Positions 1 through 64,000 of a stretch of DNA of 64,000 nt are shown here, one piece after another. Location: contig CM066294.1 in NCBI GenBank assembly GCA_033816765.1, forward strand, positions 2,294,001 through 2,358,000, read 5' to 3'. Under the pieces are notes generated by a model. That model had not been told where the DNA came from. It did not search any database and was given only the letters and a program-made list of their open reading frames with translations. This stretch comes from Nothopassalora personata (lineage: Eukaryota > Ascomycota > Dothideomycetes > Mycosphaerellales > Mycosphaerellaceae). A program made the translations under genes and the position numbers. How positions within the stretch are numbered: position 1 is the stretch's first letter; every line of letters starts with the position of its first letter.

Positions 1-438
1 TACGGGTATAGTACGCTACGAGAACGTAGTATAAGGGAAAAGAAGGAAAAGGAGGGAGAGGGTACGCTTCTTAAACCCTCGAGTTAGTTAACCCGGTAAC
101 TATAACTTTATACCTACCTATACTACGATAATAACACGTACGAGACCCGTAGGCGGGTCGTATAGTAACGGAATCTACGAGAAGTTGATAGATTACTTAT
201 ATAGAAACCTCCTAAAGCCGCGAGCTAAGGGTAGCTCGTCCTAGAAGGGGAGGTAGTTATAAGGGTAGCCTATAGCTAACCCTTATATATAATGCGGCTA
301 TACCCGGCTTAGTATACCGTACCTAACGCGCATACGTACACTAGGAGACGCGTATAGCGTCTATAGAAGAAAGTAAGCTTTAGTTTAATTACGATTAGAA
401 GATCGTAGGCGTACTATATATTACGACATTCCCTTATA
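1..438 (+). mobile_element. RIPed 3' end and LTR of a B-family gypsy element
   Basis: Positions 65-438 align, in reverse complement and after allowing CpA-to-TpA changes, with the LTR and adjoining leader of element B (19185-19500). The LTR part is about 257-438; it starts with a mutated TGTAAGGG and ends near CCCTTATAG. It is preceded by a purine tract AAGGGGAGG that matches B's polypurine tract. The element would be plus-sense and continue left of the window. Positions 1-29 match the reverse complement of 58821-58849, the start of relic B2. No open frame survives. Confidence 0.65.
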
Positions 439-496
439 GCCTTACGGCCCTTATACGTACCCTCTCCCTCCTTTTCCTACTTTTCCCTTATACTAC
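27..496. repeat. Inverted repeat arms of about 37 bp
   Basis: A purine-rich arm at about 27-64 (GTAGTATAAGGGAAAAG...) recurs as its reverse complement at about 457-496 with one or two mismatches. The arms enclose the B-type LTR at 257-438. They could be the ends of a small inverted-repeat element or a rearranged duplicate of the element's 3' leader. I cannot see a convincing target duplication. Confidence 0.45.
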
Positions 497-3040
497 TAAT
501 GTCTACTAACTACGCTATGTAGGCCTATCCGAGTTGTAGTAGTATAGAGTAGCGCTTATGTAAGTAGGGGTATTTACCAGTCCCGGGACCGTAAAATTAG
601 GTCACGTAACGAGTAGCGTAGTAGCTAGAAAAACAAGAGGATTAGCGGACTTAAACTCCTATGTCCTCTACTCGAGAGGTATAAATTGAATTATTGCCTT
701 AATGCTACGCTTATAATACTTAACTGCGTAGTATATATCTTAATAGCTATACTAGGTTCTACTAGCTTACCTAAATGTCTAATTAAACCTAAATGAAATT
801 AGGGCAAGTTGGACCTAAGGGACCCCCTTTAAACCTAAGGTTAACATAACCTATTAGTCGTTAATATATCCTCCCCTATTACGAACCTATCCTTAGGTTC
901 TAAAGTAGTAAGCCCGGGTACTATAGGTAGCGTAGTTAGTCGCTATAAGCTAAGGTGGTCTTATAGTAGCATAATAGCTCACCCTACCATTTAGCTTAAC
1001 ATATAAGATATTAGGCAATCCTAGGGCCTACTAGCGACAGTTTATAAAGATCGAAAGGATTCTTCTAATAGAGACCGTAATAGTAACGTTAATAACCGCG
1101 ACTCGCGCTATGTTAGTATTAATCGAATAGGCTAGATAGTTGAATAATGCGAACGCTATTTATAAAATAAGTAAGTATTAGTACTAGTAACCTAATAAAT
1201 CTAAGGACGAGTCTATCGCGTAGCTAGAAAGTTAGTTAAGGGAAGATAAGTAACTATAAGAAATAAGTAAGATCTAAGGACTAGAAGCATCCGTACCCGA
1301 AGCATTAACTAGAACTAGAACTAGAACTAGAACTAGAACTAGAACTAGAATTAGAACTAGAAACCTATAGGCTATAGCTATAGGCGGAAATCAACTAGAA
1401 ACTAGGAGCCTATAAACCCGTACTAACTACTTAGTTCCACTTATTCTTACATAACTCCTTTATCTAGACCTACTCGTTATCGTAGCTAACACTAGTCTTA
1501 TTAGACGCGTCCCTAAGTAGCTAGCTAGTAAAGTTCCTATAGTAGTTACGGAAGAAGCTCTTATCGCGCCCTTCGCTTATAAAGCATATCTACTCGAGAG
1601 TAGTAACTAAGCTAAGCTACTTATCTATTAGTTTTATAGCTCGGACGCGCTAATTATGTATCTTCTTATAGAAGAGCTCCGAGTCTAGGCGGACTGTAGC
1701 ATTAAGCTACCTTCTAGCATTAAGGATAACTTTGTTATCGTTCTAAGACTTTAAATCTACTAGGGCATCGGATAGAGGGCTAATACTACTAAGGTGTACG
1801 CCCGTAGGAAAAGGATAGCTAGGTACTAGGCGTCGATACTTAAACCCTATAGCGCTCTTACTTAGCGTCTTAAAGTTACGATAGAGGTCTATCACCTAGT
1901 GCATGCTCTAGCTTCTCTAGAGTTTAAGATAGTTATCGTCGCGGATCTCGATAAAGTAAGGGTTAATCTAACGTAGCGTCTTCTTATGTACGGCCTACCT
2001 TATTAGAACGCCTATAGTAGTTACCCGCATTTGCCTAGCGCTTAGGTCCTCTCTAAACTAGCTAATGCTATTCTTACTTAGGTAATTCTAAACCCTAACC
2101 GAGAAGAAACGCTTAAATTGGCCGTCTTCTATATAGTTGTTAGTCCGGCACTACTAGATAAACTCTATAGCATTCTCTTACTTATAAAAACCGTGTAAAA
2201 ACTCCGGCCTACTAGTGCCCTCTAAGTTAAGAGAGTATAGTATGTTAAGCCGGTTACTAGTCTAGTAGTTTTTAATTTCGAGGTTTAAGTCGACCCTAGT
2301 ATACTACACTATAGTATTCGCGTTACCCCCTTAATAAGCCCTATTAAAGCTAAAAATCGTAGGCCTAGGGAAGGAGATAAACCGAGTATAGTATTAAGGG
2401 TATAGCGCCACTTATAAGAGCTATAGCCCGGGGTCTTATTGTATAATCTATTAGCTTAGAGAATACTATATGTTCTAGTAGACGCCGCCGCTACTAACCT
2501 TATTTAATTCTCGTAGGTGCTATCGGTATACGTTGAATTCTCGACTTATTATCTCTCTAACTGTTTTAACCCGCGGCGCTAGTTTAGCGTTATTATACTA
2601 GTATAGCATGTTACTATTAATGTAGGTACCGGTACTATTAAGATCGGCTTAGTTAGCTTTATTAATGCCGAATTTATCGAGGATCTAGTTATAGTTAGTA
2701 TACGTAACGATACTACTCGTAGTACCGACTTTGCCTCGAACGTAGAGGTAGCTAAGCGGGTTAATAGTCTTCTAACTACGCTTATTAGGGCGAAACTACG
2801 ACCTATTTTTTACCTTAATAGCTAAAAAACTCTTACCTTTAAAGAGCTAGTCTTAGACCTTAAGCGTACGCTTACATAGGGTATTAGCGGTAATACCGGG
2901 ATTCGTAACAAAGTAGAGAGCCTTATAGTAGAAATCTCGAATATACTAATCGCACATTATAGCGCTAACCTTACTATCCCTCTTAAGAACCTACGAGATA
3001 GCATATTCAAGTATCTTAAGGCCCGCTATCCGGTACTTAG
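439..3040 (-). mobile_element. Element E, left copy (RIPed, inverted relative to the copy at 36509-49290)
   Basis: From about 496 this stretch is the reverse complement of the E sequence at 38254-40171, 45786-45876, 48312-48760 and 49082-49290. Examples are 1360-1500 against 39780-39920 and 690-1100 against 48320-48730. All reading frames are broken by TAG/TAA. I do not recognise the protein. It stops at 3040 against the LTR of D'. A core ..GTCCCGGGACC.. at 579-590 is the altered form of a palindrome seen in full at 32643 and 36483. Confidence 0.6.
1308..1362. repeat. GAACTA hexanucleotide repeat
   Basis: Tandem GAACTA units with one variant (GAATTA), inside element E. The inverted E copy has the matching but longer array at about 39930-40055. 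In that copy's reading direction it encodes a Ser/Asn-rich tail (Ser-Ser-Asn repeats). Confidence 0.85.
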
Positions 3041-3467
3041 TGTTAGGTTTAGTATAACCTAATAATATTACAAGTTAAGAAGATAAGCTTAATCGGGTTT
3101 ATTCTCGGGCCGATAGGAAGTCGAGGGAGAGTAATGAAGTAATAGCTATCTTGTCTTATAAAGACTAAGTAGCAGTAAGGTAGAGGTTAGGTTATAGTAT
3201 ATTCTAAATAGTAATATTAAATAGTAAGTTGAACGTATCGAAGCTATAAGGGATTCTTAGCGTTCCTAAATATAAAGGAAACATTACTAGTCTTTAGTCT
3301 TAATTATTTAATTACTAGTGAGCGAGTAATCGCGAATTACTAAGTCGCTAGTAAGCGAGTAATCGCGAATTACTAAGTCGCTAGTAAGCGAGTAATCTTG
3401 TGCGGCGTATGTAATCTTTATAACTAATAGTTAGGCATACCGTCGTGGCCTAACCCGACCCGTAACA
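3041..3467 (-). repeat. LTR of D' (sense 3' LTR), RIPed
   Basis: Runs from TGTTAGGTTTAG to CCGTAACA, followed by a pyrimidine tract (CTATCCCCCTT) that is the complement of the D-family polypurine tract. Its left part (about 3041-3280, U5/R) matches the D' right LTR at 29920 and the LTR at 49954. Its U3 part differs completely and contains about two and a half copies of a 33-bp unit (AGCGAGTAATCGCGAATTAC..., 3318-3398). The flanking five bases, CTTAG, are not found at the other end of D'. Confidence 0.8.
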
Positions 3468-3545
3468 CTATCCCCCTTCTAGCCTAGCTTTGTCCCGAAG
3501 CTTATATAAGATAATATACTTGTCCCCTCTTCGCGGCCTATAACG

Positions 3546-4057
3546 ATGTCTTCTTCTTCTTCTAAAAATCGTCTCCGGCTCGCTAAGGAAATTAACGAAT
3601 ACGGTCGTCTAGTAGATCTCGCGTGTAACTATTACTTAATAACGGTTTCTCCTACGTCGCTATAGAAGGTAACTTTCGGCTTCGGTGTTCGGAGTATATT
3701 CGTCGCGGGCGTAAGTGTATAAACCTATCCTAGGAGTCTCTTAACAAGACTCGGGAGGAGTACCGAAAAAAGGTCGAAAATGATAAGGAGGAGCTTACGG
3801 AGATCTTAGTACGGTTAATGCGGGACAAGGTAATACTTCGCTAAGCGGAGAAGCGCGCGCGTAAGAAGGCGTAGTGTCTAGAGGCCGAAATAGAGGCTTC
3901 TAGAGAGATTAAGGACGTCGATTGTCCTACTACTAATGCGACTATTAGCCTCTCTCCTACTATATAGTCCTCGATCGACTTTATTAATAACGCGATTAAC
4001 TTCTCCGTCCCTTCTAGTTCTACTAGGTAGCCCGCTATAGGTGTTGTTTCTCTTTAA
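3546..4057 (+). pseudogene. Antisense zinc-cluster gene of D' (RIPed)
   Basis: Starts at an ATG (Met followed by a Ser run, then KNRLRLAKE) just inside the 3' LTR, antisense to gag-pol. A first CX2C-like motif lies near 3625. A second, reading CSE[C/Y]IRRGRKC at about 3685-3720, matches CSECVRKGVKC of element D. A charged coiled coil follows (TREEYRKKVENDKEEL), ending at TAA 4055-4057. Several TAG stops correspond to RIPed CAG glutamines. A two-base insertion relative to D near 3680 changes frame between the two cysteine motifs. It is a dead relative of the genes at 51383 and 47861. Confidence 0.75.
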
Positions 4058-5966
4058 ATTCTTAGATTTTTTATTAATAATTTCGTAGGTTTTCTTTCGG
4101 TTCCTAGGTATTCTCTAATTCGCGGTATCCTTTCCATTTAATAAGGTATCGCTAACCTTTCTTATCTAGGATTCGTTCGACTTCGAATTCGTTTTCTACT
4201 TCTAGCTCGAAATGGAAGCTTTCCTAGTAGGGTGTTTTAGCGTCTACGGGTTCTAACTTAGAGATATAGAAGACTAGGTAGATTTTTGCGTTAGGTAGTA
4301 GCCGTAGACGGTAGTTAACTAGTCCTATAACTTTATCGATAAAAAATAGTCCGACCTTAACGTAATCTAGTTTCTTAGTCTATCTTCTTATTCTTAAGTT
4401 TTTTATAAGGAGATAGACCTTATCCCCCTCTTTTAGTAGAGGTGCTATTTTTCTCGTGTCTTGCCGTTATTAAGACAGTTTATATTATACATCTTCGATC
4501 GCCTTACGTGTTTCTTTATGCACTTCCTTAAGAGTGTTCGTCGTTACGATTGCTCTCTCGGCTTGTAGGTAAGATCTAGGTGTTCTAAATAGGTTAGGAT
4601 CTTTACTAAAGTTCGTATAGAATAGTATCGTTAAAGTTATCTCCGATTTATAGTTGTTTAGTATAATCTACGCTATTAGTAGCAATAAAACCTAGTTGTC
4701 TTACGCGTAGTTAATATAGTGTCGTAGGTATTACTCGAGTATTTAATTTATCCTCTCCGTTTATCCGTCTATTTCTAGATAATATACTGTTAATAGCTTA
4801 TGTCTTATTCTAATCGTTCCTATAAGCGTTTTCTAGTAGTTCGATGTAAATAACTTGTCTCTATCCGTTATAAACGTTTAAGGGAATCCGTAGTATCGGA
4901 TAAGTCTATCTAGTACGAGGTATCTAAGCTACTCTATATTATATATCTCTAATGTAGGAATAAAGTGTACGTATTTTATAAGTCTATTAACTATAACTAG
5001 TATTATGTCGTATAGTTGTTTCGTAACTTAGTCTCTTAACAGTAGGAGTTTTGTAATAAAGTCTATTATAACTTCGTCCTATAGTTTCGTCGGTAGTGTC
5101 CTAAACTATAGGTAACCGTATTTTATATATCTCGTAGCCTTGTTTCGTTAGTAGTGTACGTATTGTTTAATATAGCGTAATACCTTAAGTCTTATCTATA
5201 GGAATAAGAAACTGCGTTATATTAGGTCTATTGTCTTTAAAGTTCTAGGGTGTCTATAAGTTAGTCCGTCGTAATGTTGTCGTATATATTCTTCTTCTCG
5301 ATCCTTTAGTACCTAGTATTTTCCTTACGATATAGGGAATTGTTCGTCCTTATCGCCTAATATCCGTACGATGTTATTAAATTCTCTTATGTTAGCGCTA
5401 AGACTTCCGTCGGGGTTCGTCTTTAATATTTTATGTTATGCTAGTTCTTTTCCTTCTATATAGTCGCTTCTTCGACTTAGCGCGTCGGCGCGGCCGTTCT
5501 CTCTTCCTAGAGTATATTTAATTTCGAACTTATACTATCCTAGTAGCTCCGACTAGCGGACTTGCCTTCGGGTAAGTTCTTTCGTCGTCGTAAAGTACGT
5601 AAGATTCTTATAGTTAGAAAGAATCGTTAACTTCGGTAGGCTCTCGACATATACTCTCTAATGTTATATAGTAGTAATAATAGCTAGAAGCTCTTTATTA
5701 TAGATGTCGTAGTTCTATTCCGCTATAGTTATTTTCCGGGAGTAATAGGCTACTAGGTGTCTCTACCTATCGTGTGTCTACGTTAGATACGCGCCTATTA
5801 CTATATTAGACGCATCGGTCTCGATATAGACTTCCTTACTACTATCGAATAGTCGAAGCGTAGGGGCTAAAGCGTATTGTTCCTTAAGTTTCTCGAACGC
5901 TTTAATCTATTCCTTTCCCTATTTCTAGGTAATGTCTTTTCTCGTAAGTATCATTATTAGTGCTAC
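4058..5966 (-). pseudogene. pol: D' pol, C-terminal part (RNase H, integrase, chromodomain), RIPed
   Basis: Aligns base for base with the intact D pol at about 52190-54085, differing almost only by CpA/TpG-to-TpA changes. It covers the chromodomain end (near 4080), integrase and the RNase H region. It breaks off at 5966, where B' is inserted; the alignment resumes at 26413. The duplicated target is GCTAC (5962-5966 and 26408-26412). Confidence 0.9.
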
Positions 5967-6162
5967 TATTAAGGGATGTCGCAATGTATAGTACGCCTAC
6001 GACCTACTAGTCGTAGATGAACTAATTCTTGTCTTTTGTTCAAGACGCATTACGCGTCGTAAGGTGTACGTATACGTGTTACGTACGGCTTAGTAGCCGG
6101 TCGCGGCCGTATGTTATATATAAGGCTACATGTAAGGGTTAGCTACTAGGCTGCCCCTTATA
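5967..6162 (-). repeat. LTR of B' (sense 3' LTR), RIPed
   Basis: 196 bp, matching the 197-bp LTRs of B at 19185 and 25712 with CA/TG-to-TA changes, including the terminal TG changed to TA. It is flanked by target duplication GCTAC, shared with the right LTR (26212-26407). Confidence 0.9.
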
Positions 6163-6463
6163 ATTGCCTCCCCTCCCGTGCGAGCTGTCCTTAGCTCGCT
6201 AGTTACTACGTAGAGGTTCCTACGTACTTCTAGAATTATAGTTACTATACGGCCTACATACGGGTTACGTACGTGTCGTTATGTAGGTATAGGTAAGTAA
6301 GGCTTAGTTACTATGCCGACGTAGCTAGTTAGGGGTATAAAACTCTAGCCTAACCTAGCCCTTTTCTCCTAGTACGTTCCCTAGCGCACTACCTTCGTTA
6401 CATCACTACTACGCACCCGCACCGCACCCGTACCGTAAGCGCCTCGCTAGTATTATTATCATT

Positions 6464-7400
6464 ATATCTAACGTCCCCTCCTCGCCTCCGTTCTCTAGCC
6501 GCTCCGCCTCCTCTAGTAGCATTAGTAGCGATAGTACTACTAGCGCCTTAGAAGACGAGCGCCGCTAGGCGGCTCTAGTGCGCGACGTACCTAGAACGCC
6601 TAGTAGTCGTAAGCGACTAGCATCTCCCTCGTAGCTACTAACGCCCTCGCCCGCCGCTAAGCTCTCGTAGAGGATTAACATATATATACGGTACCTCCTA
6701 TACTTCGTTAAGGGTAAGTCTCTACGCGCGCCGCCTACGATTCGTATACTAACTACTTACTAGACGAGGCCGATAACTGTAATAGTGTTACTACCGGCGA
6801 GCTCCTAAAGAAGCGCGGCCGCTATAGGCGTAATAGACACAAGTGCGCGCCTAACACTAGCTGCGCTATCGCCTCGCTAGTAAGCCGCCTACGCGCCGCG
6901 CGCTCCTAGCGCGACTTCCTTACGGCCATAATGGGCTAGGCGCCTATAGACCTCTAGTAGTAGGAGCTAGTAGAGTAGATCCGCCTATATGCCTAGCTAG
7001 GTAACGACATTACGGAGGTAAGTCGCTACTTCGCTCCTACGAGTCGACTACTACTCGCGGGGGGGGCTCTAGTGCGTCTCCTATGCTTCAGCTAACCCTT
7101 TCTATAGGCCATTAGGTAGTTTAATGCCTATAAGTATAAGCGTACCGGGGAAACCCGCATACGTACCCCCGCCGCCGCTACTACTACCGCCGCCCCCTCC
7201 GCCGTAGCCCTCGCGCTCTAGTAAGAGTAGAACCGCGCCCTTAATAGGCTATTCGAACTCGGCCGCGCCGTAAGTCGCATGTTCCTCGTATACGTGTACC
7301 CTACTAACCGTAGTTCTAGTTCCTATAGGCGTAGAATATCGATACTACCGCCGCCGACTAGGCATTCCTACCTAAGTTACTACGCGACGATAACAACTAA
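6464..7400 (+). pseudogene. Antisense zinc-cluster gene of B' (RIPed), four-exon form
   Basis: RIPed counterpart of the gene at 19683-20453. The start codon is mutated from ATG to ATA (6464-6466) and the stop is TAA 7398-7400. Introns 1 and 2 of the intact copy are recognisable. A third candidate intron follows an extra stretch of coding sequence: GTAAGT near 7271, a CTAAC branch site, and an acceptor CCTATAG near 7330. The extra sequence is missing from the intact gene in B. The second cysteine motif reads RGR[C]RRNRHKC, so its first Cys has become Arg. Confidence 0.75.
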
Positions 7401-7550
7401 GGCGCTCGCCTTATACGCTACTCGCGGGCTCCTCGCCTACTACTACTCTACGTAGCCCCTAGTAGGCGCGCTACTCTTTAGCTTTTGTTTTATTTATAGT
7501 TAAGAAAAGTTTTGTTTATGCTCTAGTGCTCCTATACTCCTATACTAGTC

Positions 7551-9500
7551 TCATTTACTTCTCCTTAACGCCTTATAGTCGGCTACTATACGATCCGCAT
7601 TCGCGAGGCCCTCCGCCGGTTCCTAGCTATTGTACTCCTCTAACTAGTCCTTCTACTAGACTAGATACTGTAGCTTACCCTTACGCTTACGCCTATCTAG
7701 TACTACCTCTACCTTATACTCTCCGTCCTTATTAGCTAGAGGGGGTACGGGTCCATCCTTATCGCTACCGATATACGGCTCGAGGAGAGAGACATAGAAG
7801 ACGTTATAGAGCCTTAAGTCGGCTAGTAGCGTTAGGCGGTACGCCTACGAACCGATAGCGTCCGTAATACGGTATAGGCCGATAAACTTCGGACCTATCT
7901 TCTTCTTTAGCACTACTAACTTAAGGTTCTTCGTTAATAATAGGACTAAGTTACCTACGCGGTAGGTCTTAGCTTAGTAGGTCTTATTATAGTAGCGAGC
8001 CTAGCTTTCTACTATAGCCTTCTATCGCTCCTCGAGTATAGCGCGTAGTTTTCGTATACGACTCGTAGCTATTACCGCTACTAGTACTTCCCCCCCCTAG
8101 GTCTCGTCTCGAGATCTAGTTAGTATAGGGGTAATCTTAGGTCGCTAACCGTACGCTATCTCGAACGGACTCATCCGTAGTGTTAGGTAGATACTATTAT
8201 TAGCTACGAATTTAGCAACTATAAGCTACTTAGCCTACTTAGTTTAATTGTTACTATAGTAATAACGAAGATATTGTTCGAGGGTTTAGTTTACCCTCTT
8301 AGTTTAGCCGTTAGTCTAAGGGTAAAAGGCCGTAGATAGCTTACGCTTTATACGCGCCTCGAAGTAGAAGTCACTCTAAAACTAACTAGTGAAGACCGGA
8401 CCTCGGTCGCTTACTATGCCTAACGGGACACTATAGTGTCGCACGACTTCGTCTCGTAGGAGCCTCGTAAGCTCTACGGCTATGTAAGTCTTCGCCGTCG
8501 GGATGTATAAGCTCATTTTTAAGTAGCGATCGACTATTACTAGGATCGCGTTATACACGCAACCGGCTCGCGTACTTAGAGGTAGGTCCGTAATAAAATC
8601 TATAGTGATTTCCTACTACGGACCGTCTAGCCTAGGTAGTAGCTATAGCTCGCTGTAGGGTCGATAGCGCCTCGCCTTCGAGGTCTAACAAGCCCTACAG
8701 TTTCTAACATACTCTCTTACATCCTTACTTAGTGATTCCTACTAGTAATAACGTCGTAGTAGCTCTTCGGTCTTTACCTTACTAAAGTGCCCTACTAGTA
8801 GGTCGTTATAATGTATATAGAGTAGCTATGCTCTTACTATATAGTCTTCGGGTACTACAATTGCGTTCCCGCGATAGACTAACCCGTCTTTTATATACTA
8901 GTCCTTAGCGTCCCCTTCGCTAGGCGCCTACGATAAGTATACGACGTACCTATCGTCTCTCTCCTACACGATTTTCATTAGTATTATAAGCAGTTTACCT
9001 AGGTCGCCCTACATCATTATAGCGTACACTCTTACTAGTAGCGATTAGGTCCCCTACGGCTCGTAGGCTACTAGTGCCATTGTCGTCGCCTCATCCTACA
9101 TCTTCTCGTAGGTAGCGGTTACGCGCCTTACTATAGGCTCGTCCTCTCCTAATAGGGATTCCTTCTAGAAAGATAGCTTACTTTATAGCGTAGGAAGCAA
9201 GTTCGACGTCTACTACGCTACGCGTACGTAGTTACTACGTCGCGATAGCGCATCGGCTAGGTTACTCTTCCCCGACCTATGCTCTACTACGAAGTCGAAA
9301 GATTATAGAAACGTCGCCTATCGAGCTTACCTCCTATTTAGCTACTTTACTATTATAAAACCCTGTAGGTTCGTATAGTCGACTAGTACCTAAACCGCAT
9401 ACGATACGCCCTCTAAGTATAGCCTCTAATGCTTAAAAGCCTAAACTACTATAAGTAGCTCTTAGTTATAGGTCTTATAATTGCACTCGGTAGGTATCAT
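7551..9500 (-). pseudogene. pol: B' pol, C-terminal part, RIPed, cut by element A
   Basis: Follows the intact B pol from its stop codon (20588) through the chromodomain, integrase and into RNase H, with dense TAG/TAA in the coding strand. It is interrupted at 9500 by insertion of A and continues at 16646. The target duplication is ATCAT (9496-9500 and 16641-16645). The few open stretches here are chance remnants. Confidence 0.9.
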
Positions 9501-9706
9501 TGTCACGAGGCTACAGTGCGAGAGTGCAGGGGTGTAGTATTAACAAAGTCGATAGCTAAAGAGAGAAGTAGGTTCTAAGGTCGAGGCCTATACTTAAGGG
9601 CCGAGGTGTCGCGGGTCGGCTTCGGGCCGGGCTGAGTCATCCTGGTCACGTGCTCTGAGGTCACGTGATCCATCCCAAATCCTTCACTTGCGGAGCGGCC
9701 GTGACA
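9501..9706 (-). repeat. 3' LTR of element A
   Basis: 206 bp, starting TGTCACGAGG and ending GGCCGTGACA. The pol stop codon lies inside it at 9575. It contains TCGATAGCT (9549-9557), complementary to the primer site. A TATAGG-like motif lies about 35 bases upstream of that segment in the sense direction, consistent with it being the start of the RNA. Confidence 0.97.
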
Positions 9707-12700
9707 CCACCCCCCCCTCAAAACACCTTCGTCTCGAAGCGTGTGACCTTGAATCTTCCTTAGTGCATATGCGAAGGCTTCATCATCCTCCATACCATCC
9801 GTTTCATCAAGCAGCTCCATCTGAGCGGCCTCGATTGCTTCGTCCGTCGACGTTGTATCCGTCGTTGCATTAGAAGCAGGCACCGAAACCCCTTCGCTAT
9901 TGCCCACAGCAACATTAGAAGGCGTGTGGTCACCAACAGGAAGAGCCACAGCACCGGTGCCGACAGAGGGCGGTCGTGCTACTGTGGTTACCTGAGGTGC
10001 CAGATCCATAATGTGTACATCTGCTTCAGGTCTCATATCGCGCAACGTTTCATTTGGGATCCAACCAGGTGGCGGATGAAAGTTGACCGGTATGGACTTG
10101 GTTGGGTTGTTATGCTTGAAGTCTGCGACTGCCTTCGGTGCATCTTTGCACACTACGCTCGCGGGCTCCCAAGTAGACTCACTGTCCAAGTAACCTTTCC
10201 ATTTCACTAGCATGGTAATGCCTCTGCCCTTCGGTTTGGAGTCCAGGATACGCTCAACCTCCCAGGTCTTGAACGTGTTGCCGGTCTCGTCCGTGACTTC
10301 GATCGGTGGCGGCCTCGCATCATCTTCCGGATCTGCGAGTCTGAGGAGATTTGAGTGGAAAGAGTTGTGTACGCGGATCTTATCTGGAAGGGCAACACTG
10401 TAAGCATTCTCACCGAGTGCGGTAGTGACAGTCACTGGTCCAAACCACTTGACGTCGAGCTTCTTCGCTGGGCGTGATGACTTCCAGTTCTTGGTGTTGA
10501 TGTAGACATGGTCGCCTGGCTCGTATCGTGGCGGCACCGTGCGGTGCATGTTGGCATTATCAGCTTGCAGGGCTTGGTCGTAACGCAAGCATTCATGGAG
10601 ATGTGCGTGGAGGTCCTTCATTTGCTGGGCGAACCGCTCTGCTCCCTCAGCGCTCAGACGTTGCTTGGTCGGCATGAGGCGCTTAGGCAGTGTATCGCCG
10701 TTAAAGTTACCTGTGCGAGGATTGCGGCCTCGCTCAGCGAAGAAAGGCGACACACCAGTGGCTTCAGTAGCGTGGTTGTTCTTCGCAAACTCCGCAAGGG
10801 GTAGCCACTGCACCCAATCTCCTTGTGCGTAGTCGATAAAGACGCGGAGATACTTCTCCATTTCCTTGTTAGTGTTCTCAGACTGCCCATCCGTCTCAGG
10901 GTGGAAGGCTGTAGACAGCTTGTGGTCTATGCCGACTAGTTCGCAGAAGCGCTGCCAGAAAGCTGACAGCCACTGGCTCCCTCGATCGGTGACAATGGAT
11001 AGCGGCGCACCATGCAGGCGGTAGTAGTCTCGCACGAAGACTTCGGCGATGTACTCAGCCGTCATCTCCTTGACGGGAATCATGTGACAACCTTTGCCTG
11101 TGCGATCCGTGATTGTGAGAGCGTTAGTGTATGTGACGCCATTGCAGTCGGTGCTCTCTGGCAGTCCCACTACGAAGTCCATAGCAATCTCGTCCCATAA
11201 CTCAAAAGGAATAGGCAGGGGCTTCAGCAGGCCTGGGTATTGGGTCTGCGAAGGCTTGGACGAGCGGCATTCGTGGCACTTAAAGACCTTGTTGCGGACG
11301 TACTGCGAGAGGCCGGGCCAGATGAAATCGCGCGTAATCAGTTCGAAGGTCTTTGCTCGACCTGGATGCCCTGCAGAAGGGGTGCTGTGATAGGCCTTGA
11401 ACACCTCGAAGCGCAGATCCGGAGCATCAGGCACGAACACGTTGTATCCGCCGTACCTATTCTTCATGTAGATCAGGCCGCCTATAGCGACTGCGTCGCT
11501 GTCGTCCATACGGTGACGACGTAGCAGTCCACAAGGTTCTCCGGCATCCAGCTCTCGTAGGGCCTGTTGCATTTCTGGTGCACCATAAGCAGTGCGAATT
11601 TCTGTCATAAGGTCATTGCCTTCGGGGCGGATCTTCATAGGTGAAATGTTGAGAAACCTGTGCTCGGGCAGCAGGGTTTGCTCTTGATGTTGTCGGCGCG
11701 GGTCCTCATCGCTGGCAGGCACATCTTGCGGTCGACGAGTCAGCGTGTCAGGCTTGATGTTGGTCTTGCCAGGGATGTAGACGATCTTGAAGTAGAACTG
11801 TGACAAGAACTCGGACCAGCGGGCCTGTCTGCGGTTGAGCACTTTCGTGCTTGTGAACCATTCGAGATTCTTGTGATCTGAATACACGAGAATAGGCTTG
11901 CCACTCTCATCAGTGAGGTTCTCGAAGTCGGTATCCTCGCTATCCCCGTCGATGTCCCCTGAAATTAGCTCAGGCTTCCATTCTTCAAAGGCTTTGACAA
12001 TGGCAAGGAGCTCCTTGTCGTAGATGTCGTAGTTGCACTCCTGGGGTGACATCTTCTTAGACATGAATGCGACAGGACGCCATACGCCATCCTCACCCTT
12101 CTGTGACAGGACTGCTGCAGTGACGAAATCTGAGGCATCAGTTTCGAGCTTAGTTTCGCGTCCTGGCACGAAGTGAGCGAGCACTATGTCCTCTTCAGCA
12201 AACGCCTGCTTCATGCAGTCGAAGGCTGTTTGGCAGGTGTCATCCCACAGCCATGGCACATCTTTCTTTGTCAACTGTGTCATGGGATAAGCGATGCCTG
12301 AATAGTTGCGAATGAACCTGCGGTAGAAGTTGCAGAAGCCTAGGAATGACAGGATATCGGTTGGGTTGCGTGGCGTCTCCCACTCTTGGATGGCTACAAT
12401 CTTCTCCTTGTCCATCTTAATACCCTCGGCTCCAATGACCAGTCCGAGGTATTTGGTCTCCTGAACGTGGAACTCGCACTTGTCGATATCGAGCTGGAGA
12501 CCAGCTGCCTGAAGCTTGGCCATCACCTTGTCCACGTGCACGATGTGTTCTTCCAGAGTATCGCTGAAGATCAGGGCATCGTCGAGGTACGCCGAGGTAA
12601 AGTCGTCAAGGTATTCTCGAAGGGCGTCGTTGATGTATGACTGAAAGGTCCCAGGGGCGTTGCAGAGTCCAAACGGCATTACTAAGCATTCAAACTGGCC

Positions 12701-14248
12701 ATATCGCGTTGTGAAGGCAGTTTTCCATTCATCCCCTTCAGCGATGCGTAGTCGATTGAACGCCGCGATGACATCCAGTTTTGTGAAGTACTTCTTGCCA
12801 CTGATCCGATTGAGGGTATCTTGGATGAGTGGAATGGGGTACCTGGACTTGACTGTGATCGCGTTCAGAGCGCGATAATCAATGCACACGCGCAGGCCGC
12901 CTCCTGGCTTCCTCACGATGATGACTGGTGACGCTGCTGGTGAGTTGCTGCGCTGGATGTTGCCTTTCTCAAGCTGGTCATCCACCCACGCTTTCACCAC
13001 TTCAGACTCCCTGTTGGAGATAGGGTACGGCCTCTTGAAAGGTGGCCTAGCGTCCTTCTTCAGCTTGATCTCATGGTCTAGGCCAGGCCTGTGCGGAGGC
13101 AGTTTGCTGGATTCTTTCTTGGAGAAGAGGTCCTTTCTGTGCTGATAGTGTGCTGGCAACTTTGTTATATCAGCCTCCTTCTCCTTGCGATGCAGTTTCT
13201 CCATGAAGACATCATAATCTGCTGCGCTCATGGCGTAGACTTCCGCTTGGTGTTCCTGCCGGCGGCGTAGCGTCCTGCGGTAGTCGTCTTCGACATACAT
13301 AGCGCATGCAAAGGCGGCATTGCCGCCCATGACTTTCCGTGCTGTCATAGCATGCAGACCCAATGCCTGAGCGGTGACTGGATCTGCTGCGCTCTTCGAC
13401 GCGTGCGTTTCGCGTGGGTTGACCCACATGGTGTGCACTTCCGCGCCTCTTGTGCGGCACAGCTTTTGCAACTCGTAGAGGCTGGTTTGCTCAATGTCAA
13501 CTGGGTCGTGCTTGCGTCCGCGCTCGACTCGTTCGGCGCCGACTTCGACAGGTGAGGAGGCCGATATGTCACTGATGTCTGGCCGCTCAAGGCTGTCGTA
13601 GTCGGGGTCCGGCGTCGGAGGTGGTTCGGAGGCAGGGAGCACGACTGGCAGGTTGACGTTCTTGTAAAGTGAATGCCCTTGGCATCCGTCGTCGCTGAAG
13701 GTGAGCACGCTTCGTTTCCAGTCCTTGTGTGGGCTGTGCTTTGCATGCCACCCAAGGCCAAGGACGATGTCGTAGCAGGTGTCGGTTACCAAGCATTTGA
13801 CGACTTCGATATGGCCTTGGAGGTTCAACTCGATATTCGTGGCTTTGGTGATGATAGTAGGTGCTTGAGAGCCATCACCCAGGCCCAGTGTGAAGGGTTC
13901 GATATCATACAAGGGAAATTTGTGTTTGTGCGCGTAGGAAGTGTTCACGAGTTCAGAATTGGCACCATCATCAAGAAAAGTATATGCATGTATTCCATTT
14001 GCCCTACCCTCCACCACAAAGTGATGTGAGACTTCGGGTCCTTTATCTACTTCTATGGAGGAGGGCGTGTTCGTTCGGGCTTGCAAGGAAAATGCCTGTA
14101 CTGTTCTCATTTCGTGATGTTCATGTTCGTGTGGGGGATGGTGTTCGTGCTGATGTGACACTTCCTGTGTCGGACCATCATCTGTTGCGCTCAGAAGATG
14201 GCCTAGGCGTTTTCCGCCGGTGGTGCTGCAGCAGCAGTCATGCCGTTG
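9575..14248 (-). CDS. pol: Element A Pol polyprotein (protease, RT, RNase H, integrase, chromodomain)
   Basis: Expressed as a -1 extension of Gag. The open frame begins at about 14248 and overlaps the end of gag by 46 bases. The first non-AUG near-start is GTG at 14161, and residue numbers below count from there. Aspartic protease has FLDDGANSELV near residue 65. RT has YLDD near 525. RNase H has ETDASD near 672. Integrase has a zinc-binding end (HECR) near 960, then acidic residues in MDFVVG (994), TDRG (1059) and DGQSEN (1095). The chromodomain, WEVERIL...VKWKGY...STWEP, is at about 1297-1340. A roughly 190-residue acidic tail ends inside the LTR. All catalytic motifs are present. The protease has DDGA rather than the usual D-S/T-G-A. 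Confidence 0.95.
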   Translation of the reverse strand, partial: QRHDCCCSTTGGKRLGHLLSATDDGPTQEVSHQHEHHPPHEHEHHEMRTVQAFSLQARTNTPSSIEVDKGPEVSHHFVVEGRANGIHAYTFLDDGANSELVNTSYAHKHKFPLYDIEPFTLGLGDGSQAPTIITKATNIELNLQGHIEVVKCLVTDTCYDIVLGLGWHAKHSPHKDWKRSVLTFSDDGCQGHSLYKNVNLPVVLPASEPPPTPDPDYDSLERPDISDISASSPVEVGAERVERGRKHDPVDIEQTSLYELQKLCRTRGAEVHTMWVNPRETHASKSAADPVTAQALGLHAMTARKVMGGNAAFACAMYVEDDYRRTLRRRQEHQAEVYAMSAADYDVFMEKLHRKEKEADITKLPAHYQHRKDLFSKKESSKLPPHRPGLDHEIKLKKDARPPFKRPYPISNRESEVVKAWVDDQLEKGNIQRSNSPAASPVIIVRKPGGGLRVCIDYRALNAITVKSRYPIPLIQDTLNRISGKKYFTKLDVIAAFNRLRIAEGDEWKTAFTTRYGQFECLVMPFGLCNAPGTFQSYINDALREYLDDFTSAYLDDALIFSDTLEEHIVHVDKVMAKLQAAGLQLDIDKCEFHVQETKYLGLVIGAEGIKMDKEKIVAIQEWETPRNPTDILSFLGFCNFYRRFIRNYSGIAYPMTQLTKKDVPWLWDDTCQTAFDCMKQAFAEEDIVLAHFVPGRETKLETDASDFVTAAVLSQKGEDGVWRPVAFMSKKMSPQECNYDIYDKELLAIVKAFEEWKPELISGDIDGDSEDTDFENLTDESGKPILVYSDHKNLEWFTSTKVLNRRQARWSEFLSQFYFKIVYIPGKTNIKPDTLTRRPQDVPASDEDPRRQHQEQTLLPEHRFLNISPMKIRPEGNDLMTEIRTAYGAPEMQQALRELDAGEPCGLLRRHRMDDSDAVAIGGLIYMKNRYGGYNVFVPDAPDLRFEVFKAYHSTPSAGHPGRAKTFELITRDFIWPGLSQYVRNKVFKCHECRSSKPSQTQYPGLLKPLPIPFELWDEIAMDFVVGLPESTDCNGVTYTNALTITDRTGKGCHMIPVKEMTAEYIAEVFVRDYYRLHGAPLSIVTDRGSQWLSAFWQRFCELVGIDHKLSTAFHPETDGQSENTNKEMEKYLRVFIDYAQGDWVQWLPLAEFAKNNHATEATGVSPFFAERGRNPRTGNFNGDTLPKRLMPTKQRLSAEGAERFAQQMKDLHAHLHECLRYDQALQADNANMHRTVPPRYEPGDHVYINTKNWKSSRPAKKLDVKWFGPVTVTTALGENAYSVALPDKIRVHNSFHSNLLRLADPEDDARPPPIEVTDETGNTFKTWEVERILDSKPKGRGITMLVKWKGYLDSESTWEPASVVCKDAPKAVADFKHNNPTKSIPVNFHPPPGWIPNETLRDMRPEADVHIMDLAPQVTTVARPPSVGTGAVALPVGDHTPSNVAVGNSEGVSVPASNATTDTTSTDEAIEAAQMELLDETDGMEDDEAFAYALRKIQGHTLRDEGVLRGGWCHGRSASEGFGMDHVTSEHVTRMTQPGPKPTRDTSALKYRPRP
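9707..9722 (-). other. Polypurine tract of element A
   Basis: Sense strand reads TTGAGGGGGGGTGG immediately before the 3' LTR. It is the expected primer for plus-strand DNA synthesis. It overlaps the pol coding sequence. Confidence 0.85.
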
Positions 14249-16275
14249 TTAGCAGTTTTGCGCTTGGGTCGCTCGTACGGGTCGAGTGGACAGCCGGCAG
14301 CTCCAGACGCGTGTCCGGTGCCGCGGCAGCGTAGGCAACCACCACTCGCGATGATCTGGGTACGCTGATCCTGAGTGAGTGGTGCGAGGTTCTTGTATTG
14401 CTCAGGTCGGTCCTTCCATGGAAGCAACGCCTGGTTGGTGTGTGGGGAGCGACCGAGTGGTGCATTCACATCAGCAGGGATTGCTGGCGGTGTCACCTGG
14501 CCGACAGTTGGCGGAGTTGCACCTGGTGCGGCGCCCGAGGGCTTGCCAGGTGGCTTCTTGTTGTCCTTGTTGTCGTTGACCTTTCGTGGCAGGTCGATAT
14601 CAAGCTGAGCCATCTCACTCTCCAGTCGGTAGCACTGTGCCGCCAGACTCTCGGCGGTCTTAAACTCTGGCAGTCCTACCAGGCGGTTGCGGTATTTGAA
14701 GCTAAGCTTCTTCTTGAGTTCCTGTGCCTCTTGCTTACGGCTCGTAGCAGGTGGTAGGCGCGCGCGCTCCTTCTGATACTTCGCGTAGAATACGGAGAAC
14801 TTGTCTGAGTCGTTCATCTTGAGTGCGTCCATGTTGTTGCGAGCCGTTCCTTCTGGGTCGTAGTCGCCGAAGTTCTTGTTGAGGAATTTGAGTGCTTTGC
14901 GTACAGACGTGAACTGCTTGCTAGTGGTCTGTCTGCCGAAGACGATCTTCTGAGGGATGTGGTTTCGCAACATCTGCTGTGCTAGACCAGTGGTGCACTC
15001 CTGCAGGAAGCGCAAGGCGGACGGAACGTCCTTGAAGACGGATACAGAGAACTTGTTACCCACCTGGATTGTCCATTCATCCAGGCTTGGTGAGTCCTTG
15101 CCGTAGTTTTCTCCTGAGAACTTGGGCTTAGGCATGTCGACACGGCTATTTGTCTTGAAGTCTTCTGTCATGGTGGGATCGTAACGCACGACATCGACTG
15201 AGTCGAGGGGAATGACTTCGAAGTCCTCGTCTTCACCCTTCTTCTTGCTCTTGCCCTTGCTCTTGCTCTTGCGCTGAGGGCGTGCGTCGTAGTCGGATTC
15301 TGAGTCGGAGTCGGAGTCGGAGGAAGATGAATCGGATGAGTCGGAGTCGTAAGGATTGCTGCGCTCCTTGCGCTCCTTGCTAGGTGCAGACTCCTTTTCA
15401 GCCTCCTCAGTAGGCTTCTCAGGATTGTCGGCAGGCTTGTCGCCGCGGCGACGTCGAGACAAAGAGAGTTCACGGGCGGAGCGTTCCTTGGGCTTCTCAG
15501 CAGGACGACCGCGCTTGGCGTCCTCAAGGTCCTGCTTGAGTTTCTGAATGGTTTGTTGAAGACCTGCTATATCGGTAGCGGTAGGTGCGGTGTCGTCAGG
15601 AACTAGAGAGTCTAGTTCCTTGACTTTGTCCTTAAGCGCGTCGACCTCTTTCTCAGCAGCCTTAGTGTTGTTATACCAGGTGTCGGCTTCCTGCCTCAAC
15701 TCGTGTTCAGATTTCGCAGTGTGCTGAAGTTCTGTGAAGACCTCCTCGAACTTCTTCTTGTTCAGCTCATTGGCATCGAACAGCGCCGCCCCATCCAGGA
15801 TGGCTTGGCGGTGATCGGCCTCGAGCTTACGAAGTGCGTACGAGATGGCTTGTGGTTGGCTCTTGACGTGTTCGTGAAGCTGGGTCGCATCGAGTGACTG
15901 CAGCTGTTCGAGTGGGATGCGGTAGGTGCCCGAGCGACCTTGTGTGTCTGTCCAATCAACGGCAAAGTCCTTTCGTGAGGTATCCTTCGTGCCGTCGTCG
16001 TTCATGTGGCTATCAACATCACTCTCGTGTATCAATGCTGCGAGGTTGAATGTGTCTGGGATTTGTGATGCCTCTTCCTCCTCATCCTCGGGAAGTTCAT
16101 CGAGAATCGCTCGTTCCTGTTCGGCGTATTTGGTGTAGGGATCTATCGCAACGGAGTCATCGGACTGGGTGTGCTGATCGGATCGCGTGAAGAGTTCTGA
16201 GTTTCGAGTCAGTCGCGAACGGCGCTCGACACGTTGAGTATCGGCGCCGCCGCCAGGTTGATTTAGTCTGGCCAT
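14203..16275 (-). CDS. gag: Element A Gag, 690 aa
   Basis: Starts at ATG 16275, 160 bases inside the 5' LTR. It has a low-complexity N-terminus and a long charged coiled coil (about residues 150-250). A Ser/Asp-rich linker (Asp-Ser repeats, about 305-325) and a Lys-rich patch follow. A capsid-like middle (about 370-560) resembles retrotransposon Gag. The C-terminal zinc knuckle is non-standard, CLRCRGTGHASGAAGC, with six rather than four residues before the last Cys. The last codons before TAG contain GGAAAAC, near but not identical to a canonical -1 slippery heptamer; pol is in the -1 frame. Confidence 0.93.
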   Translation of the reverse strand: MARLNQPGGGADTQRVERRSRLTRNSELFTRSDQHTQSDDSVAIDPYTKYAEQERAILDELPEDEEEEASQIPDTFNLAALIHESDVDSHMNDDGTKDTSRKDFAVDWTDTQGRSGTYRIPLEQLQSLDATQLHEHVKSQPQAISYALRKLEADHRQAILDGAALFDANELNKKKFEEVFTELQHTAKSEHELRQEADTWYNNTKAAEKEVDALKDKVKELDSLVPDDTAPTATDIAGLQQTIQKLKQDLEDAKRGRPAEKPKERSARELSLSRRRRGDKPADNPEKPTEEAEKESAPSKERKERSNPYDSDSSDSSSSDSDSDSESDYDARPQRKSKSKGKSKKKGEDEDFEVIPLDSVDVVRYDPTMTEDFKTNSRVDMPKPKFSGENYGKDSPSLDEWTIQVGNKFSVSVFKDVPSALRFLQECTTGLAQQMLRNHIPQKIVFGRQTTSKQFTSVRKALKFLNKNFGDYDPEGTARNNMDALKMNDSDKFSVFYAKYQKERARLPPATSRKQEAQELKKKLSFKYRNRLVGLPEFKTAESLAAQCYRLESEMAQLDIDLPRKVNDNKDNKKPPGKPSGAAPGATPPTVGQVTPPAIPADVNAPLGRSPHTNQALLPWKDRPEQYKNLAPLTQDQRTQIIASGGCLRCRGTGHASGAAGCPLDPYERPKRKTANNGMTAAAAPPAENA
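14206..14216 (-). promoter_or_regulatory. Candidate -1 frameshift site, element A
   Basis: Gag-frame codons are GCG GAA AAC GCC TAG. The heptamer G-GAA-AAC would allow A-site slippage (AAC to AAA) but only partial P-site re-pairing. It lies inside the 46-base gag/pol overlap. It is weaker than the GGGAAAA sites of B and D. Confidence 0.45.
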
Positions 16276-16423
16276 GCTGGCCGACGTGCGCCTTTCTGGC
16301 GACTCGGGGAAAGAGAGAGCACTGCGCTATCTTTGCGCTAGTGCGAGTCGGGGATTTCGAGGAGTCGCGATGTCGCGATTTTTGAGCTGAGCGGCGCTGA
16401 ATGTGGCAGCGTCCTTGTTGGCG

Positions 16424-16432
16424 AGCTATCGA
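16424..16432 (-). other. Self-primer binding site of element A
   Basis: Sense strand just after the 5' LTR reads CT then TCGATAGCT. The nine bases are the exact complement of AGCTATCGA inside the sense LTR (plus-strand 16483-16491). The two-base gap to the LTR end matches element D. This resembles Tf1/sushi self-priming. Confidence 0.7.
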
Positions 16433-16434
16433 AG

Positions 16435-16640
16435 TGTCACGAGGCTACAGTGCGAGAGTGCAGGGGTGTAGTATTAACAAAGTCGATAGCTAAAGAGAGA
16501 AGTAGGTTCTAAGGTCGAGGCCTATACTTAAGGGCCGAGGTGTCGCGGGTCGGCTTCGGGCCGGGCTGAGTCATCCTGGTCACGTGCTCTGAGGTCACGT
16601 GATCCATCCCAAATCCTTCACTTGCGGAGCGGCCGTGACA
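16435..16640 (-). repeat. 5' LTR of element A
   Basis: 206 bp, identical by eye to 9501-9706, followed by target copy ATCAT (16641-16645). The predicted RNA start is at about 16491, giving U3 of about 149 bp and R+U5 of about 57 bp. Confidence 0.97.
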
Positions 16641-16645
16641 ATCAT

Positions 16646-18310
16646 TTTACGAGAATAGAAGGCAATTAGATGCTACTTAGTCCTAAATAGCTAAGAGATA
16701 ATGCCTACAATCGTAAAACCTAAGGTATCCATCTTAACCCTCGTACGTAACGAAGGGTCGAAGTGCCTTAGGATAGGTGCTCCGAGGAACCTAGCTTTTA
16801 GCCGTTAGAACGCTTACTCCTCGTAAGCGGACTACATAAGAGGCCCTTACTTCTTACTATTCTTACATCCCTTTAGTAGGTCTATTAATAGCTTCGTAAT
16901 CCTCGAGTACCCTTCGATAAAGCGCCTATAGAAGTTATAGAATCCTAGGAAGGATTAAACCTTATAAAAACTCGTAGGCGTAGGCTATTCCTCGATAGCG
17001 GCTACCCTACTTCTATCTATCGACACGCCTACGGCGCTTACGACAAACCTAAGGAACTCTACGCTCTCCTAGAAGAAGTAACACTTCTTAGGGTTTACGA
17101 ATAGAGCAAACTTCCGTAGCCTCGTAAGCACTTTACGTACGGCTCGTACGTGTGCCTTACGCGTCTCGCTATAGATAAGGATATTATCTAGGTAGACTAC
17201 GTAAATGTTATTAACTAAGCCGGTTAGCGCCTTGTTAATATACCCTTAAAAGGTTACTAGTGCGTTAGTTAACCCGAACGGCATTACTAGGTACTCGTAG
17301 TGTCCGTATCGCGTACGAAACGTAGTCTTCTACTTATCGCCTCGCTTAATAGGGATACGATGGTAGGCGTCCTTTAAATCGATTATAGTAAAGAACCTAG
17401 AACCTAATAGCCTATCTAGCGTCTCGCTAATTAGGGGTAGGGGGTATTGGTTCTTTACTATAATCTCATTTAAGCCTCTATAGTCTATATAGAGCCTAAG
17501 GGTGCCGTCTTTCTTTAGTACGAATAAGATAGGCGCACCCGCCTCGCTTACGGACCGCTTAATCTAGCCCTTCTCTATCGCCTCGGCGATATACTTCTTT
17601 AAAGCCTCTAACTCCGCGGCTTAAAGGGGGGTTTCTTTCCTTTAACGAGATTAATCGTATACTTAACCCCGTCGGGCAGCTTACGCTTCGCACGCTTATT
17701 AGGTACGTACACATCTCGGAAGTTAGCGAACTCTTTAGGCTAGTTTAAGCCTTCTCCTTCGTCGGACGCTATAGTAACCGTACGAACACTTATAGTATAT
17801 ACCTACTCTAAGTTGCCGAGATCCTTAAGGAACTCGCTTACGCTACGCTACTTTACCGTATACGTCTCCGCGCCGTAGAACTACTAGTCCTTACAATCGC
17901 TCTTTACGATCCGATTACGGTATCTCTAGGGTCTACCTAAAATTACTAATAGCCTACCTATAGGTACCGCGTAGTAGATAGCGTTACTTACGCGCTCTAC
18001 TCCCGCGTTATTAGCGAGTCGTAGCCGAACCGTAAAGGCGCCGTAGTAATACCCTAGGTTATACGTATACGACTCTAACTTCGGTAGCCTTACCCTATTA
18101 ATAGGTTACATTTAATGTCGGAGTATATACTTATACGATACTAGGCTAAGATCCGTATAGTTATCTAGGAGAAACGTAGCCTCGCGAAAGCCCTTACGAG
18201 TCTCGACTACGCCTCGTAAGTAACGCGCTAGACACATATCTACTCGCCTTAAAGGGTCGACTTTAGGAAAACTCGGACTTAGGAGCGACCTACTTCTAGT
18301 CCTCTACCTT
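16646..18310 (-). pseudogene. pol: B' pol, N-terminal part (protease, RT), RIPed
   Basis: Continues the pol alignment with intact B at about 22570-24250. It covers RNase H, RT (the YLDD region near 17190) and the protease region, with stops throughout. The gag-pol junction occurs once here (CCTTTTCCCTAG near 18309), whereas intact B carries it in four tandem copies. Confidence 0.9.
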
Positions 18311-19184
18311 TTCCCTAGTCGCTACCCTTCTTAGTTAGAGCCTTCGTAGCGTCTACCCTACGAACCGCTTACGCGTTACGGTCCTTCTATAGGTGCCTAT
18401 TCGGGCAATCCGTCTTAATATAACCCTTCTTATAGCATCTATAGCACTCCGCTTTAGTCCTATCGAAGGTTATAGACAATCCGCCGGCGTCCCGCTAGTG
18501 ACTCGTACCCGGGTCGCGCGACGCCTAACTATGCTTCTACTACTTTGAGCTACGATCACTTCGCCCTTAGTCGCCCTTAGTCTCTCGCCTACGGCGACTA
18601 TACTGCCCGCGGTCGTGCCCTCCGCTACTACGCTCCGTACTTTTAATACGCGAAGCTAGGATTACTAGTTCCTCTCTAGTTATTAGGATGTTATAAAACT
18701 TAACGATTGCGGACCGTAGGCTAGGCGTAAGCTTAGCGAGTATATGCCGTACGCGTTACGCCTCCGTATAGTCCCCTAACTAATCCTCTATAACATCTAG
18801 CTTAGTTATAAACTAACGCACTGTCTAGTTATCCTTCTATTTCACCGCCTTATACTCTAACATTACGTTAAGCACGCGGTTTATAGGGTTACCGCATACG
18901 TCTTGATAGAACTCCTTAAAGTCCTAGTATATATACCCTTTAAGGTTAAGGACGCTATAGTTAGCGTACTATCGCTCACTTACCTCTCCGCTTAGGTACA
19001 TAACCCTATATAGGACCTTTAACTCGTTCGTCGTATACGTGCCGCCTAAGAGGGTAAAGATAAGAGAGAGCTCCCTTAGGAATACCCGTGCTTTCTTAAT
19101 CGAGTCCCCTCTAAAAGGCGTAGGTTCTTTAAGACGTAAACGGGTCGCATACGATACGACCGCGCCTCGAGCTACGATATCATC
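18311..19184 (-). pseudogene. gag: B' gag, C-terminal part, RIPed, cut by element B
   Basis: Matches intact B gag from its stop region to codon about 95. The zinc-knuckle region is near 18420-18460. It breaks at 19184 where element B is inserted. The rest is at 25914-26174. The short open frame here (about 18969-19331) is a remnant running into B's LTR. Confidence 0.88.
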
Positions 19185-19381
19185 TGTTAAGGGGATGTCG
19201 CAATGTATAGCACGCCCACGACCTGCCAGTCGTAGATGAACTAATTCTTGCCTTTTGTTCAAGACGCATCGCGCGTCGCAAGGTGTACTCATGCGTGTCA
19301 CGTGCGGCTTGGCAGCCGGTCGCGACCGCATGTCACATGCAAGGCCACATGTAGGGGTTAGCCACTGGGCTGCCCCTTACA
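19185..19381 (-). repeat. 3' LTR of element B
   Basis: 197 bp, from TGTTAAGGGG to CCCCTTACA. U3 contains the palindrome CGGTCGCGACCG (19317-19328). It also contains CTAATTCTT (19241-19249), which pairs with the primer site. Being next to the antisense gene, it probably also supplies that gene's upstream region. Confidence 0.97.
19317..19328. promoter_or_regulatory. CGG-N6-CCG palindrome in the B LTR
   Basis: CGGTCGCGACCG is a perfect 12-bp palindrome with CGG and CCG triplets six bases apart. Known fungal Zn2Cys6 dimers recognise this site type (Ppr1-like spacing). It is repeated at 25844-25855 in the other LTR and retained in RIPed B' LTRs. It also contains GGTCG and CGACC, the motif clustered in the C and D LTRs. 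Binding by the element's own zinc-cluster protein is inference. Confidence 0.45.
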
Positions 19382-19400
19382 ATTGCCTCCCCTCCCGTGC
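19382..19400 (-). other. Polypurine tract of element B
   Basis: Sense strand reads CACGGGAGGGGAGGCAAT directly before the 3' LTR. Confidence 0.8.
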
Positions 19401-19682
19401 GAGCTGTCCTCAGCTCGCTAGTTGCTACGTAGAGGCTCCTATGTACTTCCAGAACCATAGTTGCTATGCGGCCCACATGCGGGTTGCGTGCGTGTCGTCA
19501 TGTAGGTGTAGGTGAGTGAGGCTTGGTTGCCATGCCGACGCAGCTGGTTAGGGGCATAAAACTCCAGCCCAACCCAGCCCTTTCTCAGCACGCTCCCCAG
19601 CTCATCACCTTCGCCACACCACCACCACGCACCCGCACCGCACCATCATCGCAAGCGCCTCGCCAGCATCATCATCATCATC
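19401..19682 (+). other. Upstream region of the B antisense gene
   Basis: About 280 bases between the polypurine tract and the antisense start codon, with no open gene of its own. A TATA-like CATAAAA lies at about 19554-19560, followed by a C-rich pyrimidine stretch as in fungal core promoters. This is consistent with rightward transcription starting here or in the LTR. Confidence 0.5.
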
Positions 19683-20453
19683 ATGTCGGCCGTGCCCTCC
19701 TCGCCGCCATTCTCTGGCCGCTCCGCCTCCTCCAGCAGCACCAGCAGCGACAGCACCACCAGCGCCGCAGAAGACGAGCGCCGCCAGGCGGCTCTGGTGC
19801 GCGACGCACCCAGAACGCCTGGTGGTCGCAAGCGACCAGCATCACCCTCGCAGCCACCAACGCCCTCGCCAGCCACCAAGCTCTCGCAGAGAATCAACAT
19901 GTGCATGCGGTGCCTCCCGTACTTCGTCAGGGGTAAGTCTCCACGCGCGTCGCCTGCGATTCGCATGCTAACCACTTGCTAGACGAGGCCGATGACTGTG
20001 ATAGTGTCACCACCGGCGAGCTCCTGAAGAAGTGTGGCCGCTGCAGGCGCAGCAAACACAGCTGCGTGCCCAACACCAGCCACGCCATCGCCTCGCTGGT
20101 GAGCCGCCTGCGCGCCGCGCGGTCCCAGCGCGACTTCCTCACGGCCATGATGGGCCAGGCGCCCACAGACCTCCAGCAGCAGGAGCTGGTGGAGCAGATC
20201 CGCCTGTGTGCCCAGCTGGGCAACGACATCAAGGAGGTAAGTCGCTGCTTCGCTCGTGCGAGTCGACTGCTACTCGCGGGGGAGGGCTCTAGTGCGTCCC
20301 CTGTGCTTCGGCTGACCCTTCCTATAGGCCATCAGGCAGTTCAATGCCTACAAGCACAAGCGTGCCGGGGAGACCCGCATGCGTGCCTCCGCCGCCGCCG
20401 CCACCACTGCCGACCAGGCATTCTTGCCTGAGTCACTGCGTGACGACAACTGA
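19683..20453 (+). CDS. Antisense zinc-cluster/coiled-coil protein of element B, 209 aa, three exons
   Basis: Exons are 19683-19932, 19983-20236 and 20328-20453. Intron 1 (50 nt) has GTAAGT, GCTAAC and AG; intron 2 (91 nt) has GTAAGT, GCTGAC and CCTATAG. Splicing gives one frame ending at TGA. The product has a Ser/Pro-rich N-terminus (1-70). Six cysteines at 74, 77, 89, 101, 104 and 111 give C-X2-C-X11-C-X11-C-X2-C-X6-C, close to the fungal Zn2Cys6 DNA-binding domain with longer first loops. A probable coiled coil (about 118-170) and an Ala-rich tail follow. The third Cys exists only after intron 1 is spliced. The gene is antisense to gag-pol, so its introns are kept during retrotransposition. 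Sequence-specific DNA binding is inferred, not shown. Confidence 0.82.
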
Positions 20454-20587
20454 GGCGCTCGCCTCACACGCTGCTCGCGGGCTCCTCGCCTGCTACCACT
20501 CTGCGTGGCCCCTGGTGGGCGCGCCACTCTTCAGCTTTTGTTTTGTTTATAGTTGAGAAAAGTTTTGTCTGTGCTCCAGTGCCAGTC

Positions 20588-23500
20588 TCATTTGCTTCTC
20601 CTTGACGCCTCATAGCCGGCTACCATGCGATCCGCATTCGCGAGGCCCTCCGCCGGTTCCCAGCTGTTGTACTCCTCTGGCCAGTCCTTCCACTGGACTA
20701 GATACTGCAGCTTGCCCTTGCGCTTACGCCTATCCAGCACTGCCTCTACCTCATACTCTCCGTCCTCATTAGCTAGAGGGGGTACGGGTCCATCCTCATC
20801 GCTACCGATATACGGCTCGAGGAGAGAGACATGGAAGACGTTGTGGAGCCTTGAGTCGGCTGGTAGCGCTAGGCGGTACGCCTGCGAACCGACAGCGTCC
20901 GTAATGCGGTATGGGCCGATGAACTTCGGACCCATCTTCTTCTTTGGCACTGCCAACTTGAGGTTCTTCGTTGACAACAGGACTAAGTCACCTACGCGGT
21001 AGGTCTTGGCTTGGTGGGTCTTGTTGTAGTAGCGAGCCTGGCTTTCTGCTGCAGCCTTCCATCGCTCCTCGAGTGTAGCGCGTAGTTTTCGCATGCGACT
21101 CGCAGCTGTTACCGCTGCTGGTACTTCCCCCCCCTGGGTCTCGTCTCGAGATCCAGTTGGTGCAGGGGCAATCTCAGGTCGCCAACCGTGCGCTATTTCG
21201 AACGGACTCATCCGCAGTGTTGGGTGGATGCTGTTATTAGCTGCGAATTCAGCAACTGCAAGCCACTCAGCCCACTCAGTTTGATTGTCACTGCAGTAAC
21301 AACGAAGGTATTGTTCGAGGGTTTGGTTTGCCCTCTCAGTTTGGCCGTCAGTCTGAGGGTGAAAGGCCGTGGATAGCTTGCGCTTCACACGCGCCTCGAA
21401 GCAGAAGTCACTCCAAAACTGACTAGTGAAGACCGGACCTCGGTCGCTCACTATGCCTGACGGGACACCATAGTGTCGCACGACTTCGTCTCGCAGGAGC
21501 CTCGCAAGCTCCACGGCTGTGCAAGTCTTCGTCGTCGGGATGTACAAGCTCATTTTTGAGTAGCGATCGACTATCACTAGGATCGCATCATACACGCAAC
21601 CGGCTCGCGTGCTTGGAGGTAGGTCCGTAATGAAATCCATGGTGATTTCCTGCCACGGTCGCTCCGGTCTAGGAAGCGGTTGCAGCTCGCCGTAGGGTCG
21701 ATGGCGCCTCGCCTTCGAACCCTGGCAGGTTCTGCAGGCTTGGACGTATTGTTTCACGTCCGTGCTAAGTGAGTCCCACCAATAATTACGTCGCAACAGC
21801 TCTTCAGTCTTGGTCCTTCCAAAGTGACCCGCGAGGACGTCGTCGTGGTGCATGCGAATCAGATGCGACCTGATTGCGTGATCCCTGGGTACCACGATCG
21901 CGTCTCCGCAGTACACAAGGTCATCCTTCACATGCCATCCCTTGGCGTCCCTCGCGCTTGGCGCCTGCGCCAAGCATGGGACACACTGGTCGTCTTGCTG
22001 CTGCGCGATCTTCATCAAGAGTGGGATCAACTCACCCGTCGAGCTGTAAGCTTGACCCTGTATCACTGCAGCGCACACTGCTGCTGGTAAAGACGGCTTG
22101 TCTTGATGGGGAAGGTCACCTCTCCGCATTGCCATCGCCGCGCCTATGTCGCCCTGCATCGCCTCGCAGGTGGCAAGCACGCGCTTCACCGTCGGCTCGC
22201 TTGTCCCTTCCAGAGACTCCTTCCAGAAAGACAGCTTACTTTGCAAGGTAGGCAGCAAGTTCGAAGTTTGTTGCGTTATGGCTGCGTAGTCACTGCGTCT
22301 CGAAGGCGCGTCGGCTGGGTTAGTCTTACCCGGCCGATGCTCCACTACAAAATCAAAAGACTGCAGGAACGTAGCCCATCGAGCTTGCCGCCCATTCAGC
22401 TGCTTTACTGTCATGAAGCCCTGTAGGTTAGCGTGGTCGACTAGCACTCGCACCGCATGCGTAGCGCCCTCCAAGTATGGCCTCCAATGCTTGAAAGCCT
22501 CAACCACTGCAAGTAGCTCCTGATCGTGCGTCTCGTAGTTGCACTCAGCTGGTATCATCTTGCGTGAATAGAACGCGATGGGATGCCACTCAGCACCAAA
22601 CAATTGGGATATGATACCTGCGATCGCGAAACCTGAGGCATCCGTCTCGACTCGCGTGCGCAGCGCAGGATCGAAGTGCCTAAGTATTGGTGCACCTAAG
22701 AATCCGGCCTTAAGCTGTCGAAACGCCTGCTCTTCGCTTAAGGTCCACGTGAGAGGGCCGTGCTTCTTGCCGTCCTTGGATCCCTTTAGCAGGTCCGTTA
22801 GGGGCTTGCAGACCCTTGAGTATCCTTCTATAAAACGCCGGTAGAAGTTGCAAAACCCAAGGAAGGACTGGACCTCATGAAAGGTCGTAGGTGTAGGCCA
22901 TTCCTCGATAGCGGCTACCCTGCTCCTGTCCATCGACACGCCTGCGGCGCTCACGACAAACCCAAGGAACTCTGCACTCTCCTGGAAGAAGTGACACTTC
23001 TTAGGGTTTGCGAACAGGGCAAACTTTCGTAGCCTCTCCAGCACCGCGCGTACGGCTCGCACGTGTGCCTCACGCGTCTCGCTGTAGATGAGGATATCAT
23101 CTAGGTAGACCACGCAAATGTCATCAACTAAGCCGGTCAGCGCCTTGTTGATATACCCTTGAAAGGTTGCCGGTGCGTTGGTTAACCCGAACGGCATCAC
23201 CAGGTACTCGTAGTGTCCGTATCGCGTGCGAAACGCAGTCTTCCACTCATCGCCTCGCTTAATAGGGATACGATGGTAGGCGTCCTTCAAATCGATTGTA
23301 GTGAAGAACCTGGAACCTGATAGCCTATCTAGCGTCTCGCTGATTAGGGGCAGGGGGTATCGGTTCTTCACTGTAATCTCATTCAGGCCTCTGTAATCAA
23401 CACAGAGCCTAAGAGTGCCATTCTTCTTTGGCACGAACAGGATAGGCGCACCCGCCTCGCTTGCGGACCGCCTAATCCACCCCTTCTCCATTGCTTGCGC

Positions 23501-24540
23501 AAGGTACTCCTTCAAGGCCTCCAACTCAGTCAAGGACTGGTGGTACAGCGGCTTGAAAGGGGGTTTCTTTCCTTCAACGAGATCAATCGCATGCTCAACC
23601 CCGTCGGGCATCTTGCGCTTCGCCTGCTCATTAGGTGCGTATACATCTCGGAAGTCTGCAAATTCTTCAGGCCACGAGGGGCCCTCTCCTTCAGGTACTG
23701 CTGCAGCAATAGCCCGAACACTCATCGCATAAACCTGCTTTGAGCTCTCGAGATCCTCAAGGAACTCGCGTGCGTCACGCTGCTGAACCGCAGGCGTCTC
23801 TGCACCGTAGTACCACTGGTCATCCTTATCGGCCTTCACTATCCGATTACGATGCCGCCAGGGTCTACCCAAAATCACTGATGGCCTACCCATAGGCACC
23901 GCGTAGCAGATGGCGTCACTCACGCGCTCTACTCCCGCGTCATCAGCGAGTCGCAGCCGAACCGCAAAGGCGCCGTAGCAATACCCTGGGTCATGCGCAT
24001 ACGACTCTAACTTCGGCAGCCTTGCCCCATCAATGGGTTGCATTTGATGTCGGAGTACATACTCATACGACACTAGGCTGAGATCCGCACAGTCATCCAG
24101 GAGAAACGTGGCCTCGCGAAAGCCCTCACGAGTCTCGACTGCGCCTCGCAAGTGACGCGCTGGACACGCATCCACTCGCCTCAAGGGGTCGACTTCAGGA
24201 AAACTCGGACTCAGGAGCGACCCACTTCTGGTCCTCTGCCTTTTCCCTGGTCGCTGCGATGGACACACATCCACTCGCCTCAAGGGGTCGACTTCAGGAA
24301 AACTCGGACTCAGGAGCGACCCACTTCTGGTCCTCTGCCTTTTCCCTGGTCGCTGCGATGGACACACATCCACTCGCCTCAAGGGGTCGACTTCAGGAAA
24401 ACTCGGACTCAGGAGCGACCCACTTCTGGTCCTCTGCCTTTTCCCTGGTCGCTGCGATGGACACACATCCACTCGCCTCAAGGGGTCGACTTCAGGAAAA
24501 CTCGGACTCAGGAGCGACCCACTTCTGGTCCTCTGCCTTT
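20588..24540 (-). CDS. pol: Element B Pol polyprotein
   Basis: Read by -1 frameshift from gag; the open frame has no ATG near its start (a TTG lies at 24481, used here as residue 1). It begins with tandem 33-residue repeats created by duplication of the gag-pol junction. The protease has LDDCADLSLV near residue 124, with Cys in place of the usual Gly after the catalytic-position residues. RT has YLDD near 458 and RNase H has ETDASG near 613. Integrase has a zinc end, CRTC, near 913, then MDFIT (947), SDRG (1012) and DGQTERANQ (1047). The C-terminal chromodomain (YEVEAVL...VQWKDW...NSWEP) is at about 1235-1290. All domains appear intact. Chromodomains in this family are thought to direct integration to particular chromatin. 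Confidence 0.95.
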
Positions 24541-24568
24541 TCCCTGGTCGCTGCCCTTCTCAGTCAGA
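24173..24568 (-). repeat. Four tandem 99-bp repeats across the gag-pol junction
   Basis: The motif CACTCGCC recurs at 24173, 24272, 24371 and 24470, exactly 99 bases apart. Three units are essentially identical and one is diverged at its edge. In pol the unit encodes 33 residues (..VDVCPSQRPGKRQRTRSG..). Each unit carries another copy of the CCAGGGAAAAGG slippery segment and of the gag stop region. RIPed B' has only one unit, so the expansion is recent. Confidence 0.93.
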
Positions 24569-25674
24569 GCCTTCGCAGCGTCTACCCTGCGAACCGCTTG
24601 CGCGCCACGGTCCTTCCACAGGTGCCTGTTCGGGCAATCCGTCTTAATGTGACCCTTCTTATGGCATCCATAGCACTCCGCTTTGGTCCTATCAAAGGTC
24701 ACAGACGATCCGCCGGCGTCCCGCTGGTAACTCGCACCCGGGTCGCGCGACGCCTGACTATGCTTCTGCTGCTTCGAGCCACGATCGCTTCGCCCTTGGT
24801 CGCCCTCAGTCTCTCGCCTGCGGCGACCATGCTGCCCGCGGTCGTGCCCTCCGCTGCCACGCTCCGTGCTTTCAATGCGCGAAGCCAGGATCACCAGTTC
24901 CTCTCTGGTTGTTGGGATGTCATGAAACTTGACGATTGCGGACCGCAGGCCAGGCGCAAGCTTAGCGAGCATATGTCGCACGCGTTGCGCCTCCGTATAG
25001 TCCCCCAACTGATCCTCCATGACATCCAGCTCAGTCGCAAACTGACGCACTGTCTGGTTGTCCTTCTGTTTCACCGCCTCATACTCCAACATCACGTTGA
25101 GCACGCGGTTCACAGGATCGCCGCATGCGTCTCGACAGAACTCCTCAAAGTCCTGGTATGTATACCCTTTAAGGTCAAGGACGCTATGGTTGGCGTGCCA
25201 TCGCTCACTTGCCTCTCCGCTTAGGTACATAACCCCATACAGGACCTTTGACTCGTTCGTCGCATACGTGCCGCCTGAGAGGGCAAAGACAAGAGAGAGC
25301 TCCCTTAGGAATACCCGTGCTTTCTTGATCGAGTCCCCTCTAAAAGGCGTAGGTTCTTTGAGACGCAAACGTATCGCATGCGATGCGACCGCGCCTCGAG
25401 CTGCGATATCATCGTCAGTTACTACAGATGGAGGAGGGGGAGGGGGAGTAGGGGATAGTTCTCCGCCGGATTCGCCCTGAGGGTCCGCCGGCGGCACGCT
25501 TGCGTCCCGCAAGATCTCCAACTGTTCAATCTCCCTCTGTATCTCCTTCTCCTCAACCTCTGCCCGAAGGGCATCCCTCCTTGCGACTAAGGCTGCACGC
25601 CTCGCTTGTTGCTGGGCCCTAGGGCTCAGGGGAGCCGCAGGCGTAGCGCTGCTGTCGTCGCGTTCGGACTCCAT
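24508..25674 (-). CDS. gag: Element B Gag, 388 aa
   Basis: I choose ATG 25674, 26 bases from the primer site; an in-frame TTG at 25692 is less likely. There is an N-terminal charged coiled coil (about residues 20-62). A capsid-like region, including TPFRGDSIKKARVFLREL and a YLSGEASERW motif, is typical of Ty3/gypsy Gag. A basic linker is followed by a CCHC knuckle, CYGCHKKGHIKTDC, near residue 335. It ends ..GRGPEVGRS with the slippery heptamer about 30 bases before the stop. Confidence 0.93.
   Translation of the reverse strand: MESERDDSSATPAAPLSPRAQQQARRAALVARRDALRAEVEEKEIQREIEQLEILRDASVPPADPQGESGGELSPTPPPPPPSVVTDDDIAARGAVASHAIRLRLKEPTPFRGDSIKKARVFLRELSLVFALSGGTYATNESKVLYGVMYLSGEASERWHANHSVLDLKGYTYQDFEEFCRDACGDPVNRVLNVMLEYEAVKQKDNQTVRQFATELDVMEDQLGDYTEAQRVRHMLAKLAPGLRSAIVKFHDIPTTREELVILASRIESTERGSGGHDRGQHGRRRRETEGDQGRSDRGSKQQKHSQASRDPGASYQRDAGGSSVTFDRTKAECYGCHKKGHIKTDCPNRHLWKDRGAQAVRRVDAAKALTEKGSDQGKGRGPEVGRS
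24538..24544 (-). promoter_or_regulatory. -1 frameshift heptamer GGGAAAA, element B
   Basis: In the gag frame the codons read CAG GGA AAA GGC, so G-GGA-AAA is in the X-XXY-YYZ register. The pol frame (CCA GGG AAA AGG) is -1. This matches canonical slippery sites. A downstream stimulatory fold was not assessed. Confidence 0.75.
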
Positions 25675-25699
25675 GGCGTGTATGGATTGCAACGAAGAG

Positions 25700-25708
25700 A
25701 AGAATTAG
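25700..25708 (-). other. Self-primer binding site of element B
   Basis: Sense strand after the 5' LTR reads GTT then CTAATTCTT. The latter is complementary to AAGAATTAG in the sense LTR (plus-strand 25768-25776). The gap to the LTR is three bases, as in element C. Confidence 0.7.
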
Positions 25709-25711
25709 AAC

Positions 25712-25908
25712 TGTTAAGGGGATGTCGCAATGTATAGCACGCCCACGACCTGCCAGTCGTAGATGAACTAATTCTTGCCTTTTGTTCAAGACGCATCGCG
25801 CGTCGCAAGGTGTACTCATGCGTGTCACGTGCGGCTTGGCAGCCGGTCGCGACCGCATGTCACATGCAAGGCCACATGTAGGGGTTAGCCACTGGGCTGC
25901 CCCTTACA
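25712..25908 (-). repeat. 5' LTR of element B
   Basis: 197 bp, identical by eye to 19185-19381, followed by target copy TCATC. The predicted RNA 5' end is near 25776. Confidence 0.97.
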
Positions 25909-25913
25909 TCATC

Positions 25914-26174
25914 GTTAGTTACTATAGATAGAGGAGGGGGAGGGGGAGTAGGGGATAGTTCTCCGCCGGATTCGCCCTAAGGGTCCGCCGGCGGTACGCT
26001 TACGTCCCGTAAGATCTCTAACTGTTTAATCTCCCTCTATATCCCCTTCTCCTTAACCTCTGCCCGAAGGGCATCCCTCCTTACGACTAAGGCTACACGC
26101 CTCGCTTGTTACTAGGCCCTAGGGCTTAGGGGAGCCGTAGGCGTAGTACTACTATCGTCGCGTTTGGACTCTAT
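25914..26174 (-). pseudogene. gag: B' gag, N-terminal part, RIPed
   Basis: Matches intact B gag at 25413-25674. The ATG is mutated to ATA at 26172-26174. It rejoins 19184 across element B. Confidence 0.88.
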
Positions 26175-26211
26175 AGCGTGTATGGATTATAACGAAGGGA
26201 AGAATTAGAAC

Positions 26212-26407
26212 TGTTAAGGGATGTTACAATGTATAGTACGCCTACAACCTACTAGTCGTAGATGAACTAATTCTTACCTTTTGTTTAAGACGCATTACGC
26301 GTCGCAAGGTGTACGTATACGTGTTACGTGCGGCTTAGTAGCCGGTCGCGACCGTATGTTACATGTAAGGCTATATGTAAGGGTTAGCCACTAGGCTACC
26401 CCTTATA
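26212..26407 (-). repeat. 5' LTR of B', RIPed
   Basis: 196 bp, starting TGTTAAGGGATG and ending CCCCTTATA (mutated from TTACA), followed by target copy GCTAC. It differs from the other B' LTR by RIP-type transitions. Confidence 0.92.
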
Positions 26408-26412
26408 GCTAC

Positions 26413-27860
26413 TGTCTTTACGTAGTCCTTAATGAATTTCCGGTTATAGTTCGTTAGTCTAAGGAATAATTGTACGTCCTTAACTGTCTTTAGTTCTAGC
26501 TATTCTCTAATTAACTATATCTTTATAGGGTCGATCGTTATCCCTATAGTACTAATAATAAAGCCTAAGAATTTAACTTCTTTCTTATAGAATTCGCATT
26601 TCTCGGGTACCGTCTTAAATCCTAAACGTGTAAGTCGTTCGAATACGTCCTAGACTTGTTTTATATAATTCTAAAGGGACCCTTTCGTATAGACTAATAT
26701 GTCGTCTATGTAAGCGATAACGTATACGTCGAGTAGGTCTCTAAGTGTTTCGTTAACAAGGTCCTAATAGGATGCGGGTACGTTAGTTAATCCTATTAGT
26801 ATAACTAAGAATTCGTAAAGTCCGTATCTTATTCTAAAAGCGGTTTTCTATTCTTCTTCTTCTACTATCCGTATAGCGTAGAAGGCATCTCGTAGGTTAA
26901 TCTTCGTGTACTAGTCTAATCCGGTTAATCTATCTTATACTTCTTCGATGTTAGGTAGCGGGTATCGGTTCTTAATCGTAATCTCGTTTAACTTCCTATA
27001 GTCTTGTACAAGTCGCAACTTCCCATTTACTTTTAGAACGAACATATATAGAGTTCCTACACTTAAGGTAGATCTTCTTATCTATCCTTTAGCTAGCTTC
27101 TCCTTTAGCTATTCTCGTATAGTCTATAGCTCTTTCTTAGACATTTAATATAGGGGTCCCTATAGAGGCTCTTTCCCTAGCTAAATGTTTATCTTATAAT
27201 CCTATAGTTAGTGCTTAGGTAAGGCATCCTTACCTCTTTCCTCTTTAAAGAGTCGCGACTACTTACGATACTCTTTAGGAATACTTAACTCTAAGATGTT
27301 AGTATCCTTCGATAGTACGTTACTTCTATTACTACTAGTAACTTCGTAACCCGGCGGCCCTACGCTAGTGTCTATCCCGGTCGAAGGTAGTTCTTCTATC
27401 CTTCTATTCAGCGTAAGCTATATCCTATTTAGCTGTCTCTTTACCTTATCTACTAGCGAACGCTACCGCTACGTAGGCTAAATGTCGATAACGTAGTCGT
27501 ATTCCCTAAATGTAAGTACTCCTCTTCTCTAGTCGATTACTAGATTATGCTTTCTTAACTAAGGTATATCTAGTACGATATTATAACTAGCTATGTTAGT
27601 AATATCTAAGGTAATTTCCTCGTAGTGCCGTTAGATAGTAAGTAGTAACGGTATCGTCTCGCGTTCTATACTAGGTAAGGATAATCCGTCTACCGCGATT
27701 AATTTATAACCCTCTTTCTTCTTATAGGTAGCGATCCTATGTCTTATAATAAATGATTCGGAGGTAAAGTTCCCGCTTACTCCGGAATCTATTATAGCAT
27801 CTGTCTTATGCCCGTTAACGATAATCTTAGTTCGAAACACTATTGTCGTTAGTAATGCTT
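26413..27860 (-). pseudogene. pol: D' pol, N-terminal part (protease, RT), RIPed
   Basis: Aligns with intact D pol at about 54085-55570. A fragment at 27631-27840 still reads FRTKIIVNGHKTDAIIDSGV, the protease start with IDSG. The RT YMDD region is near 26700. It joins 5966 across B'. Confidence 0.9.
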
Positions 27861-29919
27861 AAGCCTTTTCTATGTTATATAACTCCCTTTAGTCGCTTAT
27901 TCCTAGGGAGTTAATCCTTTTCCCTATTCGCATATAGAACGTCGTGCTTCGTGTCTCGAGGTCTCCGCTTAAACCTAGCGCGAGCCTTTCTATATCTATA
28001 CCTATATTCGGTAACGTTCCTAGATCTTCTACGTTTCTAAGTAGAGTACGCGTACGTGTTATACTACATTGCGTAATTTATTCGATATAAATGTTCCTAA
28101 CGGTATAAGATATCCGGTTCCTATTATTCGGCTTCCTATCGGTAGTCGTTCTATAATGGCGGTTACTAGATTCTCGGTTATTTCTATAAGTAGGTATCCC
28201 TAGGCTATGCCTCGTAGGATATCGAGTGTCTTATTAAACTTAATAGAGTATAGTATCCTTCGTCCGCCTATCTTAGGTAGGAATTCCTCGTACCTTCTTT
28301 ATAGGTGTACGATTATGTTATATAATTTCTTAGGTGCATTAATCGTAAAGGTTAGTTATTAGTTGTTGTCGTTAGTGTCGCTCTCTTCTCCTTCGGAGGA
28401 ATCTTCTTCGCTTAATTCTTCCGGATCCTAATCTTCTTCGATAGTATCTAGCCCGGTAGTTTCTTAACTTTCTTCCTATGGTTCCGGTAACTATGATCCG
28501 TTCTATCCTAGGTCTTAGTTTTCTTTGTCGCTTTTATCGTTATTAAAGTAGGATTCGTCGATGTCTACTTCTCGGAGCGTAGCGTTTTACCTATACGTTA
28601 CTCCTAGGGTTCCTCTTAGTTATTAAGGCTAATACCCTACGCCTAACTTCGCGGCGTAGTAAACTTAACACGAGTTTTAGTAATAGAATCGCTAATAAAG
28701 GCTTCTATAACTATTTCGAGACTCGGATTCGATCTTGTAGTCGACTCTTCGCGTTATTATATTAAACTATCGTAGTTAGTTCTTCGCATTAAATGGAATA
28801 ACTACTATTTGCTACCTATAGTATCCTCCTCGTTCTTCTAAGGGGTCTAGGAGAGGCATCGTGCTTCTATTACTAGCTCTCTCCCCTACTCTCCGAGTAT
28901 AGTTAGTATCTCCTTAAGATCTAACGCTACTCTTAGATTTACTAGTTCGGGTTTATATTATGTTAAACTATTCGCGGCGTACTATATTCTTACCGCGGCA
29001 GTCCCTTACTAGGTAGCTAGGTTTGCTACATCCGTAGTAAGTTCGTATTTCTTTCGAACTCCGGGATGCTCTATTCCCGTTACTGTTCCTAATCTTACGA
29101 CCTTTCTCGGTAACGTCGAGTTCTATTAGCTATAGTCCGTAGTACGGTTTGTCCCTAGGCTTATTATTATAGTTGTCGTAGAAGCCTCTATTACGGTTAT
29201 TATAGCCTAGTATGTATCTAGCCTTTCCGGATACCTTAGAGTCGTATCGTCGTTCTATAGCTCTCTTATAGAGCTTATCGTTAAGATTAATCGTAACTCT
29301 AACGAGGTCGCCTAAGCTATCGATCTTCCGACCGTCCCTTATTAACTCGTTCTTAATATACTCCTTTAGTCCTCTTCGGTATATAACTTAAAGTGCTTCG
29401 TCGTCCTAATTGGTAAGTTACGCGTATTTCTAGAATTTAGTAGCATATTCGGTAGTAGATGTCTTCTAGGTTAAATGCTAAATAATACGAACGGTAGTAG
29501 CAATCTTATTAGAGATACTAAAGACGCTCTTTATAGCATACTTAAGATAGTTATATAACCTAAAGATTCCGTCGGTATTATCTTCTCCGTTACTATCTAG
29601 GTATTTCCTAAGGAATAGTTTAACCTAATATCGTACTCGTCCTCTTAAAAAGGTAGTAGTAAAGATAGGCTTAAGGTTCTTAGGTATAGAGTTGAATAAG
29701 AAGTATATATCTATCTAAGAGACCTAAGTGTCGAACTTGTCTCGGTCGCTATAGTAGTATTCTAGCTTACTAACCTTAAGGGTGTCGTTGCCTATATAAG
29801 TAGCTGAGGCATTAATAGCATCGTTTACGGTCTAAGGTCGTCGGGCTCTACTTGCTTTACTAGGGGCGGGTGTTCCCCGTTTACTCTATCGGTCTCCTAT
29901 CGTAGAGGGCGTTTAAAGC
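27861..29919 (-). pseudogene. gag: D' gag, RIPed
   Basis: Aligns with intact D gag (55575-57593), including the acidic Glu/Ser-rich segment near 28380-28460 and the knuckle region near 29000. The last bases before the LTR (..GGGCGTTTAAAGC) are the RIPed primer site. It still pairs with TTTAACGC-type sequence in its own LTR. Confidence 0.88.
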
Positions 29920-30323
29920 TATTAGGTTTAGTATAACCTAATAATATTACAAGTTAAGAAGACAAGCTTAATCGGGTTTGTTCTCGGGCCGATAGGAAGT
30001 TAAGGGAGAGTAATAAAGTAGAAGCTATCTTGTCTTATAAAGATTAAGTAGCGGTAAGGTAGAGGTTAGGTTGTAGTGTATTCTAAATAGTAATATTAAA
30101 CAGTGAGTTAAACGCCTCGAAGCTATAAGGGATTCTTAGCGTTCCTAAATATAAAGGAGATTCGTAGATCTCGGTAATTAGTCTAATTAGTCTAAGTATA
30201 AGCAGTCTAATTAGTCTAAGCATAAGTAGTCTAATCGCTCTAAGTCTAAGCGCTTAGGTAGGATAAGTCACGTGTTCGTCTTATCGTTATAATTCTAGGG
30301 TCTATAGGAATCATTCCGTAATA
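29920..30323 (-). repeat. LTR of D' (sense 5' LTR), RIPed, with a different U3
   Basis: Shares U5/R (29920-30160) with the LTR at 3041. Its U3 is instead an array of AGTCTAA-type units (about 30175-30260) like the LTR at 49954-50333. It ends CCGTAATA. The following five bases, AATAG, do not match CTTAG at the other end. Confidence 0.8.
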
Positions 30324-32642
30324 AATAGCTCCTAGAGTCGCCTCCTCCTTTAGGGATTACTAGAGGTAGTCGCGAAAGCGGTCTATAAGGCTTACGGGCT
30401 TTACCTAAAGTAACCTAAGAAGTTTAGGGACTTTTAGAGGATCCTTAATAAAGCTGCTAGCATCGTAGATAGTAAGGAGGGATAGAAAGCTATATATATA
30501 GATTTCCCTCTTACTTTACCTTAGCTATACCGCTTAAGCGTAAAGTAAATGCCGCGCCTTAAGCCTAAGATTAATACGCTTAAGAAGGCTACCTCTAGGA
30601 CTATTATTAATAATAACCTAATCTAGAAGGTAGCTAAAATAAGTATACGTGCATACTAGCGCGGTCGCGTCGCGGACGCGGGTGCCTTCTACCTAAGCGA
30701 GAATTAACGCTCTATATAACCGGAGAGGCACGACCTAGATACTAAACTATAGGTTTACGTAATGTAGCGTCCCCTATCCTAGAATCGCGAATAGTCTAAA
30801 GCGATAGATAGTTGTTACTACAACTATAGTAGTTCGAAGTACTAGGCTAGCAATTGTAGGGCGATAAGGTCCTTAATATCCCGGGGCTACGTATACCTCG
30901 CCCTAAATAACTAGTAGTATCTAGAGAAAGAAGGCGATCCGCGTCCTACTAAATTTAACTTTCGGAGGGACTATAGTAAACCGAAACTGCTCTATATACT
31001 TCCTCTACTCGAAGAATATTATAGGCCGATCGAGTTTAATAACTAGTATAAGATTCCCGTACTACGTAAGTAGTAGATAGGTAGGGACTACACTAGGGTA
31101 ATAAAGGTTACGCCTCCTAATTATTCTAAGCCCCCTCCTAACTTTAGGCATTTAATAGAGTATAGCCCTTAGGACGTACGGTCTAGCTAAACGGAGAAGG
31201 CTACTAGGACATATTAGGTCTTATTTAGAGAAAGTAAAGCGGAGTAGGCGATCGACTTAGGCGAACTTAACGAGGTATCTACCTATCCTATGTAGTCTAA
31301 TAAAGTGAAAGGGAAGGCACCCGTAGGCATTCTAAAGAATCCGCACCCGAGGACCCGGTCCTTAGCCTAGGATCTACGAGCCCGAGCTAAGGCTACTAAG
31401 AAAGTTCGCCTTTAATTAGAATAGGAGATCCGGTAAGCTAAGATTAACTAGTAGGAGGTTAAGACAATTAACGAAGTTAGTACTTAAATTAGCGAAACTC
31501 AATTATTAGCTAAATCTAGGGTAACCCTAGAAAGGGGAAATAATACCTAAGTGAATAAACTAGTAAACGATGCTAGTAGAGGACTACCTAAGGATATACC
31601 TATTAGTGCCGTAAACGCCCCCTTCGCATAAAGGAAGCGTATATAGAATGCTAAGACTATAAGGATTAATAACTACGTCCGACAATATAGTTTAGCTAGT
31701 AATAGCCCGGTTATAAAGGAAGAGGGTATTATCTACTAGATTAATTAGATCCTCTAGACAACGTTTCCTAATGTAAATGCCTAGGATTAGTTTCGATATA
31801 GTCGCTAGTTCGAGGCTACCCTCTTTAGTCGCGTTACTAACACCCCCGCTCTTTAAGAGAAGCTCGCTATAGTACGACGCCTTATAGAAAAGGACCCTAA
31901 GGTTCGTACTAGATAAGTAGTTACCTATAAAGATAAACCTAAGTATAATAAGGAGGTCTTCCGCGAAGATAGTTAGGCCTAGTATGTCGGAGTATATTTA
32001 ACTATACTTTACTCTAAAGGTACGGTCCCTACTACTAAGCTATATAAGGACGTTAAGAAAATCGGGCTCTCTAGTGTCCTTAATAACTTTACTATAGTCC
32101 CTAGTCCTTAGGTAGTAGTAGAGTTTAGGATAAATAATAACTAGATTAGGTACCTAATTAATAAGGGTTCTAAGGTAAATATTATCGGCTAGAGGAACAC
32201 TTATAGGTTTAGGTTACCTATAATGTTAAGTACTTAGCTTACCTTTCGAGGTACTAGAGGGCGGGCCTAGTTTAAAGGAGTTATAGGCAATTTAGATGTT
32301 TAGGTATTTAGGGTTTACTACTAGGTAGACATGTTTATCTCCTTAGATCTAAACTTACTAACAATCCTAGGACGTCCGTAGGCCCGTAAGGTGCGGCTCA
32401 CTGCCCGTAACTGCGATAATGGTTTATAGGAGGGGACTATTACTAGCCGTAAAGGTAAAAGTGTTATATTTACTGCCCTAGTTAGCTCGGATAGGTGCAA
32501 GACCCTTTAAGAACTATTAAAAGCGTCGGGAAATAGAAGGGTAGGTTAATTTACGGTGCTTAACCTACCGGTAACTTACTAAAGCCGGATTTAATAAAAT
32601 TAGTAAGGTTCTCGCACTATCTCGGAGAAACCTCGGACTTTA
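30324..32642 (+). pseudogene. gag: Relic H: RIPed gypsy gag and protease region
   Basis: Plus-sense, stop-ridden. After mentally reverting TAG to CAG the frame is long. It has a Cys-rich segment near 30810-30860 that could be a knuckle, a charged linker, and a protease-like stretch near 32150-32400 containing DMFISLDLNLLTILGRP. It follows the D' LTR directly. No LTR of its own is visible at the left end. Confidence 0.6.
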
Positions 32643-32668
32643 ATTTACCGGTCCCGGGACCGGTAAAT
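32643..32668. repeat. Perfect 26-bp palindrome, copy 1
   Basis: ATTTACCGGTCCC followed by its exact reverse complement. It lies between the protease and RT parts of relic H. An identical copy is at 36483, and variants are at 579, 49198 and 58533. Confidence 0.95.
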
Positions 32669-35600
32669 AGCTATAGTAAGGAAAACGGATACGACTACGA
32701 CACGACGTATCTATAGGAAGACACGACGCATCTATACGAACCCGGCAAGGCTCTAACGCCTAGTAACTATTTAGCTCACTTATTAGGATTGCTTAGGAGT
32801 GCTAGAATAAAGGAACGAGTTATAGAAATTGGAATACGCGCGTTTAAGGGAGATTCTATTACTAACGTTTATTTAGTTTAAGGGGATTAGCCCTCCGAGA
32901 TCTTAAGGCAATCTACATTAAATGCTTAGGTACGGGAAGTAATAAGTAGGCTAATATATAGCTAACATTAGGATACCGTAGGTCTTTACGATATATAAGC
33001 GTAAGGCGGACAAGAAGAAGCTAGTAGACGCGAGCGTTTACGAACGCCTAGAATTACGAGTTAAGGGAGATATAGAATAGAAGCGTAGGGCACTGTACCT
33101 AGAGTCTAAGATGCCTAAAGGACAAGGTCCGTTTCACGGGAAGTACTTAACTAAGAAATTCTTAAGTATTAAGCGAGGTAGCCGGATTACTCTAGAACGG
33201 CTTACCTTAATTAAGGTTAGCATTAAGCTATTGCTAATGGAAAGGGCCTTATTCGATAAGATACTCTACAACCGGGAGGCAGTCCTCACTTAGGATTTTA
33301 GTTATATAAGGCAAATTAGGCACGACGTTATGCTACCTTAGAAGATTAATACAATCCCTTATAAGCTATAGTAGGTACGCCCTATCCGGTTATACCTAAG
33401 TCTTAGGGCGATTGTTAAGCGTATAATTAGAGCCCGGATTAAGAACAACATCCTAGAATACTTATAAGGGGCATATTCTAATAGCTAGTTCCTAGTCGTA
33501 AAGAAGGTTAATGCCTCTAGAAGCGATGTGCTATATCGGTTAATTAATTTAGCTATACTCCTAAATAAGGTTACTATACGCGATACTAACATTCTACCGG
33601 ACACGGATAGCTTCTTAGAGGATTTTACCGGGTACCGAGTCGCTTCACTTATAGACCTGTTTTTAGGTTATAATTAGATTACTTTAGATAAGTCCTACCG
33701 GGACTTAATAGCCTTTATAACCCCTCTTAGCCTAGTACGTAATACGACTCTACCTTAAGGAGCTACTAATTCAGTTACTTAGTTCGTAGGTACGGTAACA
33801 AAGATTCTACTTAATTATATCTCGCATCGAGCGAAGCCGTTTCTTAATAACATCGGTATTAAGGGACTAACTAAGGACTATAGGAATGTAGAAGTAGAGC
33901 CTAGGTTAAGGAAATAGGTCGTTAAGCACATTTTTTCCCTAGATCTAGTTCTTACTAACTTAGAAAGAGCTAGTGCGGTAGTTACTAGAGGCAAATCCTA
34001 ATAGTTATACGAAAAGCTTAAGATCGTTAGGTACGTTACTAGTCCGGATAGTCGCTATCCTAACCTAAAGGTTATAGCTAAGATCCTAGATTAGCCTACG
34101 CCTACCTATATTAAGGAGGTCCGTACCTATATAGGGCTATGTATATACTTCCGGATATAGATCCCCTAGTTCGTTATTATCGCTCGACTAATGTATAAGC
34201 TACTAAAGAAGGACGCCGAGTTCACCTAGATAGAAAATAAGCAGTTCTTAAAAGAGGAGGTTACTAGATATCTTATGTAGGCTCTAGCCTTAGTTACCCT
34301 CTACTACTTACCTAGTGCTAGGTCTATCTTTATCTTAGTTAATGCTAGCGGCACTAGATAGGGATGTATCGTTTCTTAAGAATTAATAGATAGTACCCGA
34401 CGGCGTTACCCGGTACGGTATAAGAGCGAAATCTAGAACGCGTTAGAATCTAGATATAATACTAGTAAGCGGGAATGCCTTAGGGTCCTTAAGGGGCTTA
34501 AGAAGATCTAGAGATATATTACTAGCGTTAATTTTGTCCTTAAGGTTAATGCTAAGACAATTATATAGTAGCTTAACCGGCCGGCTTCGGACCTACCGAA
34601 CTCGGTAATAGCCCGGTAGGTCGTATAGATTAGGTTATTTACGTTCGAGGTAAAGCACGTTACGGGGACTAGACATACTAGCCTAGATGCCCTGTCTCGT
34701 AGGCCCTCTACACCTTAGGAACCTAGGGAAGCTAACGAAGACGAAGTCGACCGGATGATTAATAATAAGCTATTCGGGTACCCGGAGCCGGTCGACACCT
34801 ATCTAGTTAAAATCTAGAAAACACGACATCTCGGGGACCGATACTCTAAGGGCTCTTAGTAGCTTACTTAGGTTATAGAAACTAGGACCCGGCCCGATAG
34901 TATTACCCGTACTAAGTACCGGCGGCTAGTAAAGAAAAGCGTCAATTTCTTTATCCGGAACTAATTGCTATTCTTCTAGAAGCGCCGAGGAGTACCGTTG
35001 TAACTTGTAATTAACGATAATAAGGCTTAGAAGGAGATTGTTATAGAGTACTATAAGAGACACGGCTACCGTAGCGCTAAGGTCGTGTATAACCTTATTT
35101 CCGATCGGTATTACTAGGACGGGTGCTTCGCTAATGTCTCTACGTAGGTTCAAAGTTATGCTCCCTATAGGTTTTGCGAAGGTAACTAGCGCGCTAGTAA
35201 GCTTCACTTATCGAGCCCTTAAGTTATTAGTAAGAAGTAGTACTCGGACCCCGTCTAGGTACATAAAAATGGATACCTCCTAGTTACGCACGAAGCACTT
35301 AGTAACTAGATCGAGGCTAGAGTAACGAGGGCACCTCCTAGCTCTAAGACGGTTACTAAGTTTCTATACGAGGATGTCTTCTATAGGCACGGCTACTATG
35401 CTAAAATTGTGCTTAATAACGCTACGGTTTATACGGCTAAGGTTAAGCGGTTGCTCGTAGGGCTTAGTGTTCGAAGGATCTGAATATTACCGTACTATCC
35501 GTAGTCTAATGCTCCGGTCGAGGCTAGATACCGTCCGATTCTTGTAGCATTAGTAAAGCTTATAAGGAACATATACCGCGGATAGGAATAATAGGTACCC

Positions 35601-36482
35601 GCCGTGTTATAGGCTAATAGGACTACGACCTATCGTACTACTGGAATAATACTAGCTTAGGTCCTATATAGCTATCGTACGATTCTACCAATTAAGGTTA
35701 AGTACCCGACGTAGGCGAATTATTAATAGGGATCGGTAAGAACGACTAAGGACCTGCTTACTATACGTGCGCGTTAACTCTAGGCTCGAGACCTTAGTTT
35801 AGAAGAGCTATATGCTCGAAGGAAGCGACTAAGAGAACTTAGTAAGGACTACTTTAATTCTTACCGGAATGTTAACTCTATTAGTTTCTAGAAGGGCGAC
35901 CTTATTATAAGATTCGATAAGCTATATAAGGATAACTTCTTACGCAAGATCGGTTACCGATAGCAAGGTCTATATCGGGTGTCTAGTGTCTCTAGGGAGT
36001 TTAGTACCTATATTCTTAAGGAACTTAATAGTACGCTAATAAAGGGTATTTAGGTACGAGAAAACCTTAAGCTAGTTCTAGAGCTTCGTCCGGATAATAT
36101 AGGAGTACTAGGCCTAGATAATGGGATCGATCTCGTAATAGGGGAGGGAGAAGTCGCTAATAGCGAAGACAGTAGTAATTTAAACGAGATCGAGCCTATC
36201 GCCGACGAAGACGTGCTACCTATAGGAGTTAACGAAAGGGGATCGTATCCTAAACCGGAATCTAAGAAGCTATTGGTTAGGCCTTATAACCTTTCTATAG
36301 CCGAAATTTTACAGTTTAGTAGGATTGAGGCTAAGAACTAATTAGTTAGCAATAGCGTACGGAGTTTACTTCCCTTAGGTATGTGTTGTACATGCCCTTT
36401 AGTTTGTTAAGTCGATTCGGTTATCTAGACTTTACTTTATAGGGTGTTCTTACCTTAGTTGGACCTTAGTTAGTAGAGTTAC
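32669..36482 (+). pseudogene. pol: Relic H: RIPed gypsy RT, RNase H and integrase
   Basis: Plus-sense. RT motifs remain around 33660-33780 (ITLDKSYRDLIAF, then TTLP-GATNS) and 33830 (FLNNIGIKG). RNase H has a fragment near 34340. The segment HVTGTRHTSLDALSRRP near 34660 marks the end of RNase H. Integrase follows to about 35800 and a basic tail to about 36340. Motifs resemble a Ty3/gypsy lineage distinct from A, B and D. Short open stretches inside (33111-33293) are remnants. Confidence 0.75.
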
Positions 36483-36508
36483 ATTTACCGGTCCCGGGAC
36501 CGGTAAAT
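36483..36508. repeat. Perfect 26-bp palindrome, copy 2
   Basis: Same sequence as 32643-32668, at the junction of relic H and element E. The following bases (CGGATTACGTAAT..) resemble, inverted, those flanking the variant at 49198. Confidence 0.95.
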
Positions 36509-39500
36509 CGGATTACGTAATAGCGTAGCATGCCCCTACCGAATACTTACCTAGGTAGTTACTAGTACTAGTTTTCGGTCACATGTAGGGTTATCGGACC
36601 TTTAGTATAACCTTAATAGTACTGCTCTTACTACTTATAAGACCGGTCTCGGCGCTACTACCTTATAACGGTTATAGGGACATACGCTAAGAGGTATACT
36701 TAAGCGTAGCTCTCTACCTACTATTTCCTCTCCTTTTCTTTAAACACTAACACTATTACTAGAGCTACTAATACATCTATCTACTACTACTACACACATT
36801 AGACGGTTCTTTAGCCTCTCTCTCTTTACGACCTTAACCTTCTTTAAAGCCCCTACCCCGATACTAAGCTTTTAAAGCTTACTAATACTCTAGAGTAGTA
36901 CTACGAGATAGCTAGCTCTTTCGATCTTACTACTAGCGAATCCTAGTTATTATAGCTTTAGCTAGTCTATCGTTACGCCCGGCTAGCTCGAGCATAGCGC
37001 TCACTAGTACTATTACTAGGCTTACCTACCTACCTTAGACCTTGTTCGAGTCCCTTCGCCTACCGGACAACGTTAAGCATGTCCTTACTAATACGAACAC
37101 GCCGAAGTCCGCCGCTAATATTATGTTCCGAGAGCTTAATCCTTAGAAGCGGGTTAAGGTATTAAAGGACTTCTATAAGGGCTTCAAGAAGGTGTTCGAA
37201 GACTGCTCCGTCTAGGTTAACCTATTTTTCGAGGAAGTTAAGAGCGGCATAGGTAAGAGCTACTAGGATAAATTCCTTAGTAATAAGAAGCTCGATGTCT
37301 TGTTTCCTATCGTCGGTAAGATTCGTAAGACCGGTTTAGAGATTCGTAACCGAGAGAAGACTCTTCGAGCTACGCTTACCCGCTACTAGCTATAGTAGAT
37401 AGACAATAAGATTCTTAATTGACGCGTTATCTCCGAGATTTGTAGTACTAACAGCGGGCGCCGCTAGTTTACGGCCTTTATTAGCAAGTACCTAGATTAT
37501 AGTAGGGCTGTTAGTAGAATTTAGAGGGCACTAATCTAGCGTATAAGGATCGGCCGTAAGGGCATAGATCGTAAGCGAATTCTAGAGCCTAGTAATCTTA
37601 CCTAGTGCGATAGGGAGGCCAAAGCACGTAGCATTAATCCGTAGTCGGCTAAGAGTAGAGAGATTATTAGAAGATACCGCCTAGCCGTCTATAAGGATAG
37701 CCTTCTATACTTTATAGAGGGTACTATTACTAAGAATTCCGCGTCCCTAGAGGACAGCATAGATTAACCTAGACCATCTAGCTAGCAATAGCCTTAGCTA
37801 CATTAGCTACTACCGGGTAGTAAAGGTAAAGGACGTGTAAAGAGTACTACGCTAACTCTACTAGCCTCTACCTAGCCTATAGTCCTATCGAGAGGAGGTC
37901 GTAAGTCGAGTCGACTTAAGTAGCTCCGTATAGGCGAAAGCATAGGTAAGGGCATAACTACGCCTACTTAATCCTCGCCTAACCGAACGCTAGACGGCGC
38001 TCCTATACGCAAAGGTAGTCCGCTAGGTACACCGGTTAGCACCCTACGATCTACTCCGGCCCTAACTAAGAATAGTAATCCGATGCTTACTATGTTACCT
38101 TCGGCTATAATTAGGGATGTATTAGTCTTTAAGGATTAGATCCTATAAGAAGACGAGGCCCTCCGGATTAAGCGCGCTAACTGCACCTACAATAAGCGGT
38201 ACTATAGTATTAAGTTTAGAAACTCGATTAATGTAGATAGCATTAACTAGCTACCTAAGTACCGGATGGCGGGCCTTAAGATACTCGAATATACTGTCTC
38301 GGACGTTCTTAAGAGGGATAGTAAGGTTAGCGCTATAATGTACGATTAGTATATTCGAGATTTCTACTATAAGGCCCTCTACTTCGTTACGAATTCCGGT
38401 ATTACCGCTAATACCCTATGTAAGCGCGGGCTTAAGGTCTAAGACTAGCTCTTTAAAGGCAAGAGTTTTTTAGCTATTAAGGTGAAGAATAGGTCGTGGT
38501 TTCGCCCTAATAAGCGTAGTTAGAAGACTATTAACCCACTTAGCTATCTCCGTGTTTAAGGTAAGGTCGGTACTACGAGTAGTATCGTTACGCATGCTAA
38601 CTACAACTAGATCCTTAACAAATTCGGCATTAATAAAGCTAACTAAGCCGATCTTAATAGTACCGGTACCTATATTAATAGCAATATGCTATACTAGTAC
38701 AATAACGCTAAACTAGCACCGCGGGTTAAAACAATTAGAGAGATAATAAGTCGAGAATTCGACGTATACCGATAGTACCTACGAGAATTAAACAAGGTTA
38801 GTAACGGCGGCGTCTACTAGAATATGTAGTATTCTCTAAGCTAATAGATTATGCGATAAGACCCCGGGCTATAGCTCTTATAAGTGGCGCTGCACCCTTA
38901 GCACTATACTCGGTTTATCTCCTTCCCTAGGCCTACGATTTTTAGCTTTAATAGGGCTCATTAGGGGGGTAACGCGAACACTATAGTGTAGTATACTAGG
39001 GTCGACTTAAACCTCGAAATTGAAAACTACTAGACTAGTAACCGGCTCAATATACTATACTCTCTTAACTTAGAGGGCACTAGTAGGCCGGAGTTTTTAC
39101 ACGGTTTTTATAAGTAAGGGAATGCTAGAGAGTTTATCTAGTAGTACCGGATTAACGACTGTATAGAAGACGGCCGATTTAAGTATTTCTTCTCGGTTAG
39201 GGTCTAGAATTACCTAAGTAAGAACAGCATTAGCTAGTTTAGAGAGGACCTAAGCGCTAGGCAAATGCGGGTAACTACTATAGGCGTTCTAATAAGGTAG
39301 GCCGCATATAAGAAGACGCTACGCTAGATTAACCCTTACTTTATCGAGATCCGCGACGATAACTATCTTAAACTCTAGAGAAGCTAGAGCATGCACTAGG
39401 TAATAGACCTCTATCGTAACTTTAAGACGCTAAGTAAGAGCGCTACGGGGTTTAAGTATCGACGCCTAGTACCCGGCTATCCTTTTCCTACGGCCGTATA

Positions 39501-40171
39501 CCTTAGTAGTATTAGCCCTCTGTCCGATGCCCTAGCGGGTTTAAAGTCTTAGAACGACAACGAAGTTATCCTTAATGCTAGAAGGTAGCTTAATGCTACG
39601 GTCCGCCTAGACTCGGAGCTCTTCTATAAGAAGATACATAATTAGCGCGTCCGAGCTATGAAATTAATAGATAAGTAGCTTAGCTTAGTTACTACTCTCG
39701 AGCAGATGTGCTTTATAAGCGAAGGGCGTAATAAGAGCTTCTTCCGTAACTACTATAGGAACTTTACTAGCTAGCTACTTAGGGACGCGTCTAGTAAGAC
39801 TAGTATTGGCCACGACAACGAGTAGGTCTAGATAAAGGAGTTATATAAGAATAAGTGGAACTAAGTAGTTAGTGCGGGTTTATAAGCTCCTAGTTTCTAG
39901 TTGATTTCCGGCTACAGCTATAGCCTATAGGATTCTAGTTCTAATTCTAGTTCTAATTCTAGTTCTAATTCTAGTTCTAATTCTAGTTCTAATTCTGGTT
40001 CTAATTCTAGTTCTAATTCTAGTTCTAATCCTAGTTCTAATGCTAGTTCTAATGCTTCGGGTACAGGTGCTTCTAGTCCTTAGATCTTACTTGTTTCTTA
40101 TAGTTACTTATCTTCCCTTAACTTACTTTCTAGTTACGCGGTGGACTCGCCTTTGGATTTATTAGGTTACT
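36509..40171 (+). pseudogene. Element E, right copy: RIPed ORF region of unknown product
   Basis: One frame (about 36840-39960), if TAG/TAA are read as mutated CAG/CAA/TGG, gives a long protein of roughly 1,000 residues. I do not recognise it; fragments include SFPRPTIFSFNRAH and GYPFPTAVYLSSISPLS. It has a Ser/Asn repeat tail coded by the GTTCTAATTCTA array. The ends of E look like imperfect inverted repeats around GGTCCCGGGACC, suggesting a DNA transposon or another inverted-terminal element. It is interrupted at 40171 by copia F. Confidence 0.45.
39930..40055. repeat. TTCTAGTTCTAA microsatellite in E
   Basis: Tandem six-base units (TAATTC/TAGTTC), the inverse of the array at 1308-1362 but roughly twice as long. 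The two E copies therefore differ in repeat number. Confidence 0.85.
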
Positions 40172-40418
40172 TGTTAAGTTGAGACCTTATAGGATACGTA
40201 GTTAGCAGCGGAGTAGAGTAAGAGATTAATCTTTAACTGGCTAATAGCTACAGGGCATACAGCAATATATTAGGAACCAATGTGTTAATTGTGTTAGATG
40301 TCTATCTAAGCTAAAGGGGAGAGAAGGTGTCTTCCGACAAGCTAAGTTATCGTAGATGCCTTAGGCTATTAGATTATAACCTAACTGTTAGCTCCCCCTA
40401 AGATGCTATATCTTAACA
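40172..40418 (-). repeat. 3' LTR of copia F
   Basis: 247 bp, TGTTAAGTTGAG to ATCTTAACA, partly RIPed. Confidence 0.93.
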
Positions 40419-40599
40419 CTCCTACTTATCTTACATAGGAGGCTACAGTCTGCTCTTCTCCTATTAGTAGTATTTAGACCTCTATAACAGGTTGAGCTAG
40501 CTTATAAACCTCTAGAAGTGTGGACTAGTCTTTAGCTTTATGAACCTATCTACAACTATCTTAGATGTTAGGGTGTACTTAACAGTAATAAGCCTTCTC

Positions 40600-43500
40600 T
40601 ACTAAAGTTTCCTAATAGCATTGTAGGCAATGTTAATGTACTTTAACTTGTTATAAACATATGCATCCCTTACTAGGGTGAGGGCAGCTTAGTTGTTACC
40701 TCTTAATTAGACTAGTCTTAAGCTTAACATAGTCTCCTAGTTTCTAGTGATCCTTAGTTAATAGGAACAGTCTCCCACTAACTCTAGACAGTCTATCTCC
40801 CTTAGTAGTGAAGCTAGGAATTGGGATTACTTTATATATACATTTATAGCTATGTATTTAGCTTCTATTATAGATGTTACTATAGACTTTTGCTTCTTAC
40901 TTATCTAGGAGACTAGTGCCCTATAGAGGAAGAAGACATACCTAAGGATAGAGACTCTGTCTACTTTGTCCATTACATAATTAGAGTTATAGTATCTAAC
41001 TAGGCATCCTTCTCTATGCCTAGAGAAGACAAGGCTAAGATTAGGATATAAACTTAGATATCTTATAATCTTCTTTAAAGCCTTTATATAGTAGGCGGAT
41101 AGGTTACTTACAAATGAGCTCATCCTTCCTAGGGCAAAAGCAGTGTCTAGCCTTGTAATTGTTACTAGCTATATCTATATACTATTAATACTTTAGTACT
41201 CTGCCTTGTTACACCTCTCATCTATGTAGCTTAAAGGTTTAAGAGCCTTATAGCTGTCTATAGGTAAGTGTGTAGGTGCTGCCTTCTTATAGTTTATCCC
41301 TATCTTAGTAAGGTTGTCCCTAATAAAGTGTCCCTAGTTAAGTTTTAGGATTCCTCTCCTCCTATCCCTTATGACTCTTATGCTAAGGATCTTTTTAGGT
41401 TTACTAAGATCTTTAATCTTAAAGACTTTACTAAGTTCTCTTTTGAACTAGAGAACATCCGTTAACTTTAGTGTAGCAATTAGAATGTTATCTATATATA
41501 TAAGAATCATGATCTCTTTTTCCTTATAAATAAGTAGGCATAGATCCACCTCTAACTATGTAAATCCAATCTCTCTAAGCTTTAACATATAGAGTTGATT
41601 CTAATCTCTAGCTGCTTGCTTAAGTCTATATAAGCTTTTAAGGATCTTAAACACTATGTTTAGTAGAAGCTCAACTCCTAGTAGTAGTAATATAAAGATG
41701 TCTTTATAGAGGGTGCTTTCTATAAACGCATTGTTTACATCCACTTAGTAAAGATAGAGATCCTTCTTACACACAATAGCTATAAACACCCTAAGGGTGT
41801 CCTATCTAACTATAGGCGCAAATGTCTCTATAAAGTTAACACTAAACTTCTATAAAAAGCCCCTTATAACTAGCCTAGCCTTGAACTTTTTAATAGCTCT
41901 ACTAATGCTTCTTTTAACATTAAAGACCTATCTTAACGTAACTAAGTTTACTCCTTCTAGTGGAACAGCATTCTCCTAGGTGTTGTTACTCTATAGAGCA
42001 TCTAGCTCCTTCTAGATTGCTTCCTTCTAAAGGTGTCCCTATTTCTTGTTATTTATAGCATCCTTATAGGACTTTAGAATTAGGATCTCTTACTTGTATG
42101 CAATAACTTCTATAGTTGCTATAAAGGCTATCTCCTTAACTTCTTCTAGGGATTCACTATCCTATAGTACTGAATTATCCACTGATTGTATAGCTATAAA
42201 GAAAGCTTAGTAGTAAGTAGCAAGGTTCTCTAAGAGGTCTATTGCTTCTCCCACTTTAGTAGCTAGTTCAGGTATAGGGACTATAGATCTTAGGGCTTTC
42301 TATTTCTATTTATAGCCCTTAACATTATAGTTAGCCCTCCTCTTACTAAGGGATAATCTAAGAGTAGTCACTTATGTCCTAGTAACATTCTTTTCCTAGA
42401 GATCTAGTGAACTCATCTTAATTGGCTTATCGATTTTCTAAAATTCCCCTACATTCTTTAGAGGCTAGGGAAGTTGCATAAACAGCTTTCTTAGCTAGGC
42501 TATTACTAGGCTGCTCTACTAAATGATTAAATAGTGAACAGGTTGCTCTAAGGATATGTCCTTCCTTAGCCTCCCTAAGGGTCTCCTAGCTAGTGCATTA
42601 CTTAATAGATTCAATTTTGTAACATTAAGATCTATATCACCTCTAGGTTAGTCCTTAAAGAAGTCTATATATATGTATTATTTAACAGCTTTTATGTCTA
42701 GTTCCTAAAAGAGCTAGGCCTTAGCTGTGTTTTTAACGTATCTAACAAATACTGCTTCTTTGCCTCTATTTATTAGTTTATCACTTCTTACCTATTAAGG
42801 CTAGGATCTTGTATCTATATAGACAATAGCTTTACATCCCTAAACCTTTAAATGGTTAATAGTTGGCTTAATACTATTAAAGGCTTCATCTAGTGAAACC
42901 TTAAACCTATTATAGTCTAGACCATTTAGTAGTTTGTTCCTTATGTAGGTTTAGGCTTCTAGTGCTTTAGGCTAGAATTTAATTAGCATCTTGGCCTCTT
43001 TAAGCATTGCCCTTATAGAGTCTTCTAAGGTTTGTATTAACCTTTCAACTAGTCCATTTTAGAGCGAGTTATATGCCTTAGTATGCTCTAGCCCAATTCC
43101 TAAATCCTTCTCCTACTACTTAACTAATGCAATAAGTTCCCTTGCATTGTTAAGCCTAACTGCTTTTAACTATGCTAATGATTTCCTCTCTGCCTTAATC
43201 TTCTAGTTCTAGAGAGCAACTAGAGCATCTTCTCTTTTCTTAAGAGGATAGGTCCACTTTTTTTTAGAGAAGTTATTAACAATCTTAAGCTAGTATTTGA
43301 ACCCTAGCCTTAATATTAGTAGTAGACTATATATGTTAATAGATATAAGGGCAAGTCTTTTAGGTCTTCTCTTAGTAACTTTACCTTTGTACTTCTTTAT
43401 CTTTACTATTAAACACACTCTACACTAGTGGAAGCCATCCCTAGGAATAGGAATAGGTTCTTTTAAGTCTATTACCTTATAAAGATTCTAGAGCAAGTTC

Positions 43501-45094
43501 TTCCTAAAGTGTGCAAATCTTCTATGCTAAAGCTCCTACTGTTTTAGGTTAGTCTCTAATTTAGCAGTTATAAAGGCATTCTCCATTAGTAGTGCACATA
43601 ATAAGTAATATGCCCTTTCTTATAGTAGAGGAGAAATCTCATTAATAAATAGAACCCCCCTAAGGAGCCTTGTCTAGACAACAGTTTAGCTAGAGGGGGA
43701 TACAAGAGAAAATAAAGGAGGTTAGACACTAAACTACTTACTAAACTAGTTCTAAGAAACTAGGTTTACCCCTAGCTTAGGTATAAGTAGAACATCTTCT
43801 AAAACAACTTTCCTACTAGATCTCCTACTTATCTCTACAGTCCTAATATAAGTGGCTAACAAATGCCTACCTCCTACTTTGATCCATTTCTTCTTTATTA
43901 AGGGAGTTATAGATCTAAAGAGGCAGTTCTAGTTAGTTATATAGGATAAAGCATAAGAATTAAGTAACTACTCTAATAAGGGGAACTTGCCTTAGACTTC
44001 TGTAGTTAAGTGAGCCACTTTATTATACTTATTATTATTAGACATTGTCTTCTAGGATAAGTTGTATAAGTTAGGTAGCTCTTAGGTAGAGAAACCTTTC
44101 CTAGTCTTTCTTGTTTTAGAGGAAGGAGACTAGGCCTAGTTCTTCTAGAGTAATAGCATATTAGAGCTAAGTTTCTTTACTATTTTCTTAAGTTCCTCTA
44201 TAGAGGACTTCTCTCTTAGTGTTCTTCTTAAAGATGGTAGTAGAGATCTTCTCTTCTTAATATGTGTTGCATTCTAGGAGGATAGTGCTTAGGAATAAGA
44301 TCTAAGGACCTTCTTTACCTTAGAGAGACTAGGGCAGTCCTTAATAAGATAGTCCTTCTTATAGAGAAGGCAGGAAAGTAATCTTACCTAACCTAAGGGC
44401 CTAACCTAGGTGGCTGCTATACTATACTTAGCCTTAGAGGGATTCAATCTAGCCTCTTAAGCCTTAAGGATCTTTAAGGTCCTTTTATAATCTATCTTTA
44501 GCTAAGCTATAATGGTATCCCTAGCTATATAGTAGTTAGGTAGTAGTAAGCTTAAAAGCTAGGTTATTCTTATATTAGCTTTCCTATAGTGCTAGCCCTC
44601 TAGGTCAATATTAGCAATCCTCCTTCCGAGAGACACTAGGTGTGCCTATGCAGATCTAATAGTGAACTCTTCACTTATCTTAAAGTTTATAAACTGTTTT
44701 GTGAGCTTATGTGCATAGGTTAGTAACACCTAGCTGTACTTATTCTAGAGATGCACCTATATCTTAGCAGCTTTTCTAGATTCGTAAGAGCCCTTAAGCT
44801 CAAATTCATCTTCTTCTATAATCCTACTTAGGATACTAAAGCAGTAAGCTGCATTTTGTTTTGTCTATATTAGTGCATTAAGAATCTCTTTAATCTTAGT
44901 CTCTTCCTAGAGTTTTAGGTTCTCGCCCTTAATGTTATTAAATAACACTTCTAACAGGTCATTAATTACAAAGAATGCTAACTAGCTCTCTATCTTGTAT
45001 CTCTAAAGGTTGAACTATCTCTTCTAGTTATCTCTCCTAAGAATTGGGATTTTAGTTCCCTTCTCTTCTCCTTTCTCTTAGTGTAAATCCATAA
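40600..45094 (-). pseudogene. Copia F gag-pol, RIPed
   Basis: Sense minus. An ATG-like start is near 45094 and a degraded CCHC knuckle is near 44340-44390. An integrase/RT region follows, with many stops. The clearest remnant is 40905-41123, where AYYIKALKKIIRYLS then YYNSNYVMDKVDRVS match the RT/RNase H junction of copia elements. RNase H lies next to the 3' LTR, the copia order with integrase upstream of RT. No intact frame remains. Confidence 0.8.
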
Positions 45095-45538
45095 TAAATT
45101 GAATGTAATAAAACAAGGTGTATATGCTTTAAAGTCGTGGCTTAGGTCCTGCTAAGGCTTTTAGTATAGAATAGTAAGGTTCGTAGGTGTAGATACTAAG
45201 GCCTACTTAGTAGGGTAAAGAAAGAGCGGTATAGTCTCGGAGCTAGGATACAGGTCTGTCTCTCCTAGTAGAGTTCTAAATAACTTACTTAAAGTCCTTC
45301 TTAATAGTATCTCGATGTAGTTCTACCTATAGAGTGTCTTTAAGGTATTAGCTTATAGTAAGCCACATAGAGTCCTTTTCTAGATTACCTATTACTTAGT
45401 ATTAAACCAAGCTCCTTAATAGGACAGATAGGGTAGACTTCTACTTCCTAGATGTTTTCTGCTATAATAGCAAGGGATACAAGTAACCTGTACTAATATA
45501 GGTTGCTCTTACTACTGCATAAACTCGGGCTTATAACC

Positions 45539-45785
45539 TGTTAAGTTAAGACCTTATAGGATACGTAGTTAGTAGCGGAGTAGAGTAAGAGATCAATCTT
45601 CAACTAGCTAATAGCTACAGGGCATGCAGCAATATATTAGGAACCAATGTGTTAATTGTGTTAGATGTCTATCTAAGCTAAAGGGGAGAGAAGGTGTCTT
45701 CCGATAAGCTAAGTTATCGTAGATGCCTTAGGCTATTAGATCATAACCTAACTATTAGCTCCCCCTAAGATGCTACATCTTAACA
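45539..45785 (-). repeat. 5' LTR of copia F
   Basis: 247 bp, TGTTAAGTTAAG to ATCTTAACA, followed by TTACT. The sense sequence just inside (GGTTATAAGCCCGAG) may be a RIPed tRNA primer site, unlike the self-primer sites of A-D. Confidence 0.93.
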
Positions 45786-45876
45786 TTACTAGTACTAACG
45801 CTCACTTGTCTTACAAATGGCGTTTACGTTATTCGACTACCTAGCCCGCTCGATTAATGCTAACATAGCTGTCTAT
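45786..45876 (+). other. Element E fragment between F and C
   Basis: 91 bases matching the reverse complement of about 1105-1190. It shows that F and C both landed in the same E copy. Last five bases TCTAT are the C target. Confidence 0.85.
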
Positions 45877-45982
45877 TGTTACGGTTCGGACAAGACAACG
45901 TGGAGGAGTCTTACTGGACGGACTATAGCGTATCCTGGCAGTCGGATAGGCAGCAGTCGAGCAGTCGTGATCGAGCTACTCG

Positions 45983-46042
45983 GGTCGACCAGTGACTCAC
46001 CCGGATCGACCGACTGGTCGACCGACCAGGTCGTGCTCGACC
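45983..46042. promoter_or_regulatory. GGTCG/CGACC array in the C LTR
   Basis: Eight occurrences in both orientations, including GGTCGACC, just upstream of the TATA box. It is repeated at 48064-48123 in the other LTR. Candidate operator for the element's antisense-encoded zinc-cluster protein; binding is inferred. Confidence 0.6.
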
Positions 46043-46065
46043 AACCAGTCGCCAAGACATGGCAC

Positions 46066-46071
46066 TATATA
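46066..46071 (+). promoter_or_regulatory. TATA box of element C
   Basis: CACTATATAGACG, 34-39 bases upstream of the RNA start predicted from primer-site complementarity. Confidence 0.65.
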
Positions 46072-46228
46072 GACGACGCTCTTTTGCAAGTAGATAGGAG
46101 CCTCGTGCTCAACTCATTTTAAGTATACACCATATACTGTTTGGGACCACTACCTTCTCAACGAGTCAGAGACATCACTGCAAAGATCCAAGCCCAGTTG
46201 GGATAACGTACAGCGGTTCCTAACAACT

Positions 46229-46236
46229 TTGAGCAC
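46229..46236 (+). other. Self-primer binding site of element C
   Basis: After the LTR comes ACT then TTGAGCAC, complementary to GTGCTCAA at 46105-46112 in the LTR. The gap is three bases. Confidence 0.6.
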
Positions 46237-46257
46237 CACCACCAGGGCACTTTGCAT

Positions 46258-47250
46258 ATGTCTGGGAGAGACGCTACCCGGAGTCCGTCACGACAACAGC
46301 CACAGTCAACTGGCATCACGGAACGAATGAGCGAAATGTCGATTACAGGAAGCAGCAAGAACAACAACACTCCTATGGGTATGCTGAACCCATTGGACCA
46401 CCACCGTGCACCTAAGGTGTCTACGCCGGAGACGTTCGACGGGACCAAGGACAAACTGGAGGCTTTTCAACTGCAGGTTCAGTTGTACCTTCACTTCAAC
46501 GCACACCAGTTTCAAGGCGAGGCTTCTAAAGTCTTGTACGCCGCATCCTTCCTACGAGGAAAAGCAGCTAGAGGATTCCGACCATACCTCAAGGACTGGC
46601 TACACAACCAGGGCGAGGGAGAAACACCGAAAACGGAAACTCGAAAAATTTTCCACGACTACGACGAGTTTGAGACGAAACTCGATGATCTATACGGGAT
46701 ACCAAATGAGGAGGTATACGCCGACCGACATATCCGACAACTTCGACAGACTACTTCTGTAGCGCTGTACGCCTCAGAATTCCAAGGATATGCCGCCGAC
46801 CTGGAATGGAACGACGCAGCTTTGCGATCGCAGTTCTACCTCGGGCTGAAAGACAACGTCAAAGCCGAACTATCCCGAAACGCCAGCGTCGTTACGCTAG
46901 GGGCGATGATCAAGGCAGCAAAGGAGATCGACGAAAGGCTCCAGGATTTGAGGTACGACCGATTCGTACAGCCTGGATACCAGAGACCCGCCGCGGGCGG
47001 AAGAGGGGGCTTCAAGGCCAGAAGTCAGGACCCTAATGGTTACGGAGACCCAATGGAATTGGACGTAACGGAACGTAGGACAGGAAGGGGGCTGAAGAGC
47101 AAAGGTTCCACCTGCTACGTATGTGGCGAGCAAGGCCACTTTGCAAGAAACTGCAAGAAGAAGAACATGGTTAGCCGCGAGTTCAACGCAATGATTCGCG
47201 AAGAGAATACATACCAGGAATGCGAGAACTTCTTCTCGAAATCTGCCTAG
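46258..47250 (+). CDS. gag: Element C Gag, 330 aa
   Basis: ATG 46258 is the first in-frame ATG after the primer site. The capsid-like region includes TPETFDGTKDKLEAFQLQV, AASFLRGKAARGF and LPDD-like spacing typical of Ty3/gypsy Gag. It has the PMELDV motif and a canonical CCHC knuckle, CYVCGEQGHFARNC, near residue 285. PMELDVT and the knuckle context also occur in element D Gag, marking the two as related. It ends without any -1 pol frame behind it. An intact Gag in a pol-less element could help packaging when a partner supplies enzymes. Confidence 0.92.
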   Translation: MSGRDATRSPSRQQPQSTGITERMSEMSITGSSKNNNTPMGMLNPLDHHRAPKVSTPETFDGTKDKLEAFQLQVQLYLHFNAHQFQGEASKVLYAASFLRGKAARGFRPYLKDWLHNQGEGETPKTETRKIFHDYDEFETKLDDLYGIPNEEVYADRHIRQLRQTTSVALYASEFQGYAADLEWNDAALRSQFYLGLKDNVKAELSRNASVVTLGAMIKAAKEIDERLQDLRYDRFVQPGYQRPAAGGRGGFKARSQDPNGYGDPMELDVTERRTGRGLKSKGSTCYVCGEQGHFARNCKKKNMVSREFNAMIREENTYQECENFFSKSA

Positions 47251-47360
47251 CAGAAACAACCTGAGGACAGCAAGGCATCAAACAGCGGCTTCTTGATTTG
47301 ATGACCTAGGACACAGAAGTCAACAACGCAAACGGACGAATGACCATTGGATACCACAAC
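47251..47360. other. Gap between gag and the antisense gene in C
   Basis: About 110 bases, no gene seen. The two genes converge here. No recognisable pol remnant. Confidence 0.7.
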
Positions 47361-47861
47361 TTACGAGGGATGGCCATCCGGCCATGAAAACGGAGAAGCA
47401 ACGCCGGCTTCAAGAAGATCGTTCTCTAAACCAGGGAAGTCCGACAACTCAGGATCGTTGGGGTCGAACTCGGTGTTGGCCGCCAAGTGGCGCACCTGTT
47501 CCTCTACCTTCTTGTTGTTTTCGTCGCGAACCTTCCTGTTTCGTTCGATGCGATGACGGATTTCGTCTACTCTACGAAGGAGGGCAAGGGCCTGCGCGGT
47601 TATCCTTTCCGCGTCCTTCTCGTCCCTCACGATCTTCTCGGACAACTCATCGACGACACGGTCCAACCGAACAAGAGAGGTCGAAACGCAGGAATTGCCG
47701 TTGCGCGTGCATTTGGCGCAGGACATGATGGAGAAGTCGGCGATGACAACACAACAGGAGTTGGTTTTGGCGCAGTTCTCGCAGGGATATGGCGGGAAGA
47801 GAGGATTCGCAAAGATACGTGCGAGACGACGATTGCGGGATGAAGTGCTCGTAGATGACAT
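47361..47861 (-). CDS. Antisense Zn2Cys6/coiled-coil/acidic-tail protein of element C, 166 aa
   Basis: Starts at ATG 47861. An upstream in-frame Met at 47921 is possible, but the shorter start matches the MSSS start of the D' and D2 homologues. Cysteines 27, 30, 37, 48, 51 and 58 form C-X2-C-X6-C-X10-C-X2-C-X6-C, exactly within the fungal Zn2Cys6 consensus. A basic N-terminal stretch (SRNRRLAR) precedes it. A charged coiled coil (about 65-130) is followed by an acidic, hydrophobic-dotted tail (PNDPELSDFPGLENDLLE), as in activation domains. Single exon. It converges with gag and begins 97 bases from the U3 end of the 3' LTR. It looks like a complete small transcription factor; target and sign of regulation are unknown. 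Confidence 0.82.
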   Translation of the reverse strand: MSSTSTSSRNRRLARIFANPLFPPYPCENCAKTNSCCVVIADFSIMSCAKCTRNGNSCVSTSLVRLDRVVDELSEKIVRDEKDAERITAQALALLRRVDEIRHRIERNRKVRDENNKKVEEQVRHLAANTEFDPNDPELSDFPGLENDLLEAGVASPFSWPDGHPS

Positions 47862-47942
47862 GGCGAAGTTGCAATTGCGGAGGGAATTTGGACGAACACC
47901 GCTCTTTATGACTAATGACACGTGATCGCTGGGACATCGATC

Positions 47943-47957
47943 TTAGGAGGGGGATGG
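47943..47957 (+). other. Polypurine tract of element C
   Basis: TTAGGAGGGGGATGG directly before the 3' LTR; GGGGGATGG plus TGTTA is shared with element D. Confidence 0.85.
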
Positions 47958-48306
47958 TGTTACGGTTCGGACAAGACAACGTGGAGGAGTCTTACTGGAC
48001 GGACTATAGCGTATCCTGGCAGTCGGATAGGCAGCAGTCGAGCAGTCGTGATCGAGCTACTCGGGTCGACCAGTGACTCACCCGGATCGACCGACTGGTC
48101 GACCGACCAGGTCGTGCTCGACCAACCAGTCGCCAAGACATGGCACTATATAGACGACGCTCTTTTGCAAGTAGATAGGAGCCTCGTGCTCAACTCATTT
48201 TAAGTATACACCATATACTGTTTGGGACCACTACCTTCTCAACGAGTCAGAGACATCACTGCAAAGATCCAAGCCCAGTTGGGATAACGTACAGCGGTTC
48301 CTAACA
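47958..48306 (+). repeat. 3' LTR of element C
   Basis: 349 bp, identical by eye to 45877-46225, followed by target copy TCTAT. Short open frames inside both LTRs are not separate genes. Confidence 0.96.
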
Positions 48307-48311
48307 TCTAT

Positions 48312-48760
48312 TCCCTCGCTAGTTTCGTAGCATATAATAACGTAGTACGACGGGCGCGAGTCGCGGATTATCGACGTTACTATTACGGTCTCTATTAAAG
48401 AAATCCTTTCGACCTTTATAAACTGTCGCTAGTAGGCCCTAGGATTGCCTAACATCTTATATGTTAAGCTAAATAGTAGGGTAAGCTACTATACTACTAT
48501 AAGACTACCTTAGCTTATAGCGACTAACTGCACTACCTATATTGCCCGGGCTTACTACTTTAGAACCTAAGGACAGGTTCGTAATAGGGGAGGATATATT
48601 AACGACTAATAGGTTATATTAACCTTAGGTTTAGAGGGGGGGGTCCCTTAGGTCTAACTTGCCCTAATTTTATTTAGGTTTAATTAGACATTTAGGTAAG
48701 CTAGTAGGACCTAGTATAGCTATTAAGATATATAATGCGTAGCTAAGCATTGTAAGCGTA
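48312..48760 (+). other. Element E fragment, RIPed
   Basis: Reverse complement of about 690-1100, continuing E after C. No open gene. Ends in GCGTA, the target of the solo LTR. Confidence 0.8.
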
Positions 48761-49076
48761 TGTTAGGAACCGCTGTACGTTATCACAACTCGGGCTTGGA
48801 TCTTTGCAGGGATGTCTCAATCAGTTATGAAGGTAGTGGTTCCAAACAGTATATGGTGTATACTTAAAATGAGTTGAGCACGAAGCTCCTATCTACTTGC
48901 AAAAGAGCGTCGTCTATATAGTGCCATGTCTTGGCGCGGTCTGTCCTGCTCTCTCGGTAGAGCACTAAGAGCGCTCTGCTATGAGTCACACAAGAGCGCC
49001 CGCTCATTGGCAGCGCGTGTCCCTATTCCCAACGAATGAAGTTCTTCCACGTGCACGATCGTACCGGACCGTAACA
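48761..49076 (-). repeat. Solo LTR related to element C
   Basis: 316 bp, TGTTAGGAACC to CCGTAACA, with target duplication GCGTA (48756-48760 and 49077-49081) and no internal region. About 160 bases (R/U5, at 48761-48925) match the C LTR in reverse, including the GTGCTCAA start segment. U3 is unrelated: GGTCG motifs are absent and AGAGCGC/GAGCAC-type units appear instead. It is not RIPed. Confidence 0.92.
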
Positions 49077-49081
49077 GCGTA

Positions 49082-49290
49082 GCATTAAGGCATTAATTCA
49101 ATTTATACCTCTCGAGTAGAGGGTATAGGGGTTTAGGTCCGCTAATCCTCTTATTTTATCTAGCTACTACGCTAGTCGTTACGTAACCTAATTTCACGGT
49201 CCCGGGACCGGCAAATACCTCTGCTTACATAAGCGCCGCTCTATACTACCACAACTCGGACAGGCCTATATAGGGTAGTTAGTAGACATT
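49082..49290 (+). other. End of element E, right copy
   Basis: Reverse complement of about 496-720. Contains the palindrome variant at 49198-49209 and an outer 80 bases shared with 496-578 and 58452-58532. No gene. Confidence 0.75.
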
Positions 49291-49397
49291 ACTACCTAGC
49301 CGATTAATAAGAATAGGGACACAACTTATAAATAAGTACCCTAATAAGTCTCTACCCCTAGGGACTCGCCCTAAGGCTCCGCTCTAGAAAGCGCCGC

Positions 49398-49880
49398 TTA
49401 GTTATTTACGGGTATCTCTAGGATATCCGAGAAAGAAACTAGCGAAGGTAACACCTCTACCCCCGACGCCCGCTTAAGAGACGCTAGCTCCTCGCGCGCC
49501 TCTTCTTCCTCGAGCTCCTCTAACTCCTTAGCGACGGTATCGTCGGTGCGACGCTTAGCTAATCGTAGCTATTTCCGAAGACGGATCTTACGTATCTTTA
49601 GCCGTACCTCCTCCTCTTTAATCCTCTTAAGCTCTAGCTTAAGATTATCGCGCGAATTGCGAAGACGTTCCTACTCCGGACGAGAAAGACGCACATCGTA
49701 ATCCTTATAGCCTTTTCAAATATAGGCCGAACACTTTCTAGACCGAGAACCTACGATATACTTTACTACTACGCCCGAGGATCGAGACTTCTAACAATTC
49801 GTGTATAGAGCTATTTCAATACTAGAAATTTTAGTATCCTAAGTAAGTCGTTAACGGCGTTTATAGGAGGAAGAAGACAT
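49398..49880 (-). pseudogene. Antisense zinc-cluster gene of D2 (RIPed)
   Basis: Reads in one frame from ATG 49880 to TAA 49398 with several RIP-type stops. Reverting TAT to TGT restores C-X2-C-X11-C-X8-C-X2-C-X7-C in the first third. Then comes DVRLSRPE[W]ERLRNSRDNLKLE, a coiled coil matching EWERLRNQRRKLKRE of element D. It ends in an acidic tail, FSDILEIPVNN. It gives the uninterrupted reference frame that shows the D gene has a one-base shift. Confidence 0.78.
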
Positions 49881-49953
49881 AGTTAACTATTACTATAAGA
49901 AATGATAACGGTTTAGGAAGCTTCGGGACGAAGCTAGGCTAAGAAGGGGATAG

Positions 49954-50333
49954 TGTTACGGAATAATTCCTATAGACCCTAGAATTATAACGACAAGACA
50001 AATACGTAACTTATCCTACCTAAGCGCTTAGACTTAGAGCGATTAGACTACTTATGCTTAGACTAATTAGACTAATTACCGAGATCTACGAATCTCCTTT
50101 ATATTTAGGAACGCTAAGAATCCCTTATAGCTTCGAGGCGTTTAACTTACTATTTAATATTACTATTTAGAATACACTATAACCTAACCTCTACCTCACT
50201 ACTACTTAATCTTTATAAGATAAGATAGCTACTACTTTATTACTCTCCCTTAACTTCTAATCGGCCCGAGAATAAACCCGATTAAGCTTATCTTCTCAAC
50301 TTATAATATTATTAGGTTATACTAAACCTAATA
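49954..50333 (+). repeat. 3' LTR of D2, RIPed
   Basis: 380 bp, TGTTACGGAATAATTCC to CTAAACCTAATA, preceded by purine tract AAGAAGGGGATAG. It is the inverted counterpart of the LTR at 29920-30323, with a similar AGTCTAA-type U3 array. Only the 3' end of this element remains here, joined to E near 49290. Confidence 0.85.
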
Positions 50334-50878
50334 CTATTATCTAAATCCTTAGGTTCAATTAGGTTACTTAAGGATATAAATAGGCGGATGAATTTCTTTA
50401 TATCCTATTCTTCGGGCCTCTTACCTTACTACGCCCTAACAATCTCCTTAAGATATTCCCGACTCCCTAATATCGAGTAGGCGTTAAACCTTAAGAACTC
50501 TAATAAGAACGCCCTCCTAAAACGTACCTTATTAGTAAGCTACCTAGGCAGTCTTATAACTATACGCCGGATAGTAGTTTCGCAATTGCGCTTAAATCTA
50601 CCCTAGAAATTATCCTTCTTAATAGATGCCCGAGGCGGATACTAGTCTATTAGGTCGCTAAACCGCTCCTAGAACTTAGTAGCATTAGTGCTATTAAAGA
50701 ACGGATTCTTAGCACCTCCTAGAGGTAGAAAGCGAGAGCTAGCGTTTTCTATTGCTACTACTAATCGTCTAAAGAGGGCAGTTATAGTATCTATTCTAAT
50801 TGTGCTATTCGTTCCTACACCTATACCTAATTTAGCGGCGCTAGTTCCGCTTCTCCCTTCTTTACTAGATTTAGGTGT
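50334..50878 (-). pseudogene. gag: Relic G: RIPed gypsy gag, cut by element D
   Basis: Minus frame with mutated stops reads segments such as FLLEFLRFNAYSILGSREYLKEIV and FIRLFISLSNLIEPKDL in broken form, typical of a Ty3/gypsy capsid region. Element D is inserted at GGTGT (50874-50878), and the N-terminal side continues at 58051. No matching pol is nearby. Confidence 0.6.
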
Positions 50879-51313
50879 TGTTATTGTCTCGTTCCAGGGC
50901 TAGTCTCAAAAGAGAGATAAGTCAAGTCACGTGGCGGTATTATTCTTTGGAGAGGCTGAAGCAAGCTGAGCGAAGATGAATGATAGGAATAAGAGTTGTA
51001 TTCCAATCAGTGAGATAGTAACATGAGTTGAACGCATCAGAACCATAAGGGTTTCTAGCGTTCCTAAATACAAAGGAGGTTCGTATGCCATCCGGTGTTA
51101 GATGTCCGTCTGTCCACTCGACCGGTCGTCTGGTCGTGTGGTCGTGTACGTCCATACGCTACTTCTGCGGTCGTGTTCGACCATGCACTAAGCGCGCGGT
51201 CGTGCACGTGACCCGGACGTGGGGTCCCTTTCTCTTCCTAGCGATTGGTTCGTGTCTTCTGATTCTTCCTCCCCATGCCACGTCCTGCACCGTCCTTCAT
51301 CCGAACCGTAACA
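50879..51313 (-). repeat. 3' LTR of element D
   Basis: 435 bp, TGTTATTGTCTCG to CCGAACCGTAACA. Seven GGTCG/CGACC motifs lie at 51119-51202 in U3. TTGAACGC at 51028-51035 pairs with the primer site. A TATTTA-like box lies about 36 bases upstream of that segment in the sense direction. Confidence 0.97.
51119..51202. promoter_or_regulatory. GGTCG/CGACC array in the D LTR
   Basis: Occurrences at 51119, 51124, 51132, 51140, 51169, 51178 and 51198, within 84 bp and about 180 bases from the antisense start codon. The same array is in the 5' LTR (51119+6732 onward). Candidate operator, by inference. Confidence 0.6.
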
Positions 51314-51328
51314 CCATCCCCCTTCCTG
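51314..51328 (-). other. Polypurine tract of element D
   Basis: Sense strand AGGAAGGGGGATGG before the 3' LTR, nearly the same as in C. Confidence 0.85.
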
Positions 51329-51382
51329 CTGAAACTCGTCCTCGAGTTTTCTTTCTTCTCCTGTGAGTTCCCATCTTTTACC

Positions 51383-51983
51383 ATGAGCGGCGAGCGGCTA
51401 ACACGTCAGGAGCGCCGCGAACGTCAAGCACTAGGCATCGAAGCCGAGGGCCGCGAGATGCCATCCCCATGTTCTGGTTGTCGAAAGGCCAGAGTGCCTG
51501 AAGGAAAGAAGAGTCCTCGTTGTGTGGTGGATGTGCGCTTTGGGTGTTGTTCGGAGTGCGTTCGCAAGGGTGTCAAATGTGACGTGACTGTCACGTGGAC
51601 TTGAGTGGGAGCGGCTTCGCAACCAGCGTCGAAAGCTGAAGCGAGAGCTTGATGAGGCTGAAGAGAAGGTGACAGAGGCGATGTCAAAGGTGCATCGTCT
51701 TAGGAAACAACTGCGCGTTGCTGAGGACAGGGAGGAAAAGGCGATAGCGAAGGATTTCGAGGATCTTCGCAGTTTGCCGAGCGTGGGTGTCGATGCCTTT
51801 TCCGCGCCTTCGTCCTGTCTTCTCGTTCCTGAAGGTAGCCCCGAAGAGCTAGAGGGGGTTTTCCAGATGTCGATTCCTTCCTGGGAGGACCTTTCGATGA
51901 TTCCGGATGATGCCCTCTGGTCATATCCGACCCTTGAGGACGCCGCAGCAGCTTCTTCGAGCGCTGGTCCTTCTGGTGGATAG
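51383..51983 (+). pseudogene. Antisense zinc-cluster gene of element D, frameshifted
   Basis: The first part (51383-51604) has an Arg/Glu-rich N-terminus, then cysteines 30, 33, 47, 56, 59 and 66: C-X2-C-X13-C-X8-C-X2-C-X6-C. The frame then meets TGA at 51602. The continuation is in the next frame from about 51597: LEWERLRNQRRKLKRE coiled coil, LRKQLRVAEDREEKA, then an acidic tail (EELEGVFQMSIPSWEDL) to TAG at 51981. Relative D2 reads straight through, with 15 rather than 16 bases in the linking segment. So one extra base at about 51585-51600 breaks this copy, unless it is a sequencing error or there is an unrecognised short intron. A basal intact product would be about 199 residues. Confidence 0.72.
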
Positions 51984-52043
51984 GTGTTTGGTTTCTCATA
52001 GGAGATATGTTCGTGTAAGTTCTCCGTTTCCCTTATTAAACCT

Positions 52044-52116
52044 GGTCATGTAGCTTAGTGGTAGAGCGCAAGCTGTCTACACTCTTGAGGTCGTAGGTTC
52101 GATTACTACTCTGGCT
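52044..52116 (+). tRNA. Degenerate tRNA-like sequence inside element D
   Basis: 73 bases with an A-box (TAGCTTAGTGG) and D-stem GCTT/GAGC. The T-arm is GTAGG-TTCGATT-ACTAC with a canonical TTCGA loop and one stem mismatch. The acceptor stem is weak, with G-T pairs. The anticodon region CAAG...CTTG encloses 11 bases instead of the normal nine (mismatch plus loop), so no reliable anticodon. It may be a tRNA pseudogene or a tRNA-derived SINE head. It is absent from the corresponding place in D'. Confidence 0.5.
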
Positions 52117-52120
52117 GCTT

Positions 52121-52158
52121 CCAGCCGACTGGTCGCCAATCGGTGACTAGTAGGCTGG
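52121..52158. repeat. Hairpin spanning the D pol stop codon
   Basis: Arms 52121-52137 (CCAGCCGACTGGTCGCC) and 52142-52158 pair at 14 of 17 positions. It lies between the tRNA-like sequence and the end of pol and includes the TAG at 52147-52149. Could be a 3'-end or replication structure; unproven. Confidence 0.5.
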
Positions 52159-55100
52159 CCGTTTTTTGGTCTTGTAGTATTCCTGGATCTTTTGCTGACA
52201 GTTTCGTAGGTTTTGTTTTGGTTCCCAGGTATTTTCTGATTCGTCGTATCCTTTCCATTTGACAAGGTATCGCTGACCTTTCTTATCTAGGATTCTTTCG
52301 ACTTCGAATTCGTTTTCTGCTTCCGGTTCGAAATGGAAGCTCTCCTGGCAGGGTGTTTGGGCGTCTGCGGGTTCCAACTTGGAGATATGGAAGACTGGGT
52401 GGATTTTTGCGTCAGGTGGTAGTCGTAGTCGATAGTTAACTGGTCCTACGACTTTGTCGATTAAAAATGGTCCGACCTTGACGTGATCCAGTTTCTTGGT
52501 CTGTCTTCTTGTTCTCAAGTTTTTTGTGAGGAGATAGACCTTATCCCCCTCTTTTAGCAGAGGTGCCATTTTTCTCGTGTCCTGCCGTTGTTGAGACAGT
52601 TTTCGTTGTGCATCTTCGATCGCCTTGCGTGTTTCTTTGTGCACTTCCTTAAGAGTATCCGTCGTCACGATTGCTCTCTCGGCTTGTGGATGGGATCCAG
52701 GTGTTCCAAATAGGTTAGGATCTTTACCAAAGTTCGCATAAAATGGCGTCGTTGAAGTTGTCTCCGATTTGTGGTTGTTCAGTGCAATCTGCGCCATTGG
52801 CAGTAATGAAACCCAGTTGTCTTGTGCATAGTTGATGTAGTGTCGTAGGTATTGTTCCAGCGTTTGATTCATCCTTTCGGTTTGTCCGTCTGTCTCCGGA
52901 TGATATGCTGTTGACAGCTTGTGTTTAATTCCGATCGTTCCCATAAGCGTCTTCCAGTAGTTTGATGTGAATAGCTTGTCTCTGTCCGTTATAAATACTT
53001 GGGGGAATCCGTGGTATCGGATAAGTCTGTCCAGTACAAGGTATCCGAGCTGCTCTGCATTGTACGTTTCCGATGCAGGAATGAAGTGTGCGTATTTCGT
53101 AAGTCTATCAACCATGACTAGTATCATGTCGTATGGTTGTTTCGTAACTTGATCCTTTGACGGTGGGAGTTTCGTAATAAAGTCCATTGTGACTTCGTCC
53201 CATGGTTTTGTCGGTGGTGTCCTGAACTGTAGGTGACCGTATTTTGCATGTCTCGCAGTCTTGTTTCGTTGGCAGTGTACGCATTGTTTAATATAGCGTG
53301 ACACCTTAAGTCTCATCTGTGGGAATGAGAAACTGCGTTGTATTAGGTCCATTGTTTTTGAAGTTCCGGGGTGTCCGTAATTTGGTCCGTCGTGATGTTG
53401 TCGTATGCATTCTTCTTCTCGATCCTTAGGTACTTGGTATTTTCCTTGCGATATAGGGAATTGTTCGTCCCTGTCGCCTAGTATCCGTACGATGTTATTG
53501 AATTCTCTTGTGTTGGCACTAAGACTTCCGTCGGGGTTTGTCTTTAATATCTTATGTTGCACTGGTTCTTTTCCTTCCATGTAGTCGCTTCTTCGGCTCA
53601 GCGCGTCGGCGCGGCCATTCTCTCGTCCTGGAGTATATTTAATTTCGAACTTATACTGTCCCAGCAGCTCCGACCAGCGGGCTTGCCTTCGAGTAAGTTC
53701 TTTCGTCGTCGTAAAGTACGTAAGATTCTTGTGGTCAGAAAGAATCGTTAACTTCGGTGGGCCCTCGACATATACTCTCCAATGTTGCATAGCAGCAACA
53801 ATGGCTAGAAGCTCTTTATCATGGATGTCGTAGTTCTGTTCCGCTGTGGTCATTTTCCGGGAGTAATAGGCTACTGGGTGTCTCTGCCCATCGTGTGTCT
53901 GTGTTAGACATGCGCCTATTGCCATATCAGACGCATCGGTCTCGATGTGGACTTCCTTGCTACCATCGAATAGTCGAAGCGTAGGGGCTGAAGCGCATTG
54001 TTCCTTGAGTTTCTTAAATGCTTCAATCTGTTCCTTTCCCCATTTCCAAGTGACGTCCTTTCTTGTAAGCATCGTCATTGGTGCTGCTACTTTTGCGTAA
54101 TCCTTGATGAATTTCCGGTTGTAGTTCGCTAGTCCAAGGAATGATTGTACGTCCTTGACTGTTTTCGGTTCTGGCCACTCTCTAATTGACTGTGTCTTCG
54201 CAGGGTCGATCGTTATCCCTGTAGTGCTGATGATGAAGCCTAAGAATTTGACTTCTTTCTTATGGAATTCGCATTTCTCGGGTGCCGTCTTAAATCCTGA
54301 TTGCGTGAGTCGTTCGAAGACGTCCTGGACTTGTTTTATGTGTTCCTGTAGGGATCCTTTTGTGTAGACTAGTATGTCGTCCATGTAGGCGATAACGCAT
54401 ACGTCGAGTAGGTCTCTAAGTGTTTCGTTAACAAGGTCCTGGCAGGATGCGGGTGCGTTGGTCAATCCCATTGGCATAACCAAGAATTCGTAAAGTCCGT
54501 ATCTTGTCCTGAAAGCGGTCTTCCATTCTTCTCCTTCCGCCATTCGTATAGCGTAGAAGGCATCTCGTAGGTCAATCTTCGTGTACCAGTCTGATCCGGT
54601 TAATCTGTCTTGTGCTTCTTCGATGTTGGGTAGCGGGTATCGGTTCTTGATCGTGATCTCGTTTAACTTCCTGTAGTCTTGTACGAGTCGTAACTTCCCG
54701 TTTGCTTTTGGAACGAACATGCATGGAGTTCCTGCACTTGAGGTGGATCTTCTTATCCATCCTTTGGCTAGCTTCTCCTTCAGCCATTCTCGTAGGGTCT
54801 GTAGCTCTTTCTCAGACATTTGATATAGGGGTCCCCATGGAGGCTCTTTCCCTGGCTGAATGTTGATCTTATGATCCCATGGGCGGTGCTTAGGTAAGGC
54901 GGTTTTGCCTCTCTCCTCTTCAAAGAGTCGCGACCACTTGCGATACTCCTTGGGAATACTCAACTCTGAGATGTTAGTATTCTTCGATGGTGCGTTACTT
55001 CCATCACTTCCAGTGACTTCGTGACCCGGCGGCCCCACGCCAGTGTCTGTCCCGGTCGAAGGTGGTTCTTCTGTCCTTCTGTTCGGCGCAAGCTGTATCT

Positions 55101-55572
55101 CGTTTAGCTGTTTCCTTGCCTCATCTGCCAGTGAACGCTGCCACTGCGCAGGCTGAATGTCGACAACGCAATCGCATTCCCTAAATGTGAGTACTCCTCT
55201 TCTCCAGTCGATTACTGGATTGTGCTTTCTCAACCAAGGCATACCTAATACTATGTCATGACTGGCCATATCAGTGACATCCAAGGTAATATTCTCGTGG
55301 TGCTGTTGGATAGCCAGTGGCAATGGTGTCGTCTCCCATTCCACGCTAGGTAACGATGATCCGTTTACCGCGATCAACTCGTAACCCCATTTCTTCTTCA
55401 GGGTAGCTAACCCGTTTCTTCTTGTGAAAGACTCAGAGATAAAATTCCCCGCTGCTCCTGAGTCGATCATGACACTGGTCTTGTGTCCGTTGACGATTGC
55501 TTGTGTCTGGAAAACTGTGTTTGATGTCGATGCGTGAGCCTGAATATTGCATAACTCCCTCCGGTCGCTCAT
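52147..55572 (-). CDS. pol: Element D Pol polyprotein, 1141 aa
   Basis: ATG 55572 lies two bases after the gag stop, and the frame is open back to about 55626, in -1 relative to gag. The aspartic protease IDSGAAGNF has Asp at residue 37. RT has YMDD near 396 and RNase H has ETDASD near 544. The integrase zinc end is HPGTSKT...CVHC (about 735-770), then MDFIT (796), TDRDKLF (862) and DGQTERMNQ (896). A C-terminal chromodomain, FEVERIL...VKWKGY...NTWEP, is at about 1087-1131. All expected motifs are present. It could be made by frameshift at GGGAAAA or by reinitiation at the nearby ATG. Best candidate helper for element C, given shared LTR ends, polypurine tract and Gag similarity. Confidence 0.96.
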   Translation of the reverse strand: MSDRRELCNIQAHASTSNTVFQTQAIVNGHKTSVMIDSGAAGNFISESFTRRNGLATLKKKWGYELIAVNGSSLPSVEWETTPLPLAIQQHHENITLDVTDMASHDIVLGMPWLRKHNPVIDWRRGVLTFRECDCVVDIQPAQWQRSLADEARKQLNEIQLAPNRRTEEPPSTGTDTGVGPPGHEVTGSDGSNAPSKNTNISELSIPKEYRKWSRLFEEERGKTALPKHRPWDHKINIQPGKEPPWGPLYQMSEKELQTLREWLKEKLAKGWIRRSTSSAGTPCMFVPKANGKLRLVQDYRKLNEITIKNRYPLPNIEEAQDRLTGSDWYTKIDLRDAFYAIRMAEGEEWKTAFRTRYGLYEFLVMPMGLTNAPASCQDLVNETLRDLLDVCVIAYMDDILVYTKGSLQEHIKQVQDVFERLTQSGFKTAPEKCEFHKKEVKFLGFIISTTGITIDPAKTQSIREWPEPKTVKDVQSFLGLANYNRKFIKDYAKVAAPMTMLTRKDVTWKWGKEQIEAFKKLKEQCASAPTLRLFDGSKEVHIETDASDMAIGACLTQTHDGQRHPVAYYSRKMTTAEQNYDIHDKELLAIVAAMQHWRVYVEGPPKLTILSDHKNLTYFTTTKELTRRQARWSELLGQYKFEIKYTPGRENGRADALSRRSDYMEGKEPVQHKILKTNPDGSLSANTREFNNIVRILGDRDEQFPISQGKYQVPKDREEECIRQHHDGPNYGHPGTSKTMDLIQRSFSFPQMRLKVSRYIKQCVHCQRNKTARHAKYGHLQFRTPPTKPWDEVTMDFITKLPPSKDQVTKQPYDMILVMVDRLTKYAHFIPASETYNAEQLGYLVLDRLIRYHGFPQVFITDRDKLFTSNYWKTLMGTIGIKHKLSTAYHPETDGQTERMNQTLEQYLRHYINYAQDNWVSLLPMAQIALNNHKSETTSTTPFYANFGKDPNLFGTPGSHPQAERAIVTTDTLKEVHKETRKAIEDAQRKLSQQRQDTRKMAPLLKEGDKVYLLTKNLRTRRQTKKLDHVKVGPFLIDKVVGPVNYRLRLPPDAKIHPVFHISKLEPADAQTPCQESFHFEPEAENEFEVERILDKKGQRYLVKWKGYDESENTWEPKQNLRNCQQKIQEYYKTKKRPAY

Positions 55573-55574
55573 TC

Positions 55575-57593
55575 CTAGGGAGCTGATCCTTTTCCCGAAT
55601 GGTATGTGGTTCGCTGTGCTTCGTACCTAGAGGCTTCGGCTAGAACCTGTAGCCCGTTGCCCTGTGTCCACACCTGTAGTCTGTTGCGTTCCTGGATCTT
55701 CTGCGTTTCTGAGTAGAGTGCGCGTGCGTGTTGCACTATGTTGTGTAATTCATTCGATACGAATGTTCCTGACGGTGTTTGGTACCCGGTACCTGTTATT
55801 CGGCTTCCTATAGGTGGTCGTTCTGTAATGGCGGTTGCTAGGTTTTCGGTTGTTTCCATGAGTGGGTATCCCCAGGCCATGCCTCGTAGGGTGTCGAGTG
55901 TCTTGTCAAACTCAATGGAATGTAGCCTCCTTCGTCCACCTATCTTAGGTAGGAATTCCTCGTGCCTTCTTTGTAGGTAGATGATCATGTCGTACAGTTT
56001 CTTGGGTGCATCTACCGTGAAGGTAAGTTGTTCATTGTCGTCGTCAGTGTCGCTCTCTTCTCCTTCGGAGGAATCTTCTTCGCTTGATTCTTCCGGATCC
56101 TGTTCTTCCTCGATGGTATCTAGCCCGGTGGTTTCTTGACTTTCTTCCTGTGGTTCTGGTGACCATGATCCGTTCCATCCTGGGTCCTGATTTTCTTTAT
56201 CGCTTCCATCTTCGTTGAAGTAGGATTCATCGATGTCCACTTCTCTGAGCGTGGCGTTTTGCCTATGCGTCGCTCCTAGGGTTCCTCGTGGTTGCTGAGG
56301 CCAATACCCTGCGCCTGATTTCGCGGCGTAGTGGATTTGACACGAGTCTTGGTAACAGAATCGCCAATGAAGGCTTCCATGACCATTTCGAGACTCAGGT
56401 TCGGTCTCGTAGTCGACTCTTCGTGTCATCATGTTGAACTGTCGTGGTTGGTTCTTCGCATCAAATGGAATGACCACCATTTGCTGCCCATGGTATCCTC
56501 CTCGTCCTTCTGAGGGGTCCAGGAGAGGCGTCGTGCTTCTGTTGCTAGCTCTCTCCCCCACTCTCCGAGTATAGTCGGTATCTCCCCGAGATCCAACGCT
56601 GCTCTCAGATTTACTAGTTCGGGGTTGCATCATATTGAACTGCTCGCGGCGCACCATATTTTTACCGCGGCAATCCCGCGCCATGTGGCCTTCCTTGCCA
56701 CAGGCATAGCATGTGAGTTTTCCTTTTCCTTTAAAGGGCTTTCCGTGGCCCCTACTCTTAACGATCCTCCGTCCTCGTTGGGTAACGTCCAGTTCCATTG
56801 GCTGTGGTCCATAGTAGGGTTGGCTTTGTCGTGAGAATTCTCCCTTCGCAACGTATCCTCCTAAGGGTCTGCGATCCGGAGCGTATCCTGCTATTCCTCC
56901 TACTTTGGAGTCGTATTTCTTCTCCTGGTGTCGTTCCCAGAGCTGGTCATCGATATTGATCGACGCCTTCATTAGCTCTTCGAGGTTGGTGATCCGTCCC
57001 CCGTGTCTTATCAACTCGTCCTTGACGGAGTCCTTAAGTCCACGTCGGAACATAGTCATCAACGCCGTCTGGTCCCATCCGGTGATTTGTCCGTATTCTT
57101 CGAATTTGGCGGCATACTCTGAAGTAGACGTCTTCTGCTTTAGGTGTTGAATAATTCGTATGGCCTGTTGGACTTCGTTCGAGGTTCCAAAGATTGACTT
57201 CATCTTCTCTTTGAAAAGGGTGTAGCTCCTGAACATTCCAGTGGGGTCTAATCGTCCCATACCTTCAAGGTATTCCTTAAGGTAAGGTTTGATCCAGTTC
57301 TGCGCACTTCCGCGAAGGTACGTGATGGCGAAGATAGTCCTCTTATTAGCATCGACTGGGTTGAACATGAGATACATATCCATCTGATTGATCCAGTCGT
57401 CGAACTTGGCTCTGTCTCCATGGAAGAGGTCTGGCTTAGCAGCCTTAACGTCGTTCTTCCTTGGAGTAGACTCGTCATCGTCATCAGACTCATCGTCCTT
57501 CGTGGTGGTAGTCTGTTGTGGTGGCGCACGGCGGATGCTTCCTGCTTCGCTGGGGGCGGGTGTTCCCCTACCAGCTGCTTGAGTAGCGCTCAT
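55575..57593 (-). CDS. gag: Element D Gag, 672 aa
   Basis: Start at ATG 57593 (MSATQAAGRG), 17 bases inside the LTR; an upstream Met lies in the LTR and is unlikely. It has an acidic linker near residues 45-60, then a capsid-like region (PDLFHGDRAKFDDWINQMD, ITYLRGSAQNW). The PMELDV motif is followed by a CCHC knuckle, CYACGKEGHMARDC, near residue 315. After the knuckle comes an unusually long C-terminal half of about 330 residues, with a Glu/Asp/Ser-rich stretch (about 480-535) of unknown role. It ends ..HSGKGSAP with the slippery site in register. Confidence 0.94.
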   Translation of the reverse strand: MSATQAAGRGTPAPSEAGSIRRAPPQQTTTTKDDESDDDDESTPRKNDVKAAKPDLFHGDRAKFDDWINQMDMYLMFNPVDANKRTIFAITYLRGSAQNWIKPYLKEYLEGMGRLDPTGMFRSYTLFKEKMKSIFGTSNEVQQAIRIIQHLKQKTSTSEYAAKFEEYGQITGWDQTALMTMFRRGLKDSVKDELIRHGGRITNLEELMKASINIDDQLWERHQEKKYDSKVGGIAGYAPDRRPLGGYVAKGEFSRQSQPYYGPQPMELDVTQRGRRIVKSRGHGKPFKGKGKLTCYACGKEGHMARDCRGKNMVRREQFNMMQPRTSKSESSVGSRGDTDYTRRVGERASNRSTTPLLDPSEGRGGYHGQQMVVIPFDAKNQPRQFNMMTRRVDYETEPESRNGHGSLHWRFCYQDSCQIHYAAKSGAGYWPQQPRGTLGATHRQNATLREVDIDESYFNEDGSDKENQDPGWNGSWSPEPQEESQETTGLDTIEEEQDPEESSEEDSSEGEESDTDDDNEQLTFTVDAPKKLYDMIIYLQRRHEEFLPKIGGRRRLHSIEFDKTLDTLRGMAWGYPLMETTENLATAITERPPIGSRITGTGYQTPSGTFVSNELHNIVQHARALYSETQKIQERNRLQVWTQGNGLQVLAEASRYEAQRTTYHSGKGSAP
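55590..55596 (-). promoter_or_regulatory. -1 frameshift heptamer GGGAAAA, element D
   Basis: Gag codons TCG GGA AAA GGA place G-GGA-AAA in the slippery register, 13-19 bases before the gag stop and inside the 50-base overlap with pol. Alternatively, TAG-GA-ATG spacing would allow stop-start reinitiation. Confidence 0.7.
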
Positions 57594-57600
57594 CCTGAGG

Positions 57601-57608
57601 GCGTTCAA
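57601..57608 (-). other. Self-primer binding site of element D
   Basis: Sense reads CT then TTGAACGC after the 5' LTR, complementary to GCGTTCAA in the sense LTR (plus-strand 57760-57767). The gap is two bases. The RIPed D' copy preserves the same pairing. Confidence 0.65.
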
Positions 57609-57610
57609 AG

Positions 57611-58045
57611 TGTTATTGTCTCGTTCCAGGGCTAGTCTCAAAAGAGAGATAAGTCAAGTCACGTGGCGGTATTATTCTTTGGAGAGGCTGAAGCAAGCTG
57701 AGCGAAGATGAATGATAGGAATAAGAGTTGTATTCCAATCAGTGAGATAGTAACATGAGTTGAACGCATCAGAACCATAAGGGTTTCTAGCGTTCCTAAA
57801 TACAAAGGAGGTTCGTATGCCATCCGGTGTTAGATGTCCGTCTGTCCACTCGACCGGTCGTCTGGTCGTGTGGTCGTGTACGTCCATACGCTACTTCTGC
57901 GGTCGTGTTCGACCATGCACTAAGCGCGCGGTCGTGCACGTGACCCGGACGTGGGGTCCCTTTCTCTTCCTAGCGATTGGTTCGTGTCTTCTGATTCTTC
58001 CTCCCCATGCCACGTCCTGCACCGTCCTTCATCCGAACCGTAACA
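57611..58045 (-). repeat. 5' LTR of element D
   Basis: 435 bp, identical by eye to 50879-51313, followed by target copy GGTGT. Predicted RNA start near 57767. Confidence 0.97.
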
Positions 58046-58050
58046 GGTGT

Positions 58051-58451
58051 TTCCCCTTCCTCCGATTCCTCTATCCCCTTATAAGGGATAGAGTCCCTAT
58101 AGACCCCTTCCATTTTCGTAGGGTTTATAGGCTGTTTGTAGCCTCTACCTATGTCGGTAAAGGTACTAAGTTTTTCTAGTAATGTAGCCGTATCTATTGT
58201 TACGTAGTGCTTACTTTAGAATGCGCTAATACTAGTTGTTACTTAATAGGACCTTATAACCGTAATTGTTACTAAATACCTTAGACCTTAAGTGTTTTTA
58301 ACCTTAGTCGACCTTAACCGTAAGCCTTAACCTTAAGTAATAACCTTAACCGTAAACCTTAAACCTTAAACCGTAATTTTAACCTTATAAACTAGATACT
58401 AATACGCTACCGGGTGTATACTTAATACCCCCCCTTATTAACTACTAAAAT
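58051..58451. other. RIPed sequence right of element D
   Basis: Continues relic G across the D insertion (target GGTGT). From about 58260 to 58390 it is a degenerate run of ACCTTAA/ACCGTAA-like units without a fixed period. No gene seen. Confidence 0.6.
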
Positions 58452-58820
58452 AATGTCTACTAACTACCCTATGTAGGCCTGTCCGAGTTGTAGTAGTATA
58501 GAGTAGCGCTTATGTAAGTAGGGGTATTTGCCGGTCCCGGAACCGTGAAATTAGGTCACGTAACGAGTAGCGTAGTAGCTAGAAAAACAAGAGGATTAGC
58601 GGACCTAAACCCCTATGCCCTCTACTCGAGAGGTATAAATTGAATTGTTACCTTAATACTACGTTTATAATGCTTAACTACGTAGTATATATCTTAATAG
58701 CTATACTAGGTCCTACTAGCTTACCTAAATGTCTAATTAAACCTAAATGAAATTAGGGTAAGTTAGACCTAAGGGACCCCCTTTAAACCTAAGGTTAACA
58801 TAACCTATTAGTCGTTAATA
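58452..58820. other. Element E fragment, third copy
   Basis: Matches 496-865 with few differences. Contains the palindrome variant GGTCCCGGAACC at 58533-58544. It ends abruptly at 58820 where B2 begins. No gene. Confidence 0.8.
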
Positions 58821-59006
58821 CTACGTTCTTGTAGCGCACTATACCCGTACTACTAGCGATCTACTAGCTCCTTACTAGCGACTATCTAGCGACCCGCTAG
58901 TACTACTATAGCTTTAGAGGAAGCTATCTAAGACTAGCTCCGCTAGGAGGCCCTTATAGGGGGCCTATTAGTACTACTAACACTATTACTAGTACTACTA
59001 GTATAG

Positions 59007-59878
59007 ATGTCTAGCGCGCTCGGCGTACTAGATACGCTAGCGAAGCGTAAGTTTAGCGTACTAGGGCCGTAGATCCCTAAGTCCTTACTAGCTAGGCGCC
59101 TAGGTACTAATATTAAGATATATATACGTTATCTACCGTACTTCGTAGCTAGTGAGTATTCGCTACGCTCTTCGCTTACGATATACTTACTAATAGTATA
59201 GTAGACAAGTAGGATACGTATAATAGTATTACTACCGGCGAGTTACTTAAGAAGTATAGGCACTATAGAGCTATTAGGCACCCCTACGTTAGTAACACTA
59301 GCGTCGCTATCGCGTAGCTAGTAGCTCGCCTACGCGCCGCTTAGGCTTAGCGCAATAAGCTTATCTAGGGGCTTAGTAACCCTATTACTAAGTAAGAGTA
59401 GGATGCTCTAGACTAGTAGTACGAGGTCTACGCCTAGCTAGGCGAGTAGATCTTAGAGGTAAGTACTACGCCTCGCTAGCGCTCCCTACGCTCGCCGTGT
59501 ACGGCGTACTATCGCTCCCTATATAAATCGGCTAACCTCCTCCTAGGCTAAGAGGTAGTTTAGTACCTATAAGAATAAGCGTATAGGCGACACCCGCGTA
59601 CGCTTCGCCGGCGCCTCTACTACTACTACCCCCTCCTCCGCCGCCGCTACTACGTCCGTAGTTCTATAGTAAGAGTAGAATAGGGCCCTTAATAGGCTCT
59701 TTAAGCTCGGCCGTACGGTAAGTAACATACGTGTCGTATACGTGTCCTATACTAACCGTAGTTATAGTTCCTATAGGCTAGAAACATTAATACTACTACG
59801 GCTAATAGGGCCTTCTTACTACTAGCCCTACGGGGCGAGTATAATAAGGAGGATAATAAGGACGATAATAACGAGTAA
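59007..59878 (+). pseudogene. Antisense zinc-cluster gene of B2 (RIPed), four-exon form
   Basis: Starts at ATG 59007 and ends at TAA 59876-59878. Introns correspond to those of B: a first intron with GTGAGT near 59152, a second near 59460-59545, and a third with GTAAGTAAC near 59719, a CTAAC branch and CCTATAG. The second cysteine motif is KCRHCRAIRHPC after reverting TAT to TGC (C-X2-C-X6-C). The tail is Asp/Glu-rich (about 59840-59875). It shows the gene is old in this family. Confidence 0.7.
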
Positions 59879-60199
59879 TCGCGCGCTCTACGTATATTAG
59901 CCGCCTACTACGCGCCTATCTTTTATCTACGTAGCGCCGTAGCGCGCCTATAAAAGTTTATTTTTAAAATAAATACTCTTCTCTCTACTCTTCTCTCTCC
60001 TTACCTCCCTCTCTAATATTATTACTGTCGGGGGTGTTCGCTTAACTAAGTAAGCGAGCCTTTTAGTCCGATAGAACATACTATAGGTTAGTATCTTATA
60101 TATAGGTTATAGCTAAGTTTACTATCGGGGATAGAGGTCCTTATATCTAGCTACCAAAGGGTTAAGGCCTAAATGCATAACCTATGTCCTTGTTTTAGC

Positions 60200-63060
60200 G
60201 CCTCTTACGGCCTTCGTAGGTACCTTATATTCGACTACCCTACGCGTAGCCTTCGCGGATCCTTCCGCCGGCTTATACCGTCTTCGCTAACGCCTTATAT
60301 TTAGCTACTATACGCGTAGCATTCGCGAGTCCTTATACTAGCTCTTAGCTATTATACTCTTCTAGCTAGCCCTTCTATCGTACTAGGTACTACACTTTAC
60401 CCTTATACTTACGCTTTCCTAGTACTACCTCTACTTTATATTCCCCGTCCTTATTAGCGAGGGCTATAGTGCCTCTATCCTTCTCGCTACCCGCGTACGG
60501 CTCAAGGAGGGATACATAGAATACATTATAAATTCTTAAGTTAGCTAGTAGTGCTAGGCGGTACGCCTACGAACCGATAGCGTCGATAATACGGTACGGT
60601 CTAATAAACTTCGGACCTATCTTCTTCTTCGGTAATACTAACCTTAGTTTCTTCGTAGATAATAAGACTATATCGCCTACGCGATAGCTCTTAGCCTTAT
60701 AAGTCTTGTTATAGTAGCGAGTCTAATCGGCTACTACGATTTCCTAACGCTTCGTAAGCGTAGCGCGTATCTCTCGTATACGGTTAACTAAGTCTACCGC
60801 TACTAGTACCTCCCCTTCCCGGATCTTGCCTCGAGATCCTATAGGTATTAGGGTAATCTTAGGTCTCTAACTATGCGCTATCTCGAATAGGCTTATACGT
60901 AGCGTAGGGTAGACGCTATTATTACATACGAATTTAGTAATAGCTAGCTACTTAGCCTACTCTATCTAGTTCTTACTATAGTAATAACGAAGGTACTATT
61001 CTAAGGTTTAGTTTACCCTCTTAGTCTAGCCGTTAGTCTAAGGGTAGAAAGCTATAGATAGCTTACGCTTTACCTACGCCTCGAAGTAGAAGTTACTCTA
61101 GAACTTGCTCGTAAATACTAACCCGCGGTTACTTACTATACCCGCTAGTATACTATAATGCCGTACGACTTCGTCTCGTAAGATCCTCGTAAGCTCCGCC
61201 GCTATATATATCTTAGTCGTAAGAATGTATAAGTTTATTTTAGAGTAGCGGTCGACGATTACTAGGATTATAGATACGCCTTCGAGGTACGGTCGCTAAT
61301 GCTTAAATGCCTCTACTACTACTAGTAGCTCTTAGTTATAGGTCTTATAATTATACTCGGTAGGTATTATCTTACGAGAATAGAAGGTAATTAGATGCTA
61401 CTTAGTCCTAAACAACTAAGAGATAATGCCTATAATCGTAAAACCTAAGGTATCCGTTTTAACCCTCGTACGTAACGAAGGATCGAAGTGCCTTAGGATA
61501 GGTACTCCGAGGAACCTAGCTTTTAGCTATTAGAACGCTTACTCCTCGTAAGCGGACTATATTAGAGGCCCTTGCTTCTTACTATTCTTACATCCCTTTA
61601 GTGGGTCTATTAATAGCTTCGCAATCCTCGAGTACCCTTTAATAAAGCGCCTATAGAAGTTATAGAATCCTAGGAAGGATTAAACCTTATAAAAACTCGT
61701 AGGTGTAGGCTATTACTCGATTACGGCTACCCGGCTCCTATCTATCAATACGCCTACGACACTTACGATAAATCCTAGGAACTCGGCATTCTCCTAGAAG
61801 AAGCTATACTTCTTTAGGTTCGTAAATAGGGCAAACTTTCGTAGCCTCTCTAGTACCGCGCGTACGGCTCGTACGTACTCCTTACGCGTTACGCTATAGA
61901 TAAGGATATTATCTAGGTAGACTACGTAGATGTTATCTACTAACCTAGTAAGGGCCTTATTAATATACCCCTTAAAGGTAGCTAGTACGTTAGTTAACCT
62001 AAAAGGCATAACTAAGTACTCGTAGTAACTATATCGCGTACGAAACGCATTCTTCTACTCGTCTCCTCGCTTAATAGGAATACGGTAGTAGGCATCCTAT
62101 AGGTCAATTATAGTAAAGAGCCTAGCGTCCTATAGCCTATCTAAGGTCTTACTAATTAGGGACAGTAGGTACCGGTTCTTTACTATAATCTTATTTAGGC
62201 CTCTATAATCTATATAGAGCCTAAGAGTACTATTCTTCTTTAGTACGAATAGGATAGGCGTACCCGCCTCGCTTACGGATCGCCTAATCTACCCCTTCTC
62301 TATTACTTACGTAAGTTACTCCTTTAAGGCCTCTAGCTTAGTTAAGGACTAGTAGTATAGCGGCTTAAAAGGGGGTTTCTTTCCTTTAACGAGATTAATC
62401 GTATACTTAACCCCGTCGGGCATCTTACGCTTCGCCTACTTATTAGGTACGTATATATCTCGGAAGTCTATAAATTCTTTAGGCTACGAGGGGCCCTCTC
62501 CTTTAGATACTACTATAGTAATAACCCGAACACTTATCGTATAAACCTACTTTAAGCTCTCGAGATCCTTAAGGAACTCGCGTACGTTACGCTACTAAAT
62601 CGTAGGCGTCTCTATACCGTAGTACTACTAGTTATCCTTATCGGCCTTTACTATCCGATTACAATACCGCTAGGGTCTACCTAAAATAACTAACGGCCTA
62701 CCTATAGGCGCTATATAGTAGATAGCGTCGCTTACGCGCTCTACTCCTATATCGTTAGCTAGTCGTACGCAAACCGTATAGGCGCCGTAGTAATGCCCCT
62801 AGTCCTACGCGTACGACTCTAGATTTAGAAGCTTTATACTACTAATAGGCTACATCTAGTGTTAGAGTATATACTCGTACGATACTAAGCTTAAATCTGT
62901 ACCGTTATCTAGAAGAAACGTAGCCTCGCGAAAGGCCTTACGCGTCTCGACGGCGCCTCGTAAGTAACGCGCTAGACTCGTATTAACTTACCTTAAGGGG
63001 TCTATATAGAAACTCGGACTTAGGAGCGACCCTTACCTAGTCCTCTACCTTTTCCCTATT
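60200..63060 (-). pseudogene. pol: B2 pol, RIPed and internally deleted
   Basis: Chromodomain near 60300-60430, integrase core 60540-61270, then a jump at about 61272 into RNase H. The sequence equivalent to B 21575-22465 (about 890 bp, integrase zinc end and RNase H end) is missing. An RT remnant at 61794-62009 reads VVYLDNILIYS, with YLDD changed to YLDN. Confidence 0.82.
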
Positions 63061-64000
63061 CGCCCTTCTTAGTTAAAGCCTCGACAGTTTCTAACCTACG
63101 AACCGCTTACGTATTATAGTCTTTCTATAGGTGTCTATTTCGGCACTCCGTCTTATAGTAACCCTTCCTACCGTAGCCGTAGTACTCTACTTTCGACTTC
63201 TAGCTAGTTAAAGACGAGCTACCGGCGTCTTACTACTAACTCGTACCCGAGGCGCCTAGTACTTAACTCTACTTCTATTACTTTAGGCGATCGGCCCGCT
63301 TATATACGCCCTTAGCTTTACGCTTACGACGTATATACTACCCGCGGTCGTACCCTCCGCTACTACCTCGGCGCTCGGTACTTTCGATACGCGAGGCTAG
63401 GACTACTAGGTCTTCTCTAGTCGTAGGGATATTATAGTAGCTAACGATAGCGGACCGTAAGCGAGGCGTAAGCTTCGCTAGTAGGTACCGTATATATTAC
63501 GCTTCCGAGTAGTTACCTAACTAGTCCTCTATAATATCTAGCTTAGTCGCGAACTGTCGCGCTATCTAGTTATCTTTCTATCTCGTAACCTCGTACTCTA
63601 ATATAACATTAAGCACGCGATTTATAGGATCGCCGTATACGTCTCGGTAGAACTCCTTAAAGTCCTAGTATATATACCCTATAAGGTTAACGGCGCTATA
63701 GTTAGTATACTATTACTCGCTTACCTCTCCGCTAAGGTATATAACCCTATATAGGACCTTTAATTCGTCTATCGCGTATATAGTACCTAAGAGGGCGAAA
63801 AGATATAAGAGCTCCTAAAGAAATACCCTTACCTTCCTTATCAAATCCCCTCTAAAAGGCGTCGGCTCTTTTAGACGCGGTCGCGTCGTATACGCTACGG
63901 CCGCGCCTCGTACTATAATATTATCGTTAGTAGTTATAGAGATAGAGGTAGGGGTTATAGTAGGGAGGTAATCTTCTCTCCTCCCTCCTATACGCTCTAG
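63061..64000 (-). pseudogene. gag: B2 gag, RIPed, running off the window
   Basis: Aligns with B gag, including the knuckle near 63130-63190 and the capsid region 63400-63880, with many stops. The N-terminus is at or beyond the window edge. Confidence 0.78.

Follow-up and report, generated by a model that had tools for sequence, protein, structure and literature searches.

An antisense zinc-cluster-like gene and its neighboring U3 appear to form an exchangeable cassette in Gypsy retrotransposons of Nothopassalora personata

The usual view is that LTR retrotransposons rely on transcription factors of their host. Antisense genes are known from several retroelements. One is brtn of Botrytis cinerea, carried in antisense by Boty-like Gypsy elements (Zhao et al. 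2011, Virology 417:248; via PMC8365987). Going by its title and description, brtn resembles the gene reported here in being an accessory gene, on the opposite strand, of a Gypsy LTR element from an ascomycete; the available text on it mentions no zinc cluster, U3 array, or exchanged cassette. In the plant elements Retand, Grande, and RIRE2, antisense ORFs lie between pol and the 3′ LTR, a place and strand identical to ours (PMC7264820, PMC11963269). Retand also shares a predicted DNA-binding domain (TRP28), a proposed regulatory role, and family-specific tandem repeats, but TRP28 is another domain, its repeats lie between pol and the LTR, and the available parts of these papers report no exchange of the antisense ORF with the U3 in any of the three (PMC7264820, PMC11963269). 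HBZ of HTLV-1 is likewise an antisense, 3′ LTR-driven transcription factor affecting the 5′ LTR, but it is a bZIP protein of another family and keeps CREB-2/Tax off that LTR (PMC10186651). In the crapaud elements of Podospora, the U3 falls into many diverged subfamilies on a conserved R/U5, and template switching and promoter competition are discussed (Westerberg et al. 2024, PMC10787394); crapaud differs in that a figure legend gives two ORFs, GAG and POL, and the word "antisense" does not occur in the main text.

We analyzed a 64,000-nt window of the Nothopassalora personata genome (GCA_033816765.1, CM066294.1, positions 2,294,001 to 2,358,000, forward strand). Its initial annotation held that no family of this kind had been described. 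That was too strong given brtn (PMC8365987): fungal Gypsy elements with an antisense gene have been described before, and it is the cassette that is new as far as we found. Among the papers listed by our searches, which scarcely cover subscription journals, none named a zinc-cluster antisense gene or U3-gene cassette in fungal LTR elements. The best reading of our data is that every element has a zinc-cluster regulator of its own together with U3 sites that match it, probably swapped as a single cassette.

Element C (45877 to 48309, + strand) is a non-autonomous mini-element, LTR-gag-antisense gene-LTR without pol, delimited by an LTR pair (45877 to 46228 and 47958 to 48309, 99.7% identical). 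Its gag (46258 to 47250, +, 330 aa, domains Retrotrans_gag and zf-CCHC) is 98 to 100% identical in protein across 121 genome copies scored out of 1,045 candidates. The antisense gene (47361 to 47861, −, one exon, 166 aa) lies between gag and the 3′ LTR, as originally annotated. Element D (50879 to 58045, −) is an autonomous Ty3/Gypsy chromovirus (RT, RNase H, integrase, chromodomain) with 100% identical LTRs (50879 to 51313 and 57611 to 58045), pol at 52147 to 55572 (−), and gag at 55575 to 57593 (−). Its antisense gene (51383 to 51983, +) occupies the annotated position. In the window copy it has a frameshift near 51600, with a stop at codon 74 and its tail in another frame; full-length 199-aa copies are present elsewhere. 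Among the 25 near-identical D copies listed, 8 genes are intact and 17 broken (10 by a single TGA, 3 by a single TAA, and 4 by a frameshift that splits the gene), the TGA occupying the same site in 4/4 copies fetched; a copy can thus spread without its own product. The gene is antisense to gag in 83/83 gag-linked copies and lies between pol (or gag) and the 3′ LTR, also in the autonomous families D, L058, L060, and L073.

We examined the proteins of 15 cassette families in this genome. A relaxed six-cysteine pattern, C-X2-C-X(6-13)-C-X(5-12)-C-X2-C-X(6-8)-C, occurs in all 15 and in none of 30,000 residue shuffles of them. The fungal Zn2Cys6 (PF00172) pattern, C-X2-C-X6-C-X5-12-C-X2-C-X6-8-C, is matched by 9 of the 15 (classes I and III, including the class I protein of C, C-X2-C-X6-C-X10-C-X2-C-X6-C). 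The six class II families, D among them, have 11 to 13 residues between Cys2 and Cys3, outside the canonical 6, and the stricter PROSITE pattern fits three of the 15 families, C not included. Pfam Zn_clus matches at E ≤ 1 were obtained for 5/13 proteins. Of the proteins scanned singly, only L062 reaches the gathering cut-off (21 bits at a cut-off of 21), and P0001 (12.0), L060 (11.4), L072 (10.4), L065 (10.1), and the D fragment (9.7) fall below it; no Zn_clus match was listed for the window C protein, B, L063, L064, L056, L057, L059, L058, L073, or L077. Structure prediction, a check proposed in the initial annotation, was run on two proteins. All 13 matches listed for the AlphaFold model of C are Zn2Cys6 factors, all weak, and the class II model (P0002) matched no zinc-cluster structure, which does not show that a zinc cluster is absent. 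The coiled coil claimed earlier corresponds to a predicted long helix in both proteins modeled, C and a public class II relative. The acidic tails of C and D were confirmed by computed charge, and the last 60 residues carry −2 to −15 in 14/15 families (0 in L077). Like Gal4, Put3, Ppr1, Hap1, and Leu3, to which its fold is weakly matched, C combines the cysteine pattern with a predicted helix behind the cluster and an acidic tail; the cassette proteins differ in being much smaller, in the wide Cys2-Cys3 spacing of class II, and in lacking fungal_trans among the matches listed. We suggest that in C, D, and related elements the product of the antisense gene is a small Zn2Cys6 protein of the fungal type that would bind zinc and DNA.

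Judged by their sequences, the antisense genes of C and D are genuine and descend from a common ancestor, with 29% protein identity. A ratio ω = 1 was rejected in 8/8 family pairs, with dS saturated (lowest of the 8 pairs, 2.8). In six of seven diverged-family pairs, identity is 0.35 to 0.47 at codon position 3 versus 0.61 to 0.81 at positions 1 and 2, and in the seventh (L062-L064) 0.34 versus 0.44 to 0.52; the pattern is also present in frame-blind DNA alignments (six pairs). On this pattern and the shuffles we reject chance ORFs. Public homologues number 59; viral contigs searched with P0002 and plasmids searched with C gave no match.

Beside the gene, the U3 of the C 3′ LTR (47958 to 48139, +) holds a CGACC/GGTCG array, with 8 CGACC in 165 tested nt, and 96 nt separate the edge of this U3 from the antisense ATG; the 5′ LTR U3 (45877 to 46058, +) has the same array. 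The U3 of the D 3′ LTR (51072 to 51313, −) has 7 CGACC in 234 tested nt, and here the distance between U3 edge and antisense ATG is 69 nt. C and D thus have this motif in common despite their low protein identity. Arrays in 10/14 family U3s exceed all 1,000 shuffles, with motifs varying by family, and the same test gave 0/12 in R-U5 and no significant array in the L065 U3 (matched by 102/1,000 shuffles). D and L056 have different cores and the same array motif, and the C, L065, and L061 proteins are 57 to 63% identical, yet their U3s are dissimilar. Across 12 families, U3 and protein similarity are not significantly correlated (all pairs, Spearman 0.09 to 0.14, P 0.12 to 0.23; cross-core pairs, 0.02 to 0.12, P 0.20 to 0.44); the coefficient is 0.11 to 0.17 for 14 families, and U3 tracks protein among close relatives only. 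A rank test between autonomous and mini-elements gave a sum-of-ranks P of 0.03 to 0.07, in which L060 misses (rank 6 to 7 of 10), L073 is never first (rank 2 to 3), and L058 ranks first only at k = 6 and 7. Because gene and U3 are adjacent, some link between them is expected from joint inheritance alone.

The diverged block starts where gag (or pol) ends, spans the antisense gene and U3, and stops shortly before the TATA box. Its identity between families is 23 to 49%, whereas among elements of the same core type the TATA box, R, U5, gag, and pol mostly show 93 to 100% identity. Gag third positions differ by 0.3 to 2.1% in five pairs; since antisense-gene dS is saturated (lowest, 2.8), we reject fast vertical divergence of the gene within each element and prefer exchange. 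The gene and U3, with the motifs probably bound, thus appear to be a cassette swapped between otherwise near-identical elements. Non-autonomous LTR-gag-LTR elements without pol are known from plants as TR-GAG; our mini-elements, with gag and no pol, differ in having a second, antisense gene. Exchange, the strongest feature of the data, lay beyond the view of a reading confined to the window.

We consider it fairly probable that the antisense Zn2Cys6 protein binds the U3 array of its own element, regulates its own LTRs, and moves with the U3 as a cassette. The protein would begin with a zinc cluster, dimerize through a long coiled coil, and end in an acidic tail that contains aromatic residues, and it would recognize the short motif array in its own U3. 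It would most likely activate the 5′ LTR, yielding genomic RNA, and also its own gene from the 3′ LTR array beside the start codon, an arrangement comparable to GAL1-GAL10 in which a divergent promoter feeds itself. With gene and U3 adjacent at the 3′ end of genomic RNA, a single template switch after gag or pol, followed by normal strand transfer at R, could place both on a new core. Such one-step co-transfer would explain the exchanged cassette and the pol-less mini-elements that retain gag and the antisense gene.

The same DNA-binding protein could instead repress its own LTR or control copy number through it, residents silencing newcomers and a new cassette escaping, which would favor exchange. 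Cassettes diverge on constant cores, as phage immunity regions likewise do, and the spread of broken D copies (17/25 listed) is expected for an inhibitory product. HBZ, moreover, lowers 5′ LTR transcription (PMC10186651). We nevertheless regard such immunity as rather improbable: the acidic, aromatic tails (net negative in all families but L077) resemble activation domains, and pol-less mini-elements with the gene would be odd for a pure brake.

Less probable again is that the protein acts elsewhere, in integration targeting, as a nucleic-acid chaperone, or on host genes, with gene and U3 co-diverging as neighbors in a recombining block. The nonsignificant global U3-protein correlation agrees with this, and the arrays could be slippage products; but R-U5, on the other side of U3, has no arrays and diverges little within a core type, and D and L056 share their motif on different cores. 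As for non-functional relics or chance frames retained by recent amplification, the near-identity of B and of D copies means that intactness within one family proves little, but low third-position identity (also frame-blind), rejection of ω = 1 in every pair, and the public homologues leave this reading next to no credence.

If U3 binding by the antisense protein is accepted, a group of ascomycete elements seems to bear its own Gal4-like regulator and matching sites, traded as one piece between near-identical elements. The cassette offers a testable cause of U3 hypervariability and a reason for pol-less elements to keep gag and the antisense gene, and the 15 protein/DNA-motif pairs are a natural set for deriving zinc-cluster recognition rules; retroelements carrying such domains could, in addition, be a source from which host regulators acquire them. 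More tentatively, at somewhat below even credence, fungal Gypsy elements may be modular like phages, with a constant core (gag-pol or gag) and a swappable regulator/operator cassette, forming same-core regulatory groups without cross-control in which template-switch exchange escapes regulation or competition. If so, the U3 hypervariability of crapaud in Podospora might share this cause.

Element B (19184 to 25908, −), an autonomous Gypsy with pol domains and identical 198-bp LTRs, was originally placed with C and D. Its antisense gene, annotated at 19683 to 20453 (+), reads through only when spliced (exons 19683 to 19932, 19983 to 20236, and 20328 to 20453, +; 209 aa). Both introns are GTAAGT...TAG; two introns on the antisense strand make the gene look real and indirectly support its antisense transcription. 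The B protein, however, has no detectable homology to the C/D family profile A2 (hhalign probability 1.2%), no homologue at E ≤ 0.1 in 1,396 public candidates, and no array in its LTR, and we reject it as a third family member. The architecture said to be kept while the remaining sequence diverges, the selected function, and the putative role as a retrotransposon-encoded transcription factor are supported for C and D, where family membership, protein-level selection, six cysteines, the C fold, acidic tails, and U3 arrays favor them, and not for B.

Element A (9501 to 16640, −), used for comparison, lacks the gene as had been stated: its pol ORF (9575 to 14110, −) reaches into the 3′ LTR (9501 to 9706), an LTR without an array (repeat content matched by 213/1,000 shuffles). 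At the core/cassette border of D lies a tRNA-like sequence (52044 to 52117, +; Rfam tRNA, 34.6 bits). Related copies were found, and ARAGORN called a CTA anticodon in those of L055, L058, and L075; we do not claim an amber-suppressor tRNA, as the anticodon arm has four pairs only and a long loop. The gene was also said to persist in four RIPed relatives. It does in B′ (6491 to 7164), B2 has only a short match (59198 to 59311), the match adjacent to D2 (3683 to 3892) is of L063 rather than D type, and D′, whose alignable part does not reach that end of the element, yielded none. A further RIPed antisense gene, of L058 type (49347 to 49880, −; tblastn, 79% identity), had been overlooked.

Nested LTR elements, RIPed in many cases, crowd the window (G000:C8:2294001-2358000 in a host genome of 54.5 Mb and 40 contigs). 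Three of them, A (9501-16640), B (19184-25908) and D (50879-58045), are autonomous chromodomain Gypsy elements; element C (45877-48309) carries gag only. When only the best candidates were scored and RIPed copies were counted, antisense proteins had at least 98 (C), 201 (B), 151 (D) and 150 (family L063) genome matches at E ≤ 0.001. Fifteen C/D-type families were picked as distinct identity levels among stop-free rows, L073 and L077 being met along the way; RIPed copies were excluded from family comparisons. We grouped the proteins into classes I (C, L065, L061, L060, L062, L063), II (D, L056, L058, L064, L057, L059) and III (L072, L073, L077). Autonomous cores carry four families (D, L058, L060, L073), and mini-elements with a gag of 329-330 aa carry the other 11, with L077 known from gag end to TATA only. 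LTR pairs are 99.7-100% identical in the minis seen, except L061 (93%), and 100% in autonomous D, L060 and L073 and 98% in L058 (L058 and L060 partly covered). Because these pairs are near-identical, most families must have moved recently.

Antisense proteins of 12 families diverge by 35-80%, and mini gag DNA is 95-100% identical. Among minis sharing the first core, stepwise identity is mostly 0.93-1.00 up to ~50 bp past the gag stop; it then drops to 0.23-0.49 across the antisense gene and U3 and recovers at the TATA box (border steps, 0.79-0.84; two inner steps, 0.87). For L062 versus L064, which have a second gag type, the core scores 0.95-1.00 (last step, 0.87) and the block between gag and TATA 0.24-0.65; the two mini cores share gag at 0.85-1.00 and differ in R-U5 (mostly 0.33-0.68). 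Autonomous D and L073 match at 0.92-1.00 along ~5.6 kb that start at the TATA and stop close to the 3′ end of pol; identity dips at that end (0.72, 0.44), recovers in a tRNA-like border stretch (0.88) and is 0.23-0.48 in the block. L058 shows the same profile, and the L060 core is more diverged. The gene is linked to 83 of 121 scored gag copies (RIPed and autonomous-type rows left out), on the opposite strand in 83/83 and at a distance nearly fixed per family. It was present in both copies inspected among the 38 unlinked ones: L076 (of L064 type), where a frameshift precedes the zinc cluster, and L077, a new family. In 14/14 families, the antisense ATG lies 69-102 nt from U3.

We propose that the antisense gene encodes a Gal4-like regulator of its own element, that U3 would act as a divergent promoter for element and regulator gene, and that the gene-plus-U3 cassettes may be exchanged by template switching. 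Such exchange would be natural because, at the 3′ end of the RNA, the antisense gene directly adjoins U3; template switching is likewise discussed for crapaud (PMC10787394). We favor an activator over a repressor because of the protein tails, from which the sign of regulation is inferred. The nearest known systems are the Botrytis Boty antisense gene brtn, plant antisense ORFs, HBZ and crapaud, none of which, in the portions of the sources available, was found to combine zinc cluster, array and exchange; as far as our literature search reached, the cassette itself is new.

All six cysteines are present in 15/15 family proteins. Compared as proteins only, 59 public relatives (of 7997 scored) reach E ≤ 0.01, with named sources in Xanthoria, Cladosporium, Cryoendolithus and Camillea, which we take to represent three classes of Pezizomycotina; none of the 59 carries a precomputed Pfam domain. 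The AlphaFold2 model of the single-exon, 166-aa C protein has a short helix behind each CxxC pair, a helix at 61-129 and a weak tail, and structure search listed 13 entries, every one a DNA-binding protein of the Zn2Cys6 type, with low Z; a confident class II model gave no zinc-cluster match. The protein profile A1 placed Leu3 top among PDB sequences, not significantly (E = 0.026). Omega was 0.000-0.137 in eight pairs (2ΔlnL 66-115 against omega = 1), from which only a rejection of neutrality is drawn because dS is saturated. The codon-position pattern agrees with the antisense frame.

Short motifs are repeated in U3 upstream of TATA, family-specific or common to several families: CGACC (C, D, L056), CGAGC (L061, 18 copies), TGATCA/CTCAG (L064, L058), GAGAGC with GATC (L073, L059, L057) and GAGAGC (L072). 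In 10/14 families, none of 1000 dinucleotide shuffles attains the observed repeat content; in the others, 1 (L063), 17 (L057), 18 (L060) and 102 (L065) shuffles do. R-U5 of 12 families showed no repeat excess (lowest, 167/1000), nor was an array found in the LTRs of B (212/1000) or A (213/1000). The stretch between the B LTR and the B ATG is repeat-rich (0/1000), with runs of ATG/ATC triplets as its top 6-mers.

Judged from sequence, the array appears to track the protein in part. U3 and protein similarity were not significantly correlated over all pairs or over cross-core pairs; U3 similarity follows protein similarity in pairs with ≥50% protein identity, a cut-off chosen after the data were seen. 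Among ten minis, the one with the closest protein ranked 1, 1, 1 in U3 similarity (k = 5, 6, 7) for autonomous D, 3, 1, 1 for L058, 3, 2, 2 for L073 and 6, 7, 7 for L060. Between Cys2 and Cys3, identity over the six residues is 12%, versus 71% over the next ten (C, L065, L061, L060 and the public relative P0001; L062 and L063 were omitted because their spacing differs).

The window copy of the D gene has a frameshift. Among the 25 near-identical D-type matches listed, 8 are intact; the 17 broken ones comprise 10 with one TGA, 3 with one TAA and 4, the window copy included, split by frameshifts. The TGA lies at the same site inside the zinc cluster in 4/4 such copies fetched. Defective copies evidently spread, because disabled versions are themselves multi-copy (at least 10 with one TGA), which is compatible with a trans-acting product and equally with a dispensable one. 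The B gene has two predicted introns, each opening with GTAAGT on the antisense strand, and they are therefore not spliceable from genomic RNA; this position would explain their retention in a retroelement. Eleven loci covering all B exons differ by 0 or 1 substitution per copy, all at third positions and too few for a test.

At the core/cassette border, Rfam places tRNA-like sequences (34-52 bits) in the D, L058 and L073 types, in antisense orientation and lying between pol and the antisense gene: window 52044-52117 (+), L055 5442-5516, L058 1372-1446, L073 1395-1466 and L075 1219-1293 (L055 and L075 being loci elsewhere in the genome). None was found in L060. They contain A/B-box-like motifs, and in the L058 and D types a hairpin and then a T5-T6 run follow; together these features resemble a Pol III unit. 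Published precedents for tRNA-like promoters in LTR elements exist in Helenus (PMC10886601).

An antisense gene of the autonomous L058 type, RIPed and overlooked in the initial annotation, lies at 49347-49880 (−). At 3683-3892 (+), a RIPed L063-like antisense fragment adjoins the D-like remnant D2, which suggests an older cassette exchange on the D2 core. Direct tandem repeats with 99-bp spacing occupy 24058-24651, immediately upstream of B pol. Elsewhere, the deletion copy L074 has identical LTRs and a truncated antisense gene, and six L065-type antisense genes, with six gags, stand in tandem at an exact 2056-bp spacing (G000:C12:1355698-1366475), adjoined by a D-type gene at 1354153.
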